A DNA stretch of 64,000 nt from Streptomyces sp. SUK 48. Lineage in GTDB: Bacteria; Actinomycetota; Actinomycetes; Streptomycetales; Streptomycetaceae. Shown in pieces: positions 1-64,000 of this stretch; positions within the stretch are counted from its first letter, which is position 1; every line of letters starts with the position of its first letter. A program made the translations under genes and the position numbers. The stretch is taken from contig NZ_CP045740.1 in NCBI RefSeq assembly GCF_009650765.1, forward strand, positions 5,308,001 through 5,372,000, read 5' to 3'. The notes below the pieces were generated by a model that saw only the letters and a program-made list of their open reading frames with translations, made no database searches and was not told the origin of the DNA.

Positions 1-573
1 CGCGGCGGTGTCGGCGTCGGTGGTCCGCAGGGCGCATGCCAGGGATTCCAGTATGGCCGGAGACTGTGGCCCACGTCCGTGTGTCATGGCCGAGAGCACC
101 GCGAGGGGCAGGTCCCGTTCGGCCCACCGCTCATCGGTGATCACCGGCACGTTGTCCGGCCCCAGCACCAGCGGACGCACCGTCATCGAGTGCCAGCCCC
201 GGAAGCCGAACCGGATCGGCCGTGAGGCCCACCTGGCGGTCGTACTGCTCTGGGTGATCACGATCAGCACCGGCTCGCAGCGGTACTTCTCGTAGAGGTA
301 GGACAAGTAGTACGGCCAACTGCCCCGTTTCCGGTCGTCCACCTTTCCCTGCGACTCCACCACCAGCAGGTACGTGCCCTCGTCCGTCTCCGCCCGCATC
401 AGCGTGTCCACCCGCCGCTCGATCGGTTCGAGCTCGGTGAGGTCCACGTTCATGGCCGCGATCTCCCGCGGCTCGGGAAACGGCACGTGCAGCACTCGCT
501 GCAACGCCTGTGTCAACAACGTCGGATCCTTCTGGAAGATCCGGTGCAACGCCTCGTGCGGCGAGCCGACCAT
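1..573 (-). CDS. Rpn-like PD-(D/E)XK nuclease family protein (partial, C-terminus off window)
   Basis: The first 191 codons are visible and the reading frame runs off the left edge, so the length is unknown. The ATG at 573 has GGAGGGA about 6 nt upstream, which fixes the start. An acidic residue in RRVDTLM (D56) is followed by LLVVESQGK (E73, K77); this D...ExK spacing fits the PD-(D/E)XK nuclease core seen in the Rpn/transposase-like proteins common in Streptomyces, and the WPYYLSYLYEKY stretch after it is also typical. Such proteins are thought to cut DNA and promote recombination, but chromosomal copies are mostly uncharacterised. It is divergent from the helicase gene at 726. The family assignment rests on motif reading only. 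Confidence 0.7.
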   Translation of the reverse strand, partial: MVGSPHEALHRIFQKDPTLLTQALQRVLHVPFPEPREIAAMNVDLTELEPIERRVDTLMRAETDEGTYLLVVESQGKVDDRKRGSWPYYLSYLYEKYRCEPVLIVITQSSTTARWASRPIRFGFRGWHSMTVRPLVLGPDNVPVITDERWAERDLPLAVLSAMTHGRGPQSPAILESLACALRTTDADTAA

Positions 574-725
574 CGGCACTCCCTCCTGTCGTACGACGTG
601 ACCAACGAGCCGAGCCGCAAGAGGTTGCATATGCCTCAGGAATATGACCGGCGGACCATCGCCCCCATCCCACCGCCCCCACCCCCGTCACCGCCCCCTG
701 TCACCCCCACCGCTACCGTCGTCCC

Positions 726-2999
726 ATGGCGCAAGAGGCGGGGACGCACACCGGTGAGCGGCGGATGGCCGTGCTCGAAGGGGTGCTGGAGAGGATCACG
801 TACGCCAATGAGGAGAACGGGTACACCGTGGCCCGGGTGGACACCGGGAGGGGCGGCGGGGAACTGCTCACCGTCGTCGGGGCGTTGCTCGGGGCCCAGG
901 TCGGGGAGTCCCTGCGGATGGAGGGGCGGTGGGGGAGCCATCCCCAGCACGGCCGGCAGTTCCAGGTCGAGAACTACTCGACCGTCCTCCCGGCCACCGT
1001 CCAGGGCATGCGGCGCTACCTCGGCTCCGGGCTCGTCAAAGGGATCGGGCCCGTCTTCGCCGACCGGATCACCCGGCACTTCGGCGTCGACACCCTCCGC
1101 GTCATCGAGGAGGAGCCCGGGCGGCTGATCGAGGTGCCGGGACTCGGGCCCAAGCGGACCAAGAAGATCGCCGCGGCCTGGGAGGAGCAGAAGGCGATCA
1201 AGGAGGTCATGCTCTTCCTCCAGACCGTCGAGGTCTCCACCTCCATCGCCGTGCGGATCTACAAGAAGTACGGCGACCGGTCGATCGACGTCGTCAAGAA
1301 GAACCCGTACCGGCTCGCCGCCGATGTCTGGGGCATCGGGTTCCTCACCGCCGACAAGATCGCCCAGTCCGTCGGCATCCCCCACGACAGCCCCGAGCGC
1401 GTCAAGGCCGGCCTCCAGTACGCCCTCTCCCAGTCCGCCGACCAGGGCAACTGCTACCTGCCCGAGGAACGCCTCATCGCCGACGCGGTCAAACTCCTCC
1501 AGGTCGACACCGGCCTCGTCATCGAGTGCCTCGGCGAACTCGCGCGGGAGGGGGACGACGGTGAAGAGCCGGGCGTCGTACGGGAGAAGGTGCCCGGGCC
1601 CGACGGCGGCGAACCCGTCACCGCCGTCTACCTCGTCCCCTTCCACCGCGCCGAACTCTCCCTCTCCGCCCAGCTCCTGCGCCTGCTGCGCACCGACGAG
1701 GACCGCATGCCCGGCTTCCAGGACGTCGACTGGGGCAAGGCCCTCGGCTGGCTCCACCGGCGCACCGGCACCGACCTCGCGCCCGAGCAGGAGGCCGCCG
1801 TCCGGCTCGCGCTCACGCGGAAGGTCGCCGTGCTCACCGGCGGCCCCGGCTGCGGCAAGTCCTTCACCGTCCGCTCGGTCGTGGAGCTGGCCCGCGCCCG
1901 GCGGGCCAAGGTGGTGCTCGCCGCCCCGACCGGCCGCGCCGCCAAACGGCTGGCCGAGCTGACCGGGGCCGACGCCTCCACCGTGCACCGGCTGCTGGAG
2001 CTGAAGCCCGGCGGAGACGCCGCCTACGACCGGGAACGGCCCCTCGACGCCGACCTCGTCGTCGTGGACGAGGCGTCCATGCTGGACCTCCTCCTCGCCA
2101 ACAAGCTGGTGAAGGCCGTACCGCCCGGAGCGCATCTGCTCTTCGTCGGGGACGTCGACCAGCTGCCCAGCGTCGGCGCCGGAGAGGTCCTGCGCGACCT
2201 CCTCGCGCCCGGCGGCCCGATCCCCGCCGTCCGCCTGACCCGTGTCTTCCGCCAGGCCCAGCAGTCCGGCGTCGTCACCAACGCGCACCGGATCAACGCC
2301 GGTCGGCACCCCCTCACCGACGGGCTCAAGGACTTCTTCCTCTTCGTGGAGGACGACACGGAGGAGGCCGGGCGGCTCACCGTGGACGTGGCGGCGCGGC
2401 GCCTCCCCGCCCGGTTCGGGCTCGATCCGCGGCGCGATGTGCAGGTGCTCGCGCCGATGCACCGGGGCCCGGCCGGCGCGGGGGCGCTCAACGGTCTGCT
2501 CCAGCAGGCCATCACGCCCGCCCGGCCCGACGTACCGGAGAAGCGGTTCGGCGGCCGGGTCTTCCGGGTCGGCGACAAGGTGACCCAGATTCGCAACAAT
2601 TACGAGAAGGGGAAGAACGGGGTCTTCAACGGCACCGTGGGCGTCGTCACCGCGCTCGATCCCGTCGAACAGCGGCTCACGGTGCTGACGGACGAGGACG
2701 AGGAGGTTCCGTATGAATACGACGAACTGGACGAACTCGCGCACGCGTACGCGGTGACCATCCACCGTTCACAGGGAAGTGAATATCCCGCCGTGGTGAT
2801 TCCCGTCACCACGGGAGCATGGATGATGCTGCAACGGAACCTGCTCTACACGGCCGTCACCCGGGCCAAGAGGCTGGTCGTGCTGGTCGGGTCGCGCCGG
2901 GCGATCGGCCAGGCCGTACGCACGGTGTCGGCCGGACGGCGGTGTACGGCCCTGGACTTCAGGCTCGCCGGGAAAAATGATCGATCAAATGAGTCGTGA
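726..2999 (+). CDS. recD2: RecD2-type ATP-dependent DNA helicase (SF1B)
   Basis: A 757-residue helicase of superfamily 1B, expected to unwind DNA 5' to 3' in repair and recombination. The order is typical of RecD2: an N-terminal OB-like region, helix-hairpin-helix repeats (GLGPKRTKK near residue 140 and a second around 190-220), Walker A GGPGCGKS near residue 372, Walker B VVVDEASMLD near 446, a QLPSVGAGEVL motif, and a C-terminal UvrD/RecD half with AVTIHRSQGSEYP and TAVTRAK. There is no neighbouring recB or recC, as expected for RecD2. The start is uncertain: ATG at 726 lacks a clear ribosome binding site, and ATG at 765 (MAVLEGVLER) is a reasonable alternative that keeps the whole conserved region. 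Confidence 0.9.
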   Translation: MAQEAGTHTGERRMAVLEGVLERITYANEENGYTVARVDTGRGGGELLTVVGALLGAQVGESLRMEGRWGSHPQHGRQFQVENYSTVLPATVQGMRRYLGSGLVKGIGPVFADRITRHFGVDTLRVIEEEPGRLIEVPGLGPKRTKKIAAAWEEQKAIKEVMLFLQTVEVSTSIAVRIYKKYGDRSIDVVKKNPYRLAADVWGIGFLTADKIAQSVGIPHDSPERVKAGLQYALSQSADQGNCYLPEERLIADAVKLLQVDTGLVIECLGELAREGDDGEEPGVVREKVPGPDGGEPVTAVYLVPFHRAELSLSAQLLRLLRTDEDRMPGFQDVDWGKALGWLHRRTGTDLAPEQEAAVRLALTRKVAVLTGGPGCGKSFTVRSVVELARARRAKVVLAAPTGRAAKRLAELTGADASTVHRLLELKPGGDAAYDRERPLDADLVVVDEASMLDLLLANKLVKAVPPGAHLLFVGDVDQLPSVGAGEVLRDLLAPGGPIPAVRLTRVFRQAQQSGVVTNAHRINAGRHPLTDGLKDFFLFVEDDTEEAGRLTVDVAARRLPARFGLDPRRDVQVLAPMHRGPAGAGALNGLLQQAITPARPDVPEKRFGGRVFRVGDKVTQIRNNYEKGKNGVFNGTVGVVTALDPVEQRLTVLTDEDEEVPYEYDELDELAHAYAVTIHRSQGSEYPAVVIPVTTGAWMMLQRNLLYTAVTRAKRLVVLVGSRRAIGQAVRTVSAGRRCTALDFRLAGKNDRSNES

Positions 3000-3177
3000 A
3001 GGTCACAGAGCACTTCCAGATGCCCCTCCGAGGGGGCAGGATGAGCAGGTTGGCGGCACTGAGTGCCGTCAATAGGCCCAATGGTCGACCCCGAGTGCAC
3101 TCTCCTGAGCCAAATGGGGGATGGTAGAGACAGTCAGGGCACCTCGAAGATGAGGCACTACGTCGGTGAGGGAAGAC

Positions 3178-4467
3178 GTGAGCGACAACTCTGTAGTACT
3201 GCGGTACGGCGACGGCGAGTACACCTACCCGGTGGTCGACAGCACCGTCGGCGACAAGGGCTTCGACATCGGGAAGCTGCGCGCCCAGACCGGGCTGGTG
3301 ACCCTCGACAGCGGGTACGGCAACACGGCCGCCTATAAATCCGCGGTCACCTACCTCGACGGCGAGGCGGGCATCCTCCGCTACCGCGGCTACCCCATCG
3401 AGCAGCTGGCCGAGCGCTCCACCTTCCTGGAGGTGGCCTACCTGCTGATCAACGGTGAGCTGCCCACCGTCGACGAGCTGACGACGTTCAAGGGCGAGAT
3501 CACGCGGCACACGCTGCTGCACGAGGACGTCAAGAACTTCTACAAGGGCTTCCCGCGCGACGCCCACCCGATGGCCATGCTGTCCTCGGTCGTCTCGGCG
3601 CTGTCCACCTTCTACCAGGACAGCCACAACCCGTTCGACGAGAAGCAGCGCAACCTCTCCACGATCCGGCTGCTCGCCAAGCTCCCGACGATCGCGGCGT
3701 ACGCGTACAAGAAGTCGATCGGCCACCCGTTCGTCTACCCGCGCAACGACCTCGGCTACGTCGAGAACTTCCTGCGCATGACCTTCTCGGTCCCCGCCGA
3801 CGAGTACGAGCTGGACCCGGTCGTCGTCTCCGCGCTGGACAAGCTGCTGATCCTGCACGCCGACCACGAGCAGAACTGTTCGACCTCCACGGTCCGCCTC
3901 GTCGGCTCCTCGCAGGCCAACATGTTCGCGTCGATCTCGGCCGGCATCAACGCGCTGTGGGGCCCGCTGCACGGCGGCGCCAACCAGTCCGTCCTGGAGA
4001 TGCTGGAAGGCATCCGCGACTCGGGCTCCGACGTCGACACCTTCATCCGCAAGGTGAAGAACAAGGAGGACGGCGTCCGCCTGATGGGCTTCGGCCACCG
4101 GGTCTACAAGAACTTCGACCCGCGCGCCAAGATCATCAAGGCCGCCGCGCACGACGTCCTCTCGGCCCTCGGCAAGTCCGACGAGCTGCTGGACATCGCG
4201 CTCAAGCTGGAGGAGCACGCGCTCTCCGACGACTACTTCGTCTCGCGCAGCCTCTACCCGAACGTGGACTTCTACACCGGTCTCATCTACCGGGCCATGG
4301 GCTTCCCGGCCGAGATGTTCACCGTGCTGTTCTCCCTCGGCCGCCTCCCGGGCTGGATCGCCCAGTGGACCGAGATGATCAAGGAGCCCGGGTCCCGCAT
4401 CGGCCGCCCGCGCCAGATCTACACGGGCGTGGTCGAGCGCGACTTCGTGCCGGTCGAGGCCCGCTGA
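3178..4467 (+). CDS. citA: Citrate synthase
   Basis: A 429-residue type II citrate synthase that condenses oxaloacetate and acetyl-CoA at entry to the TCA cycle (cytoplasm). The GTG at 3178 (reading MSDNSVVLRYGDG) lies 3-10 nt after GAGGGAAG and gives the usual Streptomyces length; an in-frame GTG at 3166 would add four residues and has no ribosome binding site. Catalytic regions are present: HGGANQ near residue 264, FGHRVYKN near 304 and the aspartate of NVDFYTG near 363. It stands alone, followed by a strong hairpin at 4503. From memory it matches CitA of S. coelicolor almost residue for residue at the N-terminus. Confidence 0.97.
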   Translation: MSDNSVVLRYGDGEYTYPVVDSTVGDKGFDIGKLRAQTGLVTLDSGYGNTAAYKSAVTYLDGEAGILRYRGYPIEQLAERSTFLEVAYLLINGELPTVDELTTFKGEITRHTLLHEDVKNFYKGFPRDAHPMAMLSSVVSALSTFYQDSHNPFDEKQRNLSTIRLLAKLPTIAAYAYKKSIGHPFVYPRNDLGYVENFLRMTFSVPADEYELDPVVVSALDKLLILHADHEQNCSTSTVRLVGSSQANMFASISAGINALWGPLHGGANQSVLEMLEGIRDSGSDVDTFIRKVKNKEDGVRLMGFGHRVYKNFDPRAKIIKAAAHDVLSALGKSDELLDIALKLEEHALSDDYFVSRSLYPNVDFYTGLIYRAMGFPAEMFTVLFSLGRLPGWIAQWTEMIKEPGSRIGRPRQIYTGVVERDFVPVEAR

Positions 4468-4502
4468 GCCTGACGGCACCGCCTGGGACACAGGCAAAGA
4501 AG

Positions 4503-4553
4503 AAGGCGCCCTGAGACGCCGGTCCCCCCACGGGCCGACGACCAGGGCGCCTT
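4503..4553 (+). terminator. Inverted repeat downstream of citA
   Basis: Perfect 11-bp arms AAGGCGCCCTG (4503-4513) and CAGGGCGCCTT (4543-4553) begin 36 nt after the citA stop. The 29-nt loop can itself form GC pairs. There is no U-run, which is usual for Streptomyces terminators. Confidence 0.7.
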
Positions 4554-4979
4554 CCCATGTCCCGGTGCGGATTCCCCCCACGGGATCCGGGCCGGGCGCT
4601 CAAGGAGGACAGCGCCTGAATCGCTGTCTGATTGCGGTCTGCCGGGACAAGTACGCCGGGAGGGCCGCTCAAAGCTTCCCGGTCGTACATGCCCCGGCAA
4701 CGCATCTCCGGAGACGTCCCCCAAGACATCTCCAGACGTCGGAACAGCGCCCCCCAAGACGCCGATCCGACATCGCCAACTTAGACCTTCGAACCCCTTC
4801 GATGGTTACGTTCACAGCACTGTGATCTGCGTCTCTTGCATATGTCCCTTTGATGCGCAAGAGCCCCGATCTGTTGATCGGGGCCTGCGCGTAAGGAAGA
4901 TGCGCGAGCCTTGTGAAGAGCTTATGTGAGGCGCGCGTCGGTCTCTAGAGGGACTCCGGTTTCGACTTCGAGCGGAATC
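4554..4979. other. Intergenic region between citA and copA, with one hairpin
   Basis: About 425 bp with no convincing gene. The only clear element is CCCCGATC (4864-4871), loop TGTT, GATCGGGG (4876-4883), flanked by outer TGCGC/GCGCA bases. It lies about 96 nt beyond the copA stop, so it could end the leftward copper transcript. The rest (4614-4850) shows no ORF with coding bias. Confidence 0.5.
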
Positions 4980-7337
4980 TCACCGGAACCGGCGCAACCG
5001 CAGGCTGTTGGTCACCACGAAGACCGAGGAGAAGGCCATCGCGGCGCCCGCGATCATCGGGTTCAGCAGCCCCGCGGCGGCCAGCGGCAGCGCCGCCACG
5101 TTGTAGCCGAACGCCCAGACGAGGTTGCCCTTGATCGTGGCCAGCGTCCGCCGGGACAGCCGGATCGCGTCGGCGGCCGTCCGCAGGTCACCGCGGACCA
5201 GCGTCAGATCGCCCGCCTCGATCGCCGCGTCCGTGCCGGTGCCCATCGCGAGGCCCAGGTCGGCGGTGGCGAGGGCGGCCGCGTCGTTGACCCCGTCGCC
5301 GACCATGGCCACCGCCCGGCCCTCGGCCTGGAGGCGCCGTACGACGTCCACCTTGTCCTCGGGCAGCACCTCGGCGTACACGTGGGCCGCGTCGATACCG
5401 ACGGCCCGGGCGACCGACTCGGCGACCGTCCGGTTGTCCCCGGTGAGCAGCACCGGCGTCAGTCCGAGGGCGCGCAGTGCGCGGATCGCCTCGGCGCTGG
5501 TCTCCTTGACCGCGTCGGCGACCGCGAGGACCCCGCGGGCCCGGCCGTCCCAGCCCGCCAGGACGGCCGTACGGCCCTCCCGCTCGGCCTCGGCGGCCGC
5601 GCGGGCCAGGTCCTCGGGAACGTCGTCGTACAGGCGCCCCACGGCCACCTCACGACCGTCCACGCGCCCGCGCACGCCCCGCCCGGGAACGTTCTCGAAG
5701 TGCTCCACCGCGGGGAGGGTGCCGGCGCGCTCCTCGGCGCCGGCCGCGATGGCGCGGGCCACCGGGTGCTCGGAGGCGTGCTCCAGGGCGCCCGCGAGGC
5801 GCAGCAGCTCCTTCTCGTCCTCGCCGTCGGCGGCGTACACCGTCTGGAGGGTCATCCGGCCCGTGGTGACGGTGCCGGTCTTGTCCAGGACGACGGTGTC
5901 GACGCGGCGCGTGGACTCCAGGACCTCGGGACCCTTGATCAGGATGCCGAGCTGGGCGCCGCGCCCGGTGCCGACCATCAGCGCGGTCGGCGTGGCGAGG
6001 CCCAGGGCGCAGGGGCAGGCGATGATCAGTACGGCGACGGCGGCGGTGAACGCGGAGACCGCGTCCCCGGTGACGCCGAGCCACACTCCGAAGGTGGCCA
6101 GCGCGATCAGGATGACCACGGGCACGAACACCGCGGAGACCCGGTCGGCGAGCCGCTGCACCTCGGCCTTGCCGTTCTGCGCGTCCTCCACCAGCCTGGC
6201 CATGCGCGCGAGCTGGGTGTCGGCGCCGACCCGGGTGGCCGTCACGACGAGCCGCCCGCCCGCGTTGACCGTGGCGCCGGTGACCTGGTCGCCGGGGCCG
6301 ACGTCCACCGGCACCGACTCGCCGGTCAGCATGGCGGCGTCGACCGCGGAGACGCCCTCGATCACGGTGCCGTCGGTGGCGATCTTCTCGCCGGGCCGGA
6401 CGACGAACCGGTCGCCGACCGCCAGCGCCGAGACCGGGACCCGTACCTCACGGCCGCCCGCCCGCCTCCCGGTCCCGCCCTCGGCCGGGAGCGCTTCGCG
6501 CTCGCCCTCCTCGTACCGCAGCACCGTCACGTCCTTGGCGCCCAGCTCCAGCAGGGCCTTCAGGGCGGCGCCGGCGCGGCGCTTGGAGCGGGCCTCCAGA
6601 TAGCGGCCGAGCAGGATCAGCGCGACGACACCGGAGGCGACCTCCAGGTAGATGGTGGCGGCGCCGTCCATCCGGGAGACGGTGAACCGGAACTCGTCGT
6701 GCATGCCGGTCATCCCGGCGCGGCCGAGGAACAGCGCCCACAGCGACCAGCCGAACGCGGCCAGCGTGCCGACCGAGACCAGGGTGTCCATGGTGGCCGC
6801 GCCGTGCCGGGCGTTGGTCCACGCGGCGCGGTGGAAGGGCGCGCCGCCCCAGACGACGACGGGCGCGGCGAGGGTGAGGGAGAGCCACTGCCAGTTGTCG
6901 AACTGGAGGGGCGGGATCATCGCGAGCAGCACGACCGGCAGCGCGAGCAGCGCGGAGACGAGCAGCCGGTGGCGCAGCGCGCCGAGTTCGGTGTCCGGCC
7001 CGGCGGCATCCGGGGCCGCGGCCTCGGGTTCGGGCCGCGGCGGGGCGGGTTCCTCGGCGGTGTACCCGGTCTTGACGACGGTGGCGATCAGGTCGGCGAC
7101 CTCGACGCCCGCGCCGTAGCTGACCTTCGCCTTCTCGGTGGCGAAGTTGACGGTGGCGCTGACGCCGTCCAGCCGGTTGAGCTTCTTCTCCACGCGCGCG
7201 GCGCAGGAGGCGCAGGTCATCCCGCCGATGAGCAGCTCGACCTCGGACGGCGCCCCGGAGGGTGCCGTACCGGGGGAGGCCGCGGCGGAGGCTATGGCGG
7301 TGTCCGCTTGCTCTTGCTCTGCGGTGGTGCTGGTCAT
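4980..7337 (-). CDS. copA: Copper-exporting P1B-type ATPase
   Basis: A 785-residue heavy-metal P-type ATPase that pumps Cu(I) out of the cell at the expense of ATP. One N-terminal HMA domain carries GMTCASC (residues 39-45, CxxC). The transmembrane metal site IIACPCALG (CPC, near 440) marks it as P1B-1. The phosphorylation site DKTGTVTTG is near 482, followed by the HEHP-type ATP-binding region (SEHPVARAI) and the hinge [12 protein letters not shown]. Membrane segments flank these. It lies 86 bp downstream of copZ and probably shares its copper control from the operator at 7745. Confidence 0.95.
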
Positions 7338-7423
7338 GTCCGGACTCCAGACATCGGACCGGTCCGCACGGAGCCAGTATCAGCTGGTCGGCACGGCCGG
7401 TCGGGACTGTGGAAGGGCGGTGC

Positions 7424-7663
7424 TCAGGCCAGGCCGGCCAGCTCGAAGCCGGCCTCGTCCACGGCGGCGCGGACGGTCTCCTCGTCCAGCGGGGCCGCGG
7501 AGACGACGGTGACCTCGCCGCTCGACGCGACGGCCTTCACCGAGAGGACGCCGGGGAGCTGGGAGATCTCGCCGGAGACGGCTCCCTCGCAGTGCCCGCA
7601 GCTCATGCCGGTCACCTGGTAGACGGTGGTGACGGAGGCCGGGGTGTCGGTCTGGGCGCTCAT
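7424..7663 (-). CDS. copZ: Copper chaperone (HMA domain)
   Basis: A 79-residue single-HMA protein that carries Cu(I) to CopA. The metal motif GMSCGHC has its cysteines at positions 22 and 25. The ATG at 7663 follows GAGGAGAACGAC and gives a normal CopZ length; an in-frame GTG at 7732 would add 23 non-conserved residues. It is the first gene of the copZ-copA unit, about 80 bp from the CsoR-type operator. Confidence 0.93.
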   Translation of the reverse strand: MSAQTDTPASVTTVYQVTGMSCGHCEGAVSGEISQLPGVLSVKAVASSGEVTVVSAAPLDEETVRAAVDEAGFELAGLA

Positions 7664-7744
7664 GTCGTTCTCCTCGTCGTGGCACGTGGGGCCGGTGGTG
7701 TTCGCCGGTGCTGTTCCCGATGGTTTCCCCACCCTCGCCAGAGT

Positions 7745-7761
7745 ATACCCCTAGGGGGTAT
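7745..7761. promoter_or_regulatory. CsoR-type copper operator
   Basis: The palindrome ATACCCCTAGGGGGTAT fits the published CsoR operator pattern (TACCC...GGGTA) of actinobacterial copper operons. It sits about 80 bp upstream of copZ, where Cu(I)-free CsoR would block transcription. Its left half contains the TAG stop of the upstream PrsW-like gene (stop 7751-7753), so operator and coding end are shared. Confidence 0.8.
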
Positions 7762-8704
7762 TTCTCCAAGGAGGATACGGAGGATTGCGGCGGGCGAGTG
7801 ACAGCGCCCAGCAGAGTCCGGCCAGCGCGGCCAGGGCCGGTCCGAGGGCGGAGACCAGGGTCAGCAGATGCTGCTGGGCGGCGCTCGGCTGCGGCGGGTA
7901 CCCCGGCGCGAACAGCCCGCTCTCCACGCCCCGGCCGGTGAGCCGCACGACGAGCCAGGGCGCGAGTCCGCGCGCCGTGTCCGCCAGCGCGTGCAGCAGG
8001 GCGGCGCCCATGCAGGCGGCGGCCACCGGCGGGGCGTACCGGAAGCGGCCGTCCGGGCGGCGCAGCGCCAGCAGCACACCGCCCGCGACCGCGGTCCAGG
8101 CGCCCTGTCCGAGGGGTGCGAGCAGCCCGCGCACCAGCTCCGTCTCCAGTTGCCCCCAGGGGTCCGGGGCCCACAGGGCCGCGTCCAGGGCGTGCCCGGT
8201 GCTCTCCAGGGCCGCGAAGCCGACGCCCACGGCGGCGCCCAGCACCAGCCCGGCCCTGGTGCCGCGGACGGCCGGCTGCCGGCGCAGCGCGAACACCAGC
8301 GCCCCCAGCTTGGCCGCCTCCTCGGCCAGGGCGACGGTCAGATACCGGTCCAGGGTGGGGTGGGGCACGGAGGCGGCCGCGAGCGAGGCGCCGAGCACGC
8401 CGAGCGCGCCGCCCGCCAGGAAGCAGCCGAGCACCGCGCTGACGCCGAGGTCGCGGGCGCCCCGTTCGTACGCCCACAGCACGAAGGCCACCGGCGCCAG
8501 GAACGCGCCCAGCAGGACGGGCACCACGAGCGCCGCCGAGCTTCGCGTGGCCAGGGCCAGTCCCGTGGCCGGCAGCCACACCGCGAGGCCGCCGGTCAGG
8601 CAGCGCCGCCACAGGCCCGCGCCGATGCGGGGGTACGGGGGCGGGGGCTGCTGCGGATGGGGGATGCGGGCCTTGGGCGTGCCGGGCGGCGGGGGGTGGC
8701 TCAC
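7751..8704 (-). CDS. PrsW-like intramembrane metalloprotease family protein
   Basis: A 317-residue polytopic membrane protein with about eight hydrophobic segments. The family motifs are there: [13 protein letters not shown] (EE..K), the [10 protein letters not shown] segment and HALADTARG with a conserved histidine, as in PrsW/PF13367 proteases that cleave membrane substrates such as anti-sigma factors. The N-terminus is proline-rich and probably cytoplasmic. The GTG at 8704 (reading [12 protein letters not shown]) is the best start available; its ribosome binding site is weak. It is not clearly tied to copper, although its 3' end overlaps the copper operator. The substrate is unknown. Confidence 0.8.
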
Positions 8705-8911
8705 GTGGGTCGTCCCGTCGGGCTGGGGCGGGTCACCGGGCGGTGCGCGAAGGGGGGCGATGGTGGTGCGGGGGAGTGCCGAGGGGTGCGGAGGGGTGCG
8801 ATGGGGTGCTGGGTGATTCCTCCGCACCTTAGGCAGATGTGCCGGTCCGTCGCCGTTCGCCTGCGCCGTACGCGTGATGGCCGAAGGCGGCGGCGTGAAA
8901 GGGTGGGCCGG

Positions 8912-9955
8912 GTGAGAGCGGTGGTGTTCGAGGAGTTCGGGCGGCCCGCCGAGGTGCGGGAGGTGCCCGATCCGGTGCCCGCGGAGCACGGGGTCGTGGT
9001 GCGGGTCGAGGCGACCGGGCTGTGCCGCAGCGACTGGCACGGCTGGATGGGGCACGACCCGGACATCGCGCTGCCGCACGTGCCCGGACACGAACTGGCG
9101 GGCGTCATCGAGGCGGTGGGCTCCCGGGTGACCGGCTGGCGGCCCGGCGACCGGGTCACCGTGCCCTTCGTCTGCGCCTGCGGCACCTGCCCGGCCTGCG
9201 CGGCGGGCGACCAGCAGGTGTGCGAGCGGCAGACCCAGCCCGGCTTCAGCCACTGGGGCTCCTTCGCCGAGTACGTCGCCCTCGACCACGCCGACGTCAA
9301 CCTCGTGGCGATCCCGGACGGCATGGCGTACGGCACCGCCGCGGGCCTCGGCTGCCGCTTCGCCACCGCCTTCCGCGCCGTGGTGCGGCAGGGGCGGGCC
9401 GCAGCCGGGCAGTGGGTCGCGGTGCACGGCTGCGGCGGGGTCGGCCTGTCCGCGGTGATGATCGCGGCGGCGGCCGGGGCGCGGGTGGTCGCCGTCGACA
9501 TCGCGCCCGGGGCGCTGGAGATGGCGCGGAGGTTCGGCGCGGCGCACTGCCTGGACGCGAGCACGGTGCCCGATACGGCCGCCGCGGTGCGGGAGGTGAC
9601 CGGCGGCGGTGCCCATCTCTCGCTGGACGCCCTCGGCTCGCCCGCCACCTGTGCCGCCTCGGTCGGCTCCCTGCGCCGCCGCGGCCGGCATGTCCAGGTC
9701 GGCCTGCTGCCCTCGGCCGACGGCACGACCCCGGTGCCGATGGCCCGCGCGATCGCCCTGGAACTGGAACTCCTGGGCAGCCACGGCATGGCCGCCCACG
9801 CCTACCCCGGCATGCTGGAACTGGTCCGCTCCGGCACGCTGCGCCCGGACCTCCTGGTGACCTCCGTCGTCCCGCTCGACGCGGCCCCGGCGGCCCTCGC
9901 CCGGACGGGGCGGGCGCCGGGTGCCGGGGTGACGGTCGTCGAGCCGTGGTCGTGA
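8912..9955 (+). CDS. Zinc-dependent alcohol dehydrogenase
   Basis: A 347-residue medium-chain dehydrogenase/reductase. Catalytic zinc ligands C38 (GLCRSDWHG) and H60-E61 (GHE) and the structural zinc cysteines C90, C93, C96 and C104 are all present. The nucleotide-binding loop is [10 protein letters not shown], so NAD(P)-dependent oxidation of an alcohol or sugar alcohol is expected; the substrate cannot be read from the sequence. The GTG at 8912 (reading [10 protein letters not shown]) gives the usual N-terminus. It is divergent from the PrsW-like gene and convergent with the small HTH gene at 9990. Confidence 0.9.
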
Positions 9956-9989
9956 CCCTCCTCCGTCAGCGGGACGTGGGGCGCGGCGC

Positions 9990-10190
9990 TCACTCGGGGC
10001 GGCGGCCGCGGTTGCTCGGCCGGGAGGCCACCCAGGCGCGGACCGTGTCGGCGTACCAGTAGGGCTTGCCGCCCTCCACATGGTCCGGCGGGGGCAGCAG
10101 CCCGTGTTTGCGGTACGACCGCACGGTGTCCGGCTGCACCTTGATGTGCGCCGCGATCTCCTTGTAGGACCAGAGCCGGCGGTCGGTCAT
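9990..10190 (-). CDS. Small MerR/AlpA-like helix-turn-helix protein
   Basis: A 66-residue protein that is almost only a winged helix-turn-helix: YKEIAAHIKVQPDTVRSYRK, then PYWYADTVRAWVASRP. The ATG at 10190 has GGGGAGG 7 nt upstream. Such proteins occur as excisionase-like or transcriptional regulators; here no integrase is nearby, so a regulator of adjacent genes is more likely. It is divergent from the inositol operon, and the long gap between them holds repeats that could be its targets. Confidence 0.8.
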   Translation of the reverse strand: MTDRRLWSYKEIAAHIKVQPDTVRSYRKHGLLPPPDHVEGGKPYWYADTVRAWVASRPSNRGRRPE

Positions 10191-10319
10191 GAGCCGCACC
10201 TCCCCGCGCGCACCGCGGCGGCGGCCGGGGACGGCCGTCGGGGGAACCGGGCGCTGCGCTGGCGATCATCAAGCCTGCGCCCGGACAACGACACACCGTC
10301 ACCAACGGTCAGCCCCTGT

Positions 10320-10511
10320 CGACCGGGTGTGACGCAGCGACCGCGTATGCGCGACATGTGTGACAGAAGAGGGGTATTTGTGACACGGCTGACGCAAAGT
10401 GGAGCGCGGGCCCGCGCATGACCGGCCCCCGGCCCGGGAACGCGCCCGATATCCCCATCGTCCGAATGTCCGGACAAAGCATTGACAGTGTTCCGCGGGC
10501 AGGACTAGAAA
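10320..10511 (+). promoter_or_regulatory. Candidate iol promoter and operator region
   Basis: A sigma70-like promoter TTGACA (10482-10487), 18-bp spacer, TAGAAA (10506-10511) lies about 48 bp before iolC. Just upstream is the perfect palindrome TGTCCGGACA (10467-10476), well placed for a repressor. Further upstream TGTGAC occurs three times (10328, 10359, 10379). The binding proteins are not identified. Between the promoter and the start codon a segment GAGCCGGGACGAA is repeated (about 10519-10548). Confidence 0.55.
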
Positions 10512-10558
10512 GCCGGGGGAGCCGGGACGAACGGGAGAGCCGGGACGAAGGGGAGCCG

Positions 10559-11509
10559 ATGGGGTACGACCTGATCACCATGGGCCGGATCGGGGTGGAC
10601 CTGTATCCGCTCCAGGCCGGGGTGCCGCTCGCGCGGGTGACGTCCTTCGGCAAGTTCCTCGGCGGCTCGGCGGCCAACGTCGCGGTGGCGGCGGCGCGGA
10701 TGGGGCGGACCACCGCCGTGATCACCCGGACCGGCGACGATCCCTTCGGCGCCTATCTGCACGACGCGTTGCGCGACTTCGGCGTCGACGACCGCTGGGT
10801 CACCCCGGTGCCCGGGCTCCCCACCCCCGTCACCTTCTGCGAGATCTTCCCGCCGGACGACTTCCCGCTGTACTTCTACCGGCAGCCCAAGGCCCCCGAC
10901 CTGGAGATCGAGGCGGGCGAGCTGAACCTCGACGCCATCGCCGCCGCCCGCGTCTTCTGGGTGACCGGCACCGGCCTCAGCGAGGAGCCCAGCCGTACGG
11001 CCACCCTCGCGGCCCTCGCCCACCGGAACCGGGCCGGCCTCACCGTCTTCGACCTCGACTGGCGGCCGATGTTCTGGCGCGACCCCGAGGCGGCCCGCCC
11101 CTTCTACGCCGAGGCCCTGCGCCACACCACCGTCGCCGTCGGCAACCTGGACGAGGTGGAGATCGCCACCGGCACCCGCGAACCGCACGCCGCCGCACGG
11201 GCGTTGCTGGACGCGGGGGTCCGGCTCGCCGTGGTGAAACAGGGCCCCAAGGGGGTCCTCGCCGTCGGCGCGGACGGAGCGGCGGTGGAGGTGCCCCCGC
11301 TCCCCGTCACCGTCCTCAACGGCCTCGGCGCCGGAGACGCGTTCGGCGGCTCCCTGTGCCACGGACTGCTGGCCGGCTGGGACCTGGAGGCCACCCTGCG
11401 GGGCGCCAACGCGGCCGGCGCCATCGTCGCCTCCCGCCTGGAGTGCTCCTCCGCGATGCCCACCCCGGCCGAGGTGGCCGCCGTACTCGCCGCGGGAGCC
11501 GTGCGGTGA
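10559..11509 (+). CDS. iolC: 5-dehydro-2-deoxygluconokinase (PfkB family)
   Basis: A 316-residue PfkB sugar kinase. It phosphorylates 5-dehydro-2-deoxygluconate (DKG) with ATP, the fifth step of myo-inositol breakdown. The N-terminal PfkB signature FLGGSAANVAVAAARMG and the C-terminal GLGAGDAFGGS with the catalytic Asp are present. The ATG at 10559 follows AAGGGGAG; the frame is open upstream to 10418 but those 47 residues are low-complexity. It is the first gene of a tight operon in which each gene overlaps or abuts the next. Confidence 0.92.
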   Translation: MGYDLITMGRIGVDLYPLQAGVPLARVTSFGKFLGGSAANVAVAAARMGRTTAVITRTGDDPFGAYLHDALRDFGVDDRWVTPVPGLPTPVTFCEIFPPDDFPLYFYRQPKAPDLEIEAGELNLDAIAAARVFWVTGTGLSEEPSRTATLAALAHRNRAGLTVFDLDWRPMFWRDPEAARPFYAEALRHTTVAVGNLDEVEIATGTREPHAAARALLDAGVRLAVVKQGPKGVLAVGADGAAVEVPPLPVTVLNGLGAGDAFGGSLCHGLLAGWDLEATLRGANAAGAIVASRLECSSAMPTPAEVAAVLAAGAVR

Positions 11510-12504
11510 GCATGGGCGAGGCGCCGGACCGGGCGGGCGGCGCGGGCCGCGCCGGTGGCTCAGGGTCCGCCGGGTCCGGCGTGCGTGTCCCCGTCCCCCG
11601 ACTCCCCGTCGACATCGCCGAGTTGGTCCGTATCCGGGTCCATGACCCCGGGGCGATCGCCGAGGCCGCCGCCCGGCGCAGGCGCCGCCCGCTGTTGGAC
11701 GGCTCCGGCCGGCTGCTGATCGTCGCCGCCGACCACCCCGCCCGCGGCGCCCTCCGCGTCGGCGACCGCGAACTCGCCATGGCCGACCGGGCCGATCTGC
11801 TCGGCCGCCTCTGCCTCGCGCTGTCGCGGCCCGGCGTCGACGGCGTCCTCGCCACCGCCGACATCCTGGACGACCTGCTGCTGCTCGGGGCCCTGGAGGA
11901 CAAGGTGGTGATGGGCTCGATGAACCGCGGCGGGCTGCGCGGCGCGCGCTTCGAACTCGACGACCGGTTCACCGGATACCGTCCCGAGGACATCGCCCGC
12001 CTCGGCTTCGACGCGGGCAAGCTGCTGTTGCGCCTCGACTACACCGACCCCGGCTCCCTGACCACCCTGGAGTCCGCCGCCCGCGCCGTCGACGCGATGG
12101 CCGAACGCCGGCTCCCGGTCTTCGTGGAGCCCTTCATCAGCCGCCGCACCCCCGAGGGCGTCCTGGTCAACGACCTCTCGGCCGAGGCCGTCACCCGCTC
12201 CCTCGCCATCGCCTCGGGCCTCGGCGGCAGTTCGGCCTACACCTGGCTGAAGGTGCCGGTGACCGAGGACCCGCGGGACATGCCCCGGGTCATGGCCGCC
12301 TCGACCCTCCCCGCCGTACTGCTCGGCGGTGACACAGGTGACGCACCCGCCGCCCGGCGCACGGCCCACGAGAAGTGGCGCGCCGCGCTCCACCTGCCCA
12401 CCGTGCGCGGCCTGGTGGCCGGCCGTGCGCTGCTGTACCCGGCGGACGGCGATGTGGCCGCCGCCGTGGACACCGCCACCGCACTGCTGCGAGAGGCCGT
12501 ATGA
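11506..12504 (+). CDS. Aldolase-like (beta/alpha)8-barrel protein of the inositol operon
   Basis: A 332-residue protein. Its GTG overlaps the iolC stop (GTGA), with GGGAG 7 nt before; the ATG at 11512 is an alternative. It resembles the class I aldolase-like barrel protein encoded between iolC and iolB in actinobacteria (Cgl0158-type, often named deoxyribose-phosphate aldolase): LLIVAADHPARG near the N-terminus, DGVLATADILDDLL, and LDYTDPGSL. By position it should split phosphorylated DKG into dihydroxyacetone phosphate and malonate semialdehyde, the IolJ step, as no IolJ is present here. That role is inference. Confidence 0.75.
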   Translation: MSMGEAPDRAGGAGRAGGSGSAGSGVRVPVPRLPVDIAELVRIRVHDPGAIAEAAARRRRRPLLDGSGRLLIVAADHPARGALRVGDRELAMADRADLLGRLCLALSRPGVDGVLATADILDDLLLLGALEDKVVMGSMNRGGLRGARFELDDRFTGYRPEDIARLGFDAGKLLLRLDYTDPGSLTTLESAARAVDAMAERRLPVFVEPFISRRTPEGVLVNDLSAEAVTRSLAIASGLGGSSAYTWLKVPVTEDPRDMPRVMAASTLPAVLLGGDTGDAPAARRTAHEKWRAALHLPTVRGLVAGRALLYPADGDVAAAVDTATALLREAV

Positions 12505-13325
12505 CCAGCGACGACCTGTATCTGCCCCGGGGCACCGCCACGAGCGCCGAGTACGCCCTCGACATCCGCCCCGAGCGCGCCGGATGGACGTACAGCGCCC
12601 TGCGTATCGTCGAGTTGACCCCGGGTGGTAGCCATACGTTCATCACCGGGAACAGTGAGTGGATCGTGCTTCCGCTGGAAGGCGGATGTACCGTTCGAAT
12701 CGAGGAAAGCGAGTTCCAACTCCTGGGTCGGGACAGCGTGTTCGCGGGGGCCTCGGACTTCGCGTACGCGCCCCGTGACGCCCGGGTCCAGATCGCCTCC
12801 GGCGCGGGAGGCCGCTTCGCCCTGGCAGGAGCGAAGTGCGAGCGACGACTCCCCGCCCGCTACGGCCCCGCGCCGGAGGTCCCCGTCGAGCGGCGCGGCA
12901 GCGGCACCTGCGCCCGCCAGGTGCGCAACTTCGCCGCCGCCGACGCCTTCGACTGCGACCGGCTGATCGCCGTCGAGGTCCTCACCCCCGGCGGCAACTG
13001 GTCCTCGTACCCGCCGCACAAGCACGACGAGCACCGGCCGGGCGAGGAGTGCGAGCTGGAGGAGATCTACTACTTCGAGATCGAGGGCCCAAACGGCCTC
13101 GGCTACCAGCGGGTGTTCCCCTCCCGCCCCGGCGGCGCCGACGTCCTCGCCGAGGTCCGCTCCGGCGACGCCGTCCTCGTCCCCGACGGCTGGCACGGCC
13201 CCTCCATCGCCCAGCCGGGACACGCCATGTACTACCTGAACGTCATGGCGGGACCCGGCGGGAACAGGGAGTGGCGGATCCGCTTCCACCCCGACCACAC
13301 CGAGACCACCGGGGGCTACCGATGA
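12501..13325 (+). CDS. iolB: 5-deoxy-glucuronate isomerase
   Basis: A 274-residue bicupin of the IolB family, which converts 5-deoxy-glucuronate to DKG for IolC. The metal-binding cupin segment SSYPPHKHDEH with the downstream ELEEIYYFEI glutamate fits the family, as does VLVPDGWHGPSIA near the C-terminus. The ATG overlaps the preceding stop by 4 nt and its own stop overlaps iolD by 4 nt, so translation is probably coupled throughout. Confidence 0.95.
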   Translation: MTSDDLYLPRGTATSAEYALDIRPERAGWTYSALRIVELTPGGSHTFITGNSEWIVLPLEGGCTVRIEESEFQLLGRDSVFAGASDFAYAPRDARVQIASGAGGRFALAGAKCERRLPARYGPAPEVPVERRGSGTCARQVRNFAAADAFDCDRLIAVEVLTPGGNWSSYPPHKHDEHRPGEECELEEIYYFEIEGPNGLGYQRVFPSRPGGADVLAEVRSGDAVLVPDGWHGPSIAQPGHAMYYLNVMAGPGGNREWRIRFHPDHTETTGGYR

Positions 13326-15193
13326 CGACCCGGCTCACCGTCGCCCAGGCGCTCGTCCGCTTCCTCACCGCCCAGCACACCGAACGCGACGGCGAGCGGC
13401 GCCGGCTGATCGGCGCCACCTGGGGCATCTTCGGCCACGGAAACGTCGCGGGCATCGGGCAGGCACTGGTCGAGTACGCGGGCGTGATGCCGTACCACCA
13501 GGGCCGCAACGAGCAGTCCATGGTGCACGCGGCCGTCGGCTACGCCCGCCAGTGCGGCCGCCTCGCCACCCACGCGGTGACGACCTCCATCGGCCCCGGC
13601 GCCACCAACCTCGTCACCGGTGCCGCCCTCGCCACCGTCAACCACCTGCCCGTCCTGCTGCTCCCCGGCGACGTCTTCGCCACCCGCCCCGCCGACCCGG
13701 TCCTCCAGCAGCTGGAGGTGCCGTACGCGGGCGACGTCTCGGTCAACGACACCCTGCGCCCGGTCTCCCGCTACTTCGACCGGATCACCCGCCCCGAACA
13801 GCTGATCCCGAGCGCGCTCGCGGCCATGCGGGTGCTCACCGACCCCGTGGACACCGGCGCCGTCACCCTCGCCCTGCCGCAGGACGTGCAGGCGGAGGCG
13901 TACGACTGGCCCGAGGAGTTCTTCGCCGAGCGGGTGTGGACCGTACGCCGCCCGGGGCCCGACCCCGCCGAACTGGCCCGCGCGGCGGCGGCCGTCCGGG
14001 CCGCCCGCCGGCCCCTGCTCGTCGCGGGCGGCGGGGTCCGCCACAGCCGCGCCGAGGCGGCCCTCGCCGCGTTCGCCGAGGCGACCGGCATCCCCGTCGC
14101 CTCCACCCAGGCGGGCAAGGGCGCGCTGCGGTACGACCATCCGCGGGACGTCGGCGGGATCGGCCACACCGGCACCGCGACCGCCGACGACCTGGCGCGC
14201 ACCGCGGACCTGGTGATCGGCGTCGGCACCCGCTTCACCGACTTCACCACCGCCTCCGGCACCCTCTTCCAGCACCCGGACGTCCGCTTCCTGCACCTCA
14301 ACATCGCGCCCCACGACGCCCACAAGCTGGCCGCGCTGCCCCTGGTCGCGGACGCCCGCACCGGCCTGGAGGCGCTGACCGGGGCGCTGGCGTCCTACAC
14401 GACGGACGGCGCGTACGCGGACGCGTACACGGCGGCCAAGGAGCGCTGGGAGCGGCGCGTCGACGCCTGCTTCGCGAGCCCCGACCCCGAGGCGCGGCCG
14501 ACCCAGCACCAGGTCCTCGGCGCGCTCGACGCCCTGGTGGACGAGTCGGACATCGTGATCAACGCGGCCGGTTCGCTCCCCGGTGATCTGCACCAGCTGT
14601 GGCGGGCGCGCTCGCGCGACCAGTACCACCTGGAGTACGGCTACTCCTGCATGGGCTACGAGATGCCGGCCGCGCTCGGCGTGAAGCTGGCGGCGCCCGA
14701 GCGGAACGTCTGGGCGCTGGTCGGGGACGGCACGTATCTGATGATGCCGACCGAGATCGTGACCGCCGTGCAGGAGGGCGTCGCGATCAAGGTGCTGCTG
14801 GTGCAGAACCACGGGTACGCGTCCATCGGAGGGCTCTCGGAGACGGTGGGCGGCGAGCGGTTCGGCACCGCGTACCGGTTCAGGACGGAGGAGGGCACCT
14901 ACACGGGCGCCCCGCTGCCCGTCGATCTCGCGGCCAACGCGGCCAGCCTGGGGATGCGGGTCCTGCGGGCGGGGAACGTGCGGGAACTGCGCGCGGCGCT
15001 CGCCGAGGCGCGGGCCGCCGACACTCCCACATGTGTCTACGTCGAGACCAAAACGTCCGACACTGTGTCGGGCGCGCCCGGGGCGCAGTCCTGGTGGGAT
15101 GTTCCCGTGGCCGCGAGCGCGACCCGAACACCCGCGGTCACGGCACGTGAGCAGTACGAACGGCACGTCTCGACCCGACGCCGCCATCTGTGA
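13322..15193 (+). CDS. iolD: 3D-(3,5/4)-trihydroxycyclohexane-1,2-dione hydrolase
   Basis: A 623-residue thiamine-diphosphate enzyme that opens the inositol ring product to 5-deoxy-glucuronate. The N-terminal ThDP glutamate is in YHQGRNEQSMVHAA, and the C-terminal ThDP/Mg motif starts with VGDGTYLMM and ends at the Asn-containing VQNHGYASIGG. Length and domain order (Pyr, central, PP) are normal. It sits between iolB and mmsA. IolG and IolE, needed for the first steps, are not in the window. Confidence 0.96.
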   Translation: MTTRLTVAQALVRFLTAQHTERDGERRRLIGATWGIFGHGNVAGIGQALVEYAGVMPYHQGRNEQSMVHAAVGYARQCGRLATHAVTTSIGPGATNLVTGAALATVNHLPVLLLPGDVFATRPADPVLQQLEVPYAGDVSVNDTLRPVSRYFDRITRPEQLIPSALAAMRVLTDPVDTGAVTLALPQDVQAEAYDWPEEFFAERVWTVRRPGPDPAELARAAAAVRAARRPLLVAGGGVRHSRAEAALAAFAEATGIPVASTQAGKGALRYDHPRDVGGIGHTGTATADDLARTADLVIGVGTRFTDFTTASGTLFQHPDVRFLHLNIAPHDAHKLAALPLVADARTGLEALTGALASYTTDGAYADAYTAAKERWERRVDACFASPDPEARPTQHQVLGALDALVDESDIVINAAGSLPGDLHQLWRARSRDQYHLEYGYSCMGYEMPAALGVKLAAPERNVWALVGDGTYLMMPTEIVTAVQEGVAIKVLLVQNHGYASIGGLSETVGGERFGTAYRFRTEEGTYTGAPLPVDLAANAASLGMRVLRAGNVRELRAALAEARAADTPTCVYVETKTSDTVSGAPGAQSWWDVPVAASATRTPAVTAREQYERHVSTRRRHL

Positions 15194-15210
15194 ACAAGGA
15201 GTCTCTGGGC

Positions 15211-16713
<1,503 letters not shown>

Positions 16714-16742
16714 GCGTGAGGTAACCCCGCCGCTCTCCCTCC

Positions 16743-16781
16743 GTCAGGCCGTCCGGATACCGGACGGCCTGACATTTTTTT
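16743..16781 (+). terminator. Rho-independent terminator of the inositol operon
   Basis: Perfect 14-bp stem GTCAGGCCGTCCGG (16743-16756), loop ATA, CCGGACGGCCTGAC (16760-16773), then A and seven T. It is one of the clearest intrinsic terminators in the window. Confidence 0.95.
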
Positions 16782-17111
16782 GAAACGTCGGCTGCGGTTC
16801 CCGTTCATGTGGAGGAAACGGGTGACGAAGGGGTTGCCGGGAGATGACCTTCGAAAGCAAGGTCAGAACACATACAGGCTTGATGGATGCACCTGTAGGC
16901 CCTTGTTGCCTGCGAATCTGATCCACAGCGGTGCGTGTCCTCGGTGCGGATTCCGAAGGTAAACACCCATTGACGTGGCGGTTTTCGTCGGGGTTCTCTA
17001 TGGGCGCCGGGAGCGGACGAAGACGACCGTACGACGACGATCCGCCGGAGGCTGATAGCGCTCCCGACCCCTCACCCTCACGCACGACACGAGTCGATCG
17101 GATTCCGCCGC
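16782..17111. other. Intergenic region before the APC permease
   Basis: About 330 bp with no convincing coding sequence. A short frame (16780-16962) has Cys-rich ends but poor coding bias and no ribosome binding site, so I do not call it. TTGACG at 16970-16975 may be a -35 box for the permease; the -10 is unclear. Base composition is lower in GC than in the genes on either side. Confidence 0.4.
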
Positions 17112-18512
17112 ATGACCGACACGCTCCGCCCTGTCGAGACGAGCCTCCCCGAGGCCACGGACAGCCCTCAGAAGCTCAAGCGCTCCATCGGCGTGGTCGG
17201 CGGCACCCTCCTGACCCTCTCGTGCGTCACACCGGCCTCCACGCTCTTCGTGATCGTGCCGGACCTCTTCTCCAGCCTGGGCACCGCGACCGCGCTCTGC
17301 CTCGCCATCGGCGCGCTGCTCTGTATCCCGGTCGCCTTCTGCTACTCCGAGCTGGGCACCCTGATCCCCAGCGCGGGCGGCGAGTACGCCATGGTCTCCA
17401 CCCTGGCGGGCCGGCTCTCCGGCTGGCTGGCCTTCGTGATGTCGCTCCTCGTCGTGATGATCGTCCCCCCGGTCATCGCGATGGGCACCGCCGACTACCT
17501 CGCCCCGCTCGTCCACCTCGACCCGTCCTGGACGGGCGCCGGCGTGATGATCGCGGCCACCCTCGCGGGCCTGCTCGACCTGCGCGCCAACGCCTGGATC
17601 ACCGGCATCTTCCTGGTCCTCGAGGTCATCGCGGCCGGCGTCGTCGCCGTCCTGGGCTTCGCCCACTCCCACCGCGGCCTGGGCGCCCTCACCTCCTTCC
17701 AGATCGCCGGCGAGCACGCCCACGTCAACCCGGTGACGGGCATGATGGTCCTCTCGGGGCTCGCCATCGCGCTCTTCGCCACCCAGGGCTTCTCCACCGC
17801 CGTCTACCTCTCCGAGGAGCTGGAGAACCCGCGCCGCAACGTCGCCCGCACCGTCCTCGCGACGCTGGCCATCTCCAGCGTGGTCATCCTGGTCCCGGTC
17901 ACCGCGATCACCCTGGGCGCCGGTGACCTCACCTCCCTGACCGGCGGCAACATCTCCAGCATGGTCATCGCCTGGAGCAACTCGGCCGTCGGCACCTTCG
18001 TCAGCCTCTGCGTCGCCCTCGCGATCATCAACGCGGGCATCGTGATGGTCATCCAGAACTCCCGCGTCCTGTTCGCCTCCGCCCGCGACAAGGCATGGCC
18101 CTCGCCGGTCAACAACGCCCTGTCCAAGCTCGGCCGCTTCGGCTCCCCCTGGGTCGCCACCCTGGTCGTGGGCGTCCCCGGCGCCTTCCTCTGCTTCGTC
18201 AACCTGGACACGCTCTACGGCGTGACCGGCGTCGCCGTCACCGCCCTCTACCTGCTGGTGGCCGTCGCCGCCCTGCTCGCCCGCCGCGGCCACCACGGCA
18301 CCCGCAGGGCCTGGCGGATGCCGCTGTGGCCCGCCATGCCGGTCCTGCTGATCGCCGTCCTGCTCTACATCCTGGTCGAGCAGGAGGTCTCGTACCTGAT
18401 CTGGACCGGCGGCATCACCCTCGTCGCGACCCTCTACTGGGCGCTCTACCTCCGCCCCCGCCAGGAGACCCGCTGGCTGGTGTCCGTCCCCGAGGACACC
18501 CAGGAGGTCTGA
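17112..18512 (+). CDS. APC-superfamily amino acid permease
   Basis: A 466-residue integral membrane protein with about 12 hydrophobic segments. GGTLLTLSCVTPASTLFVIV near the N-terminus and the later segment EELENPRRNVARTVLAT are typical of amino acid/polyamine permeases of the APC family. The substrate cannot be told. The ATG at 17112 begins MTDTLRPVE; the ribosome binding site is poor. It is monocistronic, bounded by terminators at 16743 and 18531. Being next to the inositol operon does not show a functional link. Confidence 0.85.
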   Translation: MTDTLRPVETSLPEATDSPQKLKRSIGVVGGTLLTLSCVTPASTLFVIVPDLFSSLGTATALCLAIGALLCIPVAFCYSELGTLIPSAGGEYAMVSTLAGRLSGWLAFVMSLLVVMIVPPVIAMGTADYLAPLVHLDPSWTGAGVMIAATLAGLLDLRANAWITGIFLVLEVIAAGVVAVLGFAHSHRGLGALTSFQIAGEHAHVNPVTGMMVLSGLAIALFATQGFSTAVYLSEELENPRRNVARTVLATLAISSVVILVPVTAITLGAGDLTSLTGGNISSMVIAWSNSAVGTFVSLCVALAIINAGIVMVIQNSRVLFASARDKAWPSPVNNALSKLGRFGSPWVATLVVGVPGAFLCFVNLDTLYGVTGVAVTALYLLVAVAALLARRGHHGTRRAWRMPLWPAMPVLLIAVLLYILVEQEVSYLIWTGGITLVATLYWALYLRPRQETRWLVSVPEDTQEV

Positions 18513-18530
18513 GCCCTCCCCGGCGCGCGC

Positions 18531-18568
18531 GGCCCCCGGAACCCCCTCACCTCCGGTACCGGGGGGCC
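18531..18568 (+). terminator. Hairpin downstream of the APC permease
   Basis: GGCCCCCGG (18531-18539) pairs with CCGGGGGGCC (18559-18568), starting 18 nt after the stop codon. It has no T-run. Confidence 0.6.
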
Positions 18569-18683
18569 GCGCCGCGCTACCACGGATGAAGTACGAGACC
18601 GCCGGCCCTACTCCCCGGGGAGGGGCCCCGGTTCCGCCCTGGGGGGTCCGGCGGATGTCAGTGGCGGCCCGTACCGTTGAGGC

Positions 18684-21335
18684 ATGGATCTTCGTGTGGC
18701 CCGGCTGCGAGGGCTGCTCAGGGGACCGCGGCGGCTGGTGGCCGCCGCGGCCGCCGTCGTGGTGCTCGCGGGCGCCGGGACCTGGACGGCGGCCGCCTCC
18801 GGCGGACCCGAACCCGTGCACCGCGCCGACCGGACGATGGCCATGCCGGGCGGCGTGCGCCTGGACACCTCGTACTTCACCGCGGGCCCCGCGGGACGCC
18901 GGCCCGCCGTCCTGCTCGCGCACGGCTTCGGCGGCAGCAAGGACGACATGCGCGAACAGGCCGAGGACCTCGCCCGCGACGGATACGCGGTCCTGACCTG
19001 GTCCGCGCGCGGCTTCGGCCGATCCACCGGAAAGATCGGGCTGAACGACCCGAAGACCGAGGTCGCCGACGTCTCCCGGCTCATCGACTGGCTCGCGAAG
19101 CAGCCCCAGGTACGGCTCGACAAGCCCGGCGACCCCCGTGTGGGCGTGGCCGGCGGTTCGTACGGCGGCGCCGTCTCCCTGCTCGCCGCGGGCCACGACC
19201 CGCGGGTGGACGCCATCGCCCCGGCCCTGACCTACTGGAACCTCGCCGACGCCCTGTTCCCGGACGGCGTCTACAAGAAGCTGTGGGCCGGGGTCTTCTT
19301 CGGCGAGGGCGGCGGCTGCGCCCGCTTCGAGCCCGCCCTGTGCCGGATGTACGAACGGGTCGCCACCTCCGGCACCCCCGACCCGGCCGCCCGCGCCCTG
19401 CTCCAGGAGCGCTCGCCGTCCGCCGTCGGCTCCCGGATCAAGGTGCCCACCCTGCTGGTGCAGGGCCAGACCGACTCGCTCTTCCCGCTCGGCCAGGCCG
19501 ACGCCGCCGCGCACGCCATCGAGGCCAACGGCGCCCCCGTCGACGTCGACTGGATCGCGGGCGGCCATGACGGCGGCGACCTGGAGACCGGCCGCGTCCA
19601 GCACCGGGTGCGCGCCTGGTTCGACCGGTACCTGAAGGGCGACCGGTCCGCCGACACCGGCCCCGCCTTCCGCGTCACCCGCACCGGCGGCGTCGACTCC
19701 ACGGACGGCACCGCCCAGCTGCGCGGCGCGAGCGCGGACGCCTACCCGGGTCTGCGCGCCGACCGGCACACCATCGCCCTGTCCGGCCGCACCCAGCACT
19801 TCGCCAACCCGGCCGGCGCGAGCCCGCCCGCCGTCTCCGCGCTGCCCGGCCTCGGCGGTTCCGGCGGCCTCGGCCAGTTGTCCGCGCTCGGCCTCGGCAC
19901 CGCCCTCGACTTCCCCGGCCAGTACGCCCGCTTCGACTCCGCGCCGCTCACCCGCACCCTGCAGATCACCGGCACCCCGACCGCCCGCGTCCAGGTGACC
20001 TCCACCAGCGGCGACGCCGTCCTGTTCGGCAAGGTCTACGACGTCGGCCCGGACGGCACGCACCAGGTGCTGCCCGCCCAGCTCGTCACCCCCCTGCGGG
20101 TGACCGGCGCAAAGGGCGGCAAGGACGTCACGGTCACCCTCCCGGCGATCGACCACGAGGTGCAGAAGGGCCACCGGCTCCGCCTGGTCCTCGCCGCCAC
20201 CGACCTGGGCTACGCCTCACCGGCCGCCCCGGCCACGTACACCGTCGCCCTGAAGAGCGCGCTGAGCGTGCCGACCGCGCCCGCCGTGCGCACCGCCGCG
20301 GCCCCGCTGCCCTCCTGGGTGTGGTGGCTGCCGCCGGCCGGCGCGGCCATCGCGGCCGCCCTGCTGCTGACCGCCCGCCGCCGTACGGCCGCCCCGGCGC
20401 CCGATGCGGCACTGGCCGAGGTTCCGCTGGTCATCCAGGACCTGAGCAAGCGGTACGCCCGATCCGCCGACCGGTACGCGGTGCGCGAGCTGTCCTTCCG
20501 CGTCGAGCGCGGCCAGGTGCTCGGGCTGCTCGGGCCCAACGGCGCAGGCAAGACCACCACCCTGCGCATGCTGATGGGCCTGATCACCCCGGACGGCGGC
20601 GAGATCCGCGTCTTCGGGCACGCCGTCCGCCCGGGCGCCCCGGTGCTCTCCCGGGTCGGCGCCTTCGTGGAGGGCGCGGGCTTTTTGCCGCACCTGTCCG
20701 GGCGGGAGAACCTGGAGCTGTACTGGCGGGCCACCGGCCGCCCCGCCGAGGACGCCCGGCTGGACGAAGCCCTGGAGATCGCCGGGCTCGGCGACGCCCT
20801 CGCCCGCGCCGTGCGCACGTACTCCCAGGGCATGCGCCAGCGCCTGGCCATCGCCCAGGCCATGCTCGGCCTGCCCGATCTGCTCATCCTGGACGAGCCC
20901 ACCAACGGCCTCGACCCGCCCCAGATACGCGAGATGCGCGAGGTGATGATCCGCTACGCGGCCGCCGGACGCACCGTGATCGTCTCCAGCCACCTCCTCT
21001 CCGAGGTCGAGCAGTCCTGCACCCACCTCGTGGTGATGGACCGCGGCCGGCTCGTCCAGGCCGGACCGGTGCGGGACATCATCGGCTCCGGCGACACCCT
21101 GCTCGTCGGCACCGCGGGCCCCGTGGAGGGGCCGGTGGTGGAGAAGGTGGCCGCCCTGCCCGGCGTCGCCTCCGCCGTGCGCACCGACGACGGGCTGCTG
21201 ATCCGCCTGGCGACGGGCGGCACCGCCGAGCGGCTGGTCGTGGAGCTGGTGAAGCTGTCGGTACCCGTCGCCTCGGTCGGCCCGCACCGCCGCCTGGAAG
21301 ACGCGTTCCTCACCCTGATCGGAGGTTCCGCATGA
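18684..21335 (+). CDS. Fusion of S15-type hydrolase and ABC transporter ATPase
   Basis: An 883-residue protein joining two modules. Residues 1-35 look like a signal anchor (LVAAAAAVVVLAGAGTW). Residues about 50-520 are an alpha/beta hydrolase of the X-Pro dipeptidyl-peptidase (S15) type: HGFGGSKDD, nucleophile GGSYGG near residue 160, GGHDGGD, and a C-terminal jelly-roll. A membrane helix follows (WVWWLPPAGAAIAAALLL, about 545-562). Residues 575-883 are an ABC ATPase: GPNGAGKTT (about 616), YSQGMRQRLAIAQAM, LLILDEPTNGLDPPQI. Topology places the hydrolase outside and the ATPase inside. The permease gene at 21332 overlaps its stop by 4 nt. The transported substrate is unknown. Confidence 0.88.
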   Translation: MDLRVARLRGLLRGPRRLVAAAAAVVVLAGAGTWTAAASGGPEPVHRADRTMAMPGGVRLDTSYFTAGPAGRRPAVLLAHGFGGSKDDMREQAEDLARDGYAVLTWSARGFGRSTGKIGLNDPKTEVADVSRLIDWLAKQPQVRLDKPGDPRVGVAGGSYGGAVSLLAAGHDPRVDAIAPALTYWNLADALFPDGVYKKLWAGVFFGEGGGCARFEPALCRMYERVATSGTPDPAARALLQERSPSAVGSRIKVPTLLVQGQTDSLFPLGQADAAAHAIEANGAPVDVDWIAGGHDGGDLETGRVQHRVRAWFDRYLKGDRSADTGPAFRVTRTGGVDSTDGTAQLRGASADAYPGLRADRHTIALSGRTQHFANPAGASPPAVSALPGLGGSGGLGQLSALGLGTALDFPGQYARFDSAPLTRTLQITGTPTARVQVTSTSGDAVLFGKVYDVGPDGTHQVLPAQLVTPLRVTGAKGGKDVTVTLPAIDHEVQKGHRLRLVLAATDLGYASPAAPATYTVALKSALSVPTAPAVRTAAAPLPSWVWWLPPAGAAIAAALLLTARRRTAAPAPDAALAEVPLVIQDLSKRYARSADRYAVRELSFRVERGQVLGLLGPNGAGKTTTLRMLMGLITPDGGEIRVFGHAVRPGAPVLSRVGAFVEGAGFLPHLSGRENLELYWRATGRPAEDARLDEALEIAGLGDALARAVRTYSQGMRQRLAIAQAMLGLPDLLILDEPTNGLDPPQIREMREVMIRYAAAGRTVIVSSHLLSEVEQSCTHLVVMDRGRLVQAGPVRDIIGSGDTLLVGTAGPVEGPVVEKVAALPGVASAVRTDDGLLIRLATGGTAERLVVELVKLSVPVASVGPHRRLEDAFLTLIGGSA

Positions 21336-22183
21336 GCACGCTCACCGAGGTGGCCTCCGGTTACCGCACCCGCTCCACCCTGCCCCTGCGCGTGGAGCTG
21401 GTCCGCCAGCTCACGCGGCGCCGCACCCTGGTGATGGGCGCGCTGCTCGCCGTACTGCCGTTCGTGCTGGTGATCGCCTTCGCCGTCGGCCACCCCTCGG
21501 GGCGGGACGGCCAGGTCACCCTGATGGACACGGCCACCGCGTCCGGGGCCAACTTCGCCGCGGTGAACCTGTTCGTCTCGGCCGGCTTCCTGCTGGTCGT
21601 GCCGGTCGCCCTGTTCTGCGGGGACACCGTGGCCGCGGAGGCCAACTGGTCCTCGCTGCGGTATCTGCTGGCCGCGCCCGTGCCCAGGGCCCGGCTGCTG
21701 TGGTCCAAGCTGGTCGTGGCGCTCGGGCTGAGCCTCGCCGCGATGGTGCTGCTGCCGCTCGTCGCCCTCGCCGTCGGCACCGCCGCCTACGGCTGGGGGC
21801 CGCTCCGGATACCCACCGGCGGCGAGCTGGACCCCGGCACGGCCGTACAGCGGCTCGTGGTGGCGGTGGCGTACATCTTCGTGTCCCAACTGGTGACCGC
21901 GGGGCTCGCGTTCTGGCTGTCGACCAGGACGGACGCCCCGCTCGGCGCGGTCGGCGGCGCGGTCGGGCTGACCATCGTCGGCAATGTCCTGGACGCCGTC
22001 ACCGCGCTGGGCCACTGGCGCGACTTCCTGCCCGCGCACTGGCAGTTCGCCTGGGCCGACGCCGTGCAGCCGCACGCCGAGTGGTCCGGGATGATCCAGG
22101 GCGCCGCGCTCTCGGTCACCTGCGCCCTCGTGCTGTTCGCGCTGGCCTTCCGGGGCTTCGCCCGCAAGGACATCGTCTCCTAG
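21332..22183 (+). CDS. ABC-2 type transporter permease
   Basis: A 283-residue membrane protein with six predicted helices (for example LLAVLPFVLVIAFAVG and ALSVTCALVLFALAFRGFA) and the ABC-2 pattern seen in drug or lantibiotic immunity exporters. ATGA overlap with the hydrolase-ATPase gene shows they form one exporter, probably an ATPase dimer with a permease dimer. Nothing in the sequence identifies the cargo. Confidence 0.88.
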   Translation: MSTLTEVASGYRTRSTLPLRVELVRQLTRRRTLVMGALLAVLPFVLVIAFAVGHPSGRDGQVTLMDTATASGANFAAVNLFVSAGFLLVVPVALFCGDTVAAEANWSSLRYLLAAPVPRARLLWSKLVVALGLSLAAMVLLPLVALAVGTAAYGWGPLRIPTGGELDPGTAVQRLVVAVAYIFVSQLVTAGLAFWLSTRTDAPLGAVGGAVGLTIVGNVLDAVTALGHWRDFLPAHWQFAWADAVQPHAEWSGMIQGAALSVTCALVLFALAFRGFARKDIVS

Positions 22184-22237
22184 CCCGTTCTCCGGCCCTG
22201 CGGCGCCCGGGCCCGCCGAGGTGCCGGACACAGCGGA

Positions 22238-22271
22238 ACGGCGGGCCACCGGGGAACCGGTGACCCGCCGT
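22238..22271 (-). terminator. Terminator hairpin of first rodlin gene
   Basis: ACGGCGGGCCACCGG (22238-22252) pairs with CCGGTGACCCGCCGT (22257-22271), with one G-T pair, 17 bp past the rodlin stop. An almost identical hairpin follows the next rodlin gene (22871-22905), so hairpin and gene were duplicated together. Confidence 0.7.
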
Positions 22272-22287
22272 CGCGGGGCTTCGTCCG

Positions 22288-22695
22288 TCAGCTGCCGACG
22301 GCGCCGTTGCCCGACAGGGCGGAGATGTCGTCCAGGATGTGCGAGAGCGGCTCGTCGCCCTTGGCCTGCGTGGAGTTCTCCGTGCACTGCTGGGTCTGCG
22401 GCGAGGACAGGATCGGGATGTCCTGGACACCGACGTTGACCAGGGCGACCAGCGACTGGGCGTCGATCTTCGCCGGCAGGCCGATGCAGGGCTTGTTGAG
22501 CGAGCCTTCGACCAGCGAGAGCTGCGGGCTCATGTTGCCGGCGGTGGCCGAGTTGCCGAAGGACGACGTGGCGCCGTTGCCGCTGAGCGACGTGGTGCCG
22601 TGGTCGTTGCCGATGGCGAGGGCCTGGGGAGCCGCAGCACCGGCGAGACCGGCGACGGAGGCGGCAACGGCCGCGGTTGCCCACAGCTTCTTCAT
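22288..22695 (-). CDS. rdl: Rodlin
   Basis: A 135-residue secreted rodlin. Rodlins form, with chaplins, the rodlet layer on aerial hyphae and spores. A signal peptide ([13 protein letters not shown] to about residue 27, ALA cleavage) precedes the mature [20 protein letters not shown]. Two conserved cysteines (NKPCIGLP and QQCTENS) and the end [16 protein letters not shown] are family features. The ATG at 22695 has GAAAGGGAACGA upstream. The C-terminal half is nearly identical to the next rodlin. Confidence 0.92.
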
Positions 22696-22826
22696 GTTCG
22701 TTCCCTTTCGAAAGGCGGACTCCGGGGAGGAGCTGCGTGACCGTCAACTGGCTCGGTGCGGCCGTGGTTGCGGCGTTTGCCCCGTTCGGAGCAGCGTGGT
22801 CGGATGAATGGATGAACGTCCCCCCA

Positions 22827-22856
22827 TCGAACCGGCTCGAACCGGCTCGAACCGGC
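22827..22856. repeat. Three tandem copies of TCGAACCGGC
   Basis: TCGAACCGGC occurs three times in direct succession (22827, 22837, 22847) between two leftward rodlin genes. It lies about 15 bp beyond the duplicated terminator and may mark a duplication junction or a regulatory site for the 22695 promoter. Confidence 0.7.
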
Positions 22857-22870
22857 GCCGGGACGACGAA

Positions 22871-22905
22871 ACGGCGGGCCACCGGGGGAACCGGTGGCCC
22901 GCCGT
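22871..22905 (-). terminator. Terminator hairpin of second rodlin gene
   Basis: Perfect 15-bp arms ACGGCGGGCCACCGG (22871-22885) and CCGGTGGCCCGCCGT (22891-22905), 16 bp past the second rodlin stop. Near-copy of the hairpin at 22238. Confidence 0.75.
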
Positions 22906-22921
22906 CGCGGGGCTTCGTCCG

Positions 22922-23332
22922 TCAGCTGCCCGCGGCACCGTTGCCCGACAGGGCGGAGATGTCGTCCAGGATGTGCGACAGGGCCTCGTCGCCCTTGGCC
23001 TGCGTGGAGTTCTCCGTGCACTGCTGGGTCTGCGGCGAGGACAGGATCGGGATGTCCTGCACGCCGACGTTGACCAGGCCCACCAGCGACTGGAGGTCCG
23101 CCTTCGCGGGCAGACCGATGCAGGGCTTGTTGAACGAGCCCTGGATGAGCGCCATCTGCGGGCTCATGTTGCCGTAGGTGGCCGAGTTGCCGTACGTCTG
23201 CGCGGCGCCGTTGCCGCTGTAGGACGTCGTACCGGTGTCATTGCCGATGGCCAGGGCCGGGGCCGCGGCGGCGGCGGAGGCACCGACGACGGCGGAGGCG
23301 ACCGCGGCGGTGGCCAGAACCTTCTTGATCAC
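22922..23332 (-). CDS. rdl: Rodlin
   Basis: A 136-residue secreted rodlin starting at GTG 23332 (reading [13 protein letters not shown]), with AAGGGAA 8 nt upstream. The signal peptide ends near APALA and the mature protein begins [15 protein letters not shown]. Both cysteines are kept. Its last 50 or so residues differ from the 22288 rodlin at only a few positions (for example GDEA against GDEP), and the shared similarity continues into the 3' flank, which points to a recent tandem duplication or gene conversion. It is divergent from the third rodlin across 247 bp. Confidence 0.92.
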
Positions 23333-23579
23333 TTGCTGTTCCCTTCTGAAGACACCCCGTCCACCGGAGCGATCTGGTTCAACGGTTCCGCACCCGCACG
23401 GGTTGCCCTCGTTCACTCCAATGGCCCACATAAAGCCGAGAGTCCGCGATCGGCCGGCGAATGTCCCGGATACCTCCGGACGATCCGATCGGGTGACGTC
23501 CCGCAACCAAACGGCGGCGACCCGGTTGATGCCAGGGCAGGAACATGCGTCTTGGCGAAAGCCGGGAAAGGAATGCGAA

Positions 23580-23990
23580 ATGCTGAAGAAGGCAATGGCC
23601 GCGGCGGCGGTCGCCGCGTCTTTCATTGGTGTGTCTGCGGCGGCGGCCCCCCAGGCGCTTGCCATCGGCAACGACACGGGCACCACGTCGGCCAGTGGCA
23701 ACGGCGCCCATGAGTCGTACGGGAACGCGGTGACCCGCGGCAACCTGAGCCCGCAGGCCACCCTGGTGGGCGGCTCGCTCAACGACCTGTGCGTCGGTCT
23801 GCCGGTGAAGGCGGACGTCCAGTCGGTGCTCGCCCTGGTCAACGTCGGTGTCCAGGACATCCCCGTGCTGTCGTCGCAGCAGATCCAGCAGTGCGCCGAG
23901 AACTCCACGCAGGCCAAGGACGACGAGCCGCTCTCGCACATCGCGGACGACATCTCCGTCCTGGCGGGCAACGGCGCCGTCGGCAGCTGA
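23580..23990 (+). CDS. rdl: Rodlin
   Basis: A 136-residue secreted rodlin ([20 protein letters not shown] cleavage near residue 28; mature [15 protein letters not shown]). The cysteines (DLCVGLP, QQCAENS) and the [15 protein letters not shown] end are in place, but it differs more from the other two, so it is probably the older paralogue. A leftward rodlin faces it, as rdlA and rdlB do in S. coelicolor. GGGAAAGGAA lies about 8 nt upstream of the ATG. Confidence 0.92.
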
Positions 23991-24011
23991 ACAGGTCTCA
24001 CCCCGAGTGCC

Positions 24012-24057
24012 GTCCGGGCGCCGCACCGATTTTCCGGTGCGGCGCCCGGACGTTTTT
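24012..24057 (+). terminator. Terminator of the rightward rodlin gene
   Basis: Perfect 17-bp stem GTCCGGGCGCCGCACCG (24012-24028) and CGGTGCGGCGCCCGGAC (24035-24051), loop ATTTTC, then G and five T. Strong intrinsic terminator 21 nt past the stop. Confidence 0.95.
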
Positions 24058-24274
24058 GTCGGTCTTCCCGAAGAAGCACCTATCCGTTAATCGTCCAAGG
24101 TGTCAATTCTATGGGGGCGTTCGAGTGAATTAGGGGGCTGGGGACGTTCCAGGGTTTCTCGGGCTGTCTATGCCTCGTTTTACAACCTGCCGGTCATGGT
24201 GCGAGCCGTTCAAGGCTGTGCTCGCTCGGTTTCGACCGCTCATAGGGGCATGACCGTCAGAGAAGGGAAATTCC

Positions 24275-24502
24275 ATGAAGAAGAGCGCTGCAGTCGTCGC
24301 CGGTGCCCTCCTGGCGCTGGGCGGGGCCGCCCCCGCCTTCGCCGACGCCGGGGCCGGTGCCGTCGCCGCCAACTCCCCTGGCGTGCTGTCCGGCAACGTG
24401 ATCCAGATCCCTGTGCACGTCCCGATCAACCTGTGCGGCGACTCCGTCGACGTCATCGGTCTGCTGAACCCCGCGTTCGGCAACACCTGCGCCAACGGCT
24501 GA
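24275..24502 (+). CDS. chp: Short chaplin
   Basis: A 75-residue chaplin: signal peptide MKKSAAVVAGALLALGG ending near AFA-DAG, then a single amyloid-forming chaplin domain (NSPGVLSGNVIQIPVHVPIN, then CGDSVDVIGLLNPAFGN, C). The two cysteines form the family disulphide. Short chaplins coat aerial hyphae and make them hydrophobic. AGAAGGGAA lies 9 nt before the ATG. Confidence 0.95.
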   Translation: MKKSAAVVAGALLALGGAAPAFADAGAGAVAANSPGVLSGNVIQIPVHVPINLCGDSVDVIGLLNPAFGNTCANG

Positions 24503-24633
24503 CGTTCGGTACCCACCGCACGCCAGCCGGCCGGCTGCGTTCAGGCCGGCCTCGGACCGTCGATCCATAGATCTTTTGGCCCGGGGCCGGCCTTCCCACA
24601 TCTTCGAGCAGTTCGAGTAGGAAGACTACGAGA

Positions 24634-25365
24634 TTGCGACAGACCCTCAGCAAGGGCATGGTCGTGGCCGCAGCTGCCGCGACCGGCGTGCTTTCGTTGT
24701 ACGGCACGGCCGCGCTCGCCGACTCCAACGCGCAGTCAGTGGCCCAGGGTTCACCGGGTGTGCTGTCCGGCAACAGCATCCAGGTCCCGGTGCACGTGCC
24801 GGTCAATGTCTGCGGCAACTCCGTGGACGTGGCCGCGCTGCTGAACCCCGCGTTCGGCAACTCCTGTGCCAATGTCGGCCATTCGGCCACCCATCACCCC
24901 ACCGGTTACGGCAACGACTCGTACGGCCACGACGAGCCGACCCCGGCCTCCTACGGCAAGCCGGACCCGACGCCGACCCCCACGTCGTACGGCCACGACG
25001 AGCCCACGCCGCCGTCGTACGGCAGCCCGGAGCCGACGCCGACTCCCACGTCCTACGGGAGCGACGAGCCGACCCCGACCTCCTACGGCAGCGACGAGCC
25101 GACGCCGACCCCGACCTCCTACGGGAGCGACGAGCCGACGCCGACCCCCACGTCGTACGGCAGCGACGAGCCGACGCCGACCCCGACCTCCTACGGCAGT
25201 GACGAGCCGACCCCGCCCGGTTCGTACGGCCACGACGAGCCGCCCACCCTGCCGCACACCGGCGGCAACGCCCAGGCCATGATCGCGACGTCGGCCGCCA
25301 GCGCCGCGCTGATCATGGCAGGTGCGGTGCTGTACCGCCGCGGCCGGGCGACCGCCCGTCGGTGA
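24634..25365 (+). CDS. chp: Long, cell-wall-anchored chaplin with one chaplin domain and a repeat stalk
   Basis: A 243-residue protein. The TTG start at 24634 (MRQTLSKGMVVAAAA) gives a proper basic n-region for the signal peptide; ATG at 24658 would lose it. Residues about 36-85 are one chaplin domain (GSPGVLSGNSIQVPVHVPVN ... CGNSVDVAALLNPAFGNSC). A stalk of SYGSDEPTPTPT-type repeats fills about 95-205. The end has LPHTG, a hydrophobic helix and RRRGRATARR, a sortase signal for linkage to peptidoglycan. Long chaplins of S. coelicolor (ChpA-C) have two chaplin domains, so a single domain is unusual. Confidence 0.9.
   Translation: MRQTLSKGMVVAAAAATGVLSLYGTAALADSNAQSVAQGSPGVLSGNSIQVPVHVPVNVCGNSVDVAALLNPAFGNSCANVGHSATHHPTGYGNDSYGHDEPTPASYGKPDPTPTPTSYGHDEPTPPSYGSPEPTPTPTSYGSDEPTPTSYGSDEPTPTPTSYGSDEPTPTPTSYGSDEPTPTPTSYGSDEPTPPGSYGHDEPPTLPHTGGNAQAMIATSAASAALIMAGAVLYRRGRATARR
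24916..25249 (+). repeat. Coding tandem repeat (SYGxDEPTPTPT stalk)
   Basis: Imperfect 24-36 bp units encoding TSYGSDEPTPTP, SYGHDEPTPP and related segments, about ten copies. Near-identical nucleotides between neighbouring units (for example GACGAGCCGACGCCGACC) predict length variation among strains. Confidence 0.85.
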
Positions 25366-25410
25366 CCCGCCGGGTGCCGGACCCCGAGCGTCCGGCACCC
25401 GCCGCCCAGG

Positions 25411-25439
25411 ACCCCCGCGCACCCGCGTGCGGGGGTTTT
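25411..25439 (+). terminator. Terminator after long chaplin gene
   Basis: CCCCCGC (25412-25418) pairs with GCGGGGG (25429-25435), followed by TTTT. It separates the long chaplin gene from the short one at 25582. Confidence 0.75.
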
Positions 25440-25581
25440 CGGCATGGGCGGCCGGCCTCCTTCCGGGCGGCTCCCGTCGCACATCACTCCTTTGGCGGCA
25501 CAACCCGGGGGAGCGGGACGCGTTGACACAACGCCGGGCATCCGCCCGGATGTTTGTGTCTATTCCAAGGAGCACCTCTCC

Positions 25582-25821
25582 ATGTCGCGTATCGCGAAGG
25601 GTCTGGTCCTGACCTCCGCCGCCGTCGCGGCCGTCGCCGGCGCCGCCGGTGCCGCCGCCGCCTCCTCGGGCGCGGACGGCGTTGCCGCCAACTCGCCCGG
25701 TGTCATCTCCGGCAATGTCATTCAGGTCCCGGTCCACATCCCGGTCAACGTCTGCGGTGACAGCATCGACGTCATCGGTCTGCTGAACCCGGCGTTCGGC
25801 AACACCTGCGTCAACGGCTGA
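25582..25821 (+). CDS. chp: Short chaplin
   Basis: A 79-residue chaplin with signal peptide MSRIAKGLVLTSAAVAAVAG and one chaplin domain (NSPGVISGNVIQVPVHIPVN; CGDSIDVIGLLNPAFGNTC). AAGGAGC is 10 nt upstream of the ATG. Its domain is close to that of the 30335 chaplin on the other strand. Surface hydrophobin-like role as for the other chaplins. Confidence 0.95.
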   Translation: MSRIAKGLVLTSAAVAAVAGAAGAAAASSGADGVAANSPGVISGNVIQVPVHIPVNVCGDSIDVIGLLNPAFGNTCVNG

Positions 25822-26026
25822 CGTCCGGGGCGCACACCCCTTCGACCGGCCGTCCACCCCGCGCATCCGTCGCGGTGGTGGGCGGCCGGTTCTCATGTCC
25901 GCCCCTCCCCCGGACGGGGCAGCGGCGGGCCCGGACGGGGCACCTGGCGCAGCGAGCGGTTGCGGGGCGGGTGGGGCGAACTGACGGTGGGCTCAGGCCC
26001 CGGAAGCCCAGCCGAAAGGAACCCGC

Positions 26027-26779
26027 ATGCGTGCTCTGCCCGTACGGCGCCTCGCGTCCACCGTCCTGAGCGCCGCCGTCATCGCCGCGATCACCGGCCC
26101 GGTCGCCGTCGCCGTCGACGCGGCGCGCGGCCATGGCGAGGCCCCCGCCTCCCAGGCCGCCCTGCCCGGTGCCGCGAAACTCCTCGCTCAGGTCAGAGCC
26201 CTCGACCACGCCGGCGCCCTGCCCAAGCCGGTCGTCCAACTGCTCGACCGCTCACTGACGAAGGGCCGGCTGTCCGCGGCGGAGGCCGAGCGACTCGGCG
26301 ACGCGGCGAAGCAGGCCGTTGTACGGGCGATGGCGCAGGGGAGGCCCGGCGGGGCGCAGGCTCCGGGCGAGCCGACGGCCGCCGCCGCTCCGGCCCAGGC
26401 GGCCACCCCGGCCGCAGCGGCCAACCCCGCCACTCCCGCCGCTCCTTCGGCGCCCGCGGCCGTCCCCTCGGGGTCCGAGTCCCAGTCGGCGGCGCCCCAG
26501 CCGGCCGCCTCGCCCGCCGCGCCGCTCGACCCGGCCCCGCAGGGGATGGCCCGCAGCGTGCCCGTCGCCCGTGACCTCGTCGGCGATGTCCTCGCCGCGG
26601 TGGACGCCCTGGTGAACGCGGCCGTCTCCGACGTCGACCAGGTGGTCGCCACCGGCAACGCCCTGGTCGACAAGCTCCTCTCCGCCCTCGGCATCGGCGT
26701 GCCGACCCCGACCCCCACGCCGACGACGCTCCCCAGCGTGCCCGCCCTGCCGAGCACCCCGGCGCCCGCGGCCGGCTGA
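26027..26779 (+). CDS. Secreted Ala/Pro-rich protein, unknown function
   Basis: A 250-residue protein with a signal peptide (about residues 1-30, LASTVLSAAVIAAITGPVAV). A helical segment follows (LLAQVRALDHAGALPKPVVQ ... GRLSAAEAERLGDAAKQAV), then a long Ala/Pro-rich linker, a second helical region (RDLVGDVLAAVDALVNAAVS) and a Pro/Thr tail. GAAAGGAA precedes the ATG at a good distance. I recognise no domain. Its place between chaplin and small secreted genes suggests an aerial-surface or wall role; this is inference. Confidence 0.75.
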   Translation: MRALPVRRLASTVLSAAVIAAITGPVAVAVDAARGHGEAPASQAALPGAAKLLAQVRALDHAGALPKPVVQLLDRSLTKGRLSAAEAERLGDAAKQAVVRAMAQGRPGGAQAPGEPTAAAAPAQAATPAAAANPATPAAPSAPAAVPSGSESQSAAPQPAASPAAPLDPAPQGMARSVPVARDLVGDVLAAVDALVNAAVSDVDQVVATGNALVDKLLSALGIGVPTPTPTPTTLPSVPALPSTPAPAAG

Positions 26780-26927
26780 CCCCGGTGCGGCCCCGGGGCC
26801 CGGCCCCGGGGCCCGCCCGGATCGTGTTCCCTTCCGGCCGAGGCATGTTCATATGTCTTCTCGGCCACGGGGTTTCCGCCCCGCCCCGGCGCTCGTTGGA
26901 CACGTCGTTGCCGAAGAAAGGAACACG

Positions 26928-27218
26928 ATGAAGTCCCTGAAGGCTGCCGCCGTCCTGGCCGGTTCCGTTGCCCTCGCCGGCGTCGCCGCGCCCGCGTTCG
27001 CCTACAACGCCTCCGACCTGACGCCCTCCAGCCTCAACGGCGCCGTCGACCAGCTCGCCAAGGGTGACTACACCCTGCGGGACCTGATGCCGCTCCAGCA
27101 CCAGTCGAACGCCCTCGACACCGAGGACAAGGACTCCGTGCTGCACACGGTCAAGGGCGCCACCACCGCGCTGAACCAGCACAACCCGCTGCTCGGCGGC
27201 CTGCCTCTACAGGGCTGA
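26928..27218 (+). CDS. Small secreted protein, unknown function
   Basis: A 96-residue protein with a clear signal peptide (MKSLKAAAVLAGSVALAG, AFA cleavage near residue 25) and a short mature part (YNASDLTPSSLNGAVDQLAK and onward) that has no cysteine. AAGAAAGGAA precedes the ATG. It is followed by a perfect terminator hairpin. It is chaplin-like in size and context but has no chaplin domain. No function assigned. Confidence 0.8.
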   Translation: MKSLKAAAVLAGSVALAGVAAPAFAYNASDLTPSSLNGAVDQLAKGDYTLRDLMPLQHQSNALDTEDKDSVLHTVKGATTALNQHNPLLGGLPLQG

Positions 27219-27234
27219 CACCCCCCGCGCACCC

Positions 27235-27266
27235 GGGGCCGGTACCGCATCCGCGGTACCGGCCCC
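27235..27266 (+). terminator. Terminator after small secreted protein gene
   Basis: Perfect 14-bp arms GGGGCCGGTACCGC (27235-27248) and GCGGTACCGGCCCC (27253-27266), loop ATCC, 16 nt past the stop. No T-run; a short CCCTTTC follows. Confidence 0.8.
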
Positions 27267-27374
27267 GCCCCTTTCGCGGCCGCTTCCCTCGTTCGTGTGG
27301 AGCCCCCCGGTCCACTGGTCCGGACGGGTGAGAAGCCGCCGGGCCGCCCCCGGGCGCGTCGGTATGGTCGCGCG

Positions 27375-27866
27375 GTGACCTCAACCCCCACGGAACTGCG
27401 CCCCGCCGACCTCGGCACGCTGGTCGTGCTGCCCTGGAGCGGCGCGGCCCCCGACGGCACCGACATGCCCTACCTGCTGGCCTACTCCCTGGGGGACGCC
27501 GCGGGCGGCCCCCAGGTCACCGCGGCCGCGGTCGAGCAGCTGCTGGTGAGCAACGGACTGCCGGTCGGCGGCGACCTGGTCGACGGCACCTACCGGCCCA
27601 GCCTCCCCATCACCCTGCTGGTGGAGGCCGGGCAGGCCGTCGTACGGATGCCGCGGCTGATCGCGCAGGCCCCCGCACCGCCCGAGTGGCTCGCCGCCGT
27701 CCGGGCCCGCGGGTTCGCCTACCTGGTGTTCACCACCCGCGCCTGGCCCGAGGGCGCGCCCGGCAGGGTCGTACAGCCGGACGTGCTGGCCGCGTTCGCC
27801 GGCGCCCCGGAGACCCTGCACGCCGCCGCGCATGTCGTGCTCCCGGCCACCAGCCTGCGTGGCTGA
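27375..27866 (+). CDS. DUF5949-like protein
   Basis: A 163-residue soluble protein starting at GTG 27375 (reading MTSTPTELRPADLG). The pattern (GTLVVLPWSGAAPDGTDMPY, LPITLLVEAGQAVVRMP, YLVFTTRAWPEG) is familiar to me as a Streptomyces-restricted DUF5949 family. No catalytic motif is seen and no function is known. It stands alone between two secreted-protein genes. Confidence 0.7.
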   Translation: MTSTPTELRPADLGTLVVLPWSGAAPDGTDMPYLLAYSLGDAAGGPQVTAAAVEQLLVSNGLPVGGDLVDGTYRPSLPITLLVEAGQAVVRMPRLIAQAPAPPEWLAAVRARGFAYLVFTTRAWPEGAPGRVVQPDVLAAFAGAPETLHAAAHVVLPATSLRG

Positions 27867-27924
27867 CGGCGTGGACGAGGGCAGAGGCCCCGGCATACGG
27901 CGACGCGGGCAAGGGGCCGTACGC

Positions 27925-28008
27925 GGTGTGACCGGCAGGTGGGTGTGACCGGCCGGTGGTGTGGCCGGTCGGTCGTGTGACCGGCCGGTCGGCGGGACCG
28001 GTGGGGCT
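27925..28008. repeat. Degenerate GTGACCGGC-type repeats
   Basis: The phrase GTGTGACCGGC(C)GGT recurs about four times with small changes (27926, 27943, 27961, 27974), followed by GGCGGGACCGGTGGGG. It lies in a 309-bp gap upstream of the secreted-protein gene at 28176 and may be a protein-binding array or simple slippage. Nothing else was seen in the gap. Confidence 0.45.
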
Positions 28009-28175
28009 GGTGGCGAGTGCGGCCGGCCCACCGCACGCCAGGACGACCAGCTGACGATCAGCCGACTATTACGGCAGCCGGGGGAATTGCCGCGCCGCCC
28101 CGTTCTCCGTCCCGGCGAAGCCCGTTACGCGATACGGACGCCGAACTCCCGCATCCGGAAAGGGCCGTACCCGCG

Positions 28176-28679
28176 ATGAAACCGACCACCCGAGGAACCC
28201 TCGCCGCCGCGCTGACCGGTGTCGCGGCAGCCGTGAGCGCGACCGCCCCCGCCGCCGCGGCCGGCGCGATCCCCGTGCCCGTACCGCTCCAGGGTGTCTC
28301 CCACTCGCTCGGCACACGGATGCCCGAGGCCACCCTGGAGCTGCCGGTGCCGACCCCGGGCGCGCCCGACGGGCCGCGCTATGTCACCGGCCGGCTGCTG
28401 CCCCAGCCGATCCTGCCGCGGCTGCCGATCGGCGCGACGCTGCCCGGCGCCGATCTGCGGGCGCCGCTGCCGCATCCGCTCGGCGACCGGCTCGGCCTCG
28501 ACGCCCCCGCCGCCGCCCTGCACACCGCCGGACCCGGTCTGAACCTGGGCGCCCCCCTGACCGCGCCCGACCCGCACCTGTTCGGCCTGCCCGCCCCCCG
28601 GCTCCCCGAGGCCGGCCTGCTCGCCCCGGCCCTGCGCACCGTGGCCGGCGGCGACCTGGGCGTGAGCCCGGCCAGGTAA
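28176..28679 (+). CDS. Secreted Pro/Leu-rich protein, unknown function
   Basis: A 167-residue protein with a signal peptide (MKPTTRGTLAAALTGVAAAV, AAA-AGA cleavage near 30). The mature part is rich in Pro, Leu and Gly (PVPVPLQGVSHSLGTRMPE; RLLPQPILPRLPIGATLP) and has no cysteine. The ATG at 28176 follows GGAAAGG at 14 nt, which is rather far. It resembles Streptomyces secreted proteins of unknown role found near chaplin loci. Confidence 0.65.
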   Translation: MKPTTRGTLAAALTGVAAAVSATAPAAAAGAIPVPVPLQGVSHSLGTRMPEATLELPVPTPGAPDGPRYVTGRLLPQPILPRLPIGATLPGADLRAPLPHPLGDRLGLDAPAAALHTAGPGLNLGAPLTAPDPHLFGLPAPRLPEAGLLAPALRTVAGGDLGVSPAR

Positions 28680-28783
28680 CCCGCAGGGCTCCCTCACCAG
28701 CGCCGTTCGGCCGTACGCCGGTGACCCGGCCCCTCCTTGTCCGTTAGCGGGTACGACATCTGTTCCCGGACGAGGAGAGTGCG

Positions 28784-29383
28784 ATGGTCGACGGCGACGA
28801 CGCAGCTGCGGCGGCCGCAACAGAGCAGGTCAGAGCGGATACGACGGCCGGGCTTGGGCGCAGGCGGGTGACGCGGGGGCTGCTGTCCTGCGTCGCCGCC
28901 CTCGCCCTCGCGCCGGTCGTCGCCGCCGCCCGGCCGGTGCCCCCGGTGGCCGGCGGTGACTCCTTCGACGAGACGTACCGGGGCCGGCGCATCCAGGGCG
29001 TCCGGCTGCCGAGCGCCGGACGCAGCACGTCCGACGACGCCTGGCGGATCACCGTCGACGGCCGTCCGCTGCATCTGATGCGGCGGGCCGACGGCACCTG
29101 GCTGAGCATGGTCGACCACTACACGTCGTACCGCACGCCCCTGGAGGCGGCGCGGGCCGCGGTGGACGAACTCGGCCCCGGCCAGCGGCTGAACGACATG
29201 GCCCCGGGCCCGCTGGACGGCACGCTGCCCGACGGCGTCAAGGACATGATGGACCGCATGGGCGTGACCATGGACATGAGCGGCATGGACATGGGCGGCA
29301 CCGGCGTGGGCGGCGCGGACACGAGCGGTATGGACATGGGTGCGGGCACGGCGACGGGGGGCCGGTATGGCGTACGTGCGTAA
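28784..29383 (+). CDS. melC1: Tyrosinase cofactor (MelC1 family) with Met-rich tail
   Basis: A 199-residue MelC1-like copper chaperone that loads and helps export the tyrosinase encoded next. A twin-arginine-type leader is seen (LGRRRVTRGLLSCVAALALA). The family segment FDETYRGRRIQG, DGRPLHLMRRADGTWLSMVD and HYTSYRTPLEAARAAVDEL follows. It is longer than usual MelC1 (about 120-150 residues) because of a Met-rich tail (MMDRMGVTMDMSGMDMGG) that could bind Cu(I). GAGGAGAG precedes the ATG. It overlaps melC2 by 17 nt. Confidence 0.9.
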   Translation: MVDGDDAAAAAATEQVRADTTAGLGRRRVTRGLLSCVAALALAPVVAAARPVPPVAGGDSFDETYRGRRIQGVRLPSAGRSTSDDAWRITVDGRPLHLMRRADGTWLSMVDHYTSYRTPLEAARAAVDELGPGQRLNDMAPGPLDGTLPDGVKDMMDRMGVTMDMSGMDMGGTGVGGADTSGMDMGAGTATGGRYGVRA

Positions 29384-30233
29384 GAACGCCGGCGCCCTCA
29401 CCTCGGCCGAGCGGAAACGATTCGTGGACGCCCTGCTGGAGGTCAAGCGGCGCGGCCAGTACGACGAGTTCGTGCGCACCCACATCGCGTACTTCGCCGC
29501 CGACGGCGAGACCCAACTGCGGGCCGCCCACATGGCGCCGTCCTTCCTGCCCTGGCACCGCCGGTTCCTGCTGGACCTGGAGAACGCGCTGCGCCGTGTC
29601 GACTCCGCGGTGACCCTGCCGTACTGGGACTGGACCCGGGACCGCACGGCGACCTCGGTGCCCTGGACCAAGGACCTGCTCGGCGGCAACGGCCGCGGCT
29701 CCGACCGGCAGGTGACGACCGGTCCGTTCGCCTATTCGACGGGCAACTGGACCATCCGGGAGGGCGTCACCGACGGCCGCTACCTCACCCGCGACCTCGG
29801 CCGCGCCGCCGCACCCCTCCAGCTGCCCACGAAGGACGACGTGAACTGGGCGCTGAACGACCCGGTCTACGACGTACGGCCCTGGGACTCGACCGTCACC
29901 CAGGGCTTCCGGAACAAGCTGGAGGGCTGGGGCACCGGCAGCGGCAGCGCCTCCTGGCACAACCACAACCGGGTGCACCGCTGGGTCGGCGGGGCGATGC
30001 TCGGCGCCGCGTCGGTCAACGACCCGGTGTTCTGGCTCCATCACGCCTACCTCGACATGCAGTGGGAGCGCTGGCAGAAGGCGCACAGCAGCCACCGCTA
30101 TCTGCCGGCCGATCCGCCCGGCACCGGCGACGCTCAGCACGGCCGGGTCGTCGCCCGGCACGAGAAGCTGCCGCCGTGGAGCGATACACCCGATCAGCTG
30201 GAGGACATGAGCGGGGTCTACCGGTACGCGTGA
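29367..30233 (+). CDS. melC2: Tyrosinase
   Basis: A 288-residue binuclear copper monophenol/diphenol oxidase that makes melanin precursors. Copper A ligands H39, H55 and H64 and copper B ligands H200, H204 and a histidine of WLHHAYLD are present, as is LPYWDWTRDR. The start at ATG 29367 (MAYVRKNAGALTS) matches other Streptomyces tyrosinases; GGGGGGCCGGT lies upstream inside melC1. It has no signal of its own and depends on MelC1 for export. The terminator at 30281 ends the operon. Confidence 0.96.
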   Translation: MAYVRKNAGALTSAERKRFVDALLEVKRRGQYDEFVRTHIAYFAADGETQLRAAHMAPSFLPWHRRFLLDLENALRRVDSAVTLPYWDWTRDRTATSVPWTKDLLGGNGRGSDRQVTTGPFAYSTGNWTIREGVTDGRYLTRDLGRAAAPLQLPTKDDVNWALNDPVYDVRPWDSTVTQGFRNKLEGWGTGSGSASWHNHNRVHRWVGGAMLGAASVNDPVFWLHHAYLDMQWERWQKAHSSHRYLPADPPGTGDAQHGRVVARHEKLPPWSDTPDQLEDMSGVYRYA

Positions 30234-30280
30234 CCTCGCGCCCGCGCGCACGGGGGAGTTCGAATCCGGTGACGCGCGCG

Positions 30281-30314
30281 AAGAGCCCCGGCGCTCGGAG
30301 GTGCCGGGGCTCTT
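30281..30314. terminator. Bidirectional terminator between melC2 and chaplin gene
   Basis: Perfect 12-bp arms AAGAGCCCCGGC (30281-30292) and GCCGGGGCTCTT (30303-30314). The A-rich and T-rich ends allow use in both directions between the convergent genes. Confidence 0.9.
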
Positions 30315-30334
30315 CGCGGTGCGTGTACGGGGCC

Positions 30335-30613
30335 TCAGCCGCCGTAGCCGGCGCTGGGCTGCGCGAGGGCGCCGCCCTGGTTGACGCAGGTGTTGCCGAA
30401 GGCCGGGTTCAGCAGACCGATGACGTCGATGCTGTCACCGCACACGTTCACCGGGATGTTGACCGGAACCTGGATCACGTTGCCGGACAGCACACCGGGC
30501 GAGCCGACGGCCGCGCCCTGGGCGCCCGCGTCGGCCAGAGCCAGCCCGGCCCCACCGATCACCACGGCACCGGTGCCGAGGGCCACGGCGGCTGCCTTCG
30601 CGATGCGAGACAT
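30335..30613 (-). CDS. chp: Short chaplin with C-terminal extension
   Basis: A 92-residue chaplin: signal peptide MSRIAKAAAVALGTGAVVIG (cleavage near ALA-DAG), chaplin domain with GSPGVLSGNVIQVPVNIPVN and CGDSIDVIGLLNPAFGNTC, then an extra 15-residue tail ending AQPSAGYGG. The ATG at 30613 has AGGAGGAACGTG before it; a frame extension to 30664 lacks signals. It is the only leftward chaplin here, convergent with melC2. Confidence 0.93.
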   Translation of the reverse strand: MSRIAKAAAVALGTGAVVIGGAGLALADAGAQGAAVGSPGVLSGNVIQVPVNIPVNVCGDSIDVIGLLNPAFGNTCVNQGGALAQPSAGYGG

Positions 30614-30752
30614 CACGTTCCTCCTGTCGCTCGGGATACGCGACGGCTGGTCCTGCCGTCGCACTTTCCGTTCAACGCGGCCGTCCGACAGGGGTCACGG
30701 TGATCGGCGGGGGATCACCCTTTCAACAGACAGGTATCCGTTCTCGGCGGAT

Positions 30753-31712
30753 TCACGGCAATTGTCGTACCGGAGATTTCGCCAGATAGGACCGAATGTC
30801 CTCCACTGCCTGGGAGAAGTACGTCCGGTAGTTGGCCGCGGAGACATAGCCGAGGTGCGGGGTGGCGAGCAGGCGGGGCGCGGTGCGCATCGGGTGGCCG
30901 GCGGGCAGGGGTTCGATGTCGAAGACGTCGATGCCGGCACCCGCGATCCGGCCCTCGTGCAGCGCGGCGAGCAGCGCGTCCTGGTCCACGACCGAGGCGC
31001 GGGAGGTGTTGACCAGGTAGGCGGTCGGCTTCAGGAGGGCGAGTTCGGCGGCGCCGATCAGCCCCCGGGTGCGGTCGCCGCCCGGCACATGCACGGAGAC
31101 GAAGTCGCCGCTCGCCAGCAACTCCTCCTTGGAAGCGGCCAGTTCCACGCCGGCGGCCGCCGCGCGCTCCTCGGTCAGCCGCGGGCTCCACGCGCCGACC
31201 CGCATCCCGAAGGCGAGCCCGACCCGCGCGACCGCGGTGCCGATCCGGCCTAGCCCGAGCACACCGAGACGGGCGCCGTGCAGATCGGCGCCGACCGTGG
31301 ACTGCCAGGGCCCGCCGGTGCGCAGCGCGGTGTTCTCCTGGACGATCCCCCGGGCGAGCCCCAGCAGCAGCGCCCAGGTCAGCTCGACCGGGGGAGTCCC
31401 GGAGCTCTGCGTCCCGCACACGGTGACGCCGTGCTTCTCGGCCGCGGCGTAGTCGATCACGGTGTTGCGCATCCCGGTCGCCACGATCAGCCGCAGCCGG
31501 GGCAGCCGGGCGAGCAACGAGCCCGGGAAGGCGACGCGTTCGCGCAGGGTGACGACGATGTCGTACCCGGCGAGCGCCGCCGCGAGCGCGTCCTCGTCGG
31601 CCAGGTGCTCCCGCATCGATACGACCTCCACCGCGTCCCCGAGCACCGACCAGTCGGCCGACTCGATGGCCACACCCTGGAAATCGTCCAGCACCGCACA
31701 GCGAAGCCGCAC
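30753..31712 (-). CDS. D-2-hydroxyacid dehydrogenase family protein
   Basis: A 319-residue NAD-dependent D-2-hydroxyacid dehydrogenase (SerA/formate-dehydrogenase fold). The Rossmann loop GVLGLGRIGTAVARVG, the substrate arginine in NTSRASVVD, the glutamate in GIDVFDIEPLP and the catalytic histidine in TPHLGYVS are all present. It lacks an ACT domain, so it is probably not the main phosphoglycerate dehydrogenase. The substrate is unknown. The GTG at 31712 (MRLRCAVLDDFQG) is the likely start. Confidence 0.88.
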   Translation of the reverse strand: MRLRCAVLDDFQGVAIESADWSVLGDAVEVVSMREHLADEDALAAALAGYDIVVTLRERVAFPGSLLARLPRLRLIVATGMRNTVIDYAAAEKHGVTVCGTQSSGTPPVELTWALLLGLARGIVQENTALRTGGPWQSTVGADLHGARLGVLGLGRIGTAVARVGLAFGMRVGAWSPRLTEERAAAAGVELAASKEELLASGDFVSVHVPGGDRTRGLIGAAELALLKPTAYLVNTSRASVVDQDALLAALHEGRIAGAGIDVFDIEPLPAGHPMRTAPRLLATPHLGYVSAANYRTYFSQAVEDIRSYLAKSPVRQLP

Positions 31713-32146
31713 GCCGTTCTCCCCTCACGAACCGAGCACTTCAGGCGCTTCGGACACGTCGAGCGCTTCGAGCGTCTCGACTGTCTTGAGCGTCTCGAAG
31801 TATGTCGGACGGCGGGGCGGGGGCGCCGAGTTCGACGGGCCAGGATCGCCCCCGATGACGCCCCTCGTCGGTCCGCCCGTCGCGGTTGCGCGTCTACGTT
31901 GTCGCACAGTCGGACACTCATCGCTCAACGGCCCATGGCAGCAGGCCCGTTGTCAGTGCTCAGTCCAGGGTCGCGGAGCCTGGTATTCGCCGTCCTACCG
32001 CGAGAGCAAGCCGGGCCAGCGGCTGCTGACGGGCCTGCCCTCGGTGATCAACTCGGTTCGGCGGGCGAGGACATCCAAGCGAAGGCGTCCCGGTGCGGCC
32101 TTCCTCGCGTGGCCGTGCCGGTGCCACGTGAGCCCCCTCGAAGGGG
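31713..32146. other. Intergenic region with repeated GAGCG(C/T)(C/T)TCGA phrases
   Basis: About 430 bp with no recognised gene. At 31758-31800 phrases such as GAGCGCTTCGAGCGTCTCGA and GAGCGTCTCGAAG recur. Frames on both strands lack coding bias. The sequence may be a decayed gene; I could not name one. Confidence 0.35.
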
Positions 32147-32557
32147 TCAGTCCAGGAGCGCGGTCGCCTCGACCTCGACGAGGACGTCCGGTTCGAAGAG
32201 GTACTCGACGCCGATGAGGGAGGCCGGGGGCATGGGAAGCCGGAGGCCGATCTCCTCGGCGACGGCCTCCACACCGGCCATGAAGTCGCCGATCTTCTCC
32301 GGGCTCCACCGGGTCACGTAGAACGTCAAGCGCAGCACGTCCACGAACGACGCGCCCGCGCCCGCCAGTCCGACGGCGGTGTTGCGCAGTGCCTGCGCGA
32401 CCTGCCCGGCCAGATCGCCGGGTGCCACCGGAGTCCCGTCGGCCTGGCGCGCGACCTGGCCGCTGACGTGGATGTGCTTCGTCCCGGTGCCCACGGCGAC
32501 ATGGTGGTAGGGGACCGGCTGCGGCATGCCTTCCGGCGTGAAGTGCTGAACGGTCAT
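32147..32557 (-). CDS. ridA: RidA-family reactive enamine/imine deaminase
   Basis: A 136-residue RidA/YjgF/UK114 protein, a trimer that hydrolyses reactive 2-aminoacrylate and related imines. The family segments HIHVSGQVARQADG, ALRNTAVGLAGAGASFVDVL and a RLPMPPASLIGVEYLFEP region fit, though the usual active-site arginine position near residue 105 (LRLPMPPAS) should be checked. It is divergent from the hxlR gene at 32635, which probably controls it. Confidence 0.85.
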   Translation of the reverse strand: MTVQHFTPEGMPQPVPYHHVAVGTGTKHIHVSGQVARQADGTPVAPGDLAGQVAQALRNTAVGLAGAGASFVDVLRLTFYVTRWSPEKIGDFMAGVEAVAEEIGLRLPMPPASLIGVEYLFEPDVLVEVEATALLD

Positions 32558-32590
32558 GGGTTTCTCTCCTCCTCGGCAGGTATCCGTAAG

Positions 32591-32601
32591 CTACCTAGTA
32601 G
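32591..32601. promoter_or_regulatory. Candidate HxlR operator
   Basis: The inverted repeat CTAC-CTA-GTAG sits in the 77-bp space between ridA and hxlR. Short TAC...GTA palindromes are usual for HxlR-family regulators, so autoregulation with control of ridA is likely. Not proven. Confidence 0.5.
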
Positions 32602-32634
32602 AAGAAGGACACTTCAACGAGACCAGGTTTCACC

Positions 32635-33015
32635 ATGGATACCGACGACGAACTCCGCATCGACACCCCGCACCGCGAACTGCTCGACCAGATCCTCGAC
32701 AAGTGGTCGCTCAGCGTCCTCAACGAGCTCTGCGAACGCCCGTGCCGCTTCAACGAACTGCGCCGGGCCATCCCTCAGGTCACGCAGAAGTCGCTGACCG
32801 CGACACTGCGCCGGCTTGAGCGGAACGGTGTGATCGAGCGCGAGGTCGTCTCCACCCGCCCCGTGGCGGTCCGGTATCGGATCACGCCCCTCGGCAAGAC
32901 CCTCCGCCACCCCGTTGACGTGCTGCTGGCGTGGGCCTCGCGGAACATGCCCGCCGTCGAACGCGCACGCGAAGAGTTCGAAGCGCGGGAAGACGGTAGA
33001 AGCGTCAGTGCGTAA
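32635..33015 (+). CDS. HxlR-family transcriptional regulator
   Basis: A 126-residue winged-helix regulator of the HxlR family. The domain spans about residues 15-105: LDKWSLSVLNELCERPCRFN, then FNELRRAIPQVTQKSLTATL and REVVSTRPVAVRYRITPLG. One cysteine (ERPCRF) might sense electrophiles or oxidants as in related regulators, which fits a divergent ridA gene. No ligand domain is present. Confidence 0.88.
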   Translation: MDTDDELRIDTPHRELLDQILDKWSLSVLNELCERPCRFNELRRAIPQVTQKSLTATLRRLERNGVIEREVVSTRPVAVRYRITPLGKTLRHPVDVLLAWASRNMPAVERAREEFEAREDGRSVSA

Positions 33016-33257
33016 GCCCAGGGCGCGATGTGGCAGGGCGATGCCTGTGTCGGACCGGTATCCGGGGAGGGTGGAAGGGCTCACCGCAGGGCCCCGTCCG
33101 TGCCCTGGGCTCGCAGCTTGAGGCGGGCGACGCGTTCGCCGTCCAGGTCGGGCCCGGTACCTGTGGCGCCTCGGCGATCACCTGCGGTCGGGCTGGTCCG
33201 GAGGGGAGATGAGGCGAATACGCCGCACACGATGCGGCGCTCACCCGGGCGCCGGTC
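33016..33257. other. Intergenic region between hxlR and MFS gene
   Basis: 242 bp between convergent genes. No coding sequence, strong hairpin or repeat was recognised. It marks the approximate left border of the biosynthetic cluster. Confidence 0.4.
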
Positions 33258-34523
33258 TCAGACCAGGTCCCTGCGCCCGCGGACGGAGCTGGTCCACAGG
33301 GACAGCGGGGTCAGGAAGCCGATGGCGACGATCAGCCAAAGGGCGCCGCGGCTGCCGAGGAGTGTGCCGGCGATACCAGCGGTCAGGGCGCCGACGGGGA
33401 CCGCTCCCCAGGAGACGAAGCGGACGGTGGCCATGACACGGGGCAGAAGTTCGGGCGGGGTGACCGTCTGGCGGTGGGTGCGGGCGAGAACGCTGAGCAC
33501 CACCGCCGCCGCGCCGACGCCCACGTTGCCGAGGGCGAACAGGAGGAGGCTCCAGCTGCTGCCGGCCAGGGGCAGCAGAAGGGTGGCGCAGGCACCGACC
33601 AGGGTGGAGTACAGGATCGCGCGGGCGCTGCCGAAACGGTTGGCCAGGGTAGTGGTCACGGCGGCCCCGATGAAGCTGCCCAGCCCCTCGGTGGCGATCA
33701 GGACGCCGACGAGGCTCGCCGGGACGTCGAGCGTTCTGACGAGGAAGACGGGGATGAGCGCCATGAGCGCACCGAGGGTGAAGTTCACCAGGGTCGCCGC
33801 GGCCGCGCAGAGCCGGATGACCTTGTGGCGGACGACGAAGTGCCAGCCCTCCTTGATGAGCGCCAGGGTCGGCTCCCGCTTGGTCTGTGCCGACGCGGGA
33901 TGCGCGGGTCTCGGCAGGCTGCGCAGGAGCACTGCGGAGACGAGGTAGCTGACGGCGTCGAAGACGAGGCTGACGGCCGCGCCGCACAGCTGGACCAGCA
34001 CACCGCCGACCGCGGGGCCGCCCATCTGGGTGGCGGCGGCGGAGCCGGAGGTGAGGCTGTTGCGCGCGGTCAGTTCCTCCTTGCTGACGATCGACGGAAG
34101 GAAGGTGGAGTTGCCGACGTCGAACACCACCGTCGCCAGGCCCACGACCAGGGCGACGACGACGAGTTGCGCCAGGTGCAGGACGCCAAGGAGAGCCGCG
34201 ACGGGCACGGACAGGACGGCGACGGCCCTGATGACGTCCATGGCCACCTGAGTGCCGCGCAGCGGCAGGCGCTGCACGATGACACCTGCGGGCAGACCGA
34301 TCGCGATCCAGGCGGCGTACTGGGCCGCCGGGAGGAGACTCACCTCGAAATTCGACGCGTGCAGAACACTGACGGCGAGGAGGGGCAGGGCGACTGTGGT
34401 GACCGCGTCGCCGGCCCCGCTGATCGTCGATGCGGTCCAGAACCGCCAGAAGAGGGATGCCCCTTTCGCCGCCCGGCTGATGGCCGCTGAGTCATCAGGT
34501 CTGATCGTCTGGTCGGCCGTCAC
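33258..34523 (-). CDS. MFS exporter
   Basis: A 421-residue major-facilitator protein with about 12 membrane helices, similar in pattern to MFS_3/enterobactin-type exporters (WRFWTASTISGAGDAVTTVA at the N-terminus; NSLTSGSAAATQMGGPAVGG before helix 5). A cytoplasmic stretch (AQTKREPTLALIKEGWHFVV) lies between the two halves. At the left end of the biosynthetic cluster and next to its regulator, it probably exports the product or gives resistance. Confidence 0.85.
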   Translation of the reverse strand: MTADQTIRPDDSAAISRAAKGASLFWRFWTASTISGAGDAVTTVALPLLAVSVLHASNFEVSLLPAAQYAAWIAIGLPAGVIVQRLPLRGTQVAMDVIRAVAVLSVPVAALLGVLHLAQLVVVALVVGLATVVFDVGNSTFLPSIVSKEELTARNSLTSGSAAATQMGGPAVGGVLVQLCGAAVSLVFDAVSYLVSAVLLRSLPRPAHPASAQTKREPTLALIKEGWHFVVRHKVIRLCAAAATLVNFTLGALMALIPVFLVRTLDVPASLVGVLIATEGLGSFIGAAVTTTLANRFGSARAILYSTLVGACATLLLPLAGSSWSLLLFALGNVGVGAAAVVLSVLARTHRQTVTPPELLPRVMATVRFVSWGAVPVGALTAGIAGTLLGSRGALWLIVAIGFLTPLSLWTSSVRGRRDLV

Positions 34524-34638
34524 CGGTCCCCCACCTCCATGAGAATGGCAGCGATCGCGGCAGTCACAGGTCTTGCACGGCTTGCCGATATCGCTGACTT
34601 TTTACGCTTCGGGAATTGCGGATATTGCATGGTCACTG

Positions 34639-35694
34639 TCAGCTCGCGTCTTCGCCGACCATGTCGACGGTCCCCGCGTCGAGCAGACCCGAGTTGGCGA
34701 TGAAGACGCCCAACTGGCAGCGGCTGCGCACTCCGAATGTCTCGTACATCTTGGAGATATGGCTGCGACAGGTCCGCACGCTCAATCCCATGCGACGGGC
34801 GATGGTCTCGTCCGTCTCACCGTCGGCGAGCAGCTTGATGATGGACAGGCGGACATCCGAGAGCAGGACCTGTACATCTGGGGCGCGGTTTCGGGAGGGG
34901 AAGGGAGTTCCCAGGATCCAGGCCCGCTCGAAGATGCCGACCAGGAATTCCACTACGGCCGGCTGATAGACGGCGAGGGCGGCCTTGCGATCGCTGCGGG
35001 CCGGGATGAAAGCGACCTTGCGGTCGAAGATGATGAGGCGCTCGGTGATCTGCTCGAGGCTTCGGACCTGACCGCCGTACTCGGTCACCTGGTTGACGTA
35101 GCGCCTGGTGGCCGGACTGAAACGGGCGGAATGCTGATAGACCGTGCGCATGCGGATGCCGCGGTCCAGCATGTCTTTGGTGGCCGTCCAGGCCGATTTC
35201 AGGCTCTCCGCGCTCCGGCCTCCGCCCGGCTGGGCCGTGAGGACCTCCTCCTCGCACCGTGCGGCAGCCCGCTCCAGCTCGGCGTTTATGGCGTCGTGGC
35301 CGACCAGGGTGACGAACTCCAGGTTCCGGTCGGAGCCGGCGACCGCCTCGGTGTAGGCGTCCTGGTACTTGCCGAGGTCGGCGCGGAGCCGGAACGCCTC
35401 GCGTTCCAGGTTCTCGATCTGCCGGTCGAGCGGTGCGAGAAGTCTCGATGCCGCATGGCGCGGAGTGGAGACGCTGAAAGTCTCTCCGTCCTGATGGACC
35501 GGCACCAGCAGGTTGTAGCGGCACAGCTTCTCGACGGCGGCGGCTGTGCGTTCCCCGTTCCAGCCGAGCGTTTGGCTCAAGCCGCTCAGCTGAACGTGCC
35601 TTTGACGGGCGGCCAGAGCGTACACACGCTCTGGGTCCGCGTCTTCTGGTTTGACGTCAGCAACTTCTATTTGCTTCAGTGTTGTGTTGCTCAC
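34639..35694 (-). CDS. LuxR-type transcriptional regulator with TrmB-like N-terminus
   Basis: A 351-residue regulator. The N-terminal part (about 20-75: LAARQRHVQLSGLSQTLGWN) looks like a TrmB-type winged helix. The middle (about 120-270) resembles the phospholipase-D-like ligand domain of such proteins. The C-terminus has a LuxR HTH (LADGETDETIARRMGLSVRT; CRSHISKMYETFGVRSRCQL). The GTG at 35694 reads MSNTTLKQIEV. It is the only regulator in the cluster and so the likely controller of the palindromes at 41252 and 49560. Confidence 0.88.
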   Translation of the reverse strand: MSNTTLKQIEVADVKPEDADPERVYALAARQRHVQLSGLSQTLGWNGERTAAAVEKLCRYNLLVPVHQDGETFSVSTPRHAASRLLAPLDRQIENLEREAFRLRADLGKYQDAYTEAVAGSDRNLEFVTLVGHDAINAELERAAARCEEEVLTAQPGGGRSAESLKSAWTATKDMLDRGIRMRTVYQHSARFSPATRRYVNQVTEYGGQVRSLEQITERLIIFDRKVAFIPARSDRKAALAVYQPAVVEFLVGIFERAWILGTPFPSRNRAPDVQVLLSDVRLSIIKLLADGETDETIARRMGLSVRTCRSHISKMYETFGVRSRCQLGVFIANSGLLDAGTVDMVGEDAS

Positions 35695-35896
35695 ACTGCC
35701 CCCTCCGCGCTGACACGCGTAAGCAGATCAGCCGTCGTGGCCTTCGGCGGTCTGATCCCTGTTTCCACACGAGGATATTGCGGACGACGAACCTGGCCAC
35801 ATCACAGAATCCGCGCTCTGCCCCGCGAATTGTCGTCGCCGCACCTGCCGCATTCGGCCACCGCCGAATTGAGCAAGGAGGAGTAAGCGTATGTTT

Positions 35897-35912
35897 CCTA
35901 CCAGGCGGTAGG
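35897..35912. promoter_or_regulatory. Inverted repeat upstream of luxR-type gene
   Basis: Perfect arms CCTACC (35897-35902) and GGTAGG (35907-35912) with a 4-nt spacer, about 200 bp upstream of the regulator start. It could be an operator or a small hairpin at the end of the leftward operon (bfd stop at 35991). No second copy was seen. Confidence 0.4.
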
Positions 35913-35990
35913 CAGTACGGTTTTGAGACACAGTGCAGGTCAGGGCGGCTGAATTCTGCCGGTGAGGGTCTGTGGGACCGGCCCGGCGGG

Positions 35991-36185
35991 TCAGGCGCGC
36001 GTGGCGGAATCCGTCCAGGCGATGAGGTCCTCGACCTCCGCCACGCAGCCCCCGCAGCCGGATCCGGCGCCCGTCTCGTCACATACCGCCGCCGCGTCGC
36101 GGTAGCCCGCCCCGATCGCCGCCATGATCTCGCTCTCGGGCACCCGCGCGCACAGGCAGATCAGCGGGTCATCACTGCCGGACAC
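35991..36185 (-). CDS. Bacterioferritin-associated-ferredoxin-like [2Fe-2S] protein
   Basis: A 64-residue BFD-like protein. Cysteines C10, C12, C44 and C47 (CLC...CGGC) match the [2Fe-2S] ligand pattern of the BFD/NirB domain, and EIMAAIGAGYRDAAAVCDET is typical of the fold. It overlaps the HAD gene by 14 nt and is the last gene of a leftward operon. Inside this cluster it may feed electrons or iron to the diiron or 2OG oxygenases rather than serve bacterioferritin; that is inference. Confidence 0.85.
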   Translation of the reverse strand: MSGSDDPLICLCARVPESEIMAAIGAGYRDAAAVCDETGAGSGCGGCVAEVEDLIAWTDSATRA

Positions 36186-36846
36186 CGTCGCCCAGACCTT
36201 CCGCCCAGCGGACGAGTTCGGCGTCGGCGAGTGAGGACACCAGCCAGTCGTGGTCCAGCACGGCGCCCGGCAGGGAGGGCACGGTGACGACGTAGAGGCC
36301 CGCCGCCCGGGCCGACGCGATGCCGGTGGCGGAGTCCTCGAAGGCGACCGAACGGCCCGGGAGGGCGCCCAGTGTCTCGCACGCCACCAGATAGAGGTCG
36401 GGGGCCGGCTTGGCCGTGGTCACCTCGTCGGCCGCGAAGGACACCGGGAAGTACTCGGCGAGACCGGACGAGATGAGCGCGGTGTCGAGCAGTTCCCGGG
36501 GGGAGTTGCTGGCCACCGCCACCGGAAGGGCCGCGGCGCAGCGCTCGACGAGTCCGGCGGCGCCGGGCAGGGCGTCGGCCCCCTGCGCCAGTTCCTCGCG
36601 CACCAGGCCGAGCAGTTCGGCGGCGAGCTCGCGACCGGCTCCGGGCCGGCCGAAGTACTCGGCCATCGCCTCGCCCGCACCCTGCAACGTACGGCCGATG
36701 ACCAGGGCCTTCTGCTCCGAACCGAAGTCGTGGCCATGTGCGGCGAAGATCTTGGTCTCGGCCCTGGTCCAGCAGACCTCGGTGTCGACCAACAGTCCGT
36801 CACAGTCGAAGACCACGGCCTGCGGGGCGGGGGGAAGGGCGCTCAC
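36172..36846 (-). CDS. HAD-superfamily phosphatase/phosphomutase
   Basis: A 224-residue HAD enzyme of the beta-phosphoglucomutase-like subgroup. Motif I is FDCDGLLVDTE (D14, D16), motif II VASNSPRE, motif III K in TTAKPAPDLY and motif IV FEDSATG. The GTG at 36846 (MSALPPAPQAVV) follows TTGGAGGAAC. It overlaps its neighbours on both sides. A role in removing a phosphate from a sugar or amino-acid intermediate is likely; a second HAD lies at the far end of the cluster, fused to CYTH. Confidence 0.88.
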   Translation of the reverse strand: MSALPPAPQAVVFDCDGLLVDTEVCWTRAETKIFAAHGHDFGSEQKALVIGRTLQGAGEAMAEYFGRPGAGRELAAELLGLVREELAQGADALPGAAGLVERCAAALPVAVASNSPRELLDTALISSGLAEYFPVSFAADEVTTAKPAPDLYLVACETLGALPGRSVAFEDSATGIASARAAGLYVVTVPSLPGAVLDHDWLVSSLADAELVRWAEGLGDGVRQ

Positions 36847-37829
36847 TCTTTGTTCCTCCAAGCGGCGGCCGCGACGGTGGCGAGCAGCGGCGCGACACCC
36901 GGTTCGTTGCAGTCGATCCACTCTGTCAGCACCGACAGGACGTCCCAGCGGGCAGCGCCCGGGGGCAGCTCCGTATCGCTCAGGGCCGTCAGCCAGTGCC
37001 GGACCGCGTCGCGTGTGCGGTGTTCGCGGGCGAGCGCGCCCCACCGGTCCGTACGCCCGGCGAGCCGGCCGAGGCTCGGCTGCGCCGCCAGGTCGTGCAG
37101 CGGCACGTCCCGCTCCAGTTCGGCGACCAGGCTCCGGGCCGGGCACGGCTGCCCCTCGACGGGCGGGCTCTGCGTGAGCGCGCCGCGCAGCCACGCGGTC
37201 CCCGTACGGTAGGTGAACAGCCGCAGCTCCCGGACCAGATCGGCCGGTTCGTCCGGGGTGTGGACGAAGTTGAACAGCCCATTGACCCGGCCGAACCGGG
37301 TACGCAGGTCACGGCCGTGGGCGGAGGCGGGATCGGCCGCGCCCTTGGCGGCGGTCAGCCGGACGCTCGCGGGGAGGCCGGATCCCGCTCTGCGCGTGTC
37401 CCGCAGCAGGACGAGCGCGGACGGGCCGGAGTCCAGCAGGTGGTCGACCACCGCGATCCGCTGCTGCGAGGCGGCGTTGAACTGGTAGCGCCAGATCTCC
37501 CTGGTCAGGACCGGGTCGAAGTGAAAGGGCCGGGCCGCCAAGGGCTTCCAGCCTTCTTCCTCGAGGATCTCCAGCACCCTCGTGCCGCGCCGGCCGGCCA
37601 GGGCGTCCGGCTTGAGGACCACGAAGGTGTTCGCGTGCAGCCAGGCCCGCTCGCTGGGGGAGCCGAACAGCTCCAGCCCCTCCCGCGCGTAGGTGTCCAG
37701 GCGGTACAGGTCCCGCTTGCGCGGATCCGCGGTCAGGGAGTCGAACGCCCGCGGCAGCACGGCCGAGCGGGCCGTGCCCGGCGCGTGGAGGTCCGCCGGC
37801 ACCGGGTCGGCGGTGGTCGTCGTGGTCAC
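36843..37829 (-). CDS. Nucleoside-diphosphate-kinase-like protein, enlarged
   Basis: A 328-residue protein with an NDK-type core inside a longer chain (NDK proper is about 140 residues). TFVVLKPDALAGRRG matches the NDK start, and FGRVNGLFNFVHTPDEPADL matches the region with the phosphorylated histidine (NxxHxSD in NDK; here NFVHTPD). About 60 residues precede the core and about 120 follow (EWIDCNEPGVAPLLATVAAA). The GTG at 37829 overlaps the hydrolase stop. An NDK fold in a natural-product operon is uncommon; it may phosphorylate a nucleotide-like intermediate or a small molecule. Confidence 0.75.
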   Translation of the reverse strand: MTTTTTADPVPADLHAPGTARSAVLPRAFDSLTADPRKRDLYRLDTYAREGLELFGSPSERAWLHANTFVVLKPDALAGRRGTRVLEILEEEGWKPLAARPFHFDPVLTREIWRYQFNAASQQRIAVVDHLLDSGPSALVLLRDTRRAGSGLPASVRLTAAKGAADPASAHGRDLRTRFGRVNGLFNFVHTPDEPADLVRELRLFTYRTGTAWLRGALTQSPPVEGQPCPARSLVAELERDVPLHDLAAQPSLGRLAGRTDRWGALAREHRTRDAVRHWLTALSDTELPPGAARWDVLSVLTEWIDCNEPGVAPLLATVAAAAWRNKE

Positions 37830-38599
37830 CTGTCCTCTTTCCTGGCGGTGGCGGCACCGCCGCCGATGAGCTCCAGCACGGTCCGGCAGGCGGGGCGCTG
37901 CGGGTTCACCAGATGCATGTGGCGCGCGCCGGGCACGGACACCGTCGTCAGCCGCAGTCCGTCCTTGGCCCACCGGCCCAGCTGGTGGCGGGTGAGTTCC
38001 TCCGGTACGGCCTGGTCCTCCCGCGCGCTCACCACCGTGACGGAGGACGCGTCGGCCGGCGCGAGTACGGGCGTCGCCTCCTGGTGGGCGCCGCCTGCGG
38101 CGAGGTGCTCGGCCAGGAAGACGTCCACCGCTCCCTCGCCCACCCCGAGCCGGGCCGCTTCGGCGAGGTCGGTCACCGGGGCGAGCAGCACGACGCGGGC
38201 CCCTCCGGCCTGCCCCTGGAGGGCGGCGAGCAACAGATGGGCGCCCGCGGAGTGGCCCACGAGCACCGCGCCGTCCCAGGCGCCGTCCTTCTGCCCGAGC
38301 AGGCGCAGTGCGGCCTGGCAATCCTCCGCGGCGCCCGGCCACGCCCCGCCGTCCCAGCTCGGCCGGTACTCCAGGACGGCGACCCGGTGGCCGCGTTCGG
38401 TCAGGGCGAACGCCAGCGGTTCCAGATCCTGCGCCGTGCGGTCGTGCCGCCAGAAACCGCCGTGCACCAGCACCACCGGTGCGGCCTGCGAAGGCTCGGC
38501 GACGGGCGCGGTGCCGTCCTCCGGTTCCGCCGGCCCGTACAGGTCGATGCGCTGCCACGCGGAGGGGCCGTACCGGAGGTGGCCGAAGGCCGTGCTCAC
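37826..38599 (-). CDS. Alpha/beta hydrolase
   Basis: A 257-residue hydrolase of the arylformamidase/esterase type: oxyanion motif VLVHGGFWRHD, nucleophile VLVGHSAGAHLLLA, a late Asp (SAREDQAVP) and His (GARHMHLVN). It may cleave an ester or an N-formyl/amide group; a formyltransferase is encoded at 49639, so deformylation is one possibility. The GTG at 38599 overlaps the upstream stop by 4 nt. Confidence 0.85.
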   Translation of the reverse strand: MSTAFGHLRYGPSAWQRIDLYGPAEPEDGTAPVAEPSQAAPVVLVHGGFWRHDRTAQDLEPLAFALTERGHRVAVLEYRPSWDGGAWPGAAEDCQAALRLLGQKDGAWDGAVLVGHSAGAHLLLAALQGQAGGARVVLLAPVTDLAEAARLGVGEGAVDVFLAEHLAAGGAHQEATPVLAPADASSVTVVSAREDQAVPEELTRHQLGRWAKDGLRLTTVSVPGARHMHLVNPQRPACRTVLELIGGGAATARKEDR

Positions 38600-39327
38600 A
38601 GGAGACCGAACGTTTCGAGACGCGACACCCAGTGGTGCATGCGCTCGTCGGACATACGCACCTCGGCCCGGCGCTCGGCGGACTCCTCGGCGGCGCCCAG
38701 GCGGTACCAGACGGTCCCGTCGTCGCGGCGGATCATGAAGGCGCGCTGCTTGCGAGCGGGGCTCTGGATCATCAGCGAGATCGTCTCGGGCTCGGTGATG
38801 GTGGTGTGCAACTGCTCGTGGTCGAGGGTGATGCACCGGCCGGCCGGCTCCTCACGCACGAAGTACGGCCAGAAGCGGGAGACGTCGGCGCTCTCGTCGA
38901 GCGGCTGGTCGGTCGCGTACAGAGTGTGCTGGTACGCGCCGTGCAGGATGTAGGCGGTGAAGCTGTAGCGGTGGTTGTGGACCCGCTCGTACTGGTCGGT
39001 GTTGGCGAGCCGGAGACGGATGCGCAGGCCCTTGTCCTGGTCGTCCCAGATCACGATCTTGTCGTCGAGCGCGTGGCACTCGAACTTCTCGCGCAGCTCC
39101 GGGGTGCGCAGCGCGCGGCCCACGAGGGTGCGCAGCAGCGCCCGGTCGTCGCCGAGCCGGCGGGCGATCGCCTCGGTGATCTCCGCCGCCGCCTCCAGGT
39201 CGTCCCAGCGCACCCTGGGAAGCGAGGCCATGAGCGCCTCGGCCTTGGCGATGTCCTGCTCGGAGGGCGCGGTCAGCAGGATCGAGGGGGTGAGATCCAG
39301 CAGGTCGTCGCCGGGGCGGGTCACCAT
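38596..39327 (-). CDS. Cupin-like protein (paralogue 2)
   Basis: A 243-residue protein paralogous to the product of the gene just upstream. Shared pattern: RVHNHRYSFTAYILHGAYQH (H-x-H metal site), ITLDHEQLHTTITEPETISL and a terminal WYRLGAAEES. This fits a single-domain cupin, perhaps an iron dioxygenase. The ATG at 39327 shares its A with the upstream TGA, so it is translationally coupled. The reaction is unknown. Confidence 0.7.
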   Translation of the reverse strand: MVTRPGDDLLDLTPSILLTAPSEQDIAKAEALMASLPRVRWDDLEAAAEITEAIARRLGDDRALLRTLVGRALRTPELREKFECHALDDKIVIWDDQDKGLRIRLRLANTDQYERVHNHRYSFTAYILHGAYQHTLYATDQPLDESADVSRFWPYFVREEPAGRCITLDHEQLHTTITEPETISLMIQSPARKQRAFMIRRDDGTVWYRLGAAEESAERRAEVRMSDERMHHWVSRLETFGLL

Positions 39328-40010
39328 CACAGCACCTCCATGGCCCGCAGCCGGCCGGTGAGTTCGTCGAAGTAGTCCTTGCTGATGCGCTTGCTGCCGC
39401 GGCGCTCGGCCTTTTCCTTCTCTTCGCCGAAGCGCCACCAGACGCGGCCCGTCTCGCGTTCGGTGATGATCGAGCGCTCCTTCTCGGCGGGGCCACGCAG
39501 GAAGAGCGAGACGGTGTCCGGGGTGGTGTACGTGGTGTGGATCTCGCTGTGGTGGAGCGTGTAGCAGTTGCCCGCCTGCTCGTGGGTGACGAACCGCGGC
39601 ACCACGCGCAGATCGGTCGGAACGGCATCGAAGTCGTCCTGGGCGCTGCGCGGAATGTCCTCCTCCGAGAGGCGCCCGGTCAGTTCGTGCCGCACGTGCT
39701 TGTACTGGCCGCGCATGATCAGCGAGGTGAAGGTGAACCTGTGGTCATGCGGCCGGTCCCGGTGGTCCTCGGTCGAGACGTGCACACGGATACGGAAACC
39801 GCGGTCCAGGGCGTCGTAGATGACGAGCTTGTCGAGCAGCCGGTGGTGCTCGCACTTGTCGAAGAGGTCCTCCTCCTCACGCGCCCGCTCCAGCAGCTGC
39901 GTCAGAGCTGCCTTGTCCTCGGAGAGCGCGGTGAGGATCTCCTTGGTCTGCGCGCGGGCCTTGGGGAGATCGGACCAGTCGACGACCAGCCGGTCGAGTG
40001 CGTCAAGCAT
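39327..40010 (-). CDS. Cupin-like protein (paralogue 1)
   Basis: A 227-residue cupin-like protein. DRPHDHRFTFTSLIMRGQYK (H-x-H) and YTLHHSEIHTTYTTPDTVSL align with the downstream paralogue, and WWRFGEEKEKAERRG with its WYRLG end. An N-terminal helical part (KARAQTKEILTALSEDKAAL) precedes the barrel. The two products could form a heterodimer. I do not know an experimentally studied member. Confidence 0.7.
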   Translation of the reverse strand: MLDALDRLVVDWSDLPKARAQTKEILTALSEDKAALTQLLERAREEEDLFDKCEHHRLLDKLVIYDALDRGFRIRVHVSTEDHRDRPHDHRFTFTSLIMRGQYKHVRHELTGRLSEEDIPRSAQDDFDAVPTDLRVVPRFVTHEQAGNCYTLHHSEIHTTYTTPDTVSLFLRGPAEKERSIITERETGRVWWRFGEEKEKAERRGSKRISKDYFDELTGRLRAMEVL

Positions 40011-40029
40011 GTGGGGCTCCTTCTTCGGA

Positions 40030-41172
40030 TTACGCGACGGGGAGACGGGCTTCCGACCGGACGGGCAGTCCGAACACCCGGTGCGCCGTGCCCGCGGCGA
40101 GGGTGCGGACGTCCTCGGGAGACAGGCCCTGCGACTGCGCGTTCGCCATCTGACGGGCCAGCGGCACCGAACCGGCCGCCACGATCCCGTCCTGCTGGTA
40201 CCAGAGCGCGTTGTCCACGCGGTGGTGCAGGTCCTGGCCGCCGAGCCGTGCGGAGTCGCAACGGTCGGTCATCATCATCGAGTTCTCCACGCCCATCAGC
40301 TGGACGGCACGGGCCGCGATGGCCAGGTCGACGTGCTCCCCGTCGAAGTTGACGCAGGCGCCGATACGGCCGGCCGCCGCCTGGCGCATGATGGCCGCCG
40401 GGACCGGTCCGACGATCCGTGCCATCTGGTCGAGGGTCCAGGCGGGCAGGTCGTAGGAGGCGATGACGGCGTCCCGCTCGGCGCGCGCCCGGGTGCTGCG
40501 GAAGGCGTGCCGGATCAGCAACGGCATGTCGTTGAACAGGTGGTCGGTGACGACGCGGACGCCGTTGCCCGACCACTCGCTCCGCCAGGCCGTCTCGACG
40601 ATCTCGTCGACCTGTTCCGCGCTGCGCAGCGGGTCGGCACGGGTGAAGTGGCCGAGCGCGGGACGGATTCCGTGGGCCATCAGGAGCGGGATGAGCCAGT
40701 CGAAGCCGGTGTCGCGGGCGGTGGGCTCGTCGTGGAGTTCGGAAGCGGGCGAGAACGCGTCGGGCGACAGGACGGTGTACACGAGTCCGTACGGTCCGAG
40801 GGCCGCGAGGCGCTCCCACTCGTGCCTGCTCGGGGCCCAGACGGTCGCCGCGGGCGTGCCGCCGTGGCTGGCCAGGAGCGGCCCCTCCAGGGCGATGCCG
40901 GCGACGTGCGGCAGCAGTCCCTCGCCCCGCATGCGGTGGTACTCGTGCACGAAGGTCTCGAACTCCGCGAGCTGCTCCCGGTGGAGGTACATCGTGGGCA
41001 GGCTCAGGACGCCCTCGCTCGCGCACCAGGCGTCGAGGCGCGCAAGGTCGACCTTGGTGAAGTCCGAGAAATCGACGTCACCGAACCCATGGCAATGGAC
41101 CTCCACGGGCGGCAGCCCACTCCATGGATTCGCCATAGGCGACCTAGACCCGCTCGCTGCAGTGGATTCCAC
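40030..41172 (-). CDS. NagA-like amidohydrolase
   Basis: A 380-residue metal-dependent amidohydrolase resembling N-acetylglucosamine-6-phosphate deacetylase. Seen: HxH (VEVHCHGFGD), metal glutamate (GIALEGPLLA), GHFTRAD, TDHLFNDMP, NFDGEHVDLA and the catalytic Asp in MMMTDRCDS. It may deacylate an amino-sugar-like or N-formyl intermediate. GTG 41172 has GGGAG 9 nt upstream; ATG 41136 (MANPWSGL) is an alternative. It is the first gene of the leftward operon, divergent from the peptide gene across about 215 bp. Confidence 0.82.
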   Translation of the reverse strand: MESTAASGSRSPMANPWSGLPPVEVHCHGFGDVDFSDFTKVDLARLDAWCASEGVLSLPTMYLHREQLAEFETFVHEYHRMRGEGLLPHVAGIALEGPLLASHGGTPAATVWAPSRHEWERLAALGPYGLVYTVLSPDAFSPASELHDEPTARDTGFDWLIPLLMAHGIRPALGHFTRADPLRSAEQVDEIVETAWRSEWSGNGVRVVTDHLFNDMPLLIRHAFRSTRARAERDAVIASYDLPAWTLDQMARIVGPVPAAIMRQAAAGRIGACVNFDGEHVDLAIAARAVQLMGVENSMMMTDRCDSARLGGQDLHHRVDNALWYQQDGIVAAGSVPLARQMANAQSQGLSPEDVRTLAAGTAHRVFGLPVRSEARLPVA

Positions 41173-41251
41173 GAGAGAACTCCCAATCCAATAAGTTGAC
41201 CTAAGTGATTGTCGTTCACCGTACTCTGCTGCTACCAGTCCGCATCGAGCT

Positions 41252-41276
41252 CAGCATCATGCATTGCAGGATGCTG
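41252..41276. promoter_or_regulatory. 25-bp palindrome between the divergent operons
   Basis: CAGCATC (41252-41258) and GATGCTG (41270-41276) flank an inner TGC-att-GCA, making a near-perfect 25-bp palindrome in the amidohydrolase/peptide gene intergenic space. It shares its outer CA...TG and the core TGCA-N-TGCAGG with the palindrome at 49560, which suggests the same regulator binds both. Confidence 0.65.
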
Positions 41277-41388
41277 AAGGTGCGCTGATCGACTCCGGCG
41301 GCATAGTGTCGTTCCAGCGAAGCCGACGGGCTCTGGTCACCGGAACCTGATGGCTCGCCTATTCCCCAGGAAAAGGAGGTGATTCCAC

Positions 41389-41457
41389 ATGCAGAAGTAC
41401 ACCAAGCCGGCCACCAAGAAGGTTGCCTTCGGGACCGTCCTGATCACGGTCGTGTGA
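41389..41457 (+). CDS. 22-residue peptide (putative precursor or scaffold peptide)
   Basis: A short gene that encodes MQKYTKPATKK...VLITVV. The support is strong: AAAAGGAGGTGATT, an almost full complement of the 16S rRNA end, lies 5 nt before the ATG, and a perfect terminator follows. The YTKPA segment recalls the YxxP recognition motif of lasso leaders and the WTKPA start of PqqA, both bound by PqqD-like proteins; a PqqD-like protein is encoded at 44616. The peptide lacks the Glu/Tyr pair of PqqA and has no cysteine, Ser/Thr-rich core or Gly-Gly site. I infer a leader-only scaffold acted on by AsnB. Confidence 0.75.
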   Translation: MQKYTKPATKKVAFGTVLITVV

Positions 41458-41462
41458 TGTAA

Positions 41463-41516
41463 GCGCCGGGGCGCCGAGTTCCTCTGGATCACGGCGCCCC
41501 GGCGCAAATCTTTTTT
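41463..41516 (+). terminator. Terminator between peptide gene and asnB-like gene
   Basis: Perfect 14-bp stem GCGCCGGGGCGCCG (41463-41476) and CGGCGCCCCGGCGC (41492-41505), then AAATC and six T. Such a leaky terminator after the first small gene is usual in RiPP operons and makes the peptide in excess over the enzymes. Confidence 0.92.
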
Positions 41517-41547
41517 CTGCGGTACTCCGAGATCGAGTGAGGTGAAT

Positions 41548-43743
41548 ATGTGCGGCCTTGCAGGTCTGGCCCGCACCGATGGGCAGGTGCTCTCGCCGGC
41601 CACTGACGGCCTTCTGCGTCGCATGGCGCGGGCCGTGGCCCATCGAGGCCCCGACGATCAGGAGCTGTTGCGTACCGGGCCGGTCGGCCTGGCCTTCACG
41701 CGACTGTCCCTCGTGGACCCCGCCAACGGCGGCCAGCCGATCCACAGCCCCGACGGCGACGTGATCCTCATCGCCAACGGCGAGGTCTACAACCACCGCG
41801 AGCTGGCCGCGACCCTGCCTTCCGGCGTCCGCCTTCGCACCTCCGGCGACTGCGAAGTGCTGGTCCATCTCTACCAGCAAAAGGGCCTCCGGTTCCTGGA
41901 CGACGTCCGGGGCATGTTCGCGATCGTCCTCTACGACCGCAAGCAGAACCGCCTCCTTTTCGCCCGCGACCGGTTCGGCATCAAGCCGCTGTTCCACCAC
42001 CGGAACAGCGAGCGCATTGTCTTCGGATCCGAAATAAAGACGCTCTTCGAGGACCCGGCCTGCCCGCGCGAACTCGACTGGGACAGCGCCCTTTCCGACC
42101 AGGCGCTCACCGGAGCGCCGGATTTCGTGGAAGGCGCGCCCAATACCTGGTTCCGCGGTGTCGAACTGGTGCCGGCCGCGACCATCGTCACGATCGACCT
42201 GAGTGACGGAAGTACCAAGAATCACCGCTATTGGTCTTTCCCCCGCCCCGGGGATCTGCATGGCGAGCTCTCTCCCGCCGAATTCACCGAGCGGTACGCG
42301 CAGGCACTCGCCGACTCGGTGCGCGAGTGCGAGACCTCGGACACCGAGGTGGGCCTCTTCCTCAGCGGTGGCGTCGACTCCGCGTCGATCGCCGCCCTCA
42401 GCACCATCCGCCCCCGCACCTTCACCGCCCTCAACGGCAGCACCCTCGCCAACGAGGACGCCATGTACGGGCATCGCGTCGCCCGGCACTACGGACTCGA
42501 CAACCACCAGGTCCTCTTCGACGTCTCCCGGGTGCCTGCCGCGCAGGAGTGGAAGAACCTCCTGTGGCTGCTGGAGAGCCCCCAGTGCGGTCCCGAGGTC
42601 TTCTACAAACGGGAGCTGTACCGCTTCGTCAAGGCCCGGTTCCCGGAGATCAAGGGCATGCTGCTGGGCGGAGGCAGCGACGAGTTCAACGGCGGCTACA
42701 CCGCCGGCTTCGGCGACGACTGGGAGCAGTTCGCGTCCGGCATCGACGGCATGGCGCTGCGCGACGACCGCCACCGCCACCGCGGCCTGGCGGCCTGGTG
42801 GGAGCAGTCCCCGCAGCCGCTCGTGCGGGCCGAGGTGCTGCGCCGCGGGACGCCCGGCGAGGACCCCTACGAGCGCTACCTCCGCTGGAAGTACCGCGAC
42901 GTCCAGCAGTACAACTGCTGGCACGAGGACCGCACGGCCGCCGGCAGCGGCATCGAGGCCCGGGTCCCCTTCCTGGACCACCGCCTGGTGGAACTCTCCG
43001 CCTGTGTCCCGCCGTCGCTGCGCTCCCGGCTCACCTGGGACAAGCGTCTGCTGCGCGACGGCCTCGACGGGGTGCTCCCGTCCGAGTTCGCCGAGCGGAC
43101 CAAGGTCGGGTTCTTCTACGGCGACGGCATCCGCCACACCTACCGCGCCTTCGCGGGCATGCTCGCGGCGGACGGCGACGCCCTGCTCGAAGAGGCCCTC
43201 TCCGGCCCGCACGCCAAGGAGTACCTCGACGCCGACAACGCGCGTGCCACCCTTCGCGCCCTGCAACAGGACCCCTCTTCCGGGCATGTGGAGTTCCTGC
43301 TGCGCGCGGTCAACCTCGGGCTGCTGGACGTGATGCTCCAGCAGCCGCCCACGCCACCGGTGGAGGCCCTGCCCGCTCCCGTCCCGGTCGAACTGATCGT
43401 CGAGGAGTGGGACGCGGAGCGCGCCGGCATCGAGGCACGGGTACTACAGCGGCCCGAGCTGCACGAGGCGCTCGTACCCGCGCTCGACGACTCGATCCTG
43501 CTGCTCACCGACCAGAAGGAACCGTTCCTGCGCTACCTGGTCACCGACGGCGAGATCCAGTTCGTCATCGACGGCGAGGAGATGCCGCAGTGGCAGCGGC
43601 TGCTCGACGGCATCGACGGACAGCGCACCCTCGGACAGCTCCTGGCGGCCGCCGAGTGCGAACTCTCCGACGTCGAGGAACTGCTGTTCCAGTCCACCGA
43701 GTTCGGACTGCTCACCCTCTCCGGCCCGGCGACGGGCGAATAG
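41548..43743 (+). CDS. Asparagine-synthetase-like (glutamine-hydrolysing) enzyme with C-terminal extension
   Basis: A 731-residue AsnB-family enzyme. Starting at ATG 41548 puts the nucleophile Cys at position 2 (MCGLAGLARTDG); GAGTGAGGTGA precedes it. The glutaminase motifs ANGEVYNHREL and FARDRFGIKPL and the synthetase P-loop LFLSGGVDSASIAAL are intact, so ammonia transfer and acyl adenylation both look possible. A C-terminal addition of about 100 residues (LDGIDGQRTLGQLLAAAECE, EELLFQSTEFGLLTL) resembles a PqqD-like winged helix. It could amidate a scaffold-bound acid or form an amide bond as lasso cyclases do. Confidence 0.88.
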   Translation: MCGLAGLARTDGQVLSPATDGLLRRMARAVAHRGPDDQELLRTGPVGLAFTRLSLVDPANGGQPIHSPDGDVILIANGEVYNHRELAATLPSGVRLRTSGDCEVLVHLYQQKGLRFLDDVRGMFAIVLYDRKQNRLLFARDRFGIKPLFHHRNSERIVFGSEIKTLFEDPACPRELDWDSALSDQALTGAPDFVEGAPNTWFRGVELVPAATIVTIDLSDGSTKNHRYWSFPRPGDLHGELSPAEFTERYAQALADSVRECETSDTEVGLFLSGGVDSASIAALSTIRPRTFTALNGSTLANEDAMYGHRVARHYGLDNHQVLFDVSRVPAAQEWKNLLWLLESPQCGPEVFYKRELYRFVKARFPEIKGMLLGGGSDEFNGGYTAGFGDDWEQFASGIDGMALRDDRHRHRGLAAWWEQSPQPLVRAEVLRRGTPGEDPYERYLRWKYRDVQQYNCWHEDRTAAGSGIEARVPFLDHRLVELSACVPPSLRSRLTWDKRLLRDGLDGVLPSEFAERTKVGFFYGDGIRHTYRAFAGMLAADGDALLEEALSGPHAKEYLDADNARATLRALQQDPSSGHVEFLLRAVNLGLLDVMLQQPPTPPVEALPAPVPVELIVEEWDAERAGIEARVLQRPELHEALVPALDDSILLLTDQKEPFLRYLVTDGEIQFVIDGEEMPQWQRLLDGIDGQRTLGQLLAAAECELSDVEELLFQSTEFGLLTLSGPATGE

Positions 43744-43753
43744 CCGGGCCACC

Positions 43754-43784
43754 GGCCTGCCACCGGCGCGTGCGGTGGCAGGCC
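43754..43784 (+). terminator. Hairpin between asnB-like and nucleotidyltransferase genes
   Basis: Perfect 12-bp arms GGCCTGCCACCG (43754-43765) and CGGTGGCAGGCC (43773-43784) begin 11 nt after the asnB-like stop. No T-run. It ends 7 nt before an ATG at 43792, so it may also mask that start. Confidence 0.6.
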
Positions 43785-43836
43785 ACCAGCCATGTCCAGC
43801 CCTCTCTCGCCCTCGCCCCGGAAGGCCAACGCCCGC

Positions 43837-44616
43837 ATGAGTTTCGACTTCACCCGCTGTTTGAACGAACTGGCCGGGCGCGACCTGCTGCCCGACAGCC
43901 ACGACTCCGCGTTCGTCGTCGGCTCCCTCGCCCGCGGCTGGGGCAACGACCTGAGCGACCTCGACATCTACCTGGTGAGCGAGAAGCCGTGGACCGGCGC
44001 CTCCTCCGGCACGATCCGCGTCCCGCTGAGCCATCCCGACGTGCCCACGGAGCACTTCTACACCGAGGAACGGCGCTGGGAGGTCAAGTACTGGACCTCC
44101 GCCCAGGTGGAGGAGATCCTCGCGAAGGTGTCCTGGGCGGAGTTCGACCAGGGCCGGACCGTCGGCCAGATGCTCACCCGAGACGAGGAGCAGCTGCTGG
44201 AGCGGCTGCTGGTCTGCCGCCCGCTGAACGGCGCGGAGTGGGTGCGCCGGCAGCAGCGGCTGATCGAGGAGTCGGCGTTCCAGGCGGCCGTGGTGACCCA
44301 CTGCCTGACCAACGCCGACGACTTCGCCGAGGACGCCCTCGGGCAGCTGGCCACGGGCGACGAGGCGAGCGCCGTGCTGTCGGTCCGCCAGGCGTTCGGA
44401 CACGCGGTGGACGCCCTTGTCGCCGCACAGGGGGAGTGCGGCCGACTGGTGAAGTGGCGGGCCCGGCGCATGAAGGCGGCCGCTCCGCAGGCCCTCTCGT
44501 ACGAGCGCTACTGGGCGGTCGAGACGATGCGCGACTTCGATCCGGACGACCCGGCCACCTGGGTCCGTGACGTGATGTCCCTGTGCAAGCTCCTTTCCAT
44601 GAGGGTGGAGATCTGA
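43837..44616 (+). CDS. Nucleotidyltransferase-fold protein
   Basis: A 259-residue protein with the minimal nucleotidyltransferase signature AFVVGSLARGWGNDLSDLDI (GS...DxD) followed by a helical C-terminal part (QAFGHAVDALVAAQGECGRL). Such enzymes transfer NMP to an alcohol or protein. ATG 43837 (MSFDFTRCLN) is preferred; ATG 43792 is possible but lies against the hairpin. Its TGA overlaps the ATG of the PqqD-like gene by 1 nt. In this operon it may adenylylate a substrate or the scaffold peptide. Confidence 0.82.
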   Translation: MSFDFTRCLNELAGRDLLPDSHDSAFVVGSLARGWGNDLSDLDIYLVSEKPWTGASSGTIRVPLSHPDVPTEHFYTEERRWEVKYWTSAQVEEILAKVSWAEFDQGRTVGQMLTRDEEQLLERLLVCRPLNGAEWVRRQQRLIEESAFQAAVVTHCLTNADDFAEDALGQLATGDEASAVLSVRQAFGHAVDALVAAQGECGRLVKWRARRMKAAAPQALSYERYWAVETMRDFDPDDPATWVRDVMSLCKLLSMRVEI

Positions 44617-44903
44617 TGTCCCTGACCGCCTCAGCGGCCGACGCCGTGCCCCAGCTCGGTCTGGCGGCACGCTTCCGCAGGTTCCGTGACAAGACGCTCA
44701 TCGCCGTCGGGCCGAACGCCATGGAGCTGTCCGACTCCGCGGCCTTCATCCTGGCCTGCGTCGACGGGCAGCGCTCGGTGGCCGGCATCGGGGCCATGCT
44801 CGCCGAGGAGTACGGCATCGATGTCGACGAGGCGGTCGCGGATGTCGCGGACCTGATCGGCCAGCTCGTCGAGTGCAGGGTCCTGGACCTGCCGAACGCC
44901 TGA
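44616..44903 (+). CDS. PqqD-like peptide-recognition protein
   Basis: A 95-residue PqqD-family (RiPP recognition element) protein: RFRRFRDKTLIAVGPNAMEL with the following SDSAAFILACVDGQRSVAGI and VDEAVADVADLIGQLVECRV matches the three-strand plus winged-helix fold. PqqD proteins bind a leader peptide and bring it to a modifying enzyme. Coupled to the nucleotidyltransferase gene and three genes from the 22-residue peptide, it is the best evidence that the pathway is peptide-guided. Confidence 0.87.
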   Translation: MSLTASAADAVPQLGLAARFRRFRDKTLIAVGPNAMELSDSAAFILACVDGQRSVAGIGAMLAEEYGIDVDEAVADVADLIGQLVECRVLDLPNA

Positions 44904-44941
44904 CCTCTCCATCACCTCCACCAACGATTGGGAACCATGCG

Positions 44942-46042
44942 ATGTGCGGGATTGTCGGGCTCTTCGTGGGGTGCTCCGCCCTGGCCTACTGCCCCCGCAA
45001 GGCACTCGCCCCGGCCGGCGCCGCGACGGTCGCTGGTGCCGAATCCGGGCGACTCGCCGGCGCAGATCCCGCGTCCGGCCCCGCACGCGGGGCCGGGACG
45101 GACGGGGAGCAGGCCGAGCTCTCGTACAGCTCCCCCTTCACTCGCTGGTCGGAGCGGGCGACCGTCCGCCGGGCGCCCCGGCGTGAGCTGAGCGCGCCGT
45201 CCGCCGAAACCCCCCGCTACTTCTCCCCCGAACTGGTGCCGGTCGCGCGCCACCCGCTCATCGCCGAGTTGCGCCCCGAACTGTTCGACACCGTGCTCGT
45301 GCAGCACCTCTACCGCTACCTGGACTTCACCGCCAAGCTGGAGACGCTGGTGGTCAACCGCACCGCGCTCGGCATCGCCCAGGGCAGCGTCGGCGTCGAA
45401 CTCCCCGAGGAGATGCGCTTCGACGCCTACAAGATCTACTGCGACGAGGCATACCACGCCCTCTTCTCGGTGGACTTGATGCGCCAGGTCCGCGACACCA
45501 CCGGTATCGTCCCGGTTCTGCCGGCCCAGCCCTACTTCCTGAGGCGGCTGGAGGAGATCCAGCAGGCGTTGCCCCAGCACACCCGGGCCCTGGCCGAACT
45601 GCTCTTCGTGACCGTCTCGGAAACGCTGATATCGGCCAGCCTCGCCGAACTGCCGGTCGACAGCGAGATCGTGCCGGCCGTGCGGGAGACGATCCGCGAC
45701 CACGCCGCGGACGAGGGGCGCCACCACGTCTACTTCGCCGCCTTCTTGCGCTACCTGTGGGCCGCCCTCGACCCCGCGGCCCGACGGGAGGCGGCGCTGC
45801 TGGTGCCCCGGCTGATCGCGGCCTTCCTGCAACCCGACGCCGACGCTGTGCGCGCCGAGCTGCTGGGCTACGGGCTCACGCGCGACGACGCCGAACAGGT
45901 TCTCGCCGAGGTGTACGACAAGAAGACCGTCGCCGCGTACACCCGGGCCACGGCCAAGCGGACGATCTCCTACTTCGTCGCGCTGGACGTGCTGGACGAC
46001 CCGATGGTGGAGCACGAGTTCCGCGCGCACGGCCTGCTCTGA
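44942..46042 (+). CDS. AurF-type diiron oxygenase with unusual N-terminus
   Basis: A 366-residue protein. Residues about 60-360 fit the AurF family of diiron N-oxygenases: CDEAYHAL (ExxH), a glutamate in TVSETLIS and DHAADEGRHHVYFAAF supply iron ligands. AurF relatives oxidise amines to nitro or hydroxylamine groups, or hydroxylate carbon. The first eight residues, MCGIVGLF, are exactly a class II glutamine amidotransferase start, but no glutaminase domain follows; about 50 low-complexity residues lead into YSSPFTRWSERATVR, where AurF homologues usually begin. Likely a fusion relic. Confidence 0.85.
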   Translation: MCGIVGLFVGCSALAYCPRKALAPAGAATVAGAESGRLAGADPASGPARGAGTDGEQAELSYSSPFTRWSERATVRRAPRRELSAPSAETPRYFSPELVPVARHPLIAELRPELFDTVLVQHLYRYLDFTAKLETLVVNRTALGIAQGSVGVELPEEMRFDAYKIYCDEAYHALFSVDLMRQVRDTTGIVPVLPAQPYFLRRLEEIQQALPQHTRALAELLFVTVSETLISASLAELPVDSEIVPAVRETIRDHAADEGRHHVYFAAFLRYLWAALDPAARREAALLVPRLIAAFLQPDADAVRAELLGYGLTRDDAEQVLAEVYDKKTVAAYTRATAKRTISYFVALDVLDDPMVEHEFRAHGLL

Positions 46043-46071
46043 ACTCCGACGGCCGGACGAGGGCCGGCGGC

Positions 46072-47346
46072 TCAGGCATCCAGGTCACCGGTCATCAGCC
46101 GGACGCCGAGCGTCTCCTCCAGCCGGCCCAGCAGCTCCTCGGCCCTGCCCACCGCAGCCCGGCGATTCCCGGCACGCAGGATGAAGCGGGCGACGGCCTG
46201 GCCGGGGGCGACCGTCTCGCCCGGGCCGGTCCGGTAGGCGTCGAACCCGATGACCTCCAGGACCTCGGCCTGCCCGTCGAGCGGCGTGAGGCAGGCCGTG
46301 TCGGACAGCCGTCCGCCGTCCCGGGGGACGACCGCGAACACGGCGGTACAGCCGGTGAACTCGAGGGGGACGTCGACCGGTTCTCCGCTCATGAGCTGCA
46401 ACCAGGATCGGTAGATGTCCTGCCCGGTGGCGTGCCGGTAGGCGTGCGGCAGGCCGCCCCCCATGACCCGCGGGTTGAACTCCACCAGCACCGGCCCGCG
46501 TTCGGTCACCAACACCTCCAGGTGGAAGATCCCCTGGTCGGCTCCGATGGCCCGGCAGACCTCCTCGGCGTAGGCGACACAGTCGGCGCTCTCCCGCGGC
46601 GAGAGTCCCGAGGGAACGCACGAGCCCAGTTCGACCACCTCGTTCTCCGGCGCGCGGAACCGGCCGGTGACGCAGAACGGGAAGAACTCGCCCCGCCGGA
46701 CTCCGATCTCCACCGAGACCAGCCTGCCCGTCAGCTTCTCCTCCACCAGGACGCCCCGTGAGAACTGAACCCGCCAGTGCGCCGGAACCTCGTCGGTGCC
46801 GGTCAGCACGTTCCGGCAGGCGGCCGCCGCCTGCTGCGGGCCGTCGGCCACATGCGAGAGCAGACTGGCGCTGCCGGACGGCGGCTTGATCACGACGGGG
46901 TAGCCGATCCGCCCGGCAGCGGCCAGCGCCTCGTCGATGTCGAGCGCGCGGGCCCAGCGAGCGGACGCCAGCCCCGCGTCCTCGAGCGCCGCCCGGCAGC
47001 GGTCCTTGCGCCGGGCGGTGATCACCGCGTCGGGCGCCGTACCGCGCAGCCCGAGGCTCCGGCAGGCGACGGCCACCGCTTCGGCGGCCGGCTCCTGGAA
47101 CGTCACCGCCACGTCGATCGGTGACTCGGCGTGGCGTTTTTCCAGAGCTTCGAGCACCGCGACGGGGTCCGTCGTGTCGATCCCGTCGATCAGCCGGTCC
47201 ACCGCCCGGACGGCCTTCAGGGTCTCGCCGGTGAGCGCGTACTGCGTCAGCGCGGGCTGCACGAACGTCACGCGGTGGCCCGCCTCCTTGGCGAGCCGTA
47301 CGGCCTGTACCGCGGGCGGATTGACGTCGACGATGGCGATGTGCAC
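46072..47346 (-). CDS. ATP-grasp ligase
   Basis: A 424-residue ATP-grasp enzyme that should form an amide bond through an acyl phosphate. N-terminal HIAIVDVNPPAVQAVRLAKE, the lid GYPVVIKPPSGSASLLSHV, EEKLTGRLVSVEIGV and the metal-binding VEFNPRVMGGGLPHAY fit the carnosine-synthase/BtrJ-like group that joins amino acids. GTG 47346 (VHIAIVDVN) with GGGAC upstream is chosen; ATG 47373 adds nine residues. It is convergent with the diiron oxygenase gene. Confidence 0.88.
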   Translation of the reverse strand: MHIAIVDVNPPAVQAVRLAKEAGHRVTFVQPALTQYALTGETLKAVRAVDRLIDGIDTTDPVAVLEALEKRHAESPIDVAVTFQEPAAEAVAVACRSLGLRGTAPDAVITARRKDRCRAALEDAGLASARWARALDIDEALAAAGRIGYPVVIKPPSGSASLLSHVADGPQQAAAACRNVLTGTDEVPAHWRVQFSRGVLVEEKLTGRLVSVEIGVRRGEFFPFCVTGRFRAPENEVVELGSCVPSGLSPRESADCVAYAEEVCRAIGADQGIFHLEVLVTERGPVLVEFNPRVMGGGLPHAYRHATGQDIYRSWLQLMSGEPVDVPLEFTGCTAVFAVVPRDGGRLSDTACLTPLDGQAEVLEVIGFDAYRTGPGETVAPGQAVARFILRAGNRRAAVGRAEELLGRLEETLGVRLMTGDLDA

Positions 47347-47411
47347 GAGCGGTGTCCCTACGGTCGGTCCCATGGCGGGGCGGGAGGGGTGGGCAGCGGG
47401 CCGGCCGGGGC

Positions 47412-48038
47412 TCAGCGGTAGTGGACCTCGCCGGCGCGCACCCGGTACGGGTCGCGGTGGAAGACCTCGAAGGACACCGCCGGCCGGCCGCCGAATCGCG
47501 CTCCGGCGGCGGCGAGGTTACGGCCGAGGAAGCCCCGGACGTATGCCTCCGGCTCCTCGTCGGTCAGCGTCTCCAGGTAGGTGGCGTGCTCCAGCACCGC
47601 CTGGACGCCGCGCTCCACCGCCCAGGTGACGTCCACGGCGTGCGTGGGGTACGGGGACCCCGCCACCGCCTGCCAGCGCACCCCCTCCCAGGGCTCCAGG
47701 CCCTCCTCGGGAAACAGGTACCGGTTGGCGGCGTCGGCCGCCGCGTCGAGGGCGGCCCGGCCGACGTTGCGGTGGTCCGGGGTGTTCCATGAGACACCGC
47801 GCCAGTGGTCGTGGTGATTGAGCGTCAAGACCAGCTTCGGGCGGTGCCGGCGCACCGCGTGCGTGAGATCCCGGCGCAGTGCGAGGCCGTATTCGATCAG
47901 CCCGTCGGGGTGGTCGAGGAAGTCCACCTGCTTCACGCCGGCGACCGCGGCGCTCTCGCGCTGCTCCCGCTCCCTGATCGGCGCCGCCTTCTCAGGGTCC
48001 AGGCCGTCGATCCCGCACTCGCCCCGGCTCGCGTTCAT
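47412..48038 (-). CDS. PIG-L family deacetylase, N-terminally truncated
   Basis: A 208-residue protein of the PIG-L/LmbE family (zinc N-deacetylases such as MshB). The C-terminal two thirds fits: FLDHPDGLIEYGLALRRDL, LTLNHHDHW and NTPDHRNVGRAALDAAADAA. The usual N-terminal 50-60 residues with the zinc motif AHPDDxE are absent, and no such motif was found in other frames upstream, where another gene (47992-48315) overlaps by 47 nt. It may be inactive, or act on a substrate with a changed metal site. Confidence 0.75.
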   Translation of the reverse strand: MNASRGECGIDGLDPEKAAPIREREQRESAAVAGVKQVDFLDHPDGLIEYGLALRRDLTHAVRRHRPKLVLTLNHHDHWRGVSWNTPDHRNVGRAALDAAADAANRYLFPEEGLEPWEGVRWQAVAGSPYPTHAVDVTWAVERGVQAVLEHATYLETLTDEEPEAYVRGFLGRNLAAAGARFGGRPAVSFEVFHRDPYRVRAGEVHYR

Positions 48039-48315
48039 GGTCCGGCTCCCGGGCGGGGCGGACGGAGAATTCTCGGTCGTAGATCAGGGACAGCGCGCCG
48101 TGGATCTCCTCCAGAGCCGCCCGGTCGCCGTCGCCGTAGGCGCGACTCGCCAGCGCGCGGCACGCCGCGGCGAGGTCACCACGGAAGCCGTAGTCGTCGG
48201 ACATCCGGAGCAGCTCGTCGGCCGAGCGGTGCTCCAGGTCGCGCAGGACCGCCGACACGCCCTCGGCGAGCACGTTCTTGCCGTCGGTACAACTGTGGTG
48301 CGATGCCGTGTACAT
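47992..48315 (-). CDS. Small protein of unknown function
   Basis: A 107-residue, mostly helical, soluble protein (GVSAVLRDLEHRSADELLRM; GDLAAACRALASRAYGDGDR) with no recognised domain. The ATG at 48315 opens 21 nt after the oxygenase stop, and its end overlaps the PIG-L gene by 47 nt, so the three genes form one operon. It could be a carrier or accessory protein; nothing in it shows catalysis. Confidence 0.6.
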   Translation of the reverse strand: MYTASHHSCTDGKNVLAEGVSAVLRDLEHRSADELLRMSDDYGFRGDLAAACRALASRAYGDGDRAALEEIHGALSLIYDREFSVRPAREPDHEREPGRVRDRRPGP

Positions 48316-48336
48316 GTGGAATGCCGCCCTGTCCTG

Positions 48337-49044
48337 TCAGTTCTCGTCCGGGCGGTTCTCGTCATCCGAGAGCGCTGCGGCATCATGCTCGTCCCCGTAC
48401 CACTTCTCGCTCCAGCGCGAGAAGGCGGCGATGAAGATGTCGCGGTGTCCGGACCGCTCCCCGGTGGACACGAGGTCCGTCACGTCGTGGGCGAGCCGCC
48501 GATCGTCGAGGAGAACCGCCTGACCGGGCTCCAACGTGCCGGTCCAGAAGGGCTTCACGTCCCCGGAGTGCCACAGCCGCGTCTCACCGCCCGTGCCCCC
48601 TTCCCGGCGCAGGACGCCGATCATGACGAACTCGTGCCCGTCGTGGTGCACACCCTCCGACGTGAGCGGACCTGGCCGGCCCCGCTCCGCACGGCTGCGG
48701 TTCTGGTGCACGTTGATCTGCCAGTCCTCGTCGCGGTCCAGCCCCATCTCCCGGGCACCCGCGGCGACGAGGGAGGTGAAGTCCGCGTCGAGGGGCGGAT
48801 ACATGCGGCGCATGCCGCCGCCGACCGGGTTGAACTTCTTGAACGCGGTGTAGTCCCGGTGCGGCAGCAGCCCAAAGCTCCACCCGCCGTCGGCCGACGC
48901 CGTCAGCCGGTACTGCGAGAACTTCTTGTACCGGCTTCCTTGCCCCATGTAGAGGTCGATCGGCAACTCGTCGTACGTCGCCAGCAATTCCGGCGAGACG
49001 GAGGGAAGTTCCATCAGGGAGAAACCTTCGGCGCCGAGCGGCAT
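48337..49044 (-). CDS. 2-oxoglutarate/Fe(II) oxygenase (amino-acid hydroxylase type)
   Basis: A 235-residue protein similar to the PF10014 group, which includes L-isoleucine 4-hydroxylase. The facial triad fits GVHHDGHEFVMIGV (H-x-D) and a later histidine in LDDRRLAHDVTDLV; GGETRLW is the usual connector. It probably hydroxylates an amino acid or a bound amino-acid unit. The ATG at 49044 (MPLGAEGFSLMEL) is clear. It is divergent from the formyltransferase across about 590 bp. Confidence 0.82.
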   Translation of the reverse strand: MPLGAEGFSLMELPSVSPELLATYDELPIDLYMGQGSRYKKFSQYRLTASADGGWSFGLLPHRDYTAFKKFNPVGGGMRRMYPPLDADFTSLVAAGAREMGLDRDEDWQINVHQNRSRAERGRPGPLTSEGVHHDGHEFVMIGVLRREGGTGGETRLWHSGDVKPFWTGTLEPGQAVLLDDRRLAHDVTDLVSTGERSGHRDIFIAAFSRWSEKWYGDEHDAAALSDDENRPDEN

Positions 49045-49638
49045 GACAGTCCTTCGCGTCGTCGGAGAGGTGGTTCGCTTCTGCCGGCGCGCGGAGACCA
49101 AGGCCGAAAAGGGAGAAGACGCGGGGCTTGCCGTGGTCCGACCGGACCGCCCCCTCGATGGGCGCGTCAGGGCTCGGGCGACCAGCCCCGCACACACCGA
49201 CGGCGGTGCGGAACCGCGCTCCTGAAGTGGGCTCACAGCATGTTGCGCACCACGACGAGCGTGCCGGCTCCAGGAATGATCACCAGGAGACCCGCGACCG
49301 CCGCACACCCGCTGTCCACCAGTGGGATCCACTGTCAGGTGAGCCGAATTCGGCACGCAGGCCGGGAATCAGTCCCAACGAATGTCGGGATTCTGCCCGC
49401 AACGCTCGAGAGAGAACATGTCACACGTGAGCGAGGACATCTCGGCCTCCTGCTTTCTGGTGCTCCCAGTTGGAACTGGTATTTCCGGGTAGTACAGGCT
49501 CGGCGGCCCGGTTGCGAGCATCACTGATCACCGTTCAACAACTCCAGCGCCGCGGCCCTCATCTCCCTGCAGTGCAGGGAGATGAGCCGCATCTGCCATG
49601 GACCGGCCACCCGATGGGCTCCCAGAGTGGGGCGAGTC
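49045..49638. other. Divergent intergenic region of the right sub-operons
   Basis: About 590 bp between the oxygenase and formyltransferase genes. Short frames here lack coding bias. The striking element is the palindrome at 49560-49584, listed separately. The rest is otherwise plain. Confidence 0.5.
49560..49584. promoter_or_regulatory. 25-bp perfect palindrome upstream of formyltransferase gene
   Basis: Arms CATCTCCCTGCA (49560-49571) and TGCAGGGAGATG (49573-49584) are perfect complements around one G. It ends 54 bp before the likely start codon at 49639. It matches the 41252 palindrome in length, centre and core (TGCA-N-TGCAGG), so it is a candidate operator for a dimeric regulator. Confidence 0.75.
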
Positions 49639-50538
49639 ATGTCGCAACCGCCGCGAATGTCTTCGGGGCCCGAGAGATACAGAGACGGAGTGCTCTTGTC
49701 CGCACCCACTCCGACCGGGGCCACCCTGACGCCCCTGAGCCGTCGTTCGGCGGCCGGGCCGCTGCGCATCGGCGTCCTGGTCTCCGCCACCGGCGCCAAT
49801 CTCACCACGCTGCTGGACCTGCAACGGGCACGGCCCGAGGAGTTCCGGGTCTGCCTCGTCGCCTCGCACGCAGAGCGGGTCAAGGCCCTGGACGTGGCAC
49901 GGCAGGCCGGGGTCGAGGCGTGGCCGGGCGACTTCGACCACGTCTGCGGAAGAGCGTCGGCCGCCGTGGGCCGGTCGGGCCAAGACGCTTACCAGGACCG
50001 GGCCCGCCAGTGGCACGACGCGCTGGACGGACGGATCGCCGACTGGGAGCGGGACAACGGCGAGCTGGACCTGGTCGTCCTCGCCTACCACCGCTGGATC
50101 GACGGCCGACTGCTCGACCGCTACCGGGGACGCATGATCAACCAGCACCCGGCCGACCTCTCGGTCCTGGACGAAGAGGGCCGCAGGCAGTTCACGGGCA
50201 AGGACCCCGTCCGACTCGCGATGACGGCGGGCCGCACGACGACCCGCACCTCCTGCTTCCTCGTCGACGGCACCCGGGACGGCGGAGCGATCCTCGCGAT
50301 GGGACCCGAGGTGCCCGTCGAGGGACGACGGCCGACCGCCGAGGACGCCCACACGCAGGAAACGAGGCAGAAGAGCCTCAGCGACCGGCCCTGCCTGCGG
50401 TGGTCGGTGCAGGCTTTCGCGGCAGGGCGGCTCGCCCTGTCGGACCAGCAGCACCGCGACGGCAGCCGGGTCGTGGTGGTGGACGGAGAGCCGACCGAGC
50501 TCGGCGGACGGCGACTGACCGGGGAGCCCCAGACATGA
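49639..50538 (+). CDS. PurN-like formyltransferase
   Basis: A 299-residue protein of the formyl-THF-dependent formyltransferase fold. GVLVSATGANLTTLLDLQRA matches the N-terminal loop of PurN; the catalytic Asn/His region is LVVLAYHRWIDGRLLDRY with MINQHPADLS. It probably N-formylates an amine in the pathway. The start is unsure: ATG 49639 (weak GGGGCGAG), ATG 49657 or GTG 49690. It overlaps the aminotransferase gene by 4 nt. Confidence 0.82.
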   Translation: MSQPPRMSSGPERYRDGVLLSAPTPTGATLTPLSRRSAAGPLRIGVLVSATGANLTTLLDLQRARPEEFRVCLVASHAERVKALDVARQAGVEAWPGDFDHVCGRASAAVGRSGQDAYQDRARQWHDALDGRIADWERDNGELDLVVLAYHRWIDGRLLDRYRGRMINQHPADLSVLDEEGRRQFTGKDPVRLAMTAGRTTTRTSCFLVDGTRDGGAILAMGPEVPVEGRRPTAEDAHTQETRQKSLSDRPCLRWSVQAFAAGRLALSDQQHRDGSRVVVVDGEPTELGGRRLTGEPQT

Positions 50539-51851
50539 CCGACCTCGCCGACAAGCGCATCCCCTCCTACGCCGGGGCGGGCAACCTGGTCTACCGCGAA
50601 CCCGACGTCCCCAAGTTCGTCTCCGGCTCGGGCAGCTGGCTGACCGCGCACGACGGACGCCGGTACCTCGACGCGGAAGCCGCCAACGGCACCGTCGCCT
50701 TCGGCTACGACGCCACCCTGCTGCACGAGGCGATGCGCCGCTGCGAGCAGCTGCCCGCACTGCCCTCCTTCGCCGAGTCCGAGCTGCGGCTCAAGGTGCT
50801 CTCCCGGCTGGAACCGCTCGTATCCGACGTGCTGGGCACGCCAGGCCGGGTGGAGCTGGACCTCGGCGGGGCCCAGGCCATGGAGACGGCCCTGCGCATC
50901 GCCTTCGCCGCGAACGGCCCGGGCACGATCGTCGTCTTCGAGGGCGCCTTCCACGGCCGCTCCGGCGTGACGAGCATGCTCAGTTCCAGTCCGCGCTACC
51001 GGGAGTTGCTGGCCGCCTGGGGGCTGGAGGTGGTCCGGCTCCCGAGCCCGGACTCCCAGCGGTGCCCGCACGCCGTCGCGGGAGCCGGCTGCGGGCCGGC
51101 CTGCCGTGAGGCCGTCACCCGGTGGGGTTCCGAGCTCAGCGGCGTCGGGGGGCGGGACTTCGGCCGGAAGGTGTCGGCCTTCGTCTTCGAGTCCGTCCAG
51201 AACGTGGGCGGCATGGTGGAACCCGACCACGAACTGCTGCGCGCCGCGGTAGACCACGCCAGGGAGCAGGGCGCGGTGGTCATCGCGGACGAGATCTTCA
51301 CCGGCATGCACCGGGTGGGGCCGCGCTGGGGGTTCCAGCGCTCCGGGGTGACCCCGGACATCGTCGTCACCAGCAAGGGCCTGGCCAACGGCGGTGCCGC
51401 GCTGAGCATGGTCTGGTCCCGCGAGCCCCTGGGCAGCCCGGAGCAGTACCGGCCCGGCAGCCACTCCTCCACGTACATCGGCATCCCGAGCGCCCTCGCC
51501 GTCGTGGACACGGTGCTGGACCGCTGGGAGCGGTGGACCACGGTGGACCAGGACGTCCTGCGGCTGGAGGAGGCTATGCGCGACCGGCTCACCGAGGTCG
51601 CCGCGCGGCACCCGCACCTCGTTCGGGGCGTCGACGCGATGGGCGGCACCGCGCGCATCGTCCTGACCGGGCCGTACGCCGGCCGGATGCGGCACCTGTT
51701 CCGCTCCGGGCACCCGGACGCCGGCGTCCTCGTCGCGACGACCGGCATGGCGCCGGACGTCATCAACGTGCACCCCCCGCTCGTCATCGGGGAACCCGAA
51801 CTGGACTTCTTCGCGGAGGCATTCGAAACGGCGCTGAAGGGAATCGCCTGA
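50535..51851 (+). CDS. Class III PLP-dependent aminotransferase
   Basis: A 438-residue fold-type I aminotransferase. It has the N-terminal WLTAHDGRRYLDAEAANGTV, the EGAFHGRSG loop, Asp in VVIADEIFTGMHR and the PLP lysine in VVTSKGLANGGAALS. It resembles diaminobutyrate/4-aminobutyrate-type enzymes and could supply or use a diamino acid. It is tightly coupled to both neighbours (4-nt overlap before, TGATG after). Confidence 0.9.
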   Translation: MTDLADKRIPSYAGAGNLVYREPDVPKFVSGSGSWLTAHDGRRYLDAEAANGTVAFGYDATLLHEAMRRCEQLPALPSFAESELRLKVLSRLEPLVSDVLGTPGRVELDLGGAQAMETALRIAFAANGPGTIVVFEGAFHGRSGVTSMLSSSPRYRELLAAWGLEVVRLPSPDSQRCPHAVAGAGCGPACREAVTRWGSELSGVGGRDFGRKVSAFVFESVQNVGGMVEPDHELLRAAVDHAREQGAVVIADEIFTGMHRVGPRWGFQRSGVTPDIVVTSKGLANGGAALSMVWSREPLGSPEQYRPGSHSSTYIGIPSALAVVDTVLDRWERWTTVDQDVLRLEEAMRDRLTEVAARHPHLVRGVDAMGGTARIVLTGPYAGRMRHLFRSGHPDAGVLVATTGMAPDVINVHPPLVIGEPELDFFAEAFETALKGIA

Positions 51852-53014
51852 TGGGGGTGGAGACGGAGCGGAAGTTCCTCGTCGGCCGCGGCTGGCGCGA
51901 GACGGTGGTGCGGACCCGGGAGGTCCGCCAGGGATACATGTCCGCCGAACCCGAGCGCGCGGTGCGGGTGCGGATCACCGACGGCACCGAGGCGGTCCTC
52001 ACCGTCAAAGGCCCCCGCGAGGGGGCGCGCAGGGCCGAGTTCGAGTACCCGGTGCCGCTCGCAGACGCCGAGGAGATCCTCGCGCGGCTGTGCCCGCAGC
52101 CGTTGGTGCAGAAGAAGCGGCACCATCTGGGCGGCCGCTTCGACGGCTGGATCGTGGACGAGTTCTTCGGCTCCAACGCCGGCCTGGTGATGGCGGAGCT
52201 GGAGGCCCAGGACGCGGCGGACGTGGTCGACCTGCCCGAGTGGGTCACCGAGGAAGTCACCACCGACCTGAGGTTCGACAACGCCTCCCTGCACGGCCGT
52301 CCGTACCCCACCTGGGCCGCGGGGACGTCACCCGCGCCCCGACCGCTCCGGGACCCCGCCGACGCGGATCTGGTGATCTTCGACAACGACGGCGTACTCG
52401 TCGACTCCGAGCCGATCGCCAACCGCGTCCTTGCCGAGCTGCTCACGGAGGCCGGGTTCCCCACCTCGTACGAGGACAGCATGTGCCGCTACATGGGCGG
52501 CACCCTGGACCGCGTCCGGGCCATGCTCAGGACCGAGACCGGGCGGGATCTTCCGGCGGGATTCGCCGAGCGGTACCGGGCCCGGCTGATCGAAGCCTTC
52601 GAGCGAGACCTGCGGCCGGTCACCGGCATGGCGCAGGTCCTCCAGGCCCTGTCCCGGCGCGGCACTCCGTTCTGCGTCGCGTCGAGTTCACCCCGAGACC
52701 GGCTCGGCCTCGGCCTGCGCGTCACGGGGCTGGCGTCCTACTTCGAGCACCGGGTGTACTGCGCGGAAGACGTCACCCAGGGCAAACCGGCGCCGGATCT
52801 CTTCCTGCACGCCGCAGTCCGTATGGGAGTCGACCCCGCCTACGCGGTGGTGGTCGAGGACAGCGTGCCCGGAGTCGACGCCGCGACGGCCGCGGGCATG
52901 GCCAGCATCGGCTACGCGGCGCTGACCCCGGCCGAGCGGCTGTCCGGCGCGACCCGTGTGGTCCGCGACACCGCCGCACTGGCCGCAGAGTTGGGACTCG
53001 CGATCCCCGGGTGA
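51851..53014 (+). CDS. CYTH triphosphatase-fold and HAD phosphatase fusion
   Basis: A 387-residue two-domain protein. Residues 1-150 are a CYTH (triphosphate tunnel) domain: ETERKFLV gives the ExExK motif (E4, E6, K8), with RVRITDGTEAVLTVKG and QKKRHHLGGRFDGWIVDEF. Residues about 172-387 are a HAD phosphatase (FDNDGVLVDSE with D178 and D180; ASSSPRDRL; KPAPDLFLH; VEDSVPGVDAA). The combination suggests stepwise removal of phosphates from a triphosphorylated small molecule. It is the last gene of the cluster. Confidence 0.88.
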   Translation: MGVETERKFLVGRGWRETVVRTREVRQGYMSAEPERAVRVRITDGTEAVLTVKGPREGARRAEFEYPVPLADAEEILARLCPQPLVQKKRHHLGGRFDGWIVDEFFGSNAGLVMAELEAQDAADVVDLPEWVTEEVTTDLRFDNASLHGRPYPTWAAGTSPAPRPLRDPADADLVIFDNDGVLVDSEPIANRVLAELLTEAGFPTSYEDSMCRYMGGTLDRVRAMLRTETGRDLPAGFAERYRARLIEAFERDLRPVTGMAQVLQALSRRGTPFCVASSSPRDRLGLGLRVTGLASYFEHRVYCAEDVTQGKPAPDLFLHAAVRMGVDPAYAVVVEDSVPGVDAATAAGMASIGYAALTPAERLSGATRVVRDTAALAAELGLAIPG

Positions 53015-53899
53015 TGCCTGGCCCGCGAACGGCCGCGGCCGCGTAGGCGACGTTCTGCTCGGCTGGTCGGGGGCCGGGCGCCCGTGATGTCGGGCGGCCC
53101 TCGTGCGCCGTGGCGGCGCGACTGGAGCGGTTGCGCGAGCGGCCGCCGCCGACACCGGGCAGGCCGGGTCCGCGCGGTGGACGGACCGGCGCGCCCGCTG
53201 GACGACGATCCCACCGGGACGGTAATCGCATGACCGAACTGAGCGGAGTCGGCCTCCCGGGCCGCGCCAGACATTGGCGCGGCCCGGGAGACGGCGAAGA
53301 TGAACGGCGCCACCACCAGGAATCCGAAGCAGCGCAGCCGCCTGGACATCGCCCCGGTGCCCCGCCGTCGGCACGAAGCCGCGCCGGAGCGCACCGAAGC
53401 TGATCGCGGCGGTCAACGGACGGTGCAGAAGGCGAACGTCCGCACCCTGCACGTCCAGGCGCCCGCGCCCGTGCAGCCTGGCCCCACTACCACGGCGGCC
53501 GCCCCGGCCCCGGCCACGCCCCTCGTTCCGGTGGAACGCCGGCCGTCGCCGAACGGGTACCGCCGCGCGATCGAGGCGCACTGCCCGGTCACGCCGCCGT
53601 CCCGGGTGGATCCGGGGATCAACGAGGTACGGGCGACGGGGCCCGGATCGCCGATCGCCAGGACCTTTGGGACCGACCCGAGGACAATTGGAACGACGCC
53701 CGACCAGAAAGCCGACCGGGTCACGCCGGAGCGGCGACTCTCCATTTGCGGAGGTCGCGCTCCACGTCACGTGCAGGGGGGCGCTCATGTTCATGCCCGA
53801 CCCCCGCCGCATGAACACGACAATCGCCCTGGGGTCCGGTGATCGTCAAGACATATGAAGGTTTCTGAGGCAAACGTGAGGCTCACGGCCCAGGAGGTG
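53015..53899. other. Gap after the cluster; no confident gene
   Basis: 885 bp. Open frames on both strands (for example 53300-53842 rightward, and a leftward one with a hydrophobic stretch RLRCFGFLVVAPFIFAVSRA near 53290-53350) have ordinary GC but no recognised domain, and the leftward one runs into the CYTH-HAD gene. Probably decayed DNA. The one firm element is the hairpin at 53254. Confidence 0.4.
53254..53290. terminator. Perfect 16-bp hairpin, probable cluster terminator
   Basis: CTCCCGGGCCGCGCCA (53254-53269), loop GACAT, TGGCGCGGCCCGGGAG (53275-53290). No T-run. It lies 240 nt past the CYTH-HAD stop and may end that transcript. Confidence 0.6.
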
Positions 53900-54364
53900 T
53901 CAGCTGCTCACCGCGGCGCGAGTGATGCGGTGATCGTCGGTGAGGGGGAGGCGGGCGGTGATGCGTTTGCCGACCGGGGTGGGGTGGGCGTCGAGGCTGT
54001 GGGTGACGGCCTTGACGATCTCCAGGCCATGCTGCCCGACCCGGCCCGCGTCGGCCGCCTTGGCCTCCGGGAGCACCGGGTCGGAGTCCCACACCGCGAT
54101 CTCGATCATGCCGCTTTCAATCCGCAGGTCCATCAGCACCGGGCCCGGCGCGTACTTGCCGGCATTGGTGACCAGCTCACTGACCACCAACTGACACAAG
54201 TCCACGGCGCGCTGGGAGACGTCCAGCCGGTGTTCGGTACGCATCCGGGCGAGGAAGGCGAGGGCCAGGTGCCGCGCCTGGGCGATGCAGCCGCCGCTCC
54301 CGTCCAGCTCGATCGTCATCTGGAAAGGCTGCCCGCCGTCGGCCACCGCCGCCTCCCCCGTCAT
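53900..54364 (-). CDS. RsbW-like ATP-binding regulatory protein
   Basis: A 154-residue HATPase_c protein of the anti-sigma/serine kinase type common in Streptomyces. The N box is LVVSELVTNAGKYAPGPVLM and the G box QHGLEIVKAVTHSL. It should bind an antagonist or sigma factor and control it by binding or phosphorylation. The divergent gene at 54513 encodes a STAS antagonist, so the two are likely partners. Confidence 0.88.
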   Translation of the reverse strand: MTGEAAVADGGQPFQMTIELDGSGGCIAQARHLALAFLARMRTEHRLDVSQRAVDLCQLVVSELVTNAGKYAPGPVLMDLRIESGMIEIAVWDSDPVLPEAKAADAGRVGQHGLEIVKAVTHSLDAHPTPVGKRITARLPLTDDHRITRAAVSS

Positions 54365-54512
54365 ATGCAGACCCTACGACGCCGCGCCGCGCCATGGCCT
54401 GGCTTCGCGCGCTTACCCCGCGGGAAAGCAGGTCGGTCCCCTGACGTCACGTCAGCCCCGCAGCCCCTGGCACCATTCCGGACGCCAGGTTCGATGTGCC
54501 AGTATCGTCCAT

Positions 54513-54890
54513 GTGACTGAAGGAGCGAAGGCGGGGACGCAAGAAGGCGCGGCAGCCGGCCCGTTGCTGGTGGCCTCCTCCATGACCGGGGGCGTGCGCG
54601 TCCTGAGCGTGAGCGGCGAGATCGACCACCACACCGGTGACACACTGCGCGAGGCCCTGGGAGCCTGCACGACCGACCCACCGCGGGTCGTGGCGGACCT
54701 CCACCGGGTCTCGTTCATGGACTCCAGCGGCATCAACATCCTGATCAGTGCCCACCGTGCTCTCACCGGGGCAGGCGGCTGGCTCCGCCTGGCAGCACTG
54801 TCGGCACCCGTCTTGCGCACGGTGCAGATCGTCGGCCTGGACACGGTCATCGACTGCCACCCCACCCTCGACCAGGCCCTGCACATGTGA
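54513..54890 (+). CDS. STAS-domain anti-sigma factor antagonist
   Basis: A 125-residue STAS protein of the RsbV/SpoIIAA type. RVLSVSGEIDHHTGDTLREA, VVADLHRVSFMDSSGINILI (phosphorylatable Ser in MDSSG) and APVLRTVQIVGLDTVIDCHP cover the fold. GTG 54513 starts close after the divergent promoter region. In its unphosphorylated state it would bind an RsbW-like protein such as that encoded at 53900. Confidence 0.9.
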   Translation: MTEGAKAGTQEGAAAGPLLVASSMTGGVRVLSVSGEIDHHTGDTLREALGACTTDPPRVVADLHRVSFMDSSGINILISAHRALTGAGGWLRLAALSAPVLRTVQIVGLDTVIDCHPTLDQALHM

Positions 54891-55514
54891 CGCCGGCCGG
54901 CCTTTGTGCGGGCCGGCGATGTCTGGCTCAGGTCTCGGGGACGTCGCTGTGGCTGTCCCGCTCGAGGCGGCCGCAGCAGCGGCTCTGCGCGGATGAGTGC
55001 GGCGAGGCCGGTGACCGTGGTGACCGTGGCGGCGAGCATGACCAGCGAGGCGGTGGCCTGCCACGTCGATCGACCCCGGTGATCGAGCGGGCCCGAGCCG
55101 AGCACGCGGTACCGGCCTGCCGGGCGGCCGACCGCGGCGGCCACTGTCCCGAGCCCGGCCCTACCGCCGTCCGCCGGGCCGTTGCACACTCGGGAGGCTG
55201 CCTGGCCCGGGTGCCGTCGGGCGTCGGTCACGAACCAGGCCAGCGGGCCTCCGAGTTGGGTGGACCCGTCGATCGCGGAGGCGGTGGAGCGGCAGCCGGT
55301 GCGGGCGCTGAGCCTGCGAGGCATTCTCCGAGCCGGAGGCGGTGGCCGACGACCAGCCGGCCCCGATCGCGCAGGCCCGCATCGGGCGTCGCCGCCGGGC
55401 GAAGGTCTCCCGTGCCCGGTCCGAGCAGGCGTCGCACGGCGCGCGCCGGTGGATGGTGACGGCCGCCGCCGTCCGCCGGACAAGGACTCGTGCAAGGCCC
55501 GGCGGCAGCCCCAA
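54891..55514. other. Gap between STAS and aldo/keto reductase genes
   Basis: About 620 bp. A leftward frame holds a hydrophobic stretch (TASLVMLAATVTTVTGLAAL, about 54990-55055) and could be a small membrane protein starting at a GTG near 55110, but it lacks a ribosome binding site and runs antisense into the STAS gene. No other gene is supported. Confidence 0.3.
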
Positions 55515-56525
55515 CTACCGGGAGCCCGTCACCGGCTGCCGCTTGTAGAAGGACTCCTCCAGGTAGGCGGCCTCGTGTGGCTGGTAGGGCTCCTCCAGGT
55601 AGGCGGCCTCGTCTTCGTCGAGCTCGACGTCCACCGCGGCGACCGCGTCGGCCAGGTGGGCCGGCTTGGTGACCCCGACGATGGGAGAGGTCACCGCCGG
55701 GTTGCGCATGACCCAGGCCAGGGCGACCTGAGCCGGGGACAGACCCCGTTTGCCCGCGATCTCGTGGACGCGCTCGGCCACTGCCTGGTCCCCGTCGCGG
55801 TAGAGGATCTTGCCGCCCGGGTCGGTCTCGGCACGCGCCGTGGCGGTGTCCCGGACCCGCGTCAGCCTGCCCCGCGCCAGCGGGCTCCACGGGATCACGC
55901 CGATGCCCTGGTCGGCGCAGAGCGGGAGCATCTCGCGCTCCGCTTCCCGGTGGATGAGGTTGTAGTGGTCCTGCATCGACACGAACCGGGTCCAGCCGTT
56001 CAGGTCAGCCAGGTACAGGGCCTTGGCGAACTGCCAGGCGTACATGGAAGAGGCGCCGAGGTAGCGGACCTTCCCGGACCTGACCGCGTCGTGCAGCGCC
56101 TCGAGGGTTTCCTCGATCGGAGTGTCGTAGTCCCAGCGGTGGATCTGGTACAGGTCGATGTAGTCGGTCCCCAGTCGCTTCAGGGAGGCGTCGAGCTCGG
56201 TGAAGATCGCCTTGCGGGACAGCCCGGCGCCGTTCGGGCCGGGGCGCATCCGCATCCAGACCTTGGTGGAGAGAACGACCTCCTCGCGCCGGGTGAAGTC
56301 CTTGACCGCCTGACCGACGATCTCCTCACTGCTTCCGGCGCTGTACCCATTGGCCGTGTCGAGGAAGTTGACGCCGGCCTCAAGGGCCTGCTTGATGATG
56401 TCCCGGCCGGCGTCCGGGCCCAGCGACCAGGGCTCACCGCCACGGTCCGGCTCGCCGAAGCTCATGCAGCCGAGGGTGATGGCGGAGACTTCCAGCCCGG
56501 TCGCCCCGAGTTTGATGTACCGCAT
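55515..56525 (-). CDS. Aldo/keto reductase
   Basis: A 336-residue NADPH-dependent aldo/keto reductase. The barrel motifs are there: FLDTANGYSAGSSEEIVGQA (Asp, Tyr), a lysine in VVLSTKVWMRM, a histidine in LYQIHRWDYDTPIEE and cofactor segment GVIPWSPLARGRL. The substrate is unknown. The C-terminus has a 12-residue duplication (EAAYLEE...EAAYLEE), matching a 23-bp direct repeat. It may be controlled by a MerR-type regulator through the site at 56541. Confidence 0.9.
   Translation of the reverse strand: MRYIKLGATGLEVSAITLGCMSFGEPDRGGEPWSLGPDAGRDIIKQALEAGVNFLDTANGYSAGSSEEIVGQAVKDFTRREEVVLSTKVWMRMRPGPNGAGLSRKAIFTELDASLKRLGTDYIDLYQIHRWDYDTPIEETLEALHDAVRSGKVRYLGASSMYAWQFAKALYLADLNGWTRFVSMQDHYNLIHREAEREMLPLCADQGIGVIPWSPLARGRLTRVRDTATARAETDPGGKILYRDGDQAVAERVHEIAGKRGLSPAQVALAWVMRNPAVTSPIVGVTKPAHLADAVAAVDVELDEDEAAYLEEPYQPHEAAYLEESFYKRQPVTGSR
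55554..55612. repeat. 23-bp direct repeat within aldo/keto reductase gene
   Basis: The 23-bp unit running from CTCCTCCAGG to GGCCTCGT occurs at 55554-55576 and again at 55590-55612, 36 bp apart, so exactly 12 codons were duplicated near the C-terminus without breaking the frame. Confidence 0.9.
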
Positions 56526-56908
56526 GCCTTCGAACCTAGGAGTTGGAGTGCGTTCTAACGCAATACGTCCCGGTCCGGAATTCGGGGGCGTGGGGCATGT
56601 GTGCCCTGTCAGGTTCCGACCGTTTCGGCCAGACGTATCAGAGACCCAGCGGTAGCGGGTAACAAACTGTCAGTTCGCGGCCGAGCGCGAAGGATGCTAT
56701 TCAGCCCCCGGACGGAAAACCGCCCTCGCGGGTCCGTCGCCACGACCGATCATCACTCGACGGTGAGTATCGAATCGACTGCGTAGGGGGACGCGAGGGA
56801 CGCCGGCCCAGGCATGGGACCGCCGCGGGCTGACGGGTGCGTGCGCAGGGTCGGATCTCAGCCGTGCCGCCTTCGTACCCTCGCTTCCGGGACGCCTTCG
56901 AGTAGGGC
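56526..56908. other. Gap with MerR-type operator-like palindrome
   Basis: 383 bp with no gene recognised. Directly upstream of the aldo/keto reductase, TTGGAGTGCGTTCTAA (56543-56558) has the spacing of a MerR-class site, and TGCGTTCTAACGCA (56549-56562) is a perfect palindrome. No MerR gene is next to it. Confidence 0.45.
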
Positions 56909-57130
56909 GTGACTCGCCTCGACCTCGCCGATGGCGCCGGTGCACGCGCGCTGACGTCTTTGCTTGGGCCCGAGTCAAGACCTGCGTTCTGCCTCCCGCT
57001 CGTGGGGGAGGAAAACGAGCTTGTCCGCCCGTACGTGCTGGCCTGGGAGCAACGAGTACGGCGGCGCGCGGTGGTGGTCACCTCTCACATGCCGGCCGAG
57101 GCGTGGTCGTCTCTCGCGGGAGGTTTCTGA
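56909..57130 (+). CDS. Small protein of unknown function
   Basis: A 73-residue protein starting at GTG 56909. The middle and end (ENELVRPYVLAWEQRVRRRA, then HMPAEAWSSLAGGF) follow a pattern I know from short Streptomyces proteins encoded near GntR regulators. Its TGA overlaps the next ATG (TGATG), so the two are coupled. No function is known. The start is not certain. Confidence 0.6.
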   Translation: MTRLDLADGAGARALTSLLGPESRPAFCLPLVGEENELVRPYVLAWEQRVRRRAVVVTSHMPAEAWSSLAGGF

Positions 57131-57333
57131 TGCTGCCTCCCAAACGGCCCCACATCACCGAGACGTCGACCATCCCCTACCAGTCGGCCGTGTGCTGCAT
57201 CGGCATACACCTTGCTTGCGCGGAGTCCTCGCCAGTCTCCGCACCGATCGACCTGCCGCTTGTGTACGAGACGTGCTCTTGCCCGTGCCACACGGTGTCT
57301 CCCCGCTCCATGAAGGCGGAGGCGGAGCGGTAA
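57130..57333 (+). CDS. Small Cys/His-rich protein
   Basis: A 67-residue protein with CCIGIHLACAESS and YETCSCPCHTVSP, a Cys/His pattern that could bind zinc. GGGAGG lies 6 nt before the ATG. Similar short proteins occur upstream of GntR/UTRA genes in actinobacterial chromosomes and integrative elements; their role is unknown. Confidence 0.65.
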   Translation: MLPPKRPHITETSTIPYQSAVCCIGIHLACAESSPVSAPIDLPLVYETCSCPCHTVSPRSMKAEAER

Positions 57334-57554
57334 GCGGCCGGGCACTCGGCGGCGCGCTGGTCTCCAACGTCGAGGTCACCGCGGCGACCGTGCAACGAGG
57401 CGACGTCATCCAACTCGGGGGACTGCCCTGTCGGGTAGCCGACCTCTTCCAACTCTCCCAAGGCGCCAAGCAGCTTCCCTTGAAGTCCGGCGAACTGCTG
57501 ACCATGCACGCGCGAACCCGACTCGTCGCCGATCGCATGCTGAGAAGGCGGTGA
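57285..57554 (+). CDS. Small conserved protein next to GntR gene
   Basis: The clearly coding part is ALVSNVEVTAATVQRGDVIQ to LTMHARTRLVADRMLRRR (about 75 residues), ending 4 nt inside the GntR frame. This pattern (RGDVIQLGGLPCRV ... LTMHARTRL) is frequent just upstream of GntR genes in Streptomyces. The start is unclear; GTG 57285 overlaps the preceding gene by 49 nt, and a shorter product is possible. Confidence 0.55.
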   Translation: MPHGVSPLHEGGGGAVSGRALGGALVSNVEVTAATVQRGDVIQLGGLPCRVADLFQLSQGAKQLPLKSGELLTMHARTRLVADRMLRRR

Positions 57555-58294
57555 ACCAGCCCGTGCGTGCACGCCATCACGAGATCGCCGACGATCTCCG
57601 GCAGCAGATCACGACCGGCCGCATCAAGCCGGGTGAACGCCTCCCGTCTGAGGCCGACCTCGCCGTCCGCTACAAGGTCAGCACAGTGACTCTGCGGAAC
57701 GCCCTCGCGGTCCTCCAAGGCGAGGGCCTGGTCGAGAAGATCCACGGCAAGGGCATCTTCGTCCGCCATCGGCCTCGCAAGACCGTGTACGTCGGCGGCT
57801 AGGGGACGTTGGATCCGTGGACCGCCGGAGAAGCAGCCCTGAACATCACGGTCAGCACCACCACGGTTGCAGCACAGGGACATCTGACGACCTTGTTCAA
57901 GGTGCCGACGGCCACCCCACTCACCGAGTTCTTCTGCATCAGCCGTCAGGGAGGATCCCCGCGCGGACTGGCCCGTATTTACATCCCGCCCGACCTGACC
58001 CCGGCCGGAGTCGAGGACGACAACGCTTCCTGGCGGGAGACAGCCACGCGCTTCGCCGTCCTGAGCACGCCACAGGCAACTATCCGGGAGACGGTATGCG
58101 CCCGTCCACCGTCCCCGGAGGAAGCGTCTGTCCTCCGGCTCCGCTCGTCGGCGTCGGTCCTCGTGATCACACGCGTCGCAACCGACACGTCCGGGCGGAT
58201 CACCGAGGCCGCACTTCTGGTGTTCCCCGGCGAGCACATCGACGCCGTCTTCACCACCCACCACCCGACCAATGAGAGGCAGACTCAAAAATGA
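57551..58294 (+). pseudogene. GntR/UTRA-family regulator interrupted by an in-frame TAG
   Basis: The N-terminal HTH (DDLRQQITTGRIKPGERLPS; SEADLAVRYKVSTVTLRNAL; GKGIFVRHRPRK) ends at TAG 57800-57802 after VYVGG. The same frame goes on without a shift for 163 codons encoding the UTRA effector domain (TLDPWTAGEAALNITVSTTT, APSPEE-like segment, LVITRVATDTSGRITEAAL). One base change in a single codon has split the gene, unless the amber codon is read through. The HTH half alone (83 residues) may still be made. The end overlaps the next gene by 4 nt. Confidence 0.85.
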
Positions 58295-58592
58295 CGGCAC
58301 CGAACGAACTACAGCTCCTGCCGTGGTCGGGCTCGGACGGCAGCCCTGCTACCTGAGTACCGACGACAAGACCGGCTACATGTCCCGCCTGGCGGACAAC
58401 ATCGAATCGATCCAACTGGGAACGGCAGCCGAGCTGCGGGAACACGCCTCGGACGCCCTCAACGACCCTGACGCGGACCCGGAGGACCTCCGCCTCTTGG
58501 CGAAGGATCTAACCGGAGCCCTCCGGGACGTACTCCGCGTCGCAACCAGCCGCGGCCACCTCCTGGCCGTGAGCGAACCGCACCATCCCTGA
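58291..58592 (+). pseudogene. Frameshifted small gene downstream of GntR
   Basis: ATG 58291 (overlapping the UTRA stop as ATGA) encodes MTAPNELQLLPWSGSDG and then meets TGA at 58354 in frame. A shift of one base near 58342 (GACGGCAGCCC, where GACGGCAAGCCC is expected) restores QPCYLSTDDKTGYMSRLADN and the rest to 58592. The joined product matches a common GntR-linked small protein. With the TAG in the regulator, this shows the locus is decaying. Confidence 0.7.
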
Positions 58593-58900
58593 GACGGTGG
58601 CCGCAAGCATCACCCACCCGTGACGTCCCTCCACCTCACGAGGGGAGGGGAGCCCGAGCACCAACTGGCTCCCCTCCCCGCTGCTTTATGTCGGACGCTG
58701 GAGCGCAGGGCATCGAGGGAGGAAGACTCTGAGCCATCAGCTTGGGTTTCTTGGCGGCGGTTTGCTGGGCCGAACTGCGGCGAAGCAGTGTTGGAGCCTT
58801 GGCCCCATCCGGGGCAAGTCCCCGCTGTTCCCCGTGGTTCCCCGCAGGATCTGGCACGCATCTGGCACGTCCGACCAGTCCGGGCTGAGAGGCTGAGCCC
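58593..58900. other. Gap before SMI1-type gene
   Basis: 308 bp; no gene, repeat or strong hairpin recognised. Confidence 0.35.
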
Positions 58901-59371
58901 GTGACTGATGATGAGGTTGTCGAGGCGTTGCGTATCGCAGCTCGGGCGGGGACTTTGCCTCCGCCCGCAACACCGGAGGCTGTCGCTGCGGCGGAAGAAG
59001 TCATCGGGTTCCCGTTGCCTCCTCTCCTGCGGCGCTTGTACGTCGAGGTCGCCAACGGCGGATTCGGCCCGAACGAAGGCATCCTGGGGGTGCGCGGCGG
59101 GGCCGCACAGGGCAACTTTGCGGACATCGCCGAGCTGTACCAGGACGGCCCGGACCCGTCCGGCCGCATCCCGGCCGGCCTGGTGTTGATCTACGACTGG
59201 GGCTGCACTATCTGGTCGCTGGTCGACTTCCGCGATCCTGCGGGCGTCATGTGGTGCAACCACGAAGGCGAGTGCTGGTCCCAGGGCGTGAACCTCGCGG
59301 AATGGCTGATGGGCACGCTGGCAGGAACCCTGACGGCGGAAGCACTGCTGGAGAGCCAGCCCACTTCGTAG
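58901..59371 (+). CDS. SMI1/KNR4 family protein
   Basis: A 156-residue single-domain SMI1/KNR4 protein: PATPEAVAAAEEVIGFPLPP, LLRRLYVEVANGGFGP, then LIYDWGCTIWSLVDFRDPAG. In bacteria this fold is used mostly as an immunity protein against contact-dependent or polymorphic toxins, but lone copies are also common. No toxin gene is beside it. GTG 58901 reads MTDDEVVEALRIAA. Confidence 0.85.
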   Translation: MTDDEVVEALRIAARAGTLPPPATPEAVAAAEEVIGFPLPPLLRRLYVEVANGGFGPNEGILGVRGGAAQGNFADIAELYQDGPDPSGRIPAGLVLIYDWGCTIWSLVDFRDPAGVMWCNHEGECWSQGVNLAEWLMGTLAGTLTAEALLESQPTS

Positions 59372-59417
59372 ACCAGCTTCCCCACTGCCCTGAGCCGGTA
59401 CTTCTCCTTCGCGGTTA

Positions 59418-59452
59418 CGGGACTTGAACCCAGGACCTCTTCGTCCCGAAGC
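59418..59452 (-). other. tRNA-Pro 3' fragment, probable attachment site
   Basis: On the minus strand, TTCGGGACGAAGAGGTCCTG followed by GGTTCAAGTCCCG matches a Streptomyces tRNA-Pro (CGG) from the anticodon loop through the T arm; no 5' half is present (the sequence before the anticodon loop does not match). Homology that begins exactly at the anticodon loop is what tyrosine-recombinase integration into a tRNA gene leaves behind. The T stem is imperfect, so the copy is degenerate. No integrase gene is in the window. Confidence 0.65.
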
Positions 59453-59632
59453 AACTGGGGTGGGGGCGCTGCCTTGGGCTGGTGTGCCTCTCACCTGCGC
59501 TGATGGTCCGCAGACGTTCGCGCTCGTCCGCCGTTGTTCGTCGGCGTTGTCACGCAGTTAGACGCTCACCGCGGCGCCGTCTCCGACGAACAAGGCTTCC
59601 CTACCGTTCCGTCCTCACTGCATAGTGCAGGG

Positions 59633-59980
59633 GTGAAACTGGCGATCACCATCCTGACTGTAGCCAGCGGCGTATTGCCGGCGCTTGGCGTCTGGTTGTT
59701 GTGGCAGCGCATCGACGGCCGACGAGATCACCTCAGGCGCAAGCTCCGAAGGTATGAAGAGATCATGGGAGATCCTGGGCTCTCGGAGGAGGAGCGTCGA
59801 ACCAGGTTGGAACGGGAGGTCCCTAGCGAGAGCACGGTGGGCGACCTTCTGCACATCCGAGAGCGCATCGAGCTCGTAGGCCTTGAGCAGGCCCCAGAGG
59901 TCACAGCTCCCGCCGTGCTTGCTTCCACCGGCCTGATCTGCGCGACTATCGCGGGTTTGCTGTCGACGTGGTTCGAATGA
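59633..59980 (+). CDS. Small membrane protein, unknown function
   Basis: A 115-residue protein starting at GTG 59633. It has an N-terminal helix (LAITILTVASGVLPALGVWL), a charged middle with likely coiled coil (RRDHLRRKLRRYEEIMGDPG, LSEEERRTRLERE), and a second helix at the end (APAVLASTGLICATIAGLLS). No domain recognised. It is the first gene to the right of the tRNA fragment. Confidence 0.6.
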   Translation: MKLAITILTVASGVLPALGVWLLWQRIDGRRDHLRRKLRRYEEIMGDPGLSEEERRTRLEREVPSESTVGDLLHIRERIELVGLEQAPEVTAPAVLASTGLICATIAGLLSTWFE

Positions 59981-60188
59981 CCTCGCCGCCGTTCACCGCG
60001 GGCTTCTGCCCTTCCATGGCCCAGCATGGCCCTGAGTGGTCGCTCGTGCATGAGCACCGCTTTAAGAGTTCGAACTACCTGCTGTAAGAGCTTTAATCGC
60101 TCTGGACACAGGGACTGTCGGCGATCGTCAGAATCCACTCCGTTTGCCATTGTTGATGCCAACTACGGAGGTCACCGGAGCTGAAGGC

Positions 60189-60938
60189 CTAAGCCTGGAT
60201 GGGAACGACCCTCACATCAAACACTTGCGGGTGCGCCAGCGCCGTCATCGTCTCGCGCGGGATTGCCTGAGGCAGAGGCCACTCGATCGGCTCGGCCGGC
60301 GGCCACATCGGGCGCAACGAGGGCAAAGCCTCGTACGGAGCCAGCCTGGAGCCTTTTGCCACATCAGGCGCGCGGATGATCTGCACCACCATGCAGCCGA
60401 TCTTGAGGGTGCTGATCCAAGCCACGCGACCCAATTGGGAGGTCCCGTAGCCCTGGCACAGGGTGTCCACAAGAGGCACGTTGTCGTCAGGTGGGTAGTT
60501 CATGAAGCCCAGGCGACCGAGCATCGAGGCAGTGGGTTCGTGGACCTCACTAAACGTTGCGAAGTCACTCTCGGGGATCACATTGCGCACTTCAGAGGGA
60601 TGCGTGTACTGAAACATGAGCATGGTCTTCAGGGACCATGACGACAGAGCGCGCTGCGCTTCGGCGCCGAGGGTGCATGGAGTTCCCCGGATCAGGGCAG
60701 GCAGGAAGTCCCTAACGTCTTCCTCCATCTGGTTCATCCAGCCGCTGTTGCAGTTGGAGCAGACGACCTTGACTTGGTCATTCAGCGGGGGAGCGTCGTG
60801 ATGTCGGGCTGTGTCCAAGCTCAGCCGGATGTATCGGTGGCGCCGGACTGTTGGGTCGAGCGCAACTTTGAGCCAGCGGGGGAGAACATGCTCCTTCGTC
60901 AGAGGAGTGCCTCCACAGAAGATGCAGACCTTGGCCAT
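60189..60938 (-). CDS. HNH-endonuclease-like zinc-binding protein
   Basis: A 249-residue protein. The N-terminal CIFCGGTPLTKEHVLPRWL and the later VVCSNCNSGWMNQMEEDVRD give two CxxC pairs and an EHV segment, as in HNH-type nucleases of the restriction/defence kind. The last 150 residues are a separate mixed domain (WSLKTMLMFQYTHPSEVRNV) without a known name. GC is lower than in the core region. It may cut DNA; activity is not shown by sequence alone. Confidence 0.75.
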   Translation of the reverse strand: MAKVCIFCGGTPLTKEHVLPRWLKVALDPTVRRHRYIRLSLDTARHHDAPPLNDQVKVVCSNCNSGWMNQMEEDVRDFLPALIRGTPCTLGAEAQRALSSWSLKTMLMFQYTHPSEVRNVIPESDFATFSEVHEPTASMLGRLGFMNYPPDDNVPLVDTLCQGYGTSQLGRVAWISTLKIGCMVVQIIRAPDVAKGSRLAPYEALPSLRPMWPPAEPIEWPLPQAIPRETMTALAHPQVFDVRVVPIQA

Positions 60939-61372
60939 GCACAGACCATAGAGGCCGTAGATGGGCGCAATGTTGGAATTTTGAGCCCAGGGGTCTGCAC
61001 GGAGCTTGCCGCGTCAGAGCGAGCGACGGGATTCGGCAAGAGACACCCCCTCTTGCCTGACGGCCACCCCTCGGGGGAAACCCGTATGGTCGAGGCACTC
61101 TGACCTGGGCGTTCGCTGCTGGCGCCTGCGGCTCGTCTGTCACTGTCGGTCGTCGTTGGGTGGCCGCGGGGGGCCTTGGACGGCCCAGGGGCGGCCCAGA
61201 ACTGATCACTGGGGACCCGCCGTCGTATCCGTCAGAGGCGTCCACTGCTGTCGCTTCGAAGTCCCACAGGGACTCTGCGCGTGCCGTTTCCTCACAACCT
61301 GTGCCAACATCGTGGCCATAGCCGCTAGGGCTATGGCCACGGGCATCGCAGCGCTCGTTAGCAGGGGTGGGC
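60939..61372. promoter_or_regulatory. Leader region of HEPN-like gene with perfect hairpin
   Basis: 434 bp without a gene. GTGGCCATAGCC (61312-61323), loop GCTAG, GGCTATGGCCAC (61329-61340) is a perfect 12-bp hairpin that ends 32 bp before the HEPN-like start codon, so it could be an operator or control translation. The rest shows nothing clear. Confidence 0.5.
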
Positions 61373-62215
61373 ATGAATAAGTACGTCTATTTTCCAGAAT
61401 TTCGCGATCATGATGCGACGCGAGAAGAGGTCAACTCGGCAATCATGGGGCTTCTGGCAGGTTCTCAGATGGCAGTGCACTTGCTAAAGCTCACCGAGGG
61501 ATCCGATCACTTGCTCGCCGAAGTTTTTCCGCAAATCCCGCACATCAAACGGTTCAACCTAACCACGACCGCTGCCAGTGGCATCTTGCGTGCTGCTGAA
61601 AGTCACCTCGGCGCAATGGCTGTTCCATATGTCTTGGGAGCCCATGAAGACTACATGAAAGCCTGCCTGCGGCTAGTCGAGAGGTCCACCGGAGTAAATC
61701 TGGGTGCGAGTAACGTGCGGTCGGCAAATCAGCACGGGAAGCTGGAAGACACGTCAACACTGAAATTTTCTGCCGACAGCTTGGATCAGTTCCACTTGGT
61801 CAGGAAGATGCGTAACTGCACGATCCATGCTGGCGGCCTCTCCGACAGGGCCCTTGAGAATCACTGCACCAATATGAGTTCACGAGCCCGGGCTGGATGG
61901 AAGCGCCTAGCCGGGTATGAGCCGAGCTTCAGCGCTGGCCATGACGAAGTAAAGTTCGGACATCGGGAAACGGTTGCCGCTCTAGCTATTACTAAGAATC
62001 TCGCTCGGCAAGCAAACGAGATTTTGCAAGCGGCCATTCCTCGCCCGGCGTGGGGCGAGATCCTATTGAGGGATCTGGACGAGGTCGGCCCAGGACTTCC
62101 GAAGGATCCGAGCGAGAGGCTGAGAAAAGTGCGAGGGTATGCTCGTTTCCATTACTCGGCTATGAAGTTTACAGACCAGGAAATTGCGACTTTCAATAGC
62201 GCATATCACAAGTAA
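61373..62215 (+). CDS. HEPN-like domain protein
   Basis: A 280-residue, mainly helical protein with clearly lower GC than core genes. VRKMRNCTIHAGGLSDRALE (about residues 143-162) contains R-x4-H, the catalytic motif of HEPN ribonucleases in toxin-antitoxin and abortive infection systems. The rest has no recognised domain. ATG 61373 is chosen; a GTG at 61367 adds two residues. No obvious antitoxin gene is next to it. Assignment rests on one motif and helical character. Confidence 0.5.
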   Translation: MNKYVYFPEFRDHDATREEVNSAIMGLLAGSQMAVHLLKLTEGSDHLLAEVFPQIPHIKRFNLTTTAASGILRAAESHLGAMAVPYVLGAHEDYMKACLRLVERSTGVNLGASNVRSANQHGKLEDTSTLKFSADSLDQFHLVRKMRNCTIHAGGLSDRALENHCTNMSSRARAGWKRLAGYEPSFSAGHDEVKFGHRETVAALAITKNLARQANEILQAAIPRPAWGEILLRDLDEVGPGLPKDPSERLRKVRGYARFHYSAMKFTDQEIATFNSAYHK

Positions 62216-62650
62216 AGTGCCATCCCGGAATGGAGTGGCACTGAAAGTGAATGAGTTGATGAAAAGAAAGGAGCGGGGCTCTACTGCTTGAGCTACGATC
62301 CACAAGGGACGCCGGGATTTGCACCCGAATCTCCGCGCTTTTTGTGAGACATGCGGTTGTGAGCCGCCAGGCCCGAAGCCTGCCTCTGCGGGGGGAAGTG
62401 TAGCACGGGGCACAGGACGCCGGTGGAGTCTCAACGAGTAAGGCCAGCCAACAGCTGCCGGCGTTCCCTGCGCGGGAGCTACGAGCGGTAGGCCGCCTGT
62501 ACCGCACACGGCTGCGGAGAGCGCTCGGTCCCAGGGAAAGCAACTGGTCGCTGAGGTGTGGGGCTGTCCGGGCTCGTTGATGTCACTGCGGGATGGCAGT
62601 AGACGTCGTTGGGGCGGCTCGCCCTGAGAAGCTCGTGCGTAGCTTGCGCG
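62216..62650. other. Gap with tRNA-like fragments
   Basis: 435 bp with no gene. On the minus strand, 62310-62335 reads like a T arm (GAGATTCGGGTGCAAATCCC) and 62277-62301 like a tRNA 5' part (GGATCGTAGCTCAAGCAGTA, GAGC). The T-arm-like part comes before the D-arm-like part and their acceptor stems do not match, so they are pieces of two tRNAs or chance. A small hairpin GTGCCATCCCGGAATGGAGTGGCAC-like region lies at 62219. Confidence 0.3.
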
Positions 62651-63739
62651 TCAGAACTCGTCCTCCCCGCCACCCCAGTGCAACGGAAGGACTGTATTTT
62701 CGTCGGTAATTGCCTCAGCGAGTTGATCCTGCTTCAGTCCGCGAACGGTACTCAAGTCGACGCCGCAAAGGTTAGTACTGGTGAGTTTTGCGCGGGTGAA
62801 TCTTGAATTTCTCAGGATTGCGGGAGGTAGTGGAGGATTCCCGTCTTCTGCGTATCTTCGCCCGAAATCAGATCCACTCAGATCGCAGCCGTAAAAGTCG
62901 CTATTCGTTAGATCGGCCGCAAGGAACCAGCAGTTTCGATAAATGGCATTAACGAAGTGGGCTTCACGGGCAGTGGAGCGAGTGAAAGCTGCTCTTTCTG
63001 CCTTGCAGAAAGATAGGTCTGCACCATCGATCTTCGCGCCTGAGAATCCGGCTCCCGTCAAGTTGCTGTAGTAGAACATGGATCCCCGGTAGTCCCCATG
63101 TAGCTGAGCATCGGTCAATCCACAGTGGTAGAAGTCCAGCTTCGAGTCGCCCAGGTCGACTGCCCTTCTTCCAAGCACGGTGAGGGCGGCCTGAACGTCT
63201 GCGGTCACATGGGTATCTTTAGGGGAACGCGGATCATCTCTGGTGTTCTCACGGATATGGGCTGTTAGCAGCTCTATCACCGTGGGCCTATCGTCCTTTG
63301 AGTCCCTCGCGATGCGTTCGAGCGAGAAAATCCCGCCAATTCTAACCGTCATATTTTCCGAGGACAGGAGCTTGATAGCCTCTACGTACCTGTCAGTTAC
63401 TTGACCCTCGCGGGTGAGCTGCGCCTGCTCTCGATCCTTCTCTCGCGTGTGTTCGAATAGCTTCTCCGACTGTTCGAAGAGTCTTTCTGTGTGCTTATGG
63501 CTGCGGTGGGTGTAATAAAGGCCGAGTCCAGCGATAACACCGGCGCCCAGTGCGACGAGGGTTGTACGAAAGCCTGTGATGACAACACCGTCTGCGGGCT
63601 GGAGATCCTTCTGCCGGAGGTGGCTGCTATCAAACCACCAGGGCCCCTTCCAAAGGAGGAGCCCGTATCCCAGCACGACCGCAGCAGCCGCAAGCCCAAG
63701 ACCCACAGGTCTGACCCATGCCTTCATGTCCCGCAGCAT
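62651..63739 (-). CDS. Membrane-anchored pentapeptide-repeat protein
   Basis: A 362-residue protein. Two helices come first (LGLAAAAVVLGYGLLLWKG and LVALGAGVIAGLGLYYTH), then a coiled coil (ERLFEQSEKLFEHTREKDRE), a helical region (VRIGGIFSLERIARDSKDDR) and from about 195 to 330 pentapeptide repeats of A(D/N)LxX type (SNLTGAGFSGAKIDGADLSF, LTNSDFYGCDLSGSDF). Similar proteins are widespread in Streptomyces accessory DNA; the function is unknown. ATG 63739 is chosen; 63727 (MKAWVRPVG) is possible. Confidence 0.85.
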   Translation of the reverse strand: MLRDMKAWVRPVGLGLAAAAVVLGYGLLLWKGPWWFDSSHLRQKDLQPADGVVITGFRTTLVALGAGVIAGLGLYYTHRSHKHTERLFEQSEKLFEHTREKDREQAQLTREGQVTDRYVEAIKLLSSENMTVRIGGIFSLERIARDSKDDRPTVIELLTAHIRENTRDDPRSPKDTHVTADVQAALTVLGRRAVDLGDSKLDFYHCGLTDAQLHGDYRGSMFYYSNLTGAGFSGAKIDGADLSFCKAERAAFTRSTAREAHFVNAIYRNCWFLAADLTNSDFYGCDLSGSDFGRRYAEDGNPPLPPAILRNSRFTRAKLTSTNLCGVDLSTVRGLKQDQLAEAITDENTVLPLHWGGGEDEF

Positions 63740-63829
63740 GCCTCGGCGAGCAAGGATCTAACCGCTAAACTATCGAACCCTGAGCAACAATTGAGGTATG
63801 AGACCCCCGGCGGCCAGCACGGTGTACGA

Positions 63830-63997
63830 GGTCGGCGGAGCGGCTTTGGGCTGGAGCTGCTTTGGGGCGAGTGATCATGGCCCCGTAAGCTTCCGGCGAG
63901 TCGGGCAGTCTGTGGACCTGCCCGTTAAAGCACGACGTTGGGGCCATGATCTTAGAGGCTCGCCCCAAAGTGGCTGCCTAAAGCCGTGGAGCCGACC
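63830..63997. repeat. Long imperfect inverted repeat (foldback element)
   Basis: Left arm 63830-63884 and right arm 63940-63997 pair over about 55 bases: GGTCGGC...CGGCTTT, then CTTTGGGGCGAG and GATCATGGCCCC on the left match the reverse complement of the right arm, which has an insertion (TTAGAGG) near 63952. Between the arms a second hairpin CGGGCAG (63902-63908) / CTGCCCG (63918-63924) forms the tip. It is not coding. It could be a structured RNA, a replication/transfer site or a MITE-like element; the window ends 3 bp beyond it. Confidence 0.75.
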
Positions 63998-64000
63998 GCC

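Follow-up and report, generated by a model that had tools for sequence, protein, structure and literature searches.

A conserved 22-residue peptide and an AsnB-like synthetase in a putative peptide-carrier gene cluster of Streptomyces sp. SUK 48

A block of genes within a 64,000-nucleotide stretch of the genome of Streptomyces sp. SUK 48, hereafter referred to as the window, combines a gene for a 22-residue peptide with genes for an AsnB-like synthetase, a PqqD-like protein and a variety of small-molecule enzymes, which raises the question of what role so small a peptide plays among them. The host of the cluster is a soil bacterium.

Gene content of the cluster and its deletion

An earlier note on this DNA had delimited the block to positions 33258..53014, an extent that was borne out by collinearity with two relatives over positions 33255-53037, and all genes named there were recovered in place by ORF and profile checks (Table 1). 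Matches above the curated Pfam cut-offs were obtained for the AsnB, PqqD, AurF, ATP-grasp, PIG-L and 2OG-Fe_Oxy_2 families as well as for the formyltransferase, the class III aminotransferase, the NDK-like protein and both HAD proteins; against TIGR00639, the formyltransferase scored 52 bits, under the cut-off of 150.1. The position of the nucleotidyltransferase gene was confirmed, but its Pfam score of 17.8 stayed below the cut-off of 21. The two proteins designated cupins and the NagA-like protein gave no Pfam or NCBIfam match at E 0.01, although conserved histidines and NagA-type motifs, respectively, agree with these designations. An HxH motif plus further His is invariant across 13 members of the cupin-like family. 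The motifs EGP, DHLFN and TDR, which together with HCH are NagA-type signatures, are present in 11 of 11 NagA-like family members, and HCH in 10 of the 11; counted by gene family, this protein occurs in 11 of 26 genus stretches plus the window. In the NDK-like family, the NDK motif residues His and Lys are invariant in all ten members. Absent from the earlier gene list were a BFD-like [2Fe-2S] protein, possibly an electron donor, an alpha/beta hydrolase, the RRE-like C-terminal domain of the AsnB-like synthetase and, as a fusion with the last HAD protein, a CYTH domain.

The window copy lacks approximately 10 kb that two close relatives possess according to the collinearity analysis, with the deletion junction at 48025-48032. 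The PIG-L protein was assigned to the right family, but its N-terminus is missing at this junction; the protein of a relative comprises 253 aa and matches the Pfam profile from position 1. The neighbouring 107-aa ORF has to be reinterpreted as the 5' part of a disrupted haem-oxygenase-like gene, which is complete in a relative (L025:9162-10247, PF14518 1e-34), the host genome containing only this remnant and one weak match of 28%. Part of the accessory set was lost from the window copy, which may therefore make a simpler product or none.

Table 1. Features of the gene cluster in the window
Feature	Position	Strand	Evidence or remark
MFS exporter (MFS_3)	33258..34523	-	PF05977 7e-29
LuxR/GerE-type regulator	34639..35694	-	PF00196 3.8e-9
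BFD-like [2Fe-2S] protein	35991..36185	-	PF04324 3.7e-13
HAD hydrolase 1	36172..36846	-	PF00702/PF13419
NDK-like phosphotransferase with extensions	36843..37829	-	PF00334 6.6e-9
Alpha/beta hydrolase (BD-FAE)	37826..38599	-	PF20434 5.3e-11
Cupin-like protein 1	38596..39327	-	No Pfam or NCBIfam match; conserved His
Cupin-like protein 2	39327..40010	-	One family with cupin-like protein 1
NagA-like amidohydrolase	40030..41172	-	No Pfam or NCBIfam match; motifs
22-residue putative carrier/precursor peptide MQKYTKPATKKVAFGTVLITVV	41389..41457	+	Relatives in 31/32 asnB loci
Hairpin and T-run, peptide gene to asnB	41463..41516	+	RNA folding versus shuffles
AsnB-like synthetase	41548..43743	+	Pfam; RRE-like C-terminal domain ~636-731
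Nucleotidyltransferase, ANT(4')/LinB-type fold	43837..44616	+	ATG at 43792 possible
PqqD-like (RRE) protein	44616..44903	+	PF05402 7.3e-13
AurF-family diiron oxygenase, TsnB7-like	44942..46042	+	PF11583 5.8e-30
ATP-grasp ligase	46072..47373	-	PF13535 2.1e-14
PIG-L-type deacetylase, N-terminally incomplete	47412..48038	-	Pfam profile matched from position 33
Haem-oxygenase-like oxidase gene, first 97 residues	47992..48315	-	Relative L025 PF14518
2OG-Fe(II) dioxygenase	48337..49044	-	PF10014 5e-43
Formyltransferase (PurN-like), start uncertain	49582..50538	+	PF00551 2.5e-9
Class III aminotransferase	50535..51851	+	PF00202 7.6e-51
CYTH domain fused to HAD hydrolase 2	51851..53014	+	PF01928 3.3e-10, PF13419 4.5e-26

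Conservation of the peptide together with AsnB

The peptide gene, so small that gene callers can overlook it, was confirmed at its stated place and is equipped with the ribosome site AAAGGAGGTGATTC. Alignment of the 34 peptide genes found yielded a length of 22 aa in every case, with the proline of the N-terminal YxKP motif always 15 residues from the C-terminus. Among nine conserved positions, six (P7, V12, V17, L18, T5 and G15) are specified by more than one codon and three (Y4, K6 and K10) by one codon only; the differences at the three codon positions are nearly equal (3646, 3528 and 3946) and therefore provide no separate proof of purifying selection. The window peptide had no Pfam match, and neither this peptide nor five relatives matched NCBIfam.

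A search of 392 genomes of the genus with the AsnB C-terminal domain as query detected 25 asnB genes in 24 genomes. A gene for a 22-residue MxxYxKP peptide is located just upstream of 24 of these genes and approximately 5 kb upstream of the remaining one, and the nucleotidyltransferase is present in all 24 genomes, in which AsnB had been found independently of it. A second, named set of 50 loci from seven actinobacterial families was collected by means of the nucleotidyltransferase, so that the presence of this enzyme there is by construction; 32 loci contain AsnB and 18 related loci do not. The peptide was detected in 31 of the 32 loci with AsnB, the exception being L080, where no peptide is visible, versus none of the 18 without it. 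A BLAST match to PqqD was obtained for 28 of the 32 asnB loci, and L065 contains a PqqD-like ORF, unmatched by BLAST, directly after the nucleotidyltransferase gene. Both searches (31/32 and 25/25) thus support the prediction that peptide, asnB, nucleotidyltransferase and pqqD occur together, and operons consistently devoid of the peptide, which would have spoken against it, were not encountered. Comparison of the loci shows a conserved actinobacterial core, predicted from sequence to consist of the peptide, an AsnB with an RRE-like domain, the nucleotidyltransferase, the PqqD-like protein and a TsnB7-like oxygenase, with varying accessory genes; NDK- or TMK-like kinases, for instance, occur in only 16 of the 32 asnB loci. 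The peptide along with the AsnB C-terminus makes such clusters easy to search for.

The core enzymes and known systems

The AsnB-like synthetase retains the Ntn glutaminase residues, including the N-terminal Cys, and passes the NCBIfam cut-off for ordinary asparagine synthase (306.8 versus 267.1 bits). The glutamate of the GEGSDE stretch, kept in TsnB9 and the AsnB proteins compared, is replaced, and the acceptor or nucleophile of the cluster enzyme may therefore differ. Its C-terminus appears RRE-like according to hhalign and VIA-align, and in VIA-align its fold matched TsnB9 and ordinary AsnB equally; the Foldseek and VIA lists were not taken as a basis for excluding any family. In the phylogenetic tree the cluster AsnB forms a clade of its own, separated from TsnB9 by a long branch, which rules out an orthologue of TsnB9 or a member of the TsnB9 group.

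The AurF-type oxygenase is related to the TsnB7-position gene of the trichostatin hydroxamate cluster, whose identity was deduced from its location beside tsnB9, with 179 bits and 37% over 307 aa, and far more weakly to AurF itself (49.6 bits); the 50 loci encode 32 AurF-family proteins, each of which scored 145-192 bits against the TsnB7-position gene. The ORF adjoining that gene, presumed from its position to encode the helper TsnB6, had no tblastn match in the 50 loci at E 0.01. An N-terminal MCG, conserved in a subclade of the oxygenases, may be the remnant of an amidotransferase. A TsnB7-kind oxygenase paired with an AsnB-type enzyme is also characteristic of the trichostatin cassette TsnB6/TsnB7/TsnB9, of actinonin ActI/ActJ and of matlystatin MatA/MatC. 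In comparison with the trichostatin cassette, the present core additionally includes the peptide, PqqD, the RRE-like domain and the nucleotidyltransferase, and it differs in the separate AsnB clade, the lost GEGSDE glutamate and the lack of a match to the presumed TsnB6.

As in RiPP systems with an RRE, a short conserved precursor gene lies beside the modifying enzymes (31/32; 25/25) and peptide-binding domains are predicted, namely PF05402 and the AsnB C-terminus. Lasso systems (precursor, B1/PqqD, C/AsnB-like) share the YxxP-type leader motif, a discrete PqqD and an AsnB-family enzyme, but here the N-terminal Cys of the glutaminase is kept. A lasso peptide was ruled out by scores far below the cut-offs for the lasso cyclase (NF033535, 163.9 versus 525 bits; NF033561, 59.7 versus 300 bits) and the lasso-PqqD models, and by the two gaps already pointed out in the earlier note: no B2 transglutaminase-like peptidase was found among the block ORFs scanned with Pfam, and a peptide of only 22 aa in 34 of 34 genes leaves no separate core region. 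PQQ biosynthesis likewise combines a peptide of this size, PqqA, with a PqqD-like protein, and the YTKPA stretch resembles WTKPA of PqqA. In PqqA, a glutamate and a tyrosine are cross-linked; this pathway was ruled out by the lack of a conserved Glu/Tyr pair in the peptide alignment and of a radical SAM protein (PqqE) among the window genes scanned with Pfam.

PEARL pathways, in which the peptide C-terminus is the site of chemistry, offer a further parallel. In the ammosamide type, a ribosomal peptide carries a small molecule, as reported in PMC12715798. No PEARL/LanB-type aminoacyl-tRNA ligase was detected among the window ORFs scanned with Pfam, and AsnB and a diiron oxygenase are present instead. 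PMC13060819 describes AsnB-like enzymes acting on a peptide C-terminus, namely nitrilobacillin PesC and TsrC/ScdTA; PesC, found in genera related to Bacillus, has MNIO and HExxH proteins as partners, in contrast to the AurF-type, nucleotidyltransferase and PqqD-like partners found here.

A possible peptide-carrier pathway and competing readings

The earlier proposal was partly supported: a pathway built on a peptide scaffold and involving N-oxidation as well as phosphate chemistry remained the best fit, with a putative N-oxidised or formylated product. That a genuine, dedicated peptide is bound by PqqD/RRE domains is very likely, and AsnB likely acts on its C-terminus. The peptide is somewhat more plausible as a carrier than as the product, probably a handle for building a nitrogen-rich small molecule; hydroxamate chemistry may well be involved, and for a peptide-carrier (RiPP-like) pathway as a whole the balance is even.

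In such a pathway, PqqD and the RRE-like domain of AsnB would anchor the peptide at its N-terminal YxKP motif, placing the C-terminus, always 15 residues from the proline, in the active sites. AsnB would adenylate the C-terminal carboxylate and add nitrogen from glutamine, most likely as hydroxylamine delivered as a glutamyl hydroxamate from the TsnB7-like oxygenase, or alternatively as ammonia oxidised afterwards, so that both enzymes would generate a peptidyl hydroxamate or amide. This group could be capped or activated by the nucleotidyltransferase with its antibiotic O-nucleotidyltransferase fold; the NDK-like, HAD and CYTH enzymes would process phosphate intermediates, and the aminotransferase, formyltransferase, ATP-grasp ligase and 2OG oxygenase would tailor a small product derived from amino acids. 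Its release from the peptide would fall to an amide hydrolase (NagA-like or of PIG-L type) and its export to the MFS protein; a release hydrolase shared by every locus was not observed. If this holds true, enzymes of the hydroxamate type take the place of tRNA-dependent ligases in a ribosomal-peptide carrier system whose peptide has a constant length and which, to date traced to seven actinobacterial families, is linked to amino-acid, phosphonate, formyl and kinase chemistry. No description of the gene set was found in the literature searched, which covered few subscription papers, and the cluster type looks undescribed.

Instead of acting as a carrier, the 22-mer might itself end up, whole or in part, as the modified final product. 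It would then be a linear RiPP whose C-terminus bears an amide, a hydroxamate or a nucleotide cap, perhaps a microcin-C-like peptidyl nucleotide that AsnB and the nucleotidyltransferase form and the MFS protein exports. This is a tentative possibility, consistent with the nucleotidyltransferase accompanying AsnB in 24 of 24 genus genomes, with MFS proteins in 18 of the 32 named loci that contain asnB and with C-terminal modification by AsnB-type enzymes, to a nitrile or, for TsrC and ScdTA, to amides (PMC13060819). Free variation of the last four residues at fixed length argues against it, as do the many small-molecule amino-acid enzymes around the core and the lack of a leader peptidase in the Pfam scans of window genes.

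It is rather doubtful that the core produces, as in trichostatin synthesis, an unbound hydroxamate or amide of the usual kind on a small molecule, with peptide and PqqD as mere allosteric helpers of AsnB. The TsnB7-like oxygenase and the TsnB9-like fold would suit this explanation, and the acceptor in TsnB systems is a small acid according to PMC5719088 and PMC13418202, but the AsnB-fused RRE-like domain, the separate PqqD beside the nucleotidyltransferase and the constant peptide length suggest a peptide substrate.

A cis-acting transcription attenuator leader for asnB, composed of short ORF and terminator, is very improbable because of tandem peptide genes (two in L078, three in L086) and distant ones (approximately 5-6 kb from asnB in L078 and L093, a gene away in L071): the window does contain a hairpin with T-run between peptide ORF and asnB (-43.1 kcal/mol, z -5.5, none of 200 shuffles as good), and the nearest peptide gene precedes asnB by 67-144 bp in the 27 loci measured, but a run of at least four T follows in only 9 of these 27, and the protein sequence with its RRE-type motif is conserved across families.

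The peptide-carrier reading can be extended, as an outside chance, to a new class of ribosomal carrier for reactive nitrogen, in which the C-terminal hydroxamate made by AsnB and the TsnB7-like oxygenase would be adenylylated by the ANT-fold enzyme to a peptide-bound electrophilic nitrogen, NH-O-AMP, with which pathway-specific amines, phosphonates or other nucleophiles would form N-N, N-O or N-P bonds, or which would rearrange, before a hydrolase frees the product. If true, pathways of differing chemistry would draw on one conserved core, among them what looks like a phosphonate cluster in the relative G030.

Another relative, G281, contains cysteine-synthase-like, DapF-like and ATP-grasp genes, a trio that resembles the D-cycloserine pathway. 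This candidate was dropped, since the PALP enzyme was identified as SbnA (404 bits, cut-off 350) and its partner as SbnB (380 bits, cut-off 327), which points to L-2,3-diaminopropionate synthesis.

Layout of the cluster

According to the annotation of the window, which spans positions 5,308,001-5,372,000 of the 8.34-Mb genome, the block comprises 21 genes or gene remnants, and the gene list of the earlier note held for nearly every item when checked against the sequence. The centre begins with a gene of 22 codons, MQKYTKPATKKVAFGTVLITVV, whose ribosome site is strong. It is followed by a stable hairpin with a T-run, by asnB, by the nucleotidyltransferase gene, by a pqqD-like gene whose start overlaps the nucleotidyltransferase stop codon and by the gene of an AurF-family oxygenase. 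The genes left of the centre are all located on the opposite strand, and those on the right have mixed orientations.

Positions of features in the window and of tandem peptide genes in two related loci
Feature	Sequence	Position	Strand
Scr2736 sRNA (RF02831)	window	4534-4598	-
Tyrosinase-like ORF	window	29340-30233	+
Chaplin-like ORF	window	30335-30664	-
Region collinear with relatives	window	33255-53037	
Centre of the block	window	41389-46042	
22-codon peptide gene	window	41389-41457	+
Oxygenase N-terminus	window	44942-45010	
First gap	window	48025-48032	
Second gap	window	49094-49156	
Stretch of lowered G+C	window	60001-64000	
Two peptide gene copies	L078	2632-2741	
Three peptide gene copies	L086	9502-9726	

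Association of the 22-residue peptide with asnB

Searches with the nucleotidyltransferase yielded matches in 31 of 392 genus genomes and 49 loci (L057-L105) in the named genome collection. An orthologous asnB gene was present in 31 of these 49 loci and in the window, giving 32 asnB loci; this count excludes rows below 30% identity, e.g. L105, and the loci are not all independent, since some are near-copies (e.g. L089/L091 and L095/L096/L102). The peptide genes were detected by a motif scan, a looser scan (seven asnB loci without a match and L064) and a single rule applied to all 50 loci. The co-occurrence of peptide and asnB, named as a check in the earlier note, was borne out: in the combined scans every asnB locus but L080, 31 of 32, proved to encode a 22-residue peptide, and the single-rule scan detected none of this length in the 18 nucleotidyltransferase loci without asnB, five of which are truncated by contig ends at 8.7-17.6 kb. 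The single rule, permitting lengths of 15-40, returned 33 matches of length 22 in 30 of the 32 asnB loci; the L077 peptide, at a contig edge, was picked up by the motif scan and not by this one. Matches of other lengths (three in asnB loci, two in loci without asnB) have sequences unlike the peptide family. In total, 34 peptide genes were obtained, every one of 22 codons, including tandem copies, which have diverged from each other in L078 and hardly differ in L086. Among 30 distinct peptide sequences (without L088), M1, Y4, K6 and P7 never vary, and 29 have V at position 12. The scan rules fixed Y4 and P7, or nearly so, and held position 6 to few residues (K or R in the single-rule scan), with position 12 and peptide length unconstrained. 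Residues 19-22 vary widely.

Searched with a profile built on the C-terminal domain of AsnB (A3), the 392 genus genomes yielded 25 genes in 24 genomes, all of which were also on the genus list of nucleotidyltransferase matches. The peptide is encoded in the cluster of all 25 asnB genes, with two extra stretches fetched for the check; by coordinates, it is located at most 400 bp upstream of asnB in 24 cases and about 5 kb upstream in genome G157. The association is therefore not a product of nucleotidyltransferase-based searching.

The window peptide matched no Pfam model, the peptide and five relatives matched no NCBIfam model, and no description of this gene set was recognised in the open-access literature searched. 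Among known systems, excerpts of earlier reports describe peptide-scaffold biosynthesis in PEARL systems (PMC12715798) and AsnB-type enzymes working on peptide C-termini (PMC13060819).

Accessory enzymes and proposed chemistry

The accessory enzymes around the core differ between relatives. Genome G014 (L031/L060) combines SbnA/SbnB-type genes (L-diaminopropionate) with a carbamoyltransferase gene, and G281 combines them with genes for a haem-oxygenase-like oxidase, a DapF-like epimerase and a PLP enzyme that is nearest to VioD, below the VioD cut-off. OMP-decarboxylase-like, BtpA and M20 hydrolase genes are found in G157, and G287 has cupin genes and genes judged by eye to be adenylation-like. 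The core locus of G030 (L047), encoding PEP mutase, a TPP enzyme read as phosphonopyruvate decarboxylase, an HTH-cupin protein, TauD, a pantoate-ligase-like and a TMK-like protein, is apparently a phosphonate cluster employing the peptide core; none of the named set's 32 asnB loci gave a PEP mutase match. As the same core is joined to differing enzyme sets, these data suggest that the core provides a shared carrier function and that the products are specific to each pathway. In the main rival explanations, the peptide acts only as an activator, or the pathway ends with the modified 22-mer as its product.

As a carrier, the peptide would probably be gripped at its YxKP end by the PqqD-like protein and the RRE-like domain of AsnB, its constant length probably placing the C-terminus in the catalytic sites. 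AsnB would probably activate the peptide carboxylate and add nitrogen, as hydroxylamine or ammonia from glutamine-type donors, and the oxygenase would probably provide the N-O step. For the order of the steps after AsnB, the role of the nucleotidyltransferase and the identity of the product, we infer that the nucleotidyltransferase may cap the newly made group, that accessory enzymes may assemble a small product and that an amide hydrolase may free it.

The nucleotidyltransferase model (pLDDT 94) has its nearest folds in ANT(4')/kanamycin nucleotidyltransferase and LinB (E 3e-7 to 3e-4, TM 0.4-0.6), which adenylylate hydroxyl groups on small molecules. Genes for NDK-like or TMK-like kinases occur in the retrieved sequence of 16 of the 32 asnB loci and of 7 of the 18 others, and the motif His and Lys are retained in all ten NDK-like proteins. 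A PEP mutase gene adjoins the nucleotidyltransferase gene in four of the 18 loci lacking orthologous asnB or peptide (L076, L079, L101, L105), which suggests that the nucleotidyltransferase also serves phosphonate pathways on its own.

The hydroxamate proposal is based chiefly on the likeness of the oxygenase to TsnB7 and on published TsnB chemistry. Over 307 residues, the oxygenase is 37% identical (179 bits) to the AurF-family protein encoded in a trichostatin-type cluster. This cluster was identified in two genomes through its 97-98% matches to the TsnB9 chain, and the AurF-family protein is equated with TsnB7 on the grounds of family and position. Canonical AurF scored 49.6 bits with the window oxygenase (phmmer) and only 25 bits with the TsnB7-position protein, and all 32 AurF-family proteins of the 50 loci, 29 of them in asnB loci, gave 145-192 bits with the latter. 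The E, DExxH, E and HxxDE residues, presumably the ligands of the diiron site, are kept in the oxygenase family. One report describes glutamine hydroxylation by TsnB7 with its helper TsnB6, hydroxylamine transfer onto a carboxylic acid by TsnB9 and similar pairs in the actinonin and matlystatin clusters (PMC5719088), and another the formation of benzohydroxamic acid by a TsnB-like cassette (PMC13418202). Two results count against a hydroxamate: the presumed TsnB6 had no match in the 50 loci, and the cluster AsnB forms a clade separate from TsnB9.

The oxygenase N-terminus, MCGIVGLFVGCSALAYCP, resembles a class II glutaminase start, followed by two more cysteines. Similar starts occur in L057, L058, L059, L063, L072, L078, L083, L087, L089, L091 and L104 and are absent from the other AurF rows; this region is possibly a metal or cluster site.

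The reduced copy and its surroundings

The cluster is collinear, at about 91-93%, with the longer clusters of the close relatives G281 and G007, apart from two gaps. At the first, about 5.6 kb are absent: the window lacks the beginning of the PIG-L gene, a second MFS gene and the DapF-like, PLP and 459-aa genes, and it retains only a minor part of the haem-oxygenase-like gene. At the second, about 4.4 kb are absent, with a second AurF gene, the genes for SbnA and SbnB and the greater part of a gene judged by eye to be LysE-like. Gain in the relatives rather than loss in the window is disfavoured, because gene fragments remain at the first junction, where the aligned flanks overlap by 8 bases. 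The own genome contains an SbnB homologue (52%) elsewhere and no close second copy of the haem-oxygenase-like oxidase, with one weak 28% match. The core is intact, and the product of this strain may be simpler or absent.

Elsewhere in the window, Scr2736, a Streptomyces sRNA, is the sole Rfam match at gathering score, and the tyrosinase-like and chaplin-like ORFs were judged by eye from their translations. At the window end, the G+C content decreases from about 0.70 to 0.58-0.60, perhaps marking a foreign stretch.
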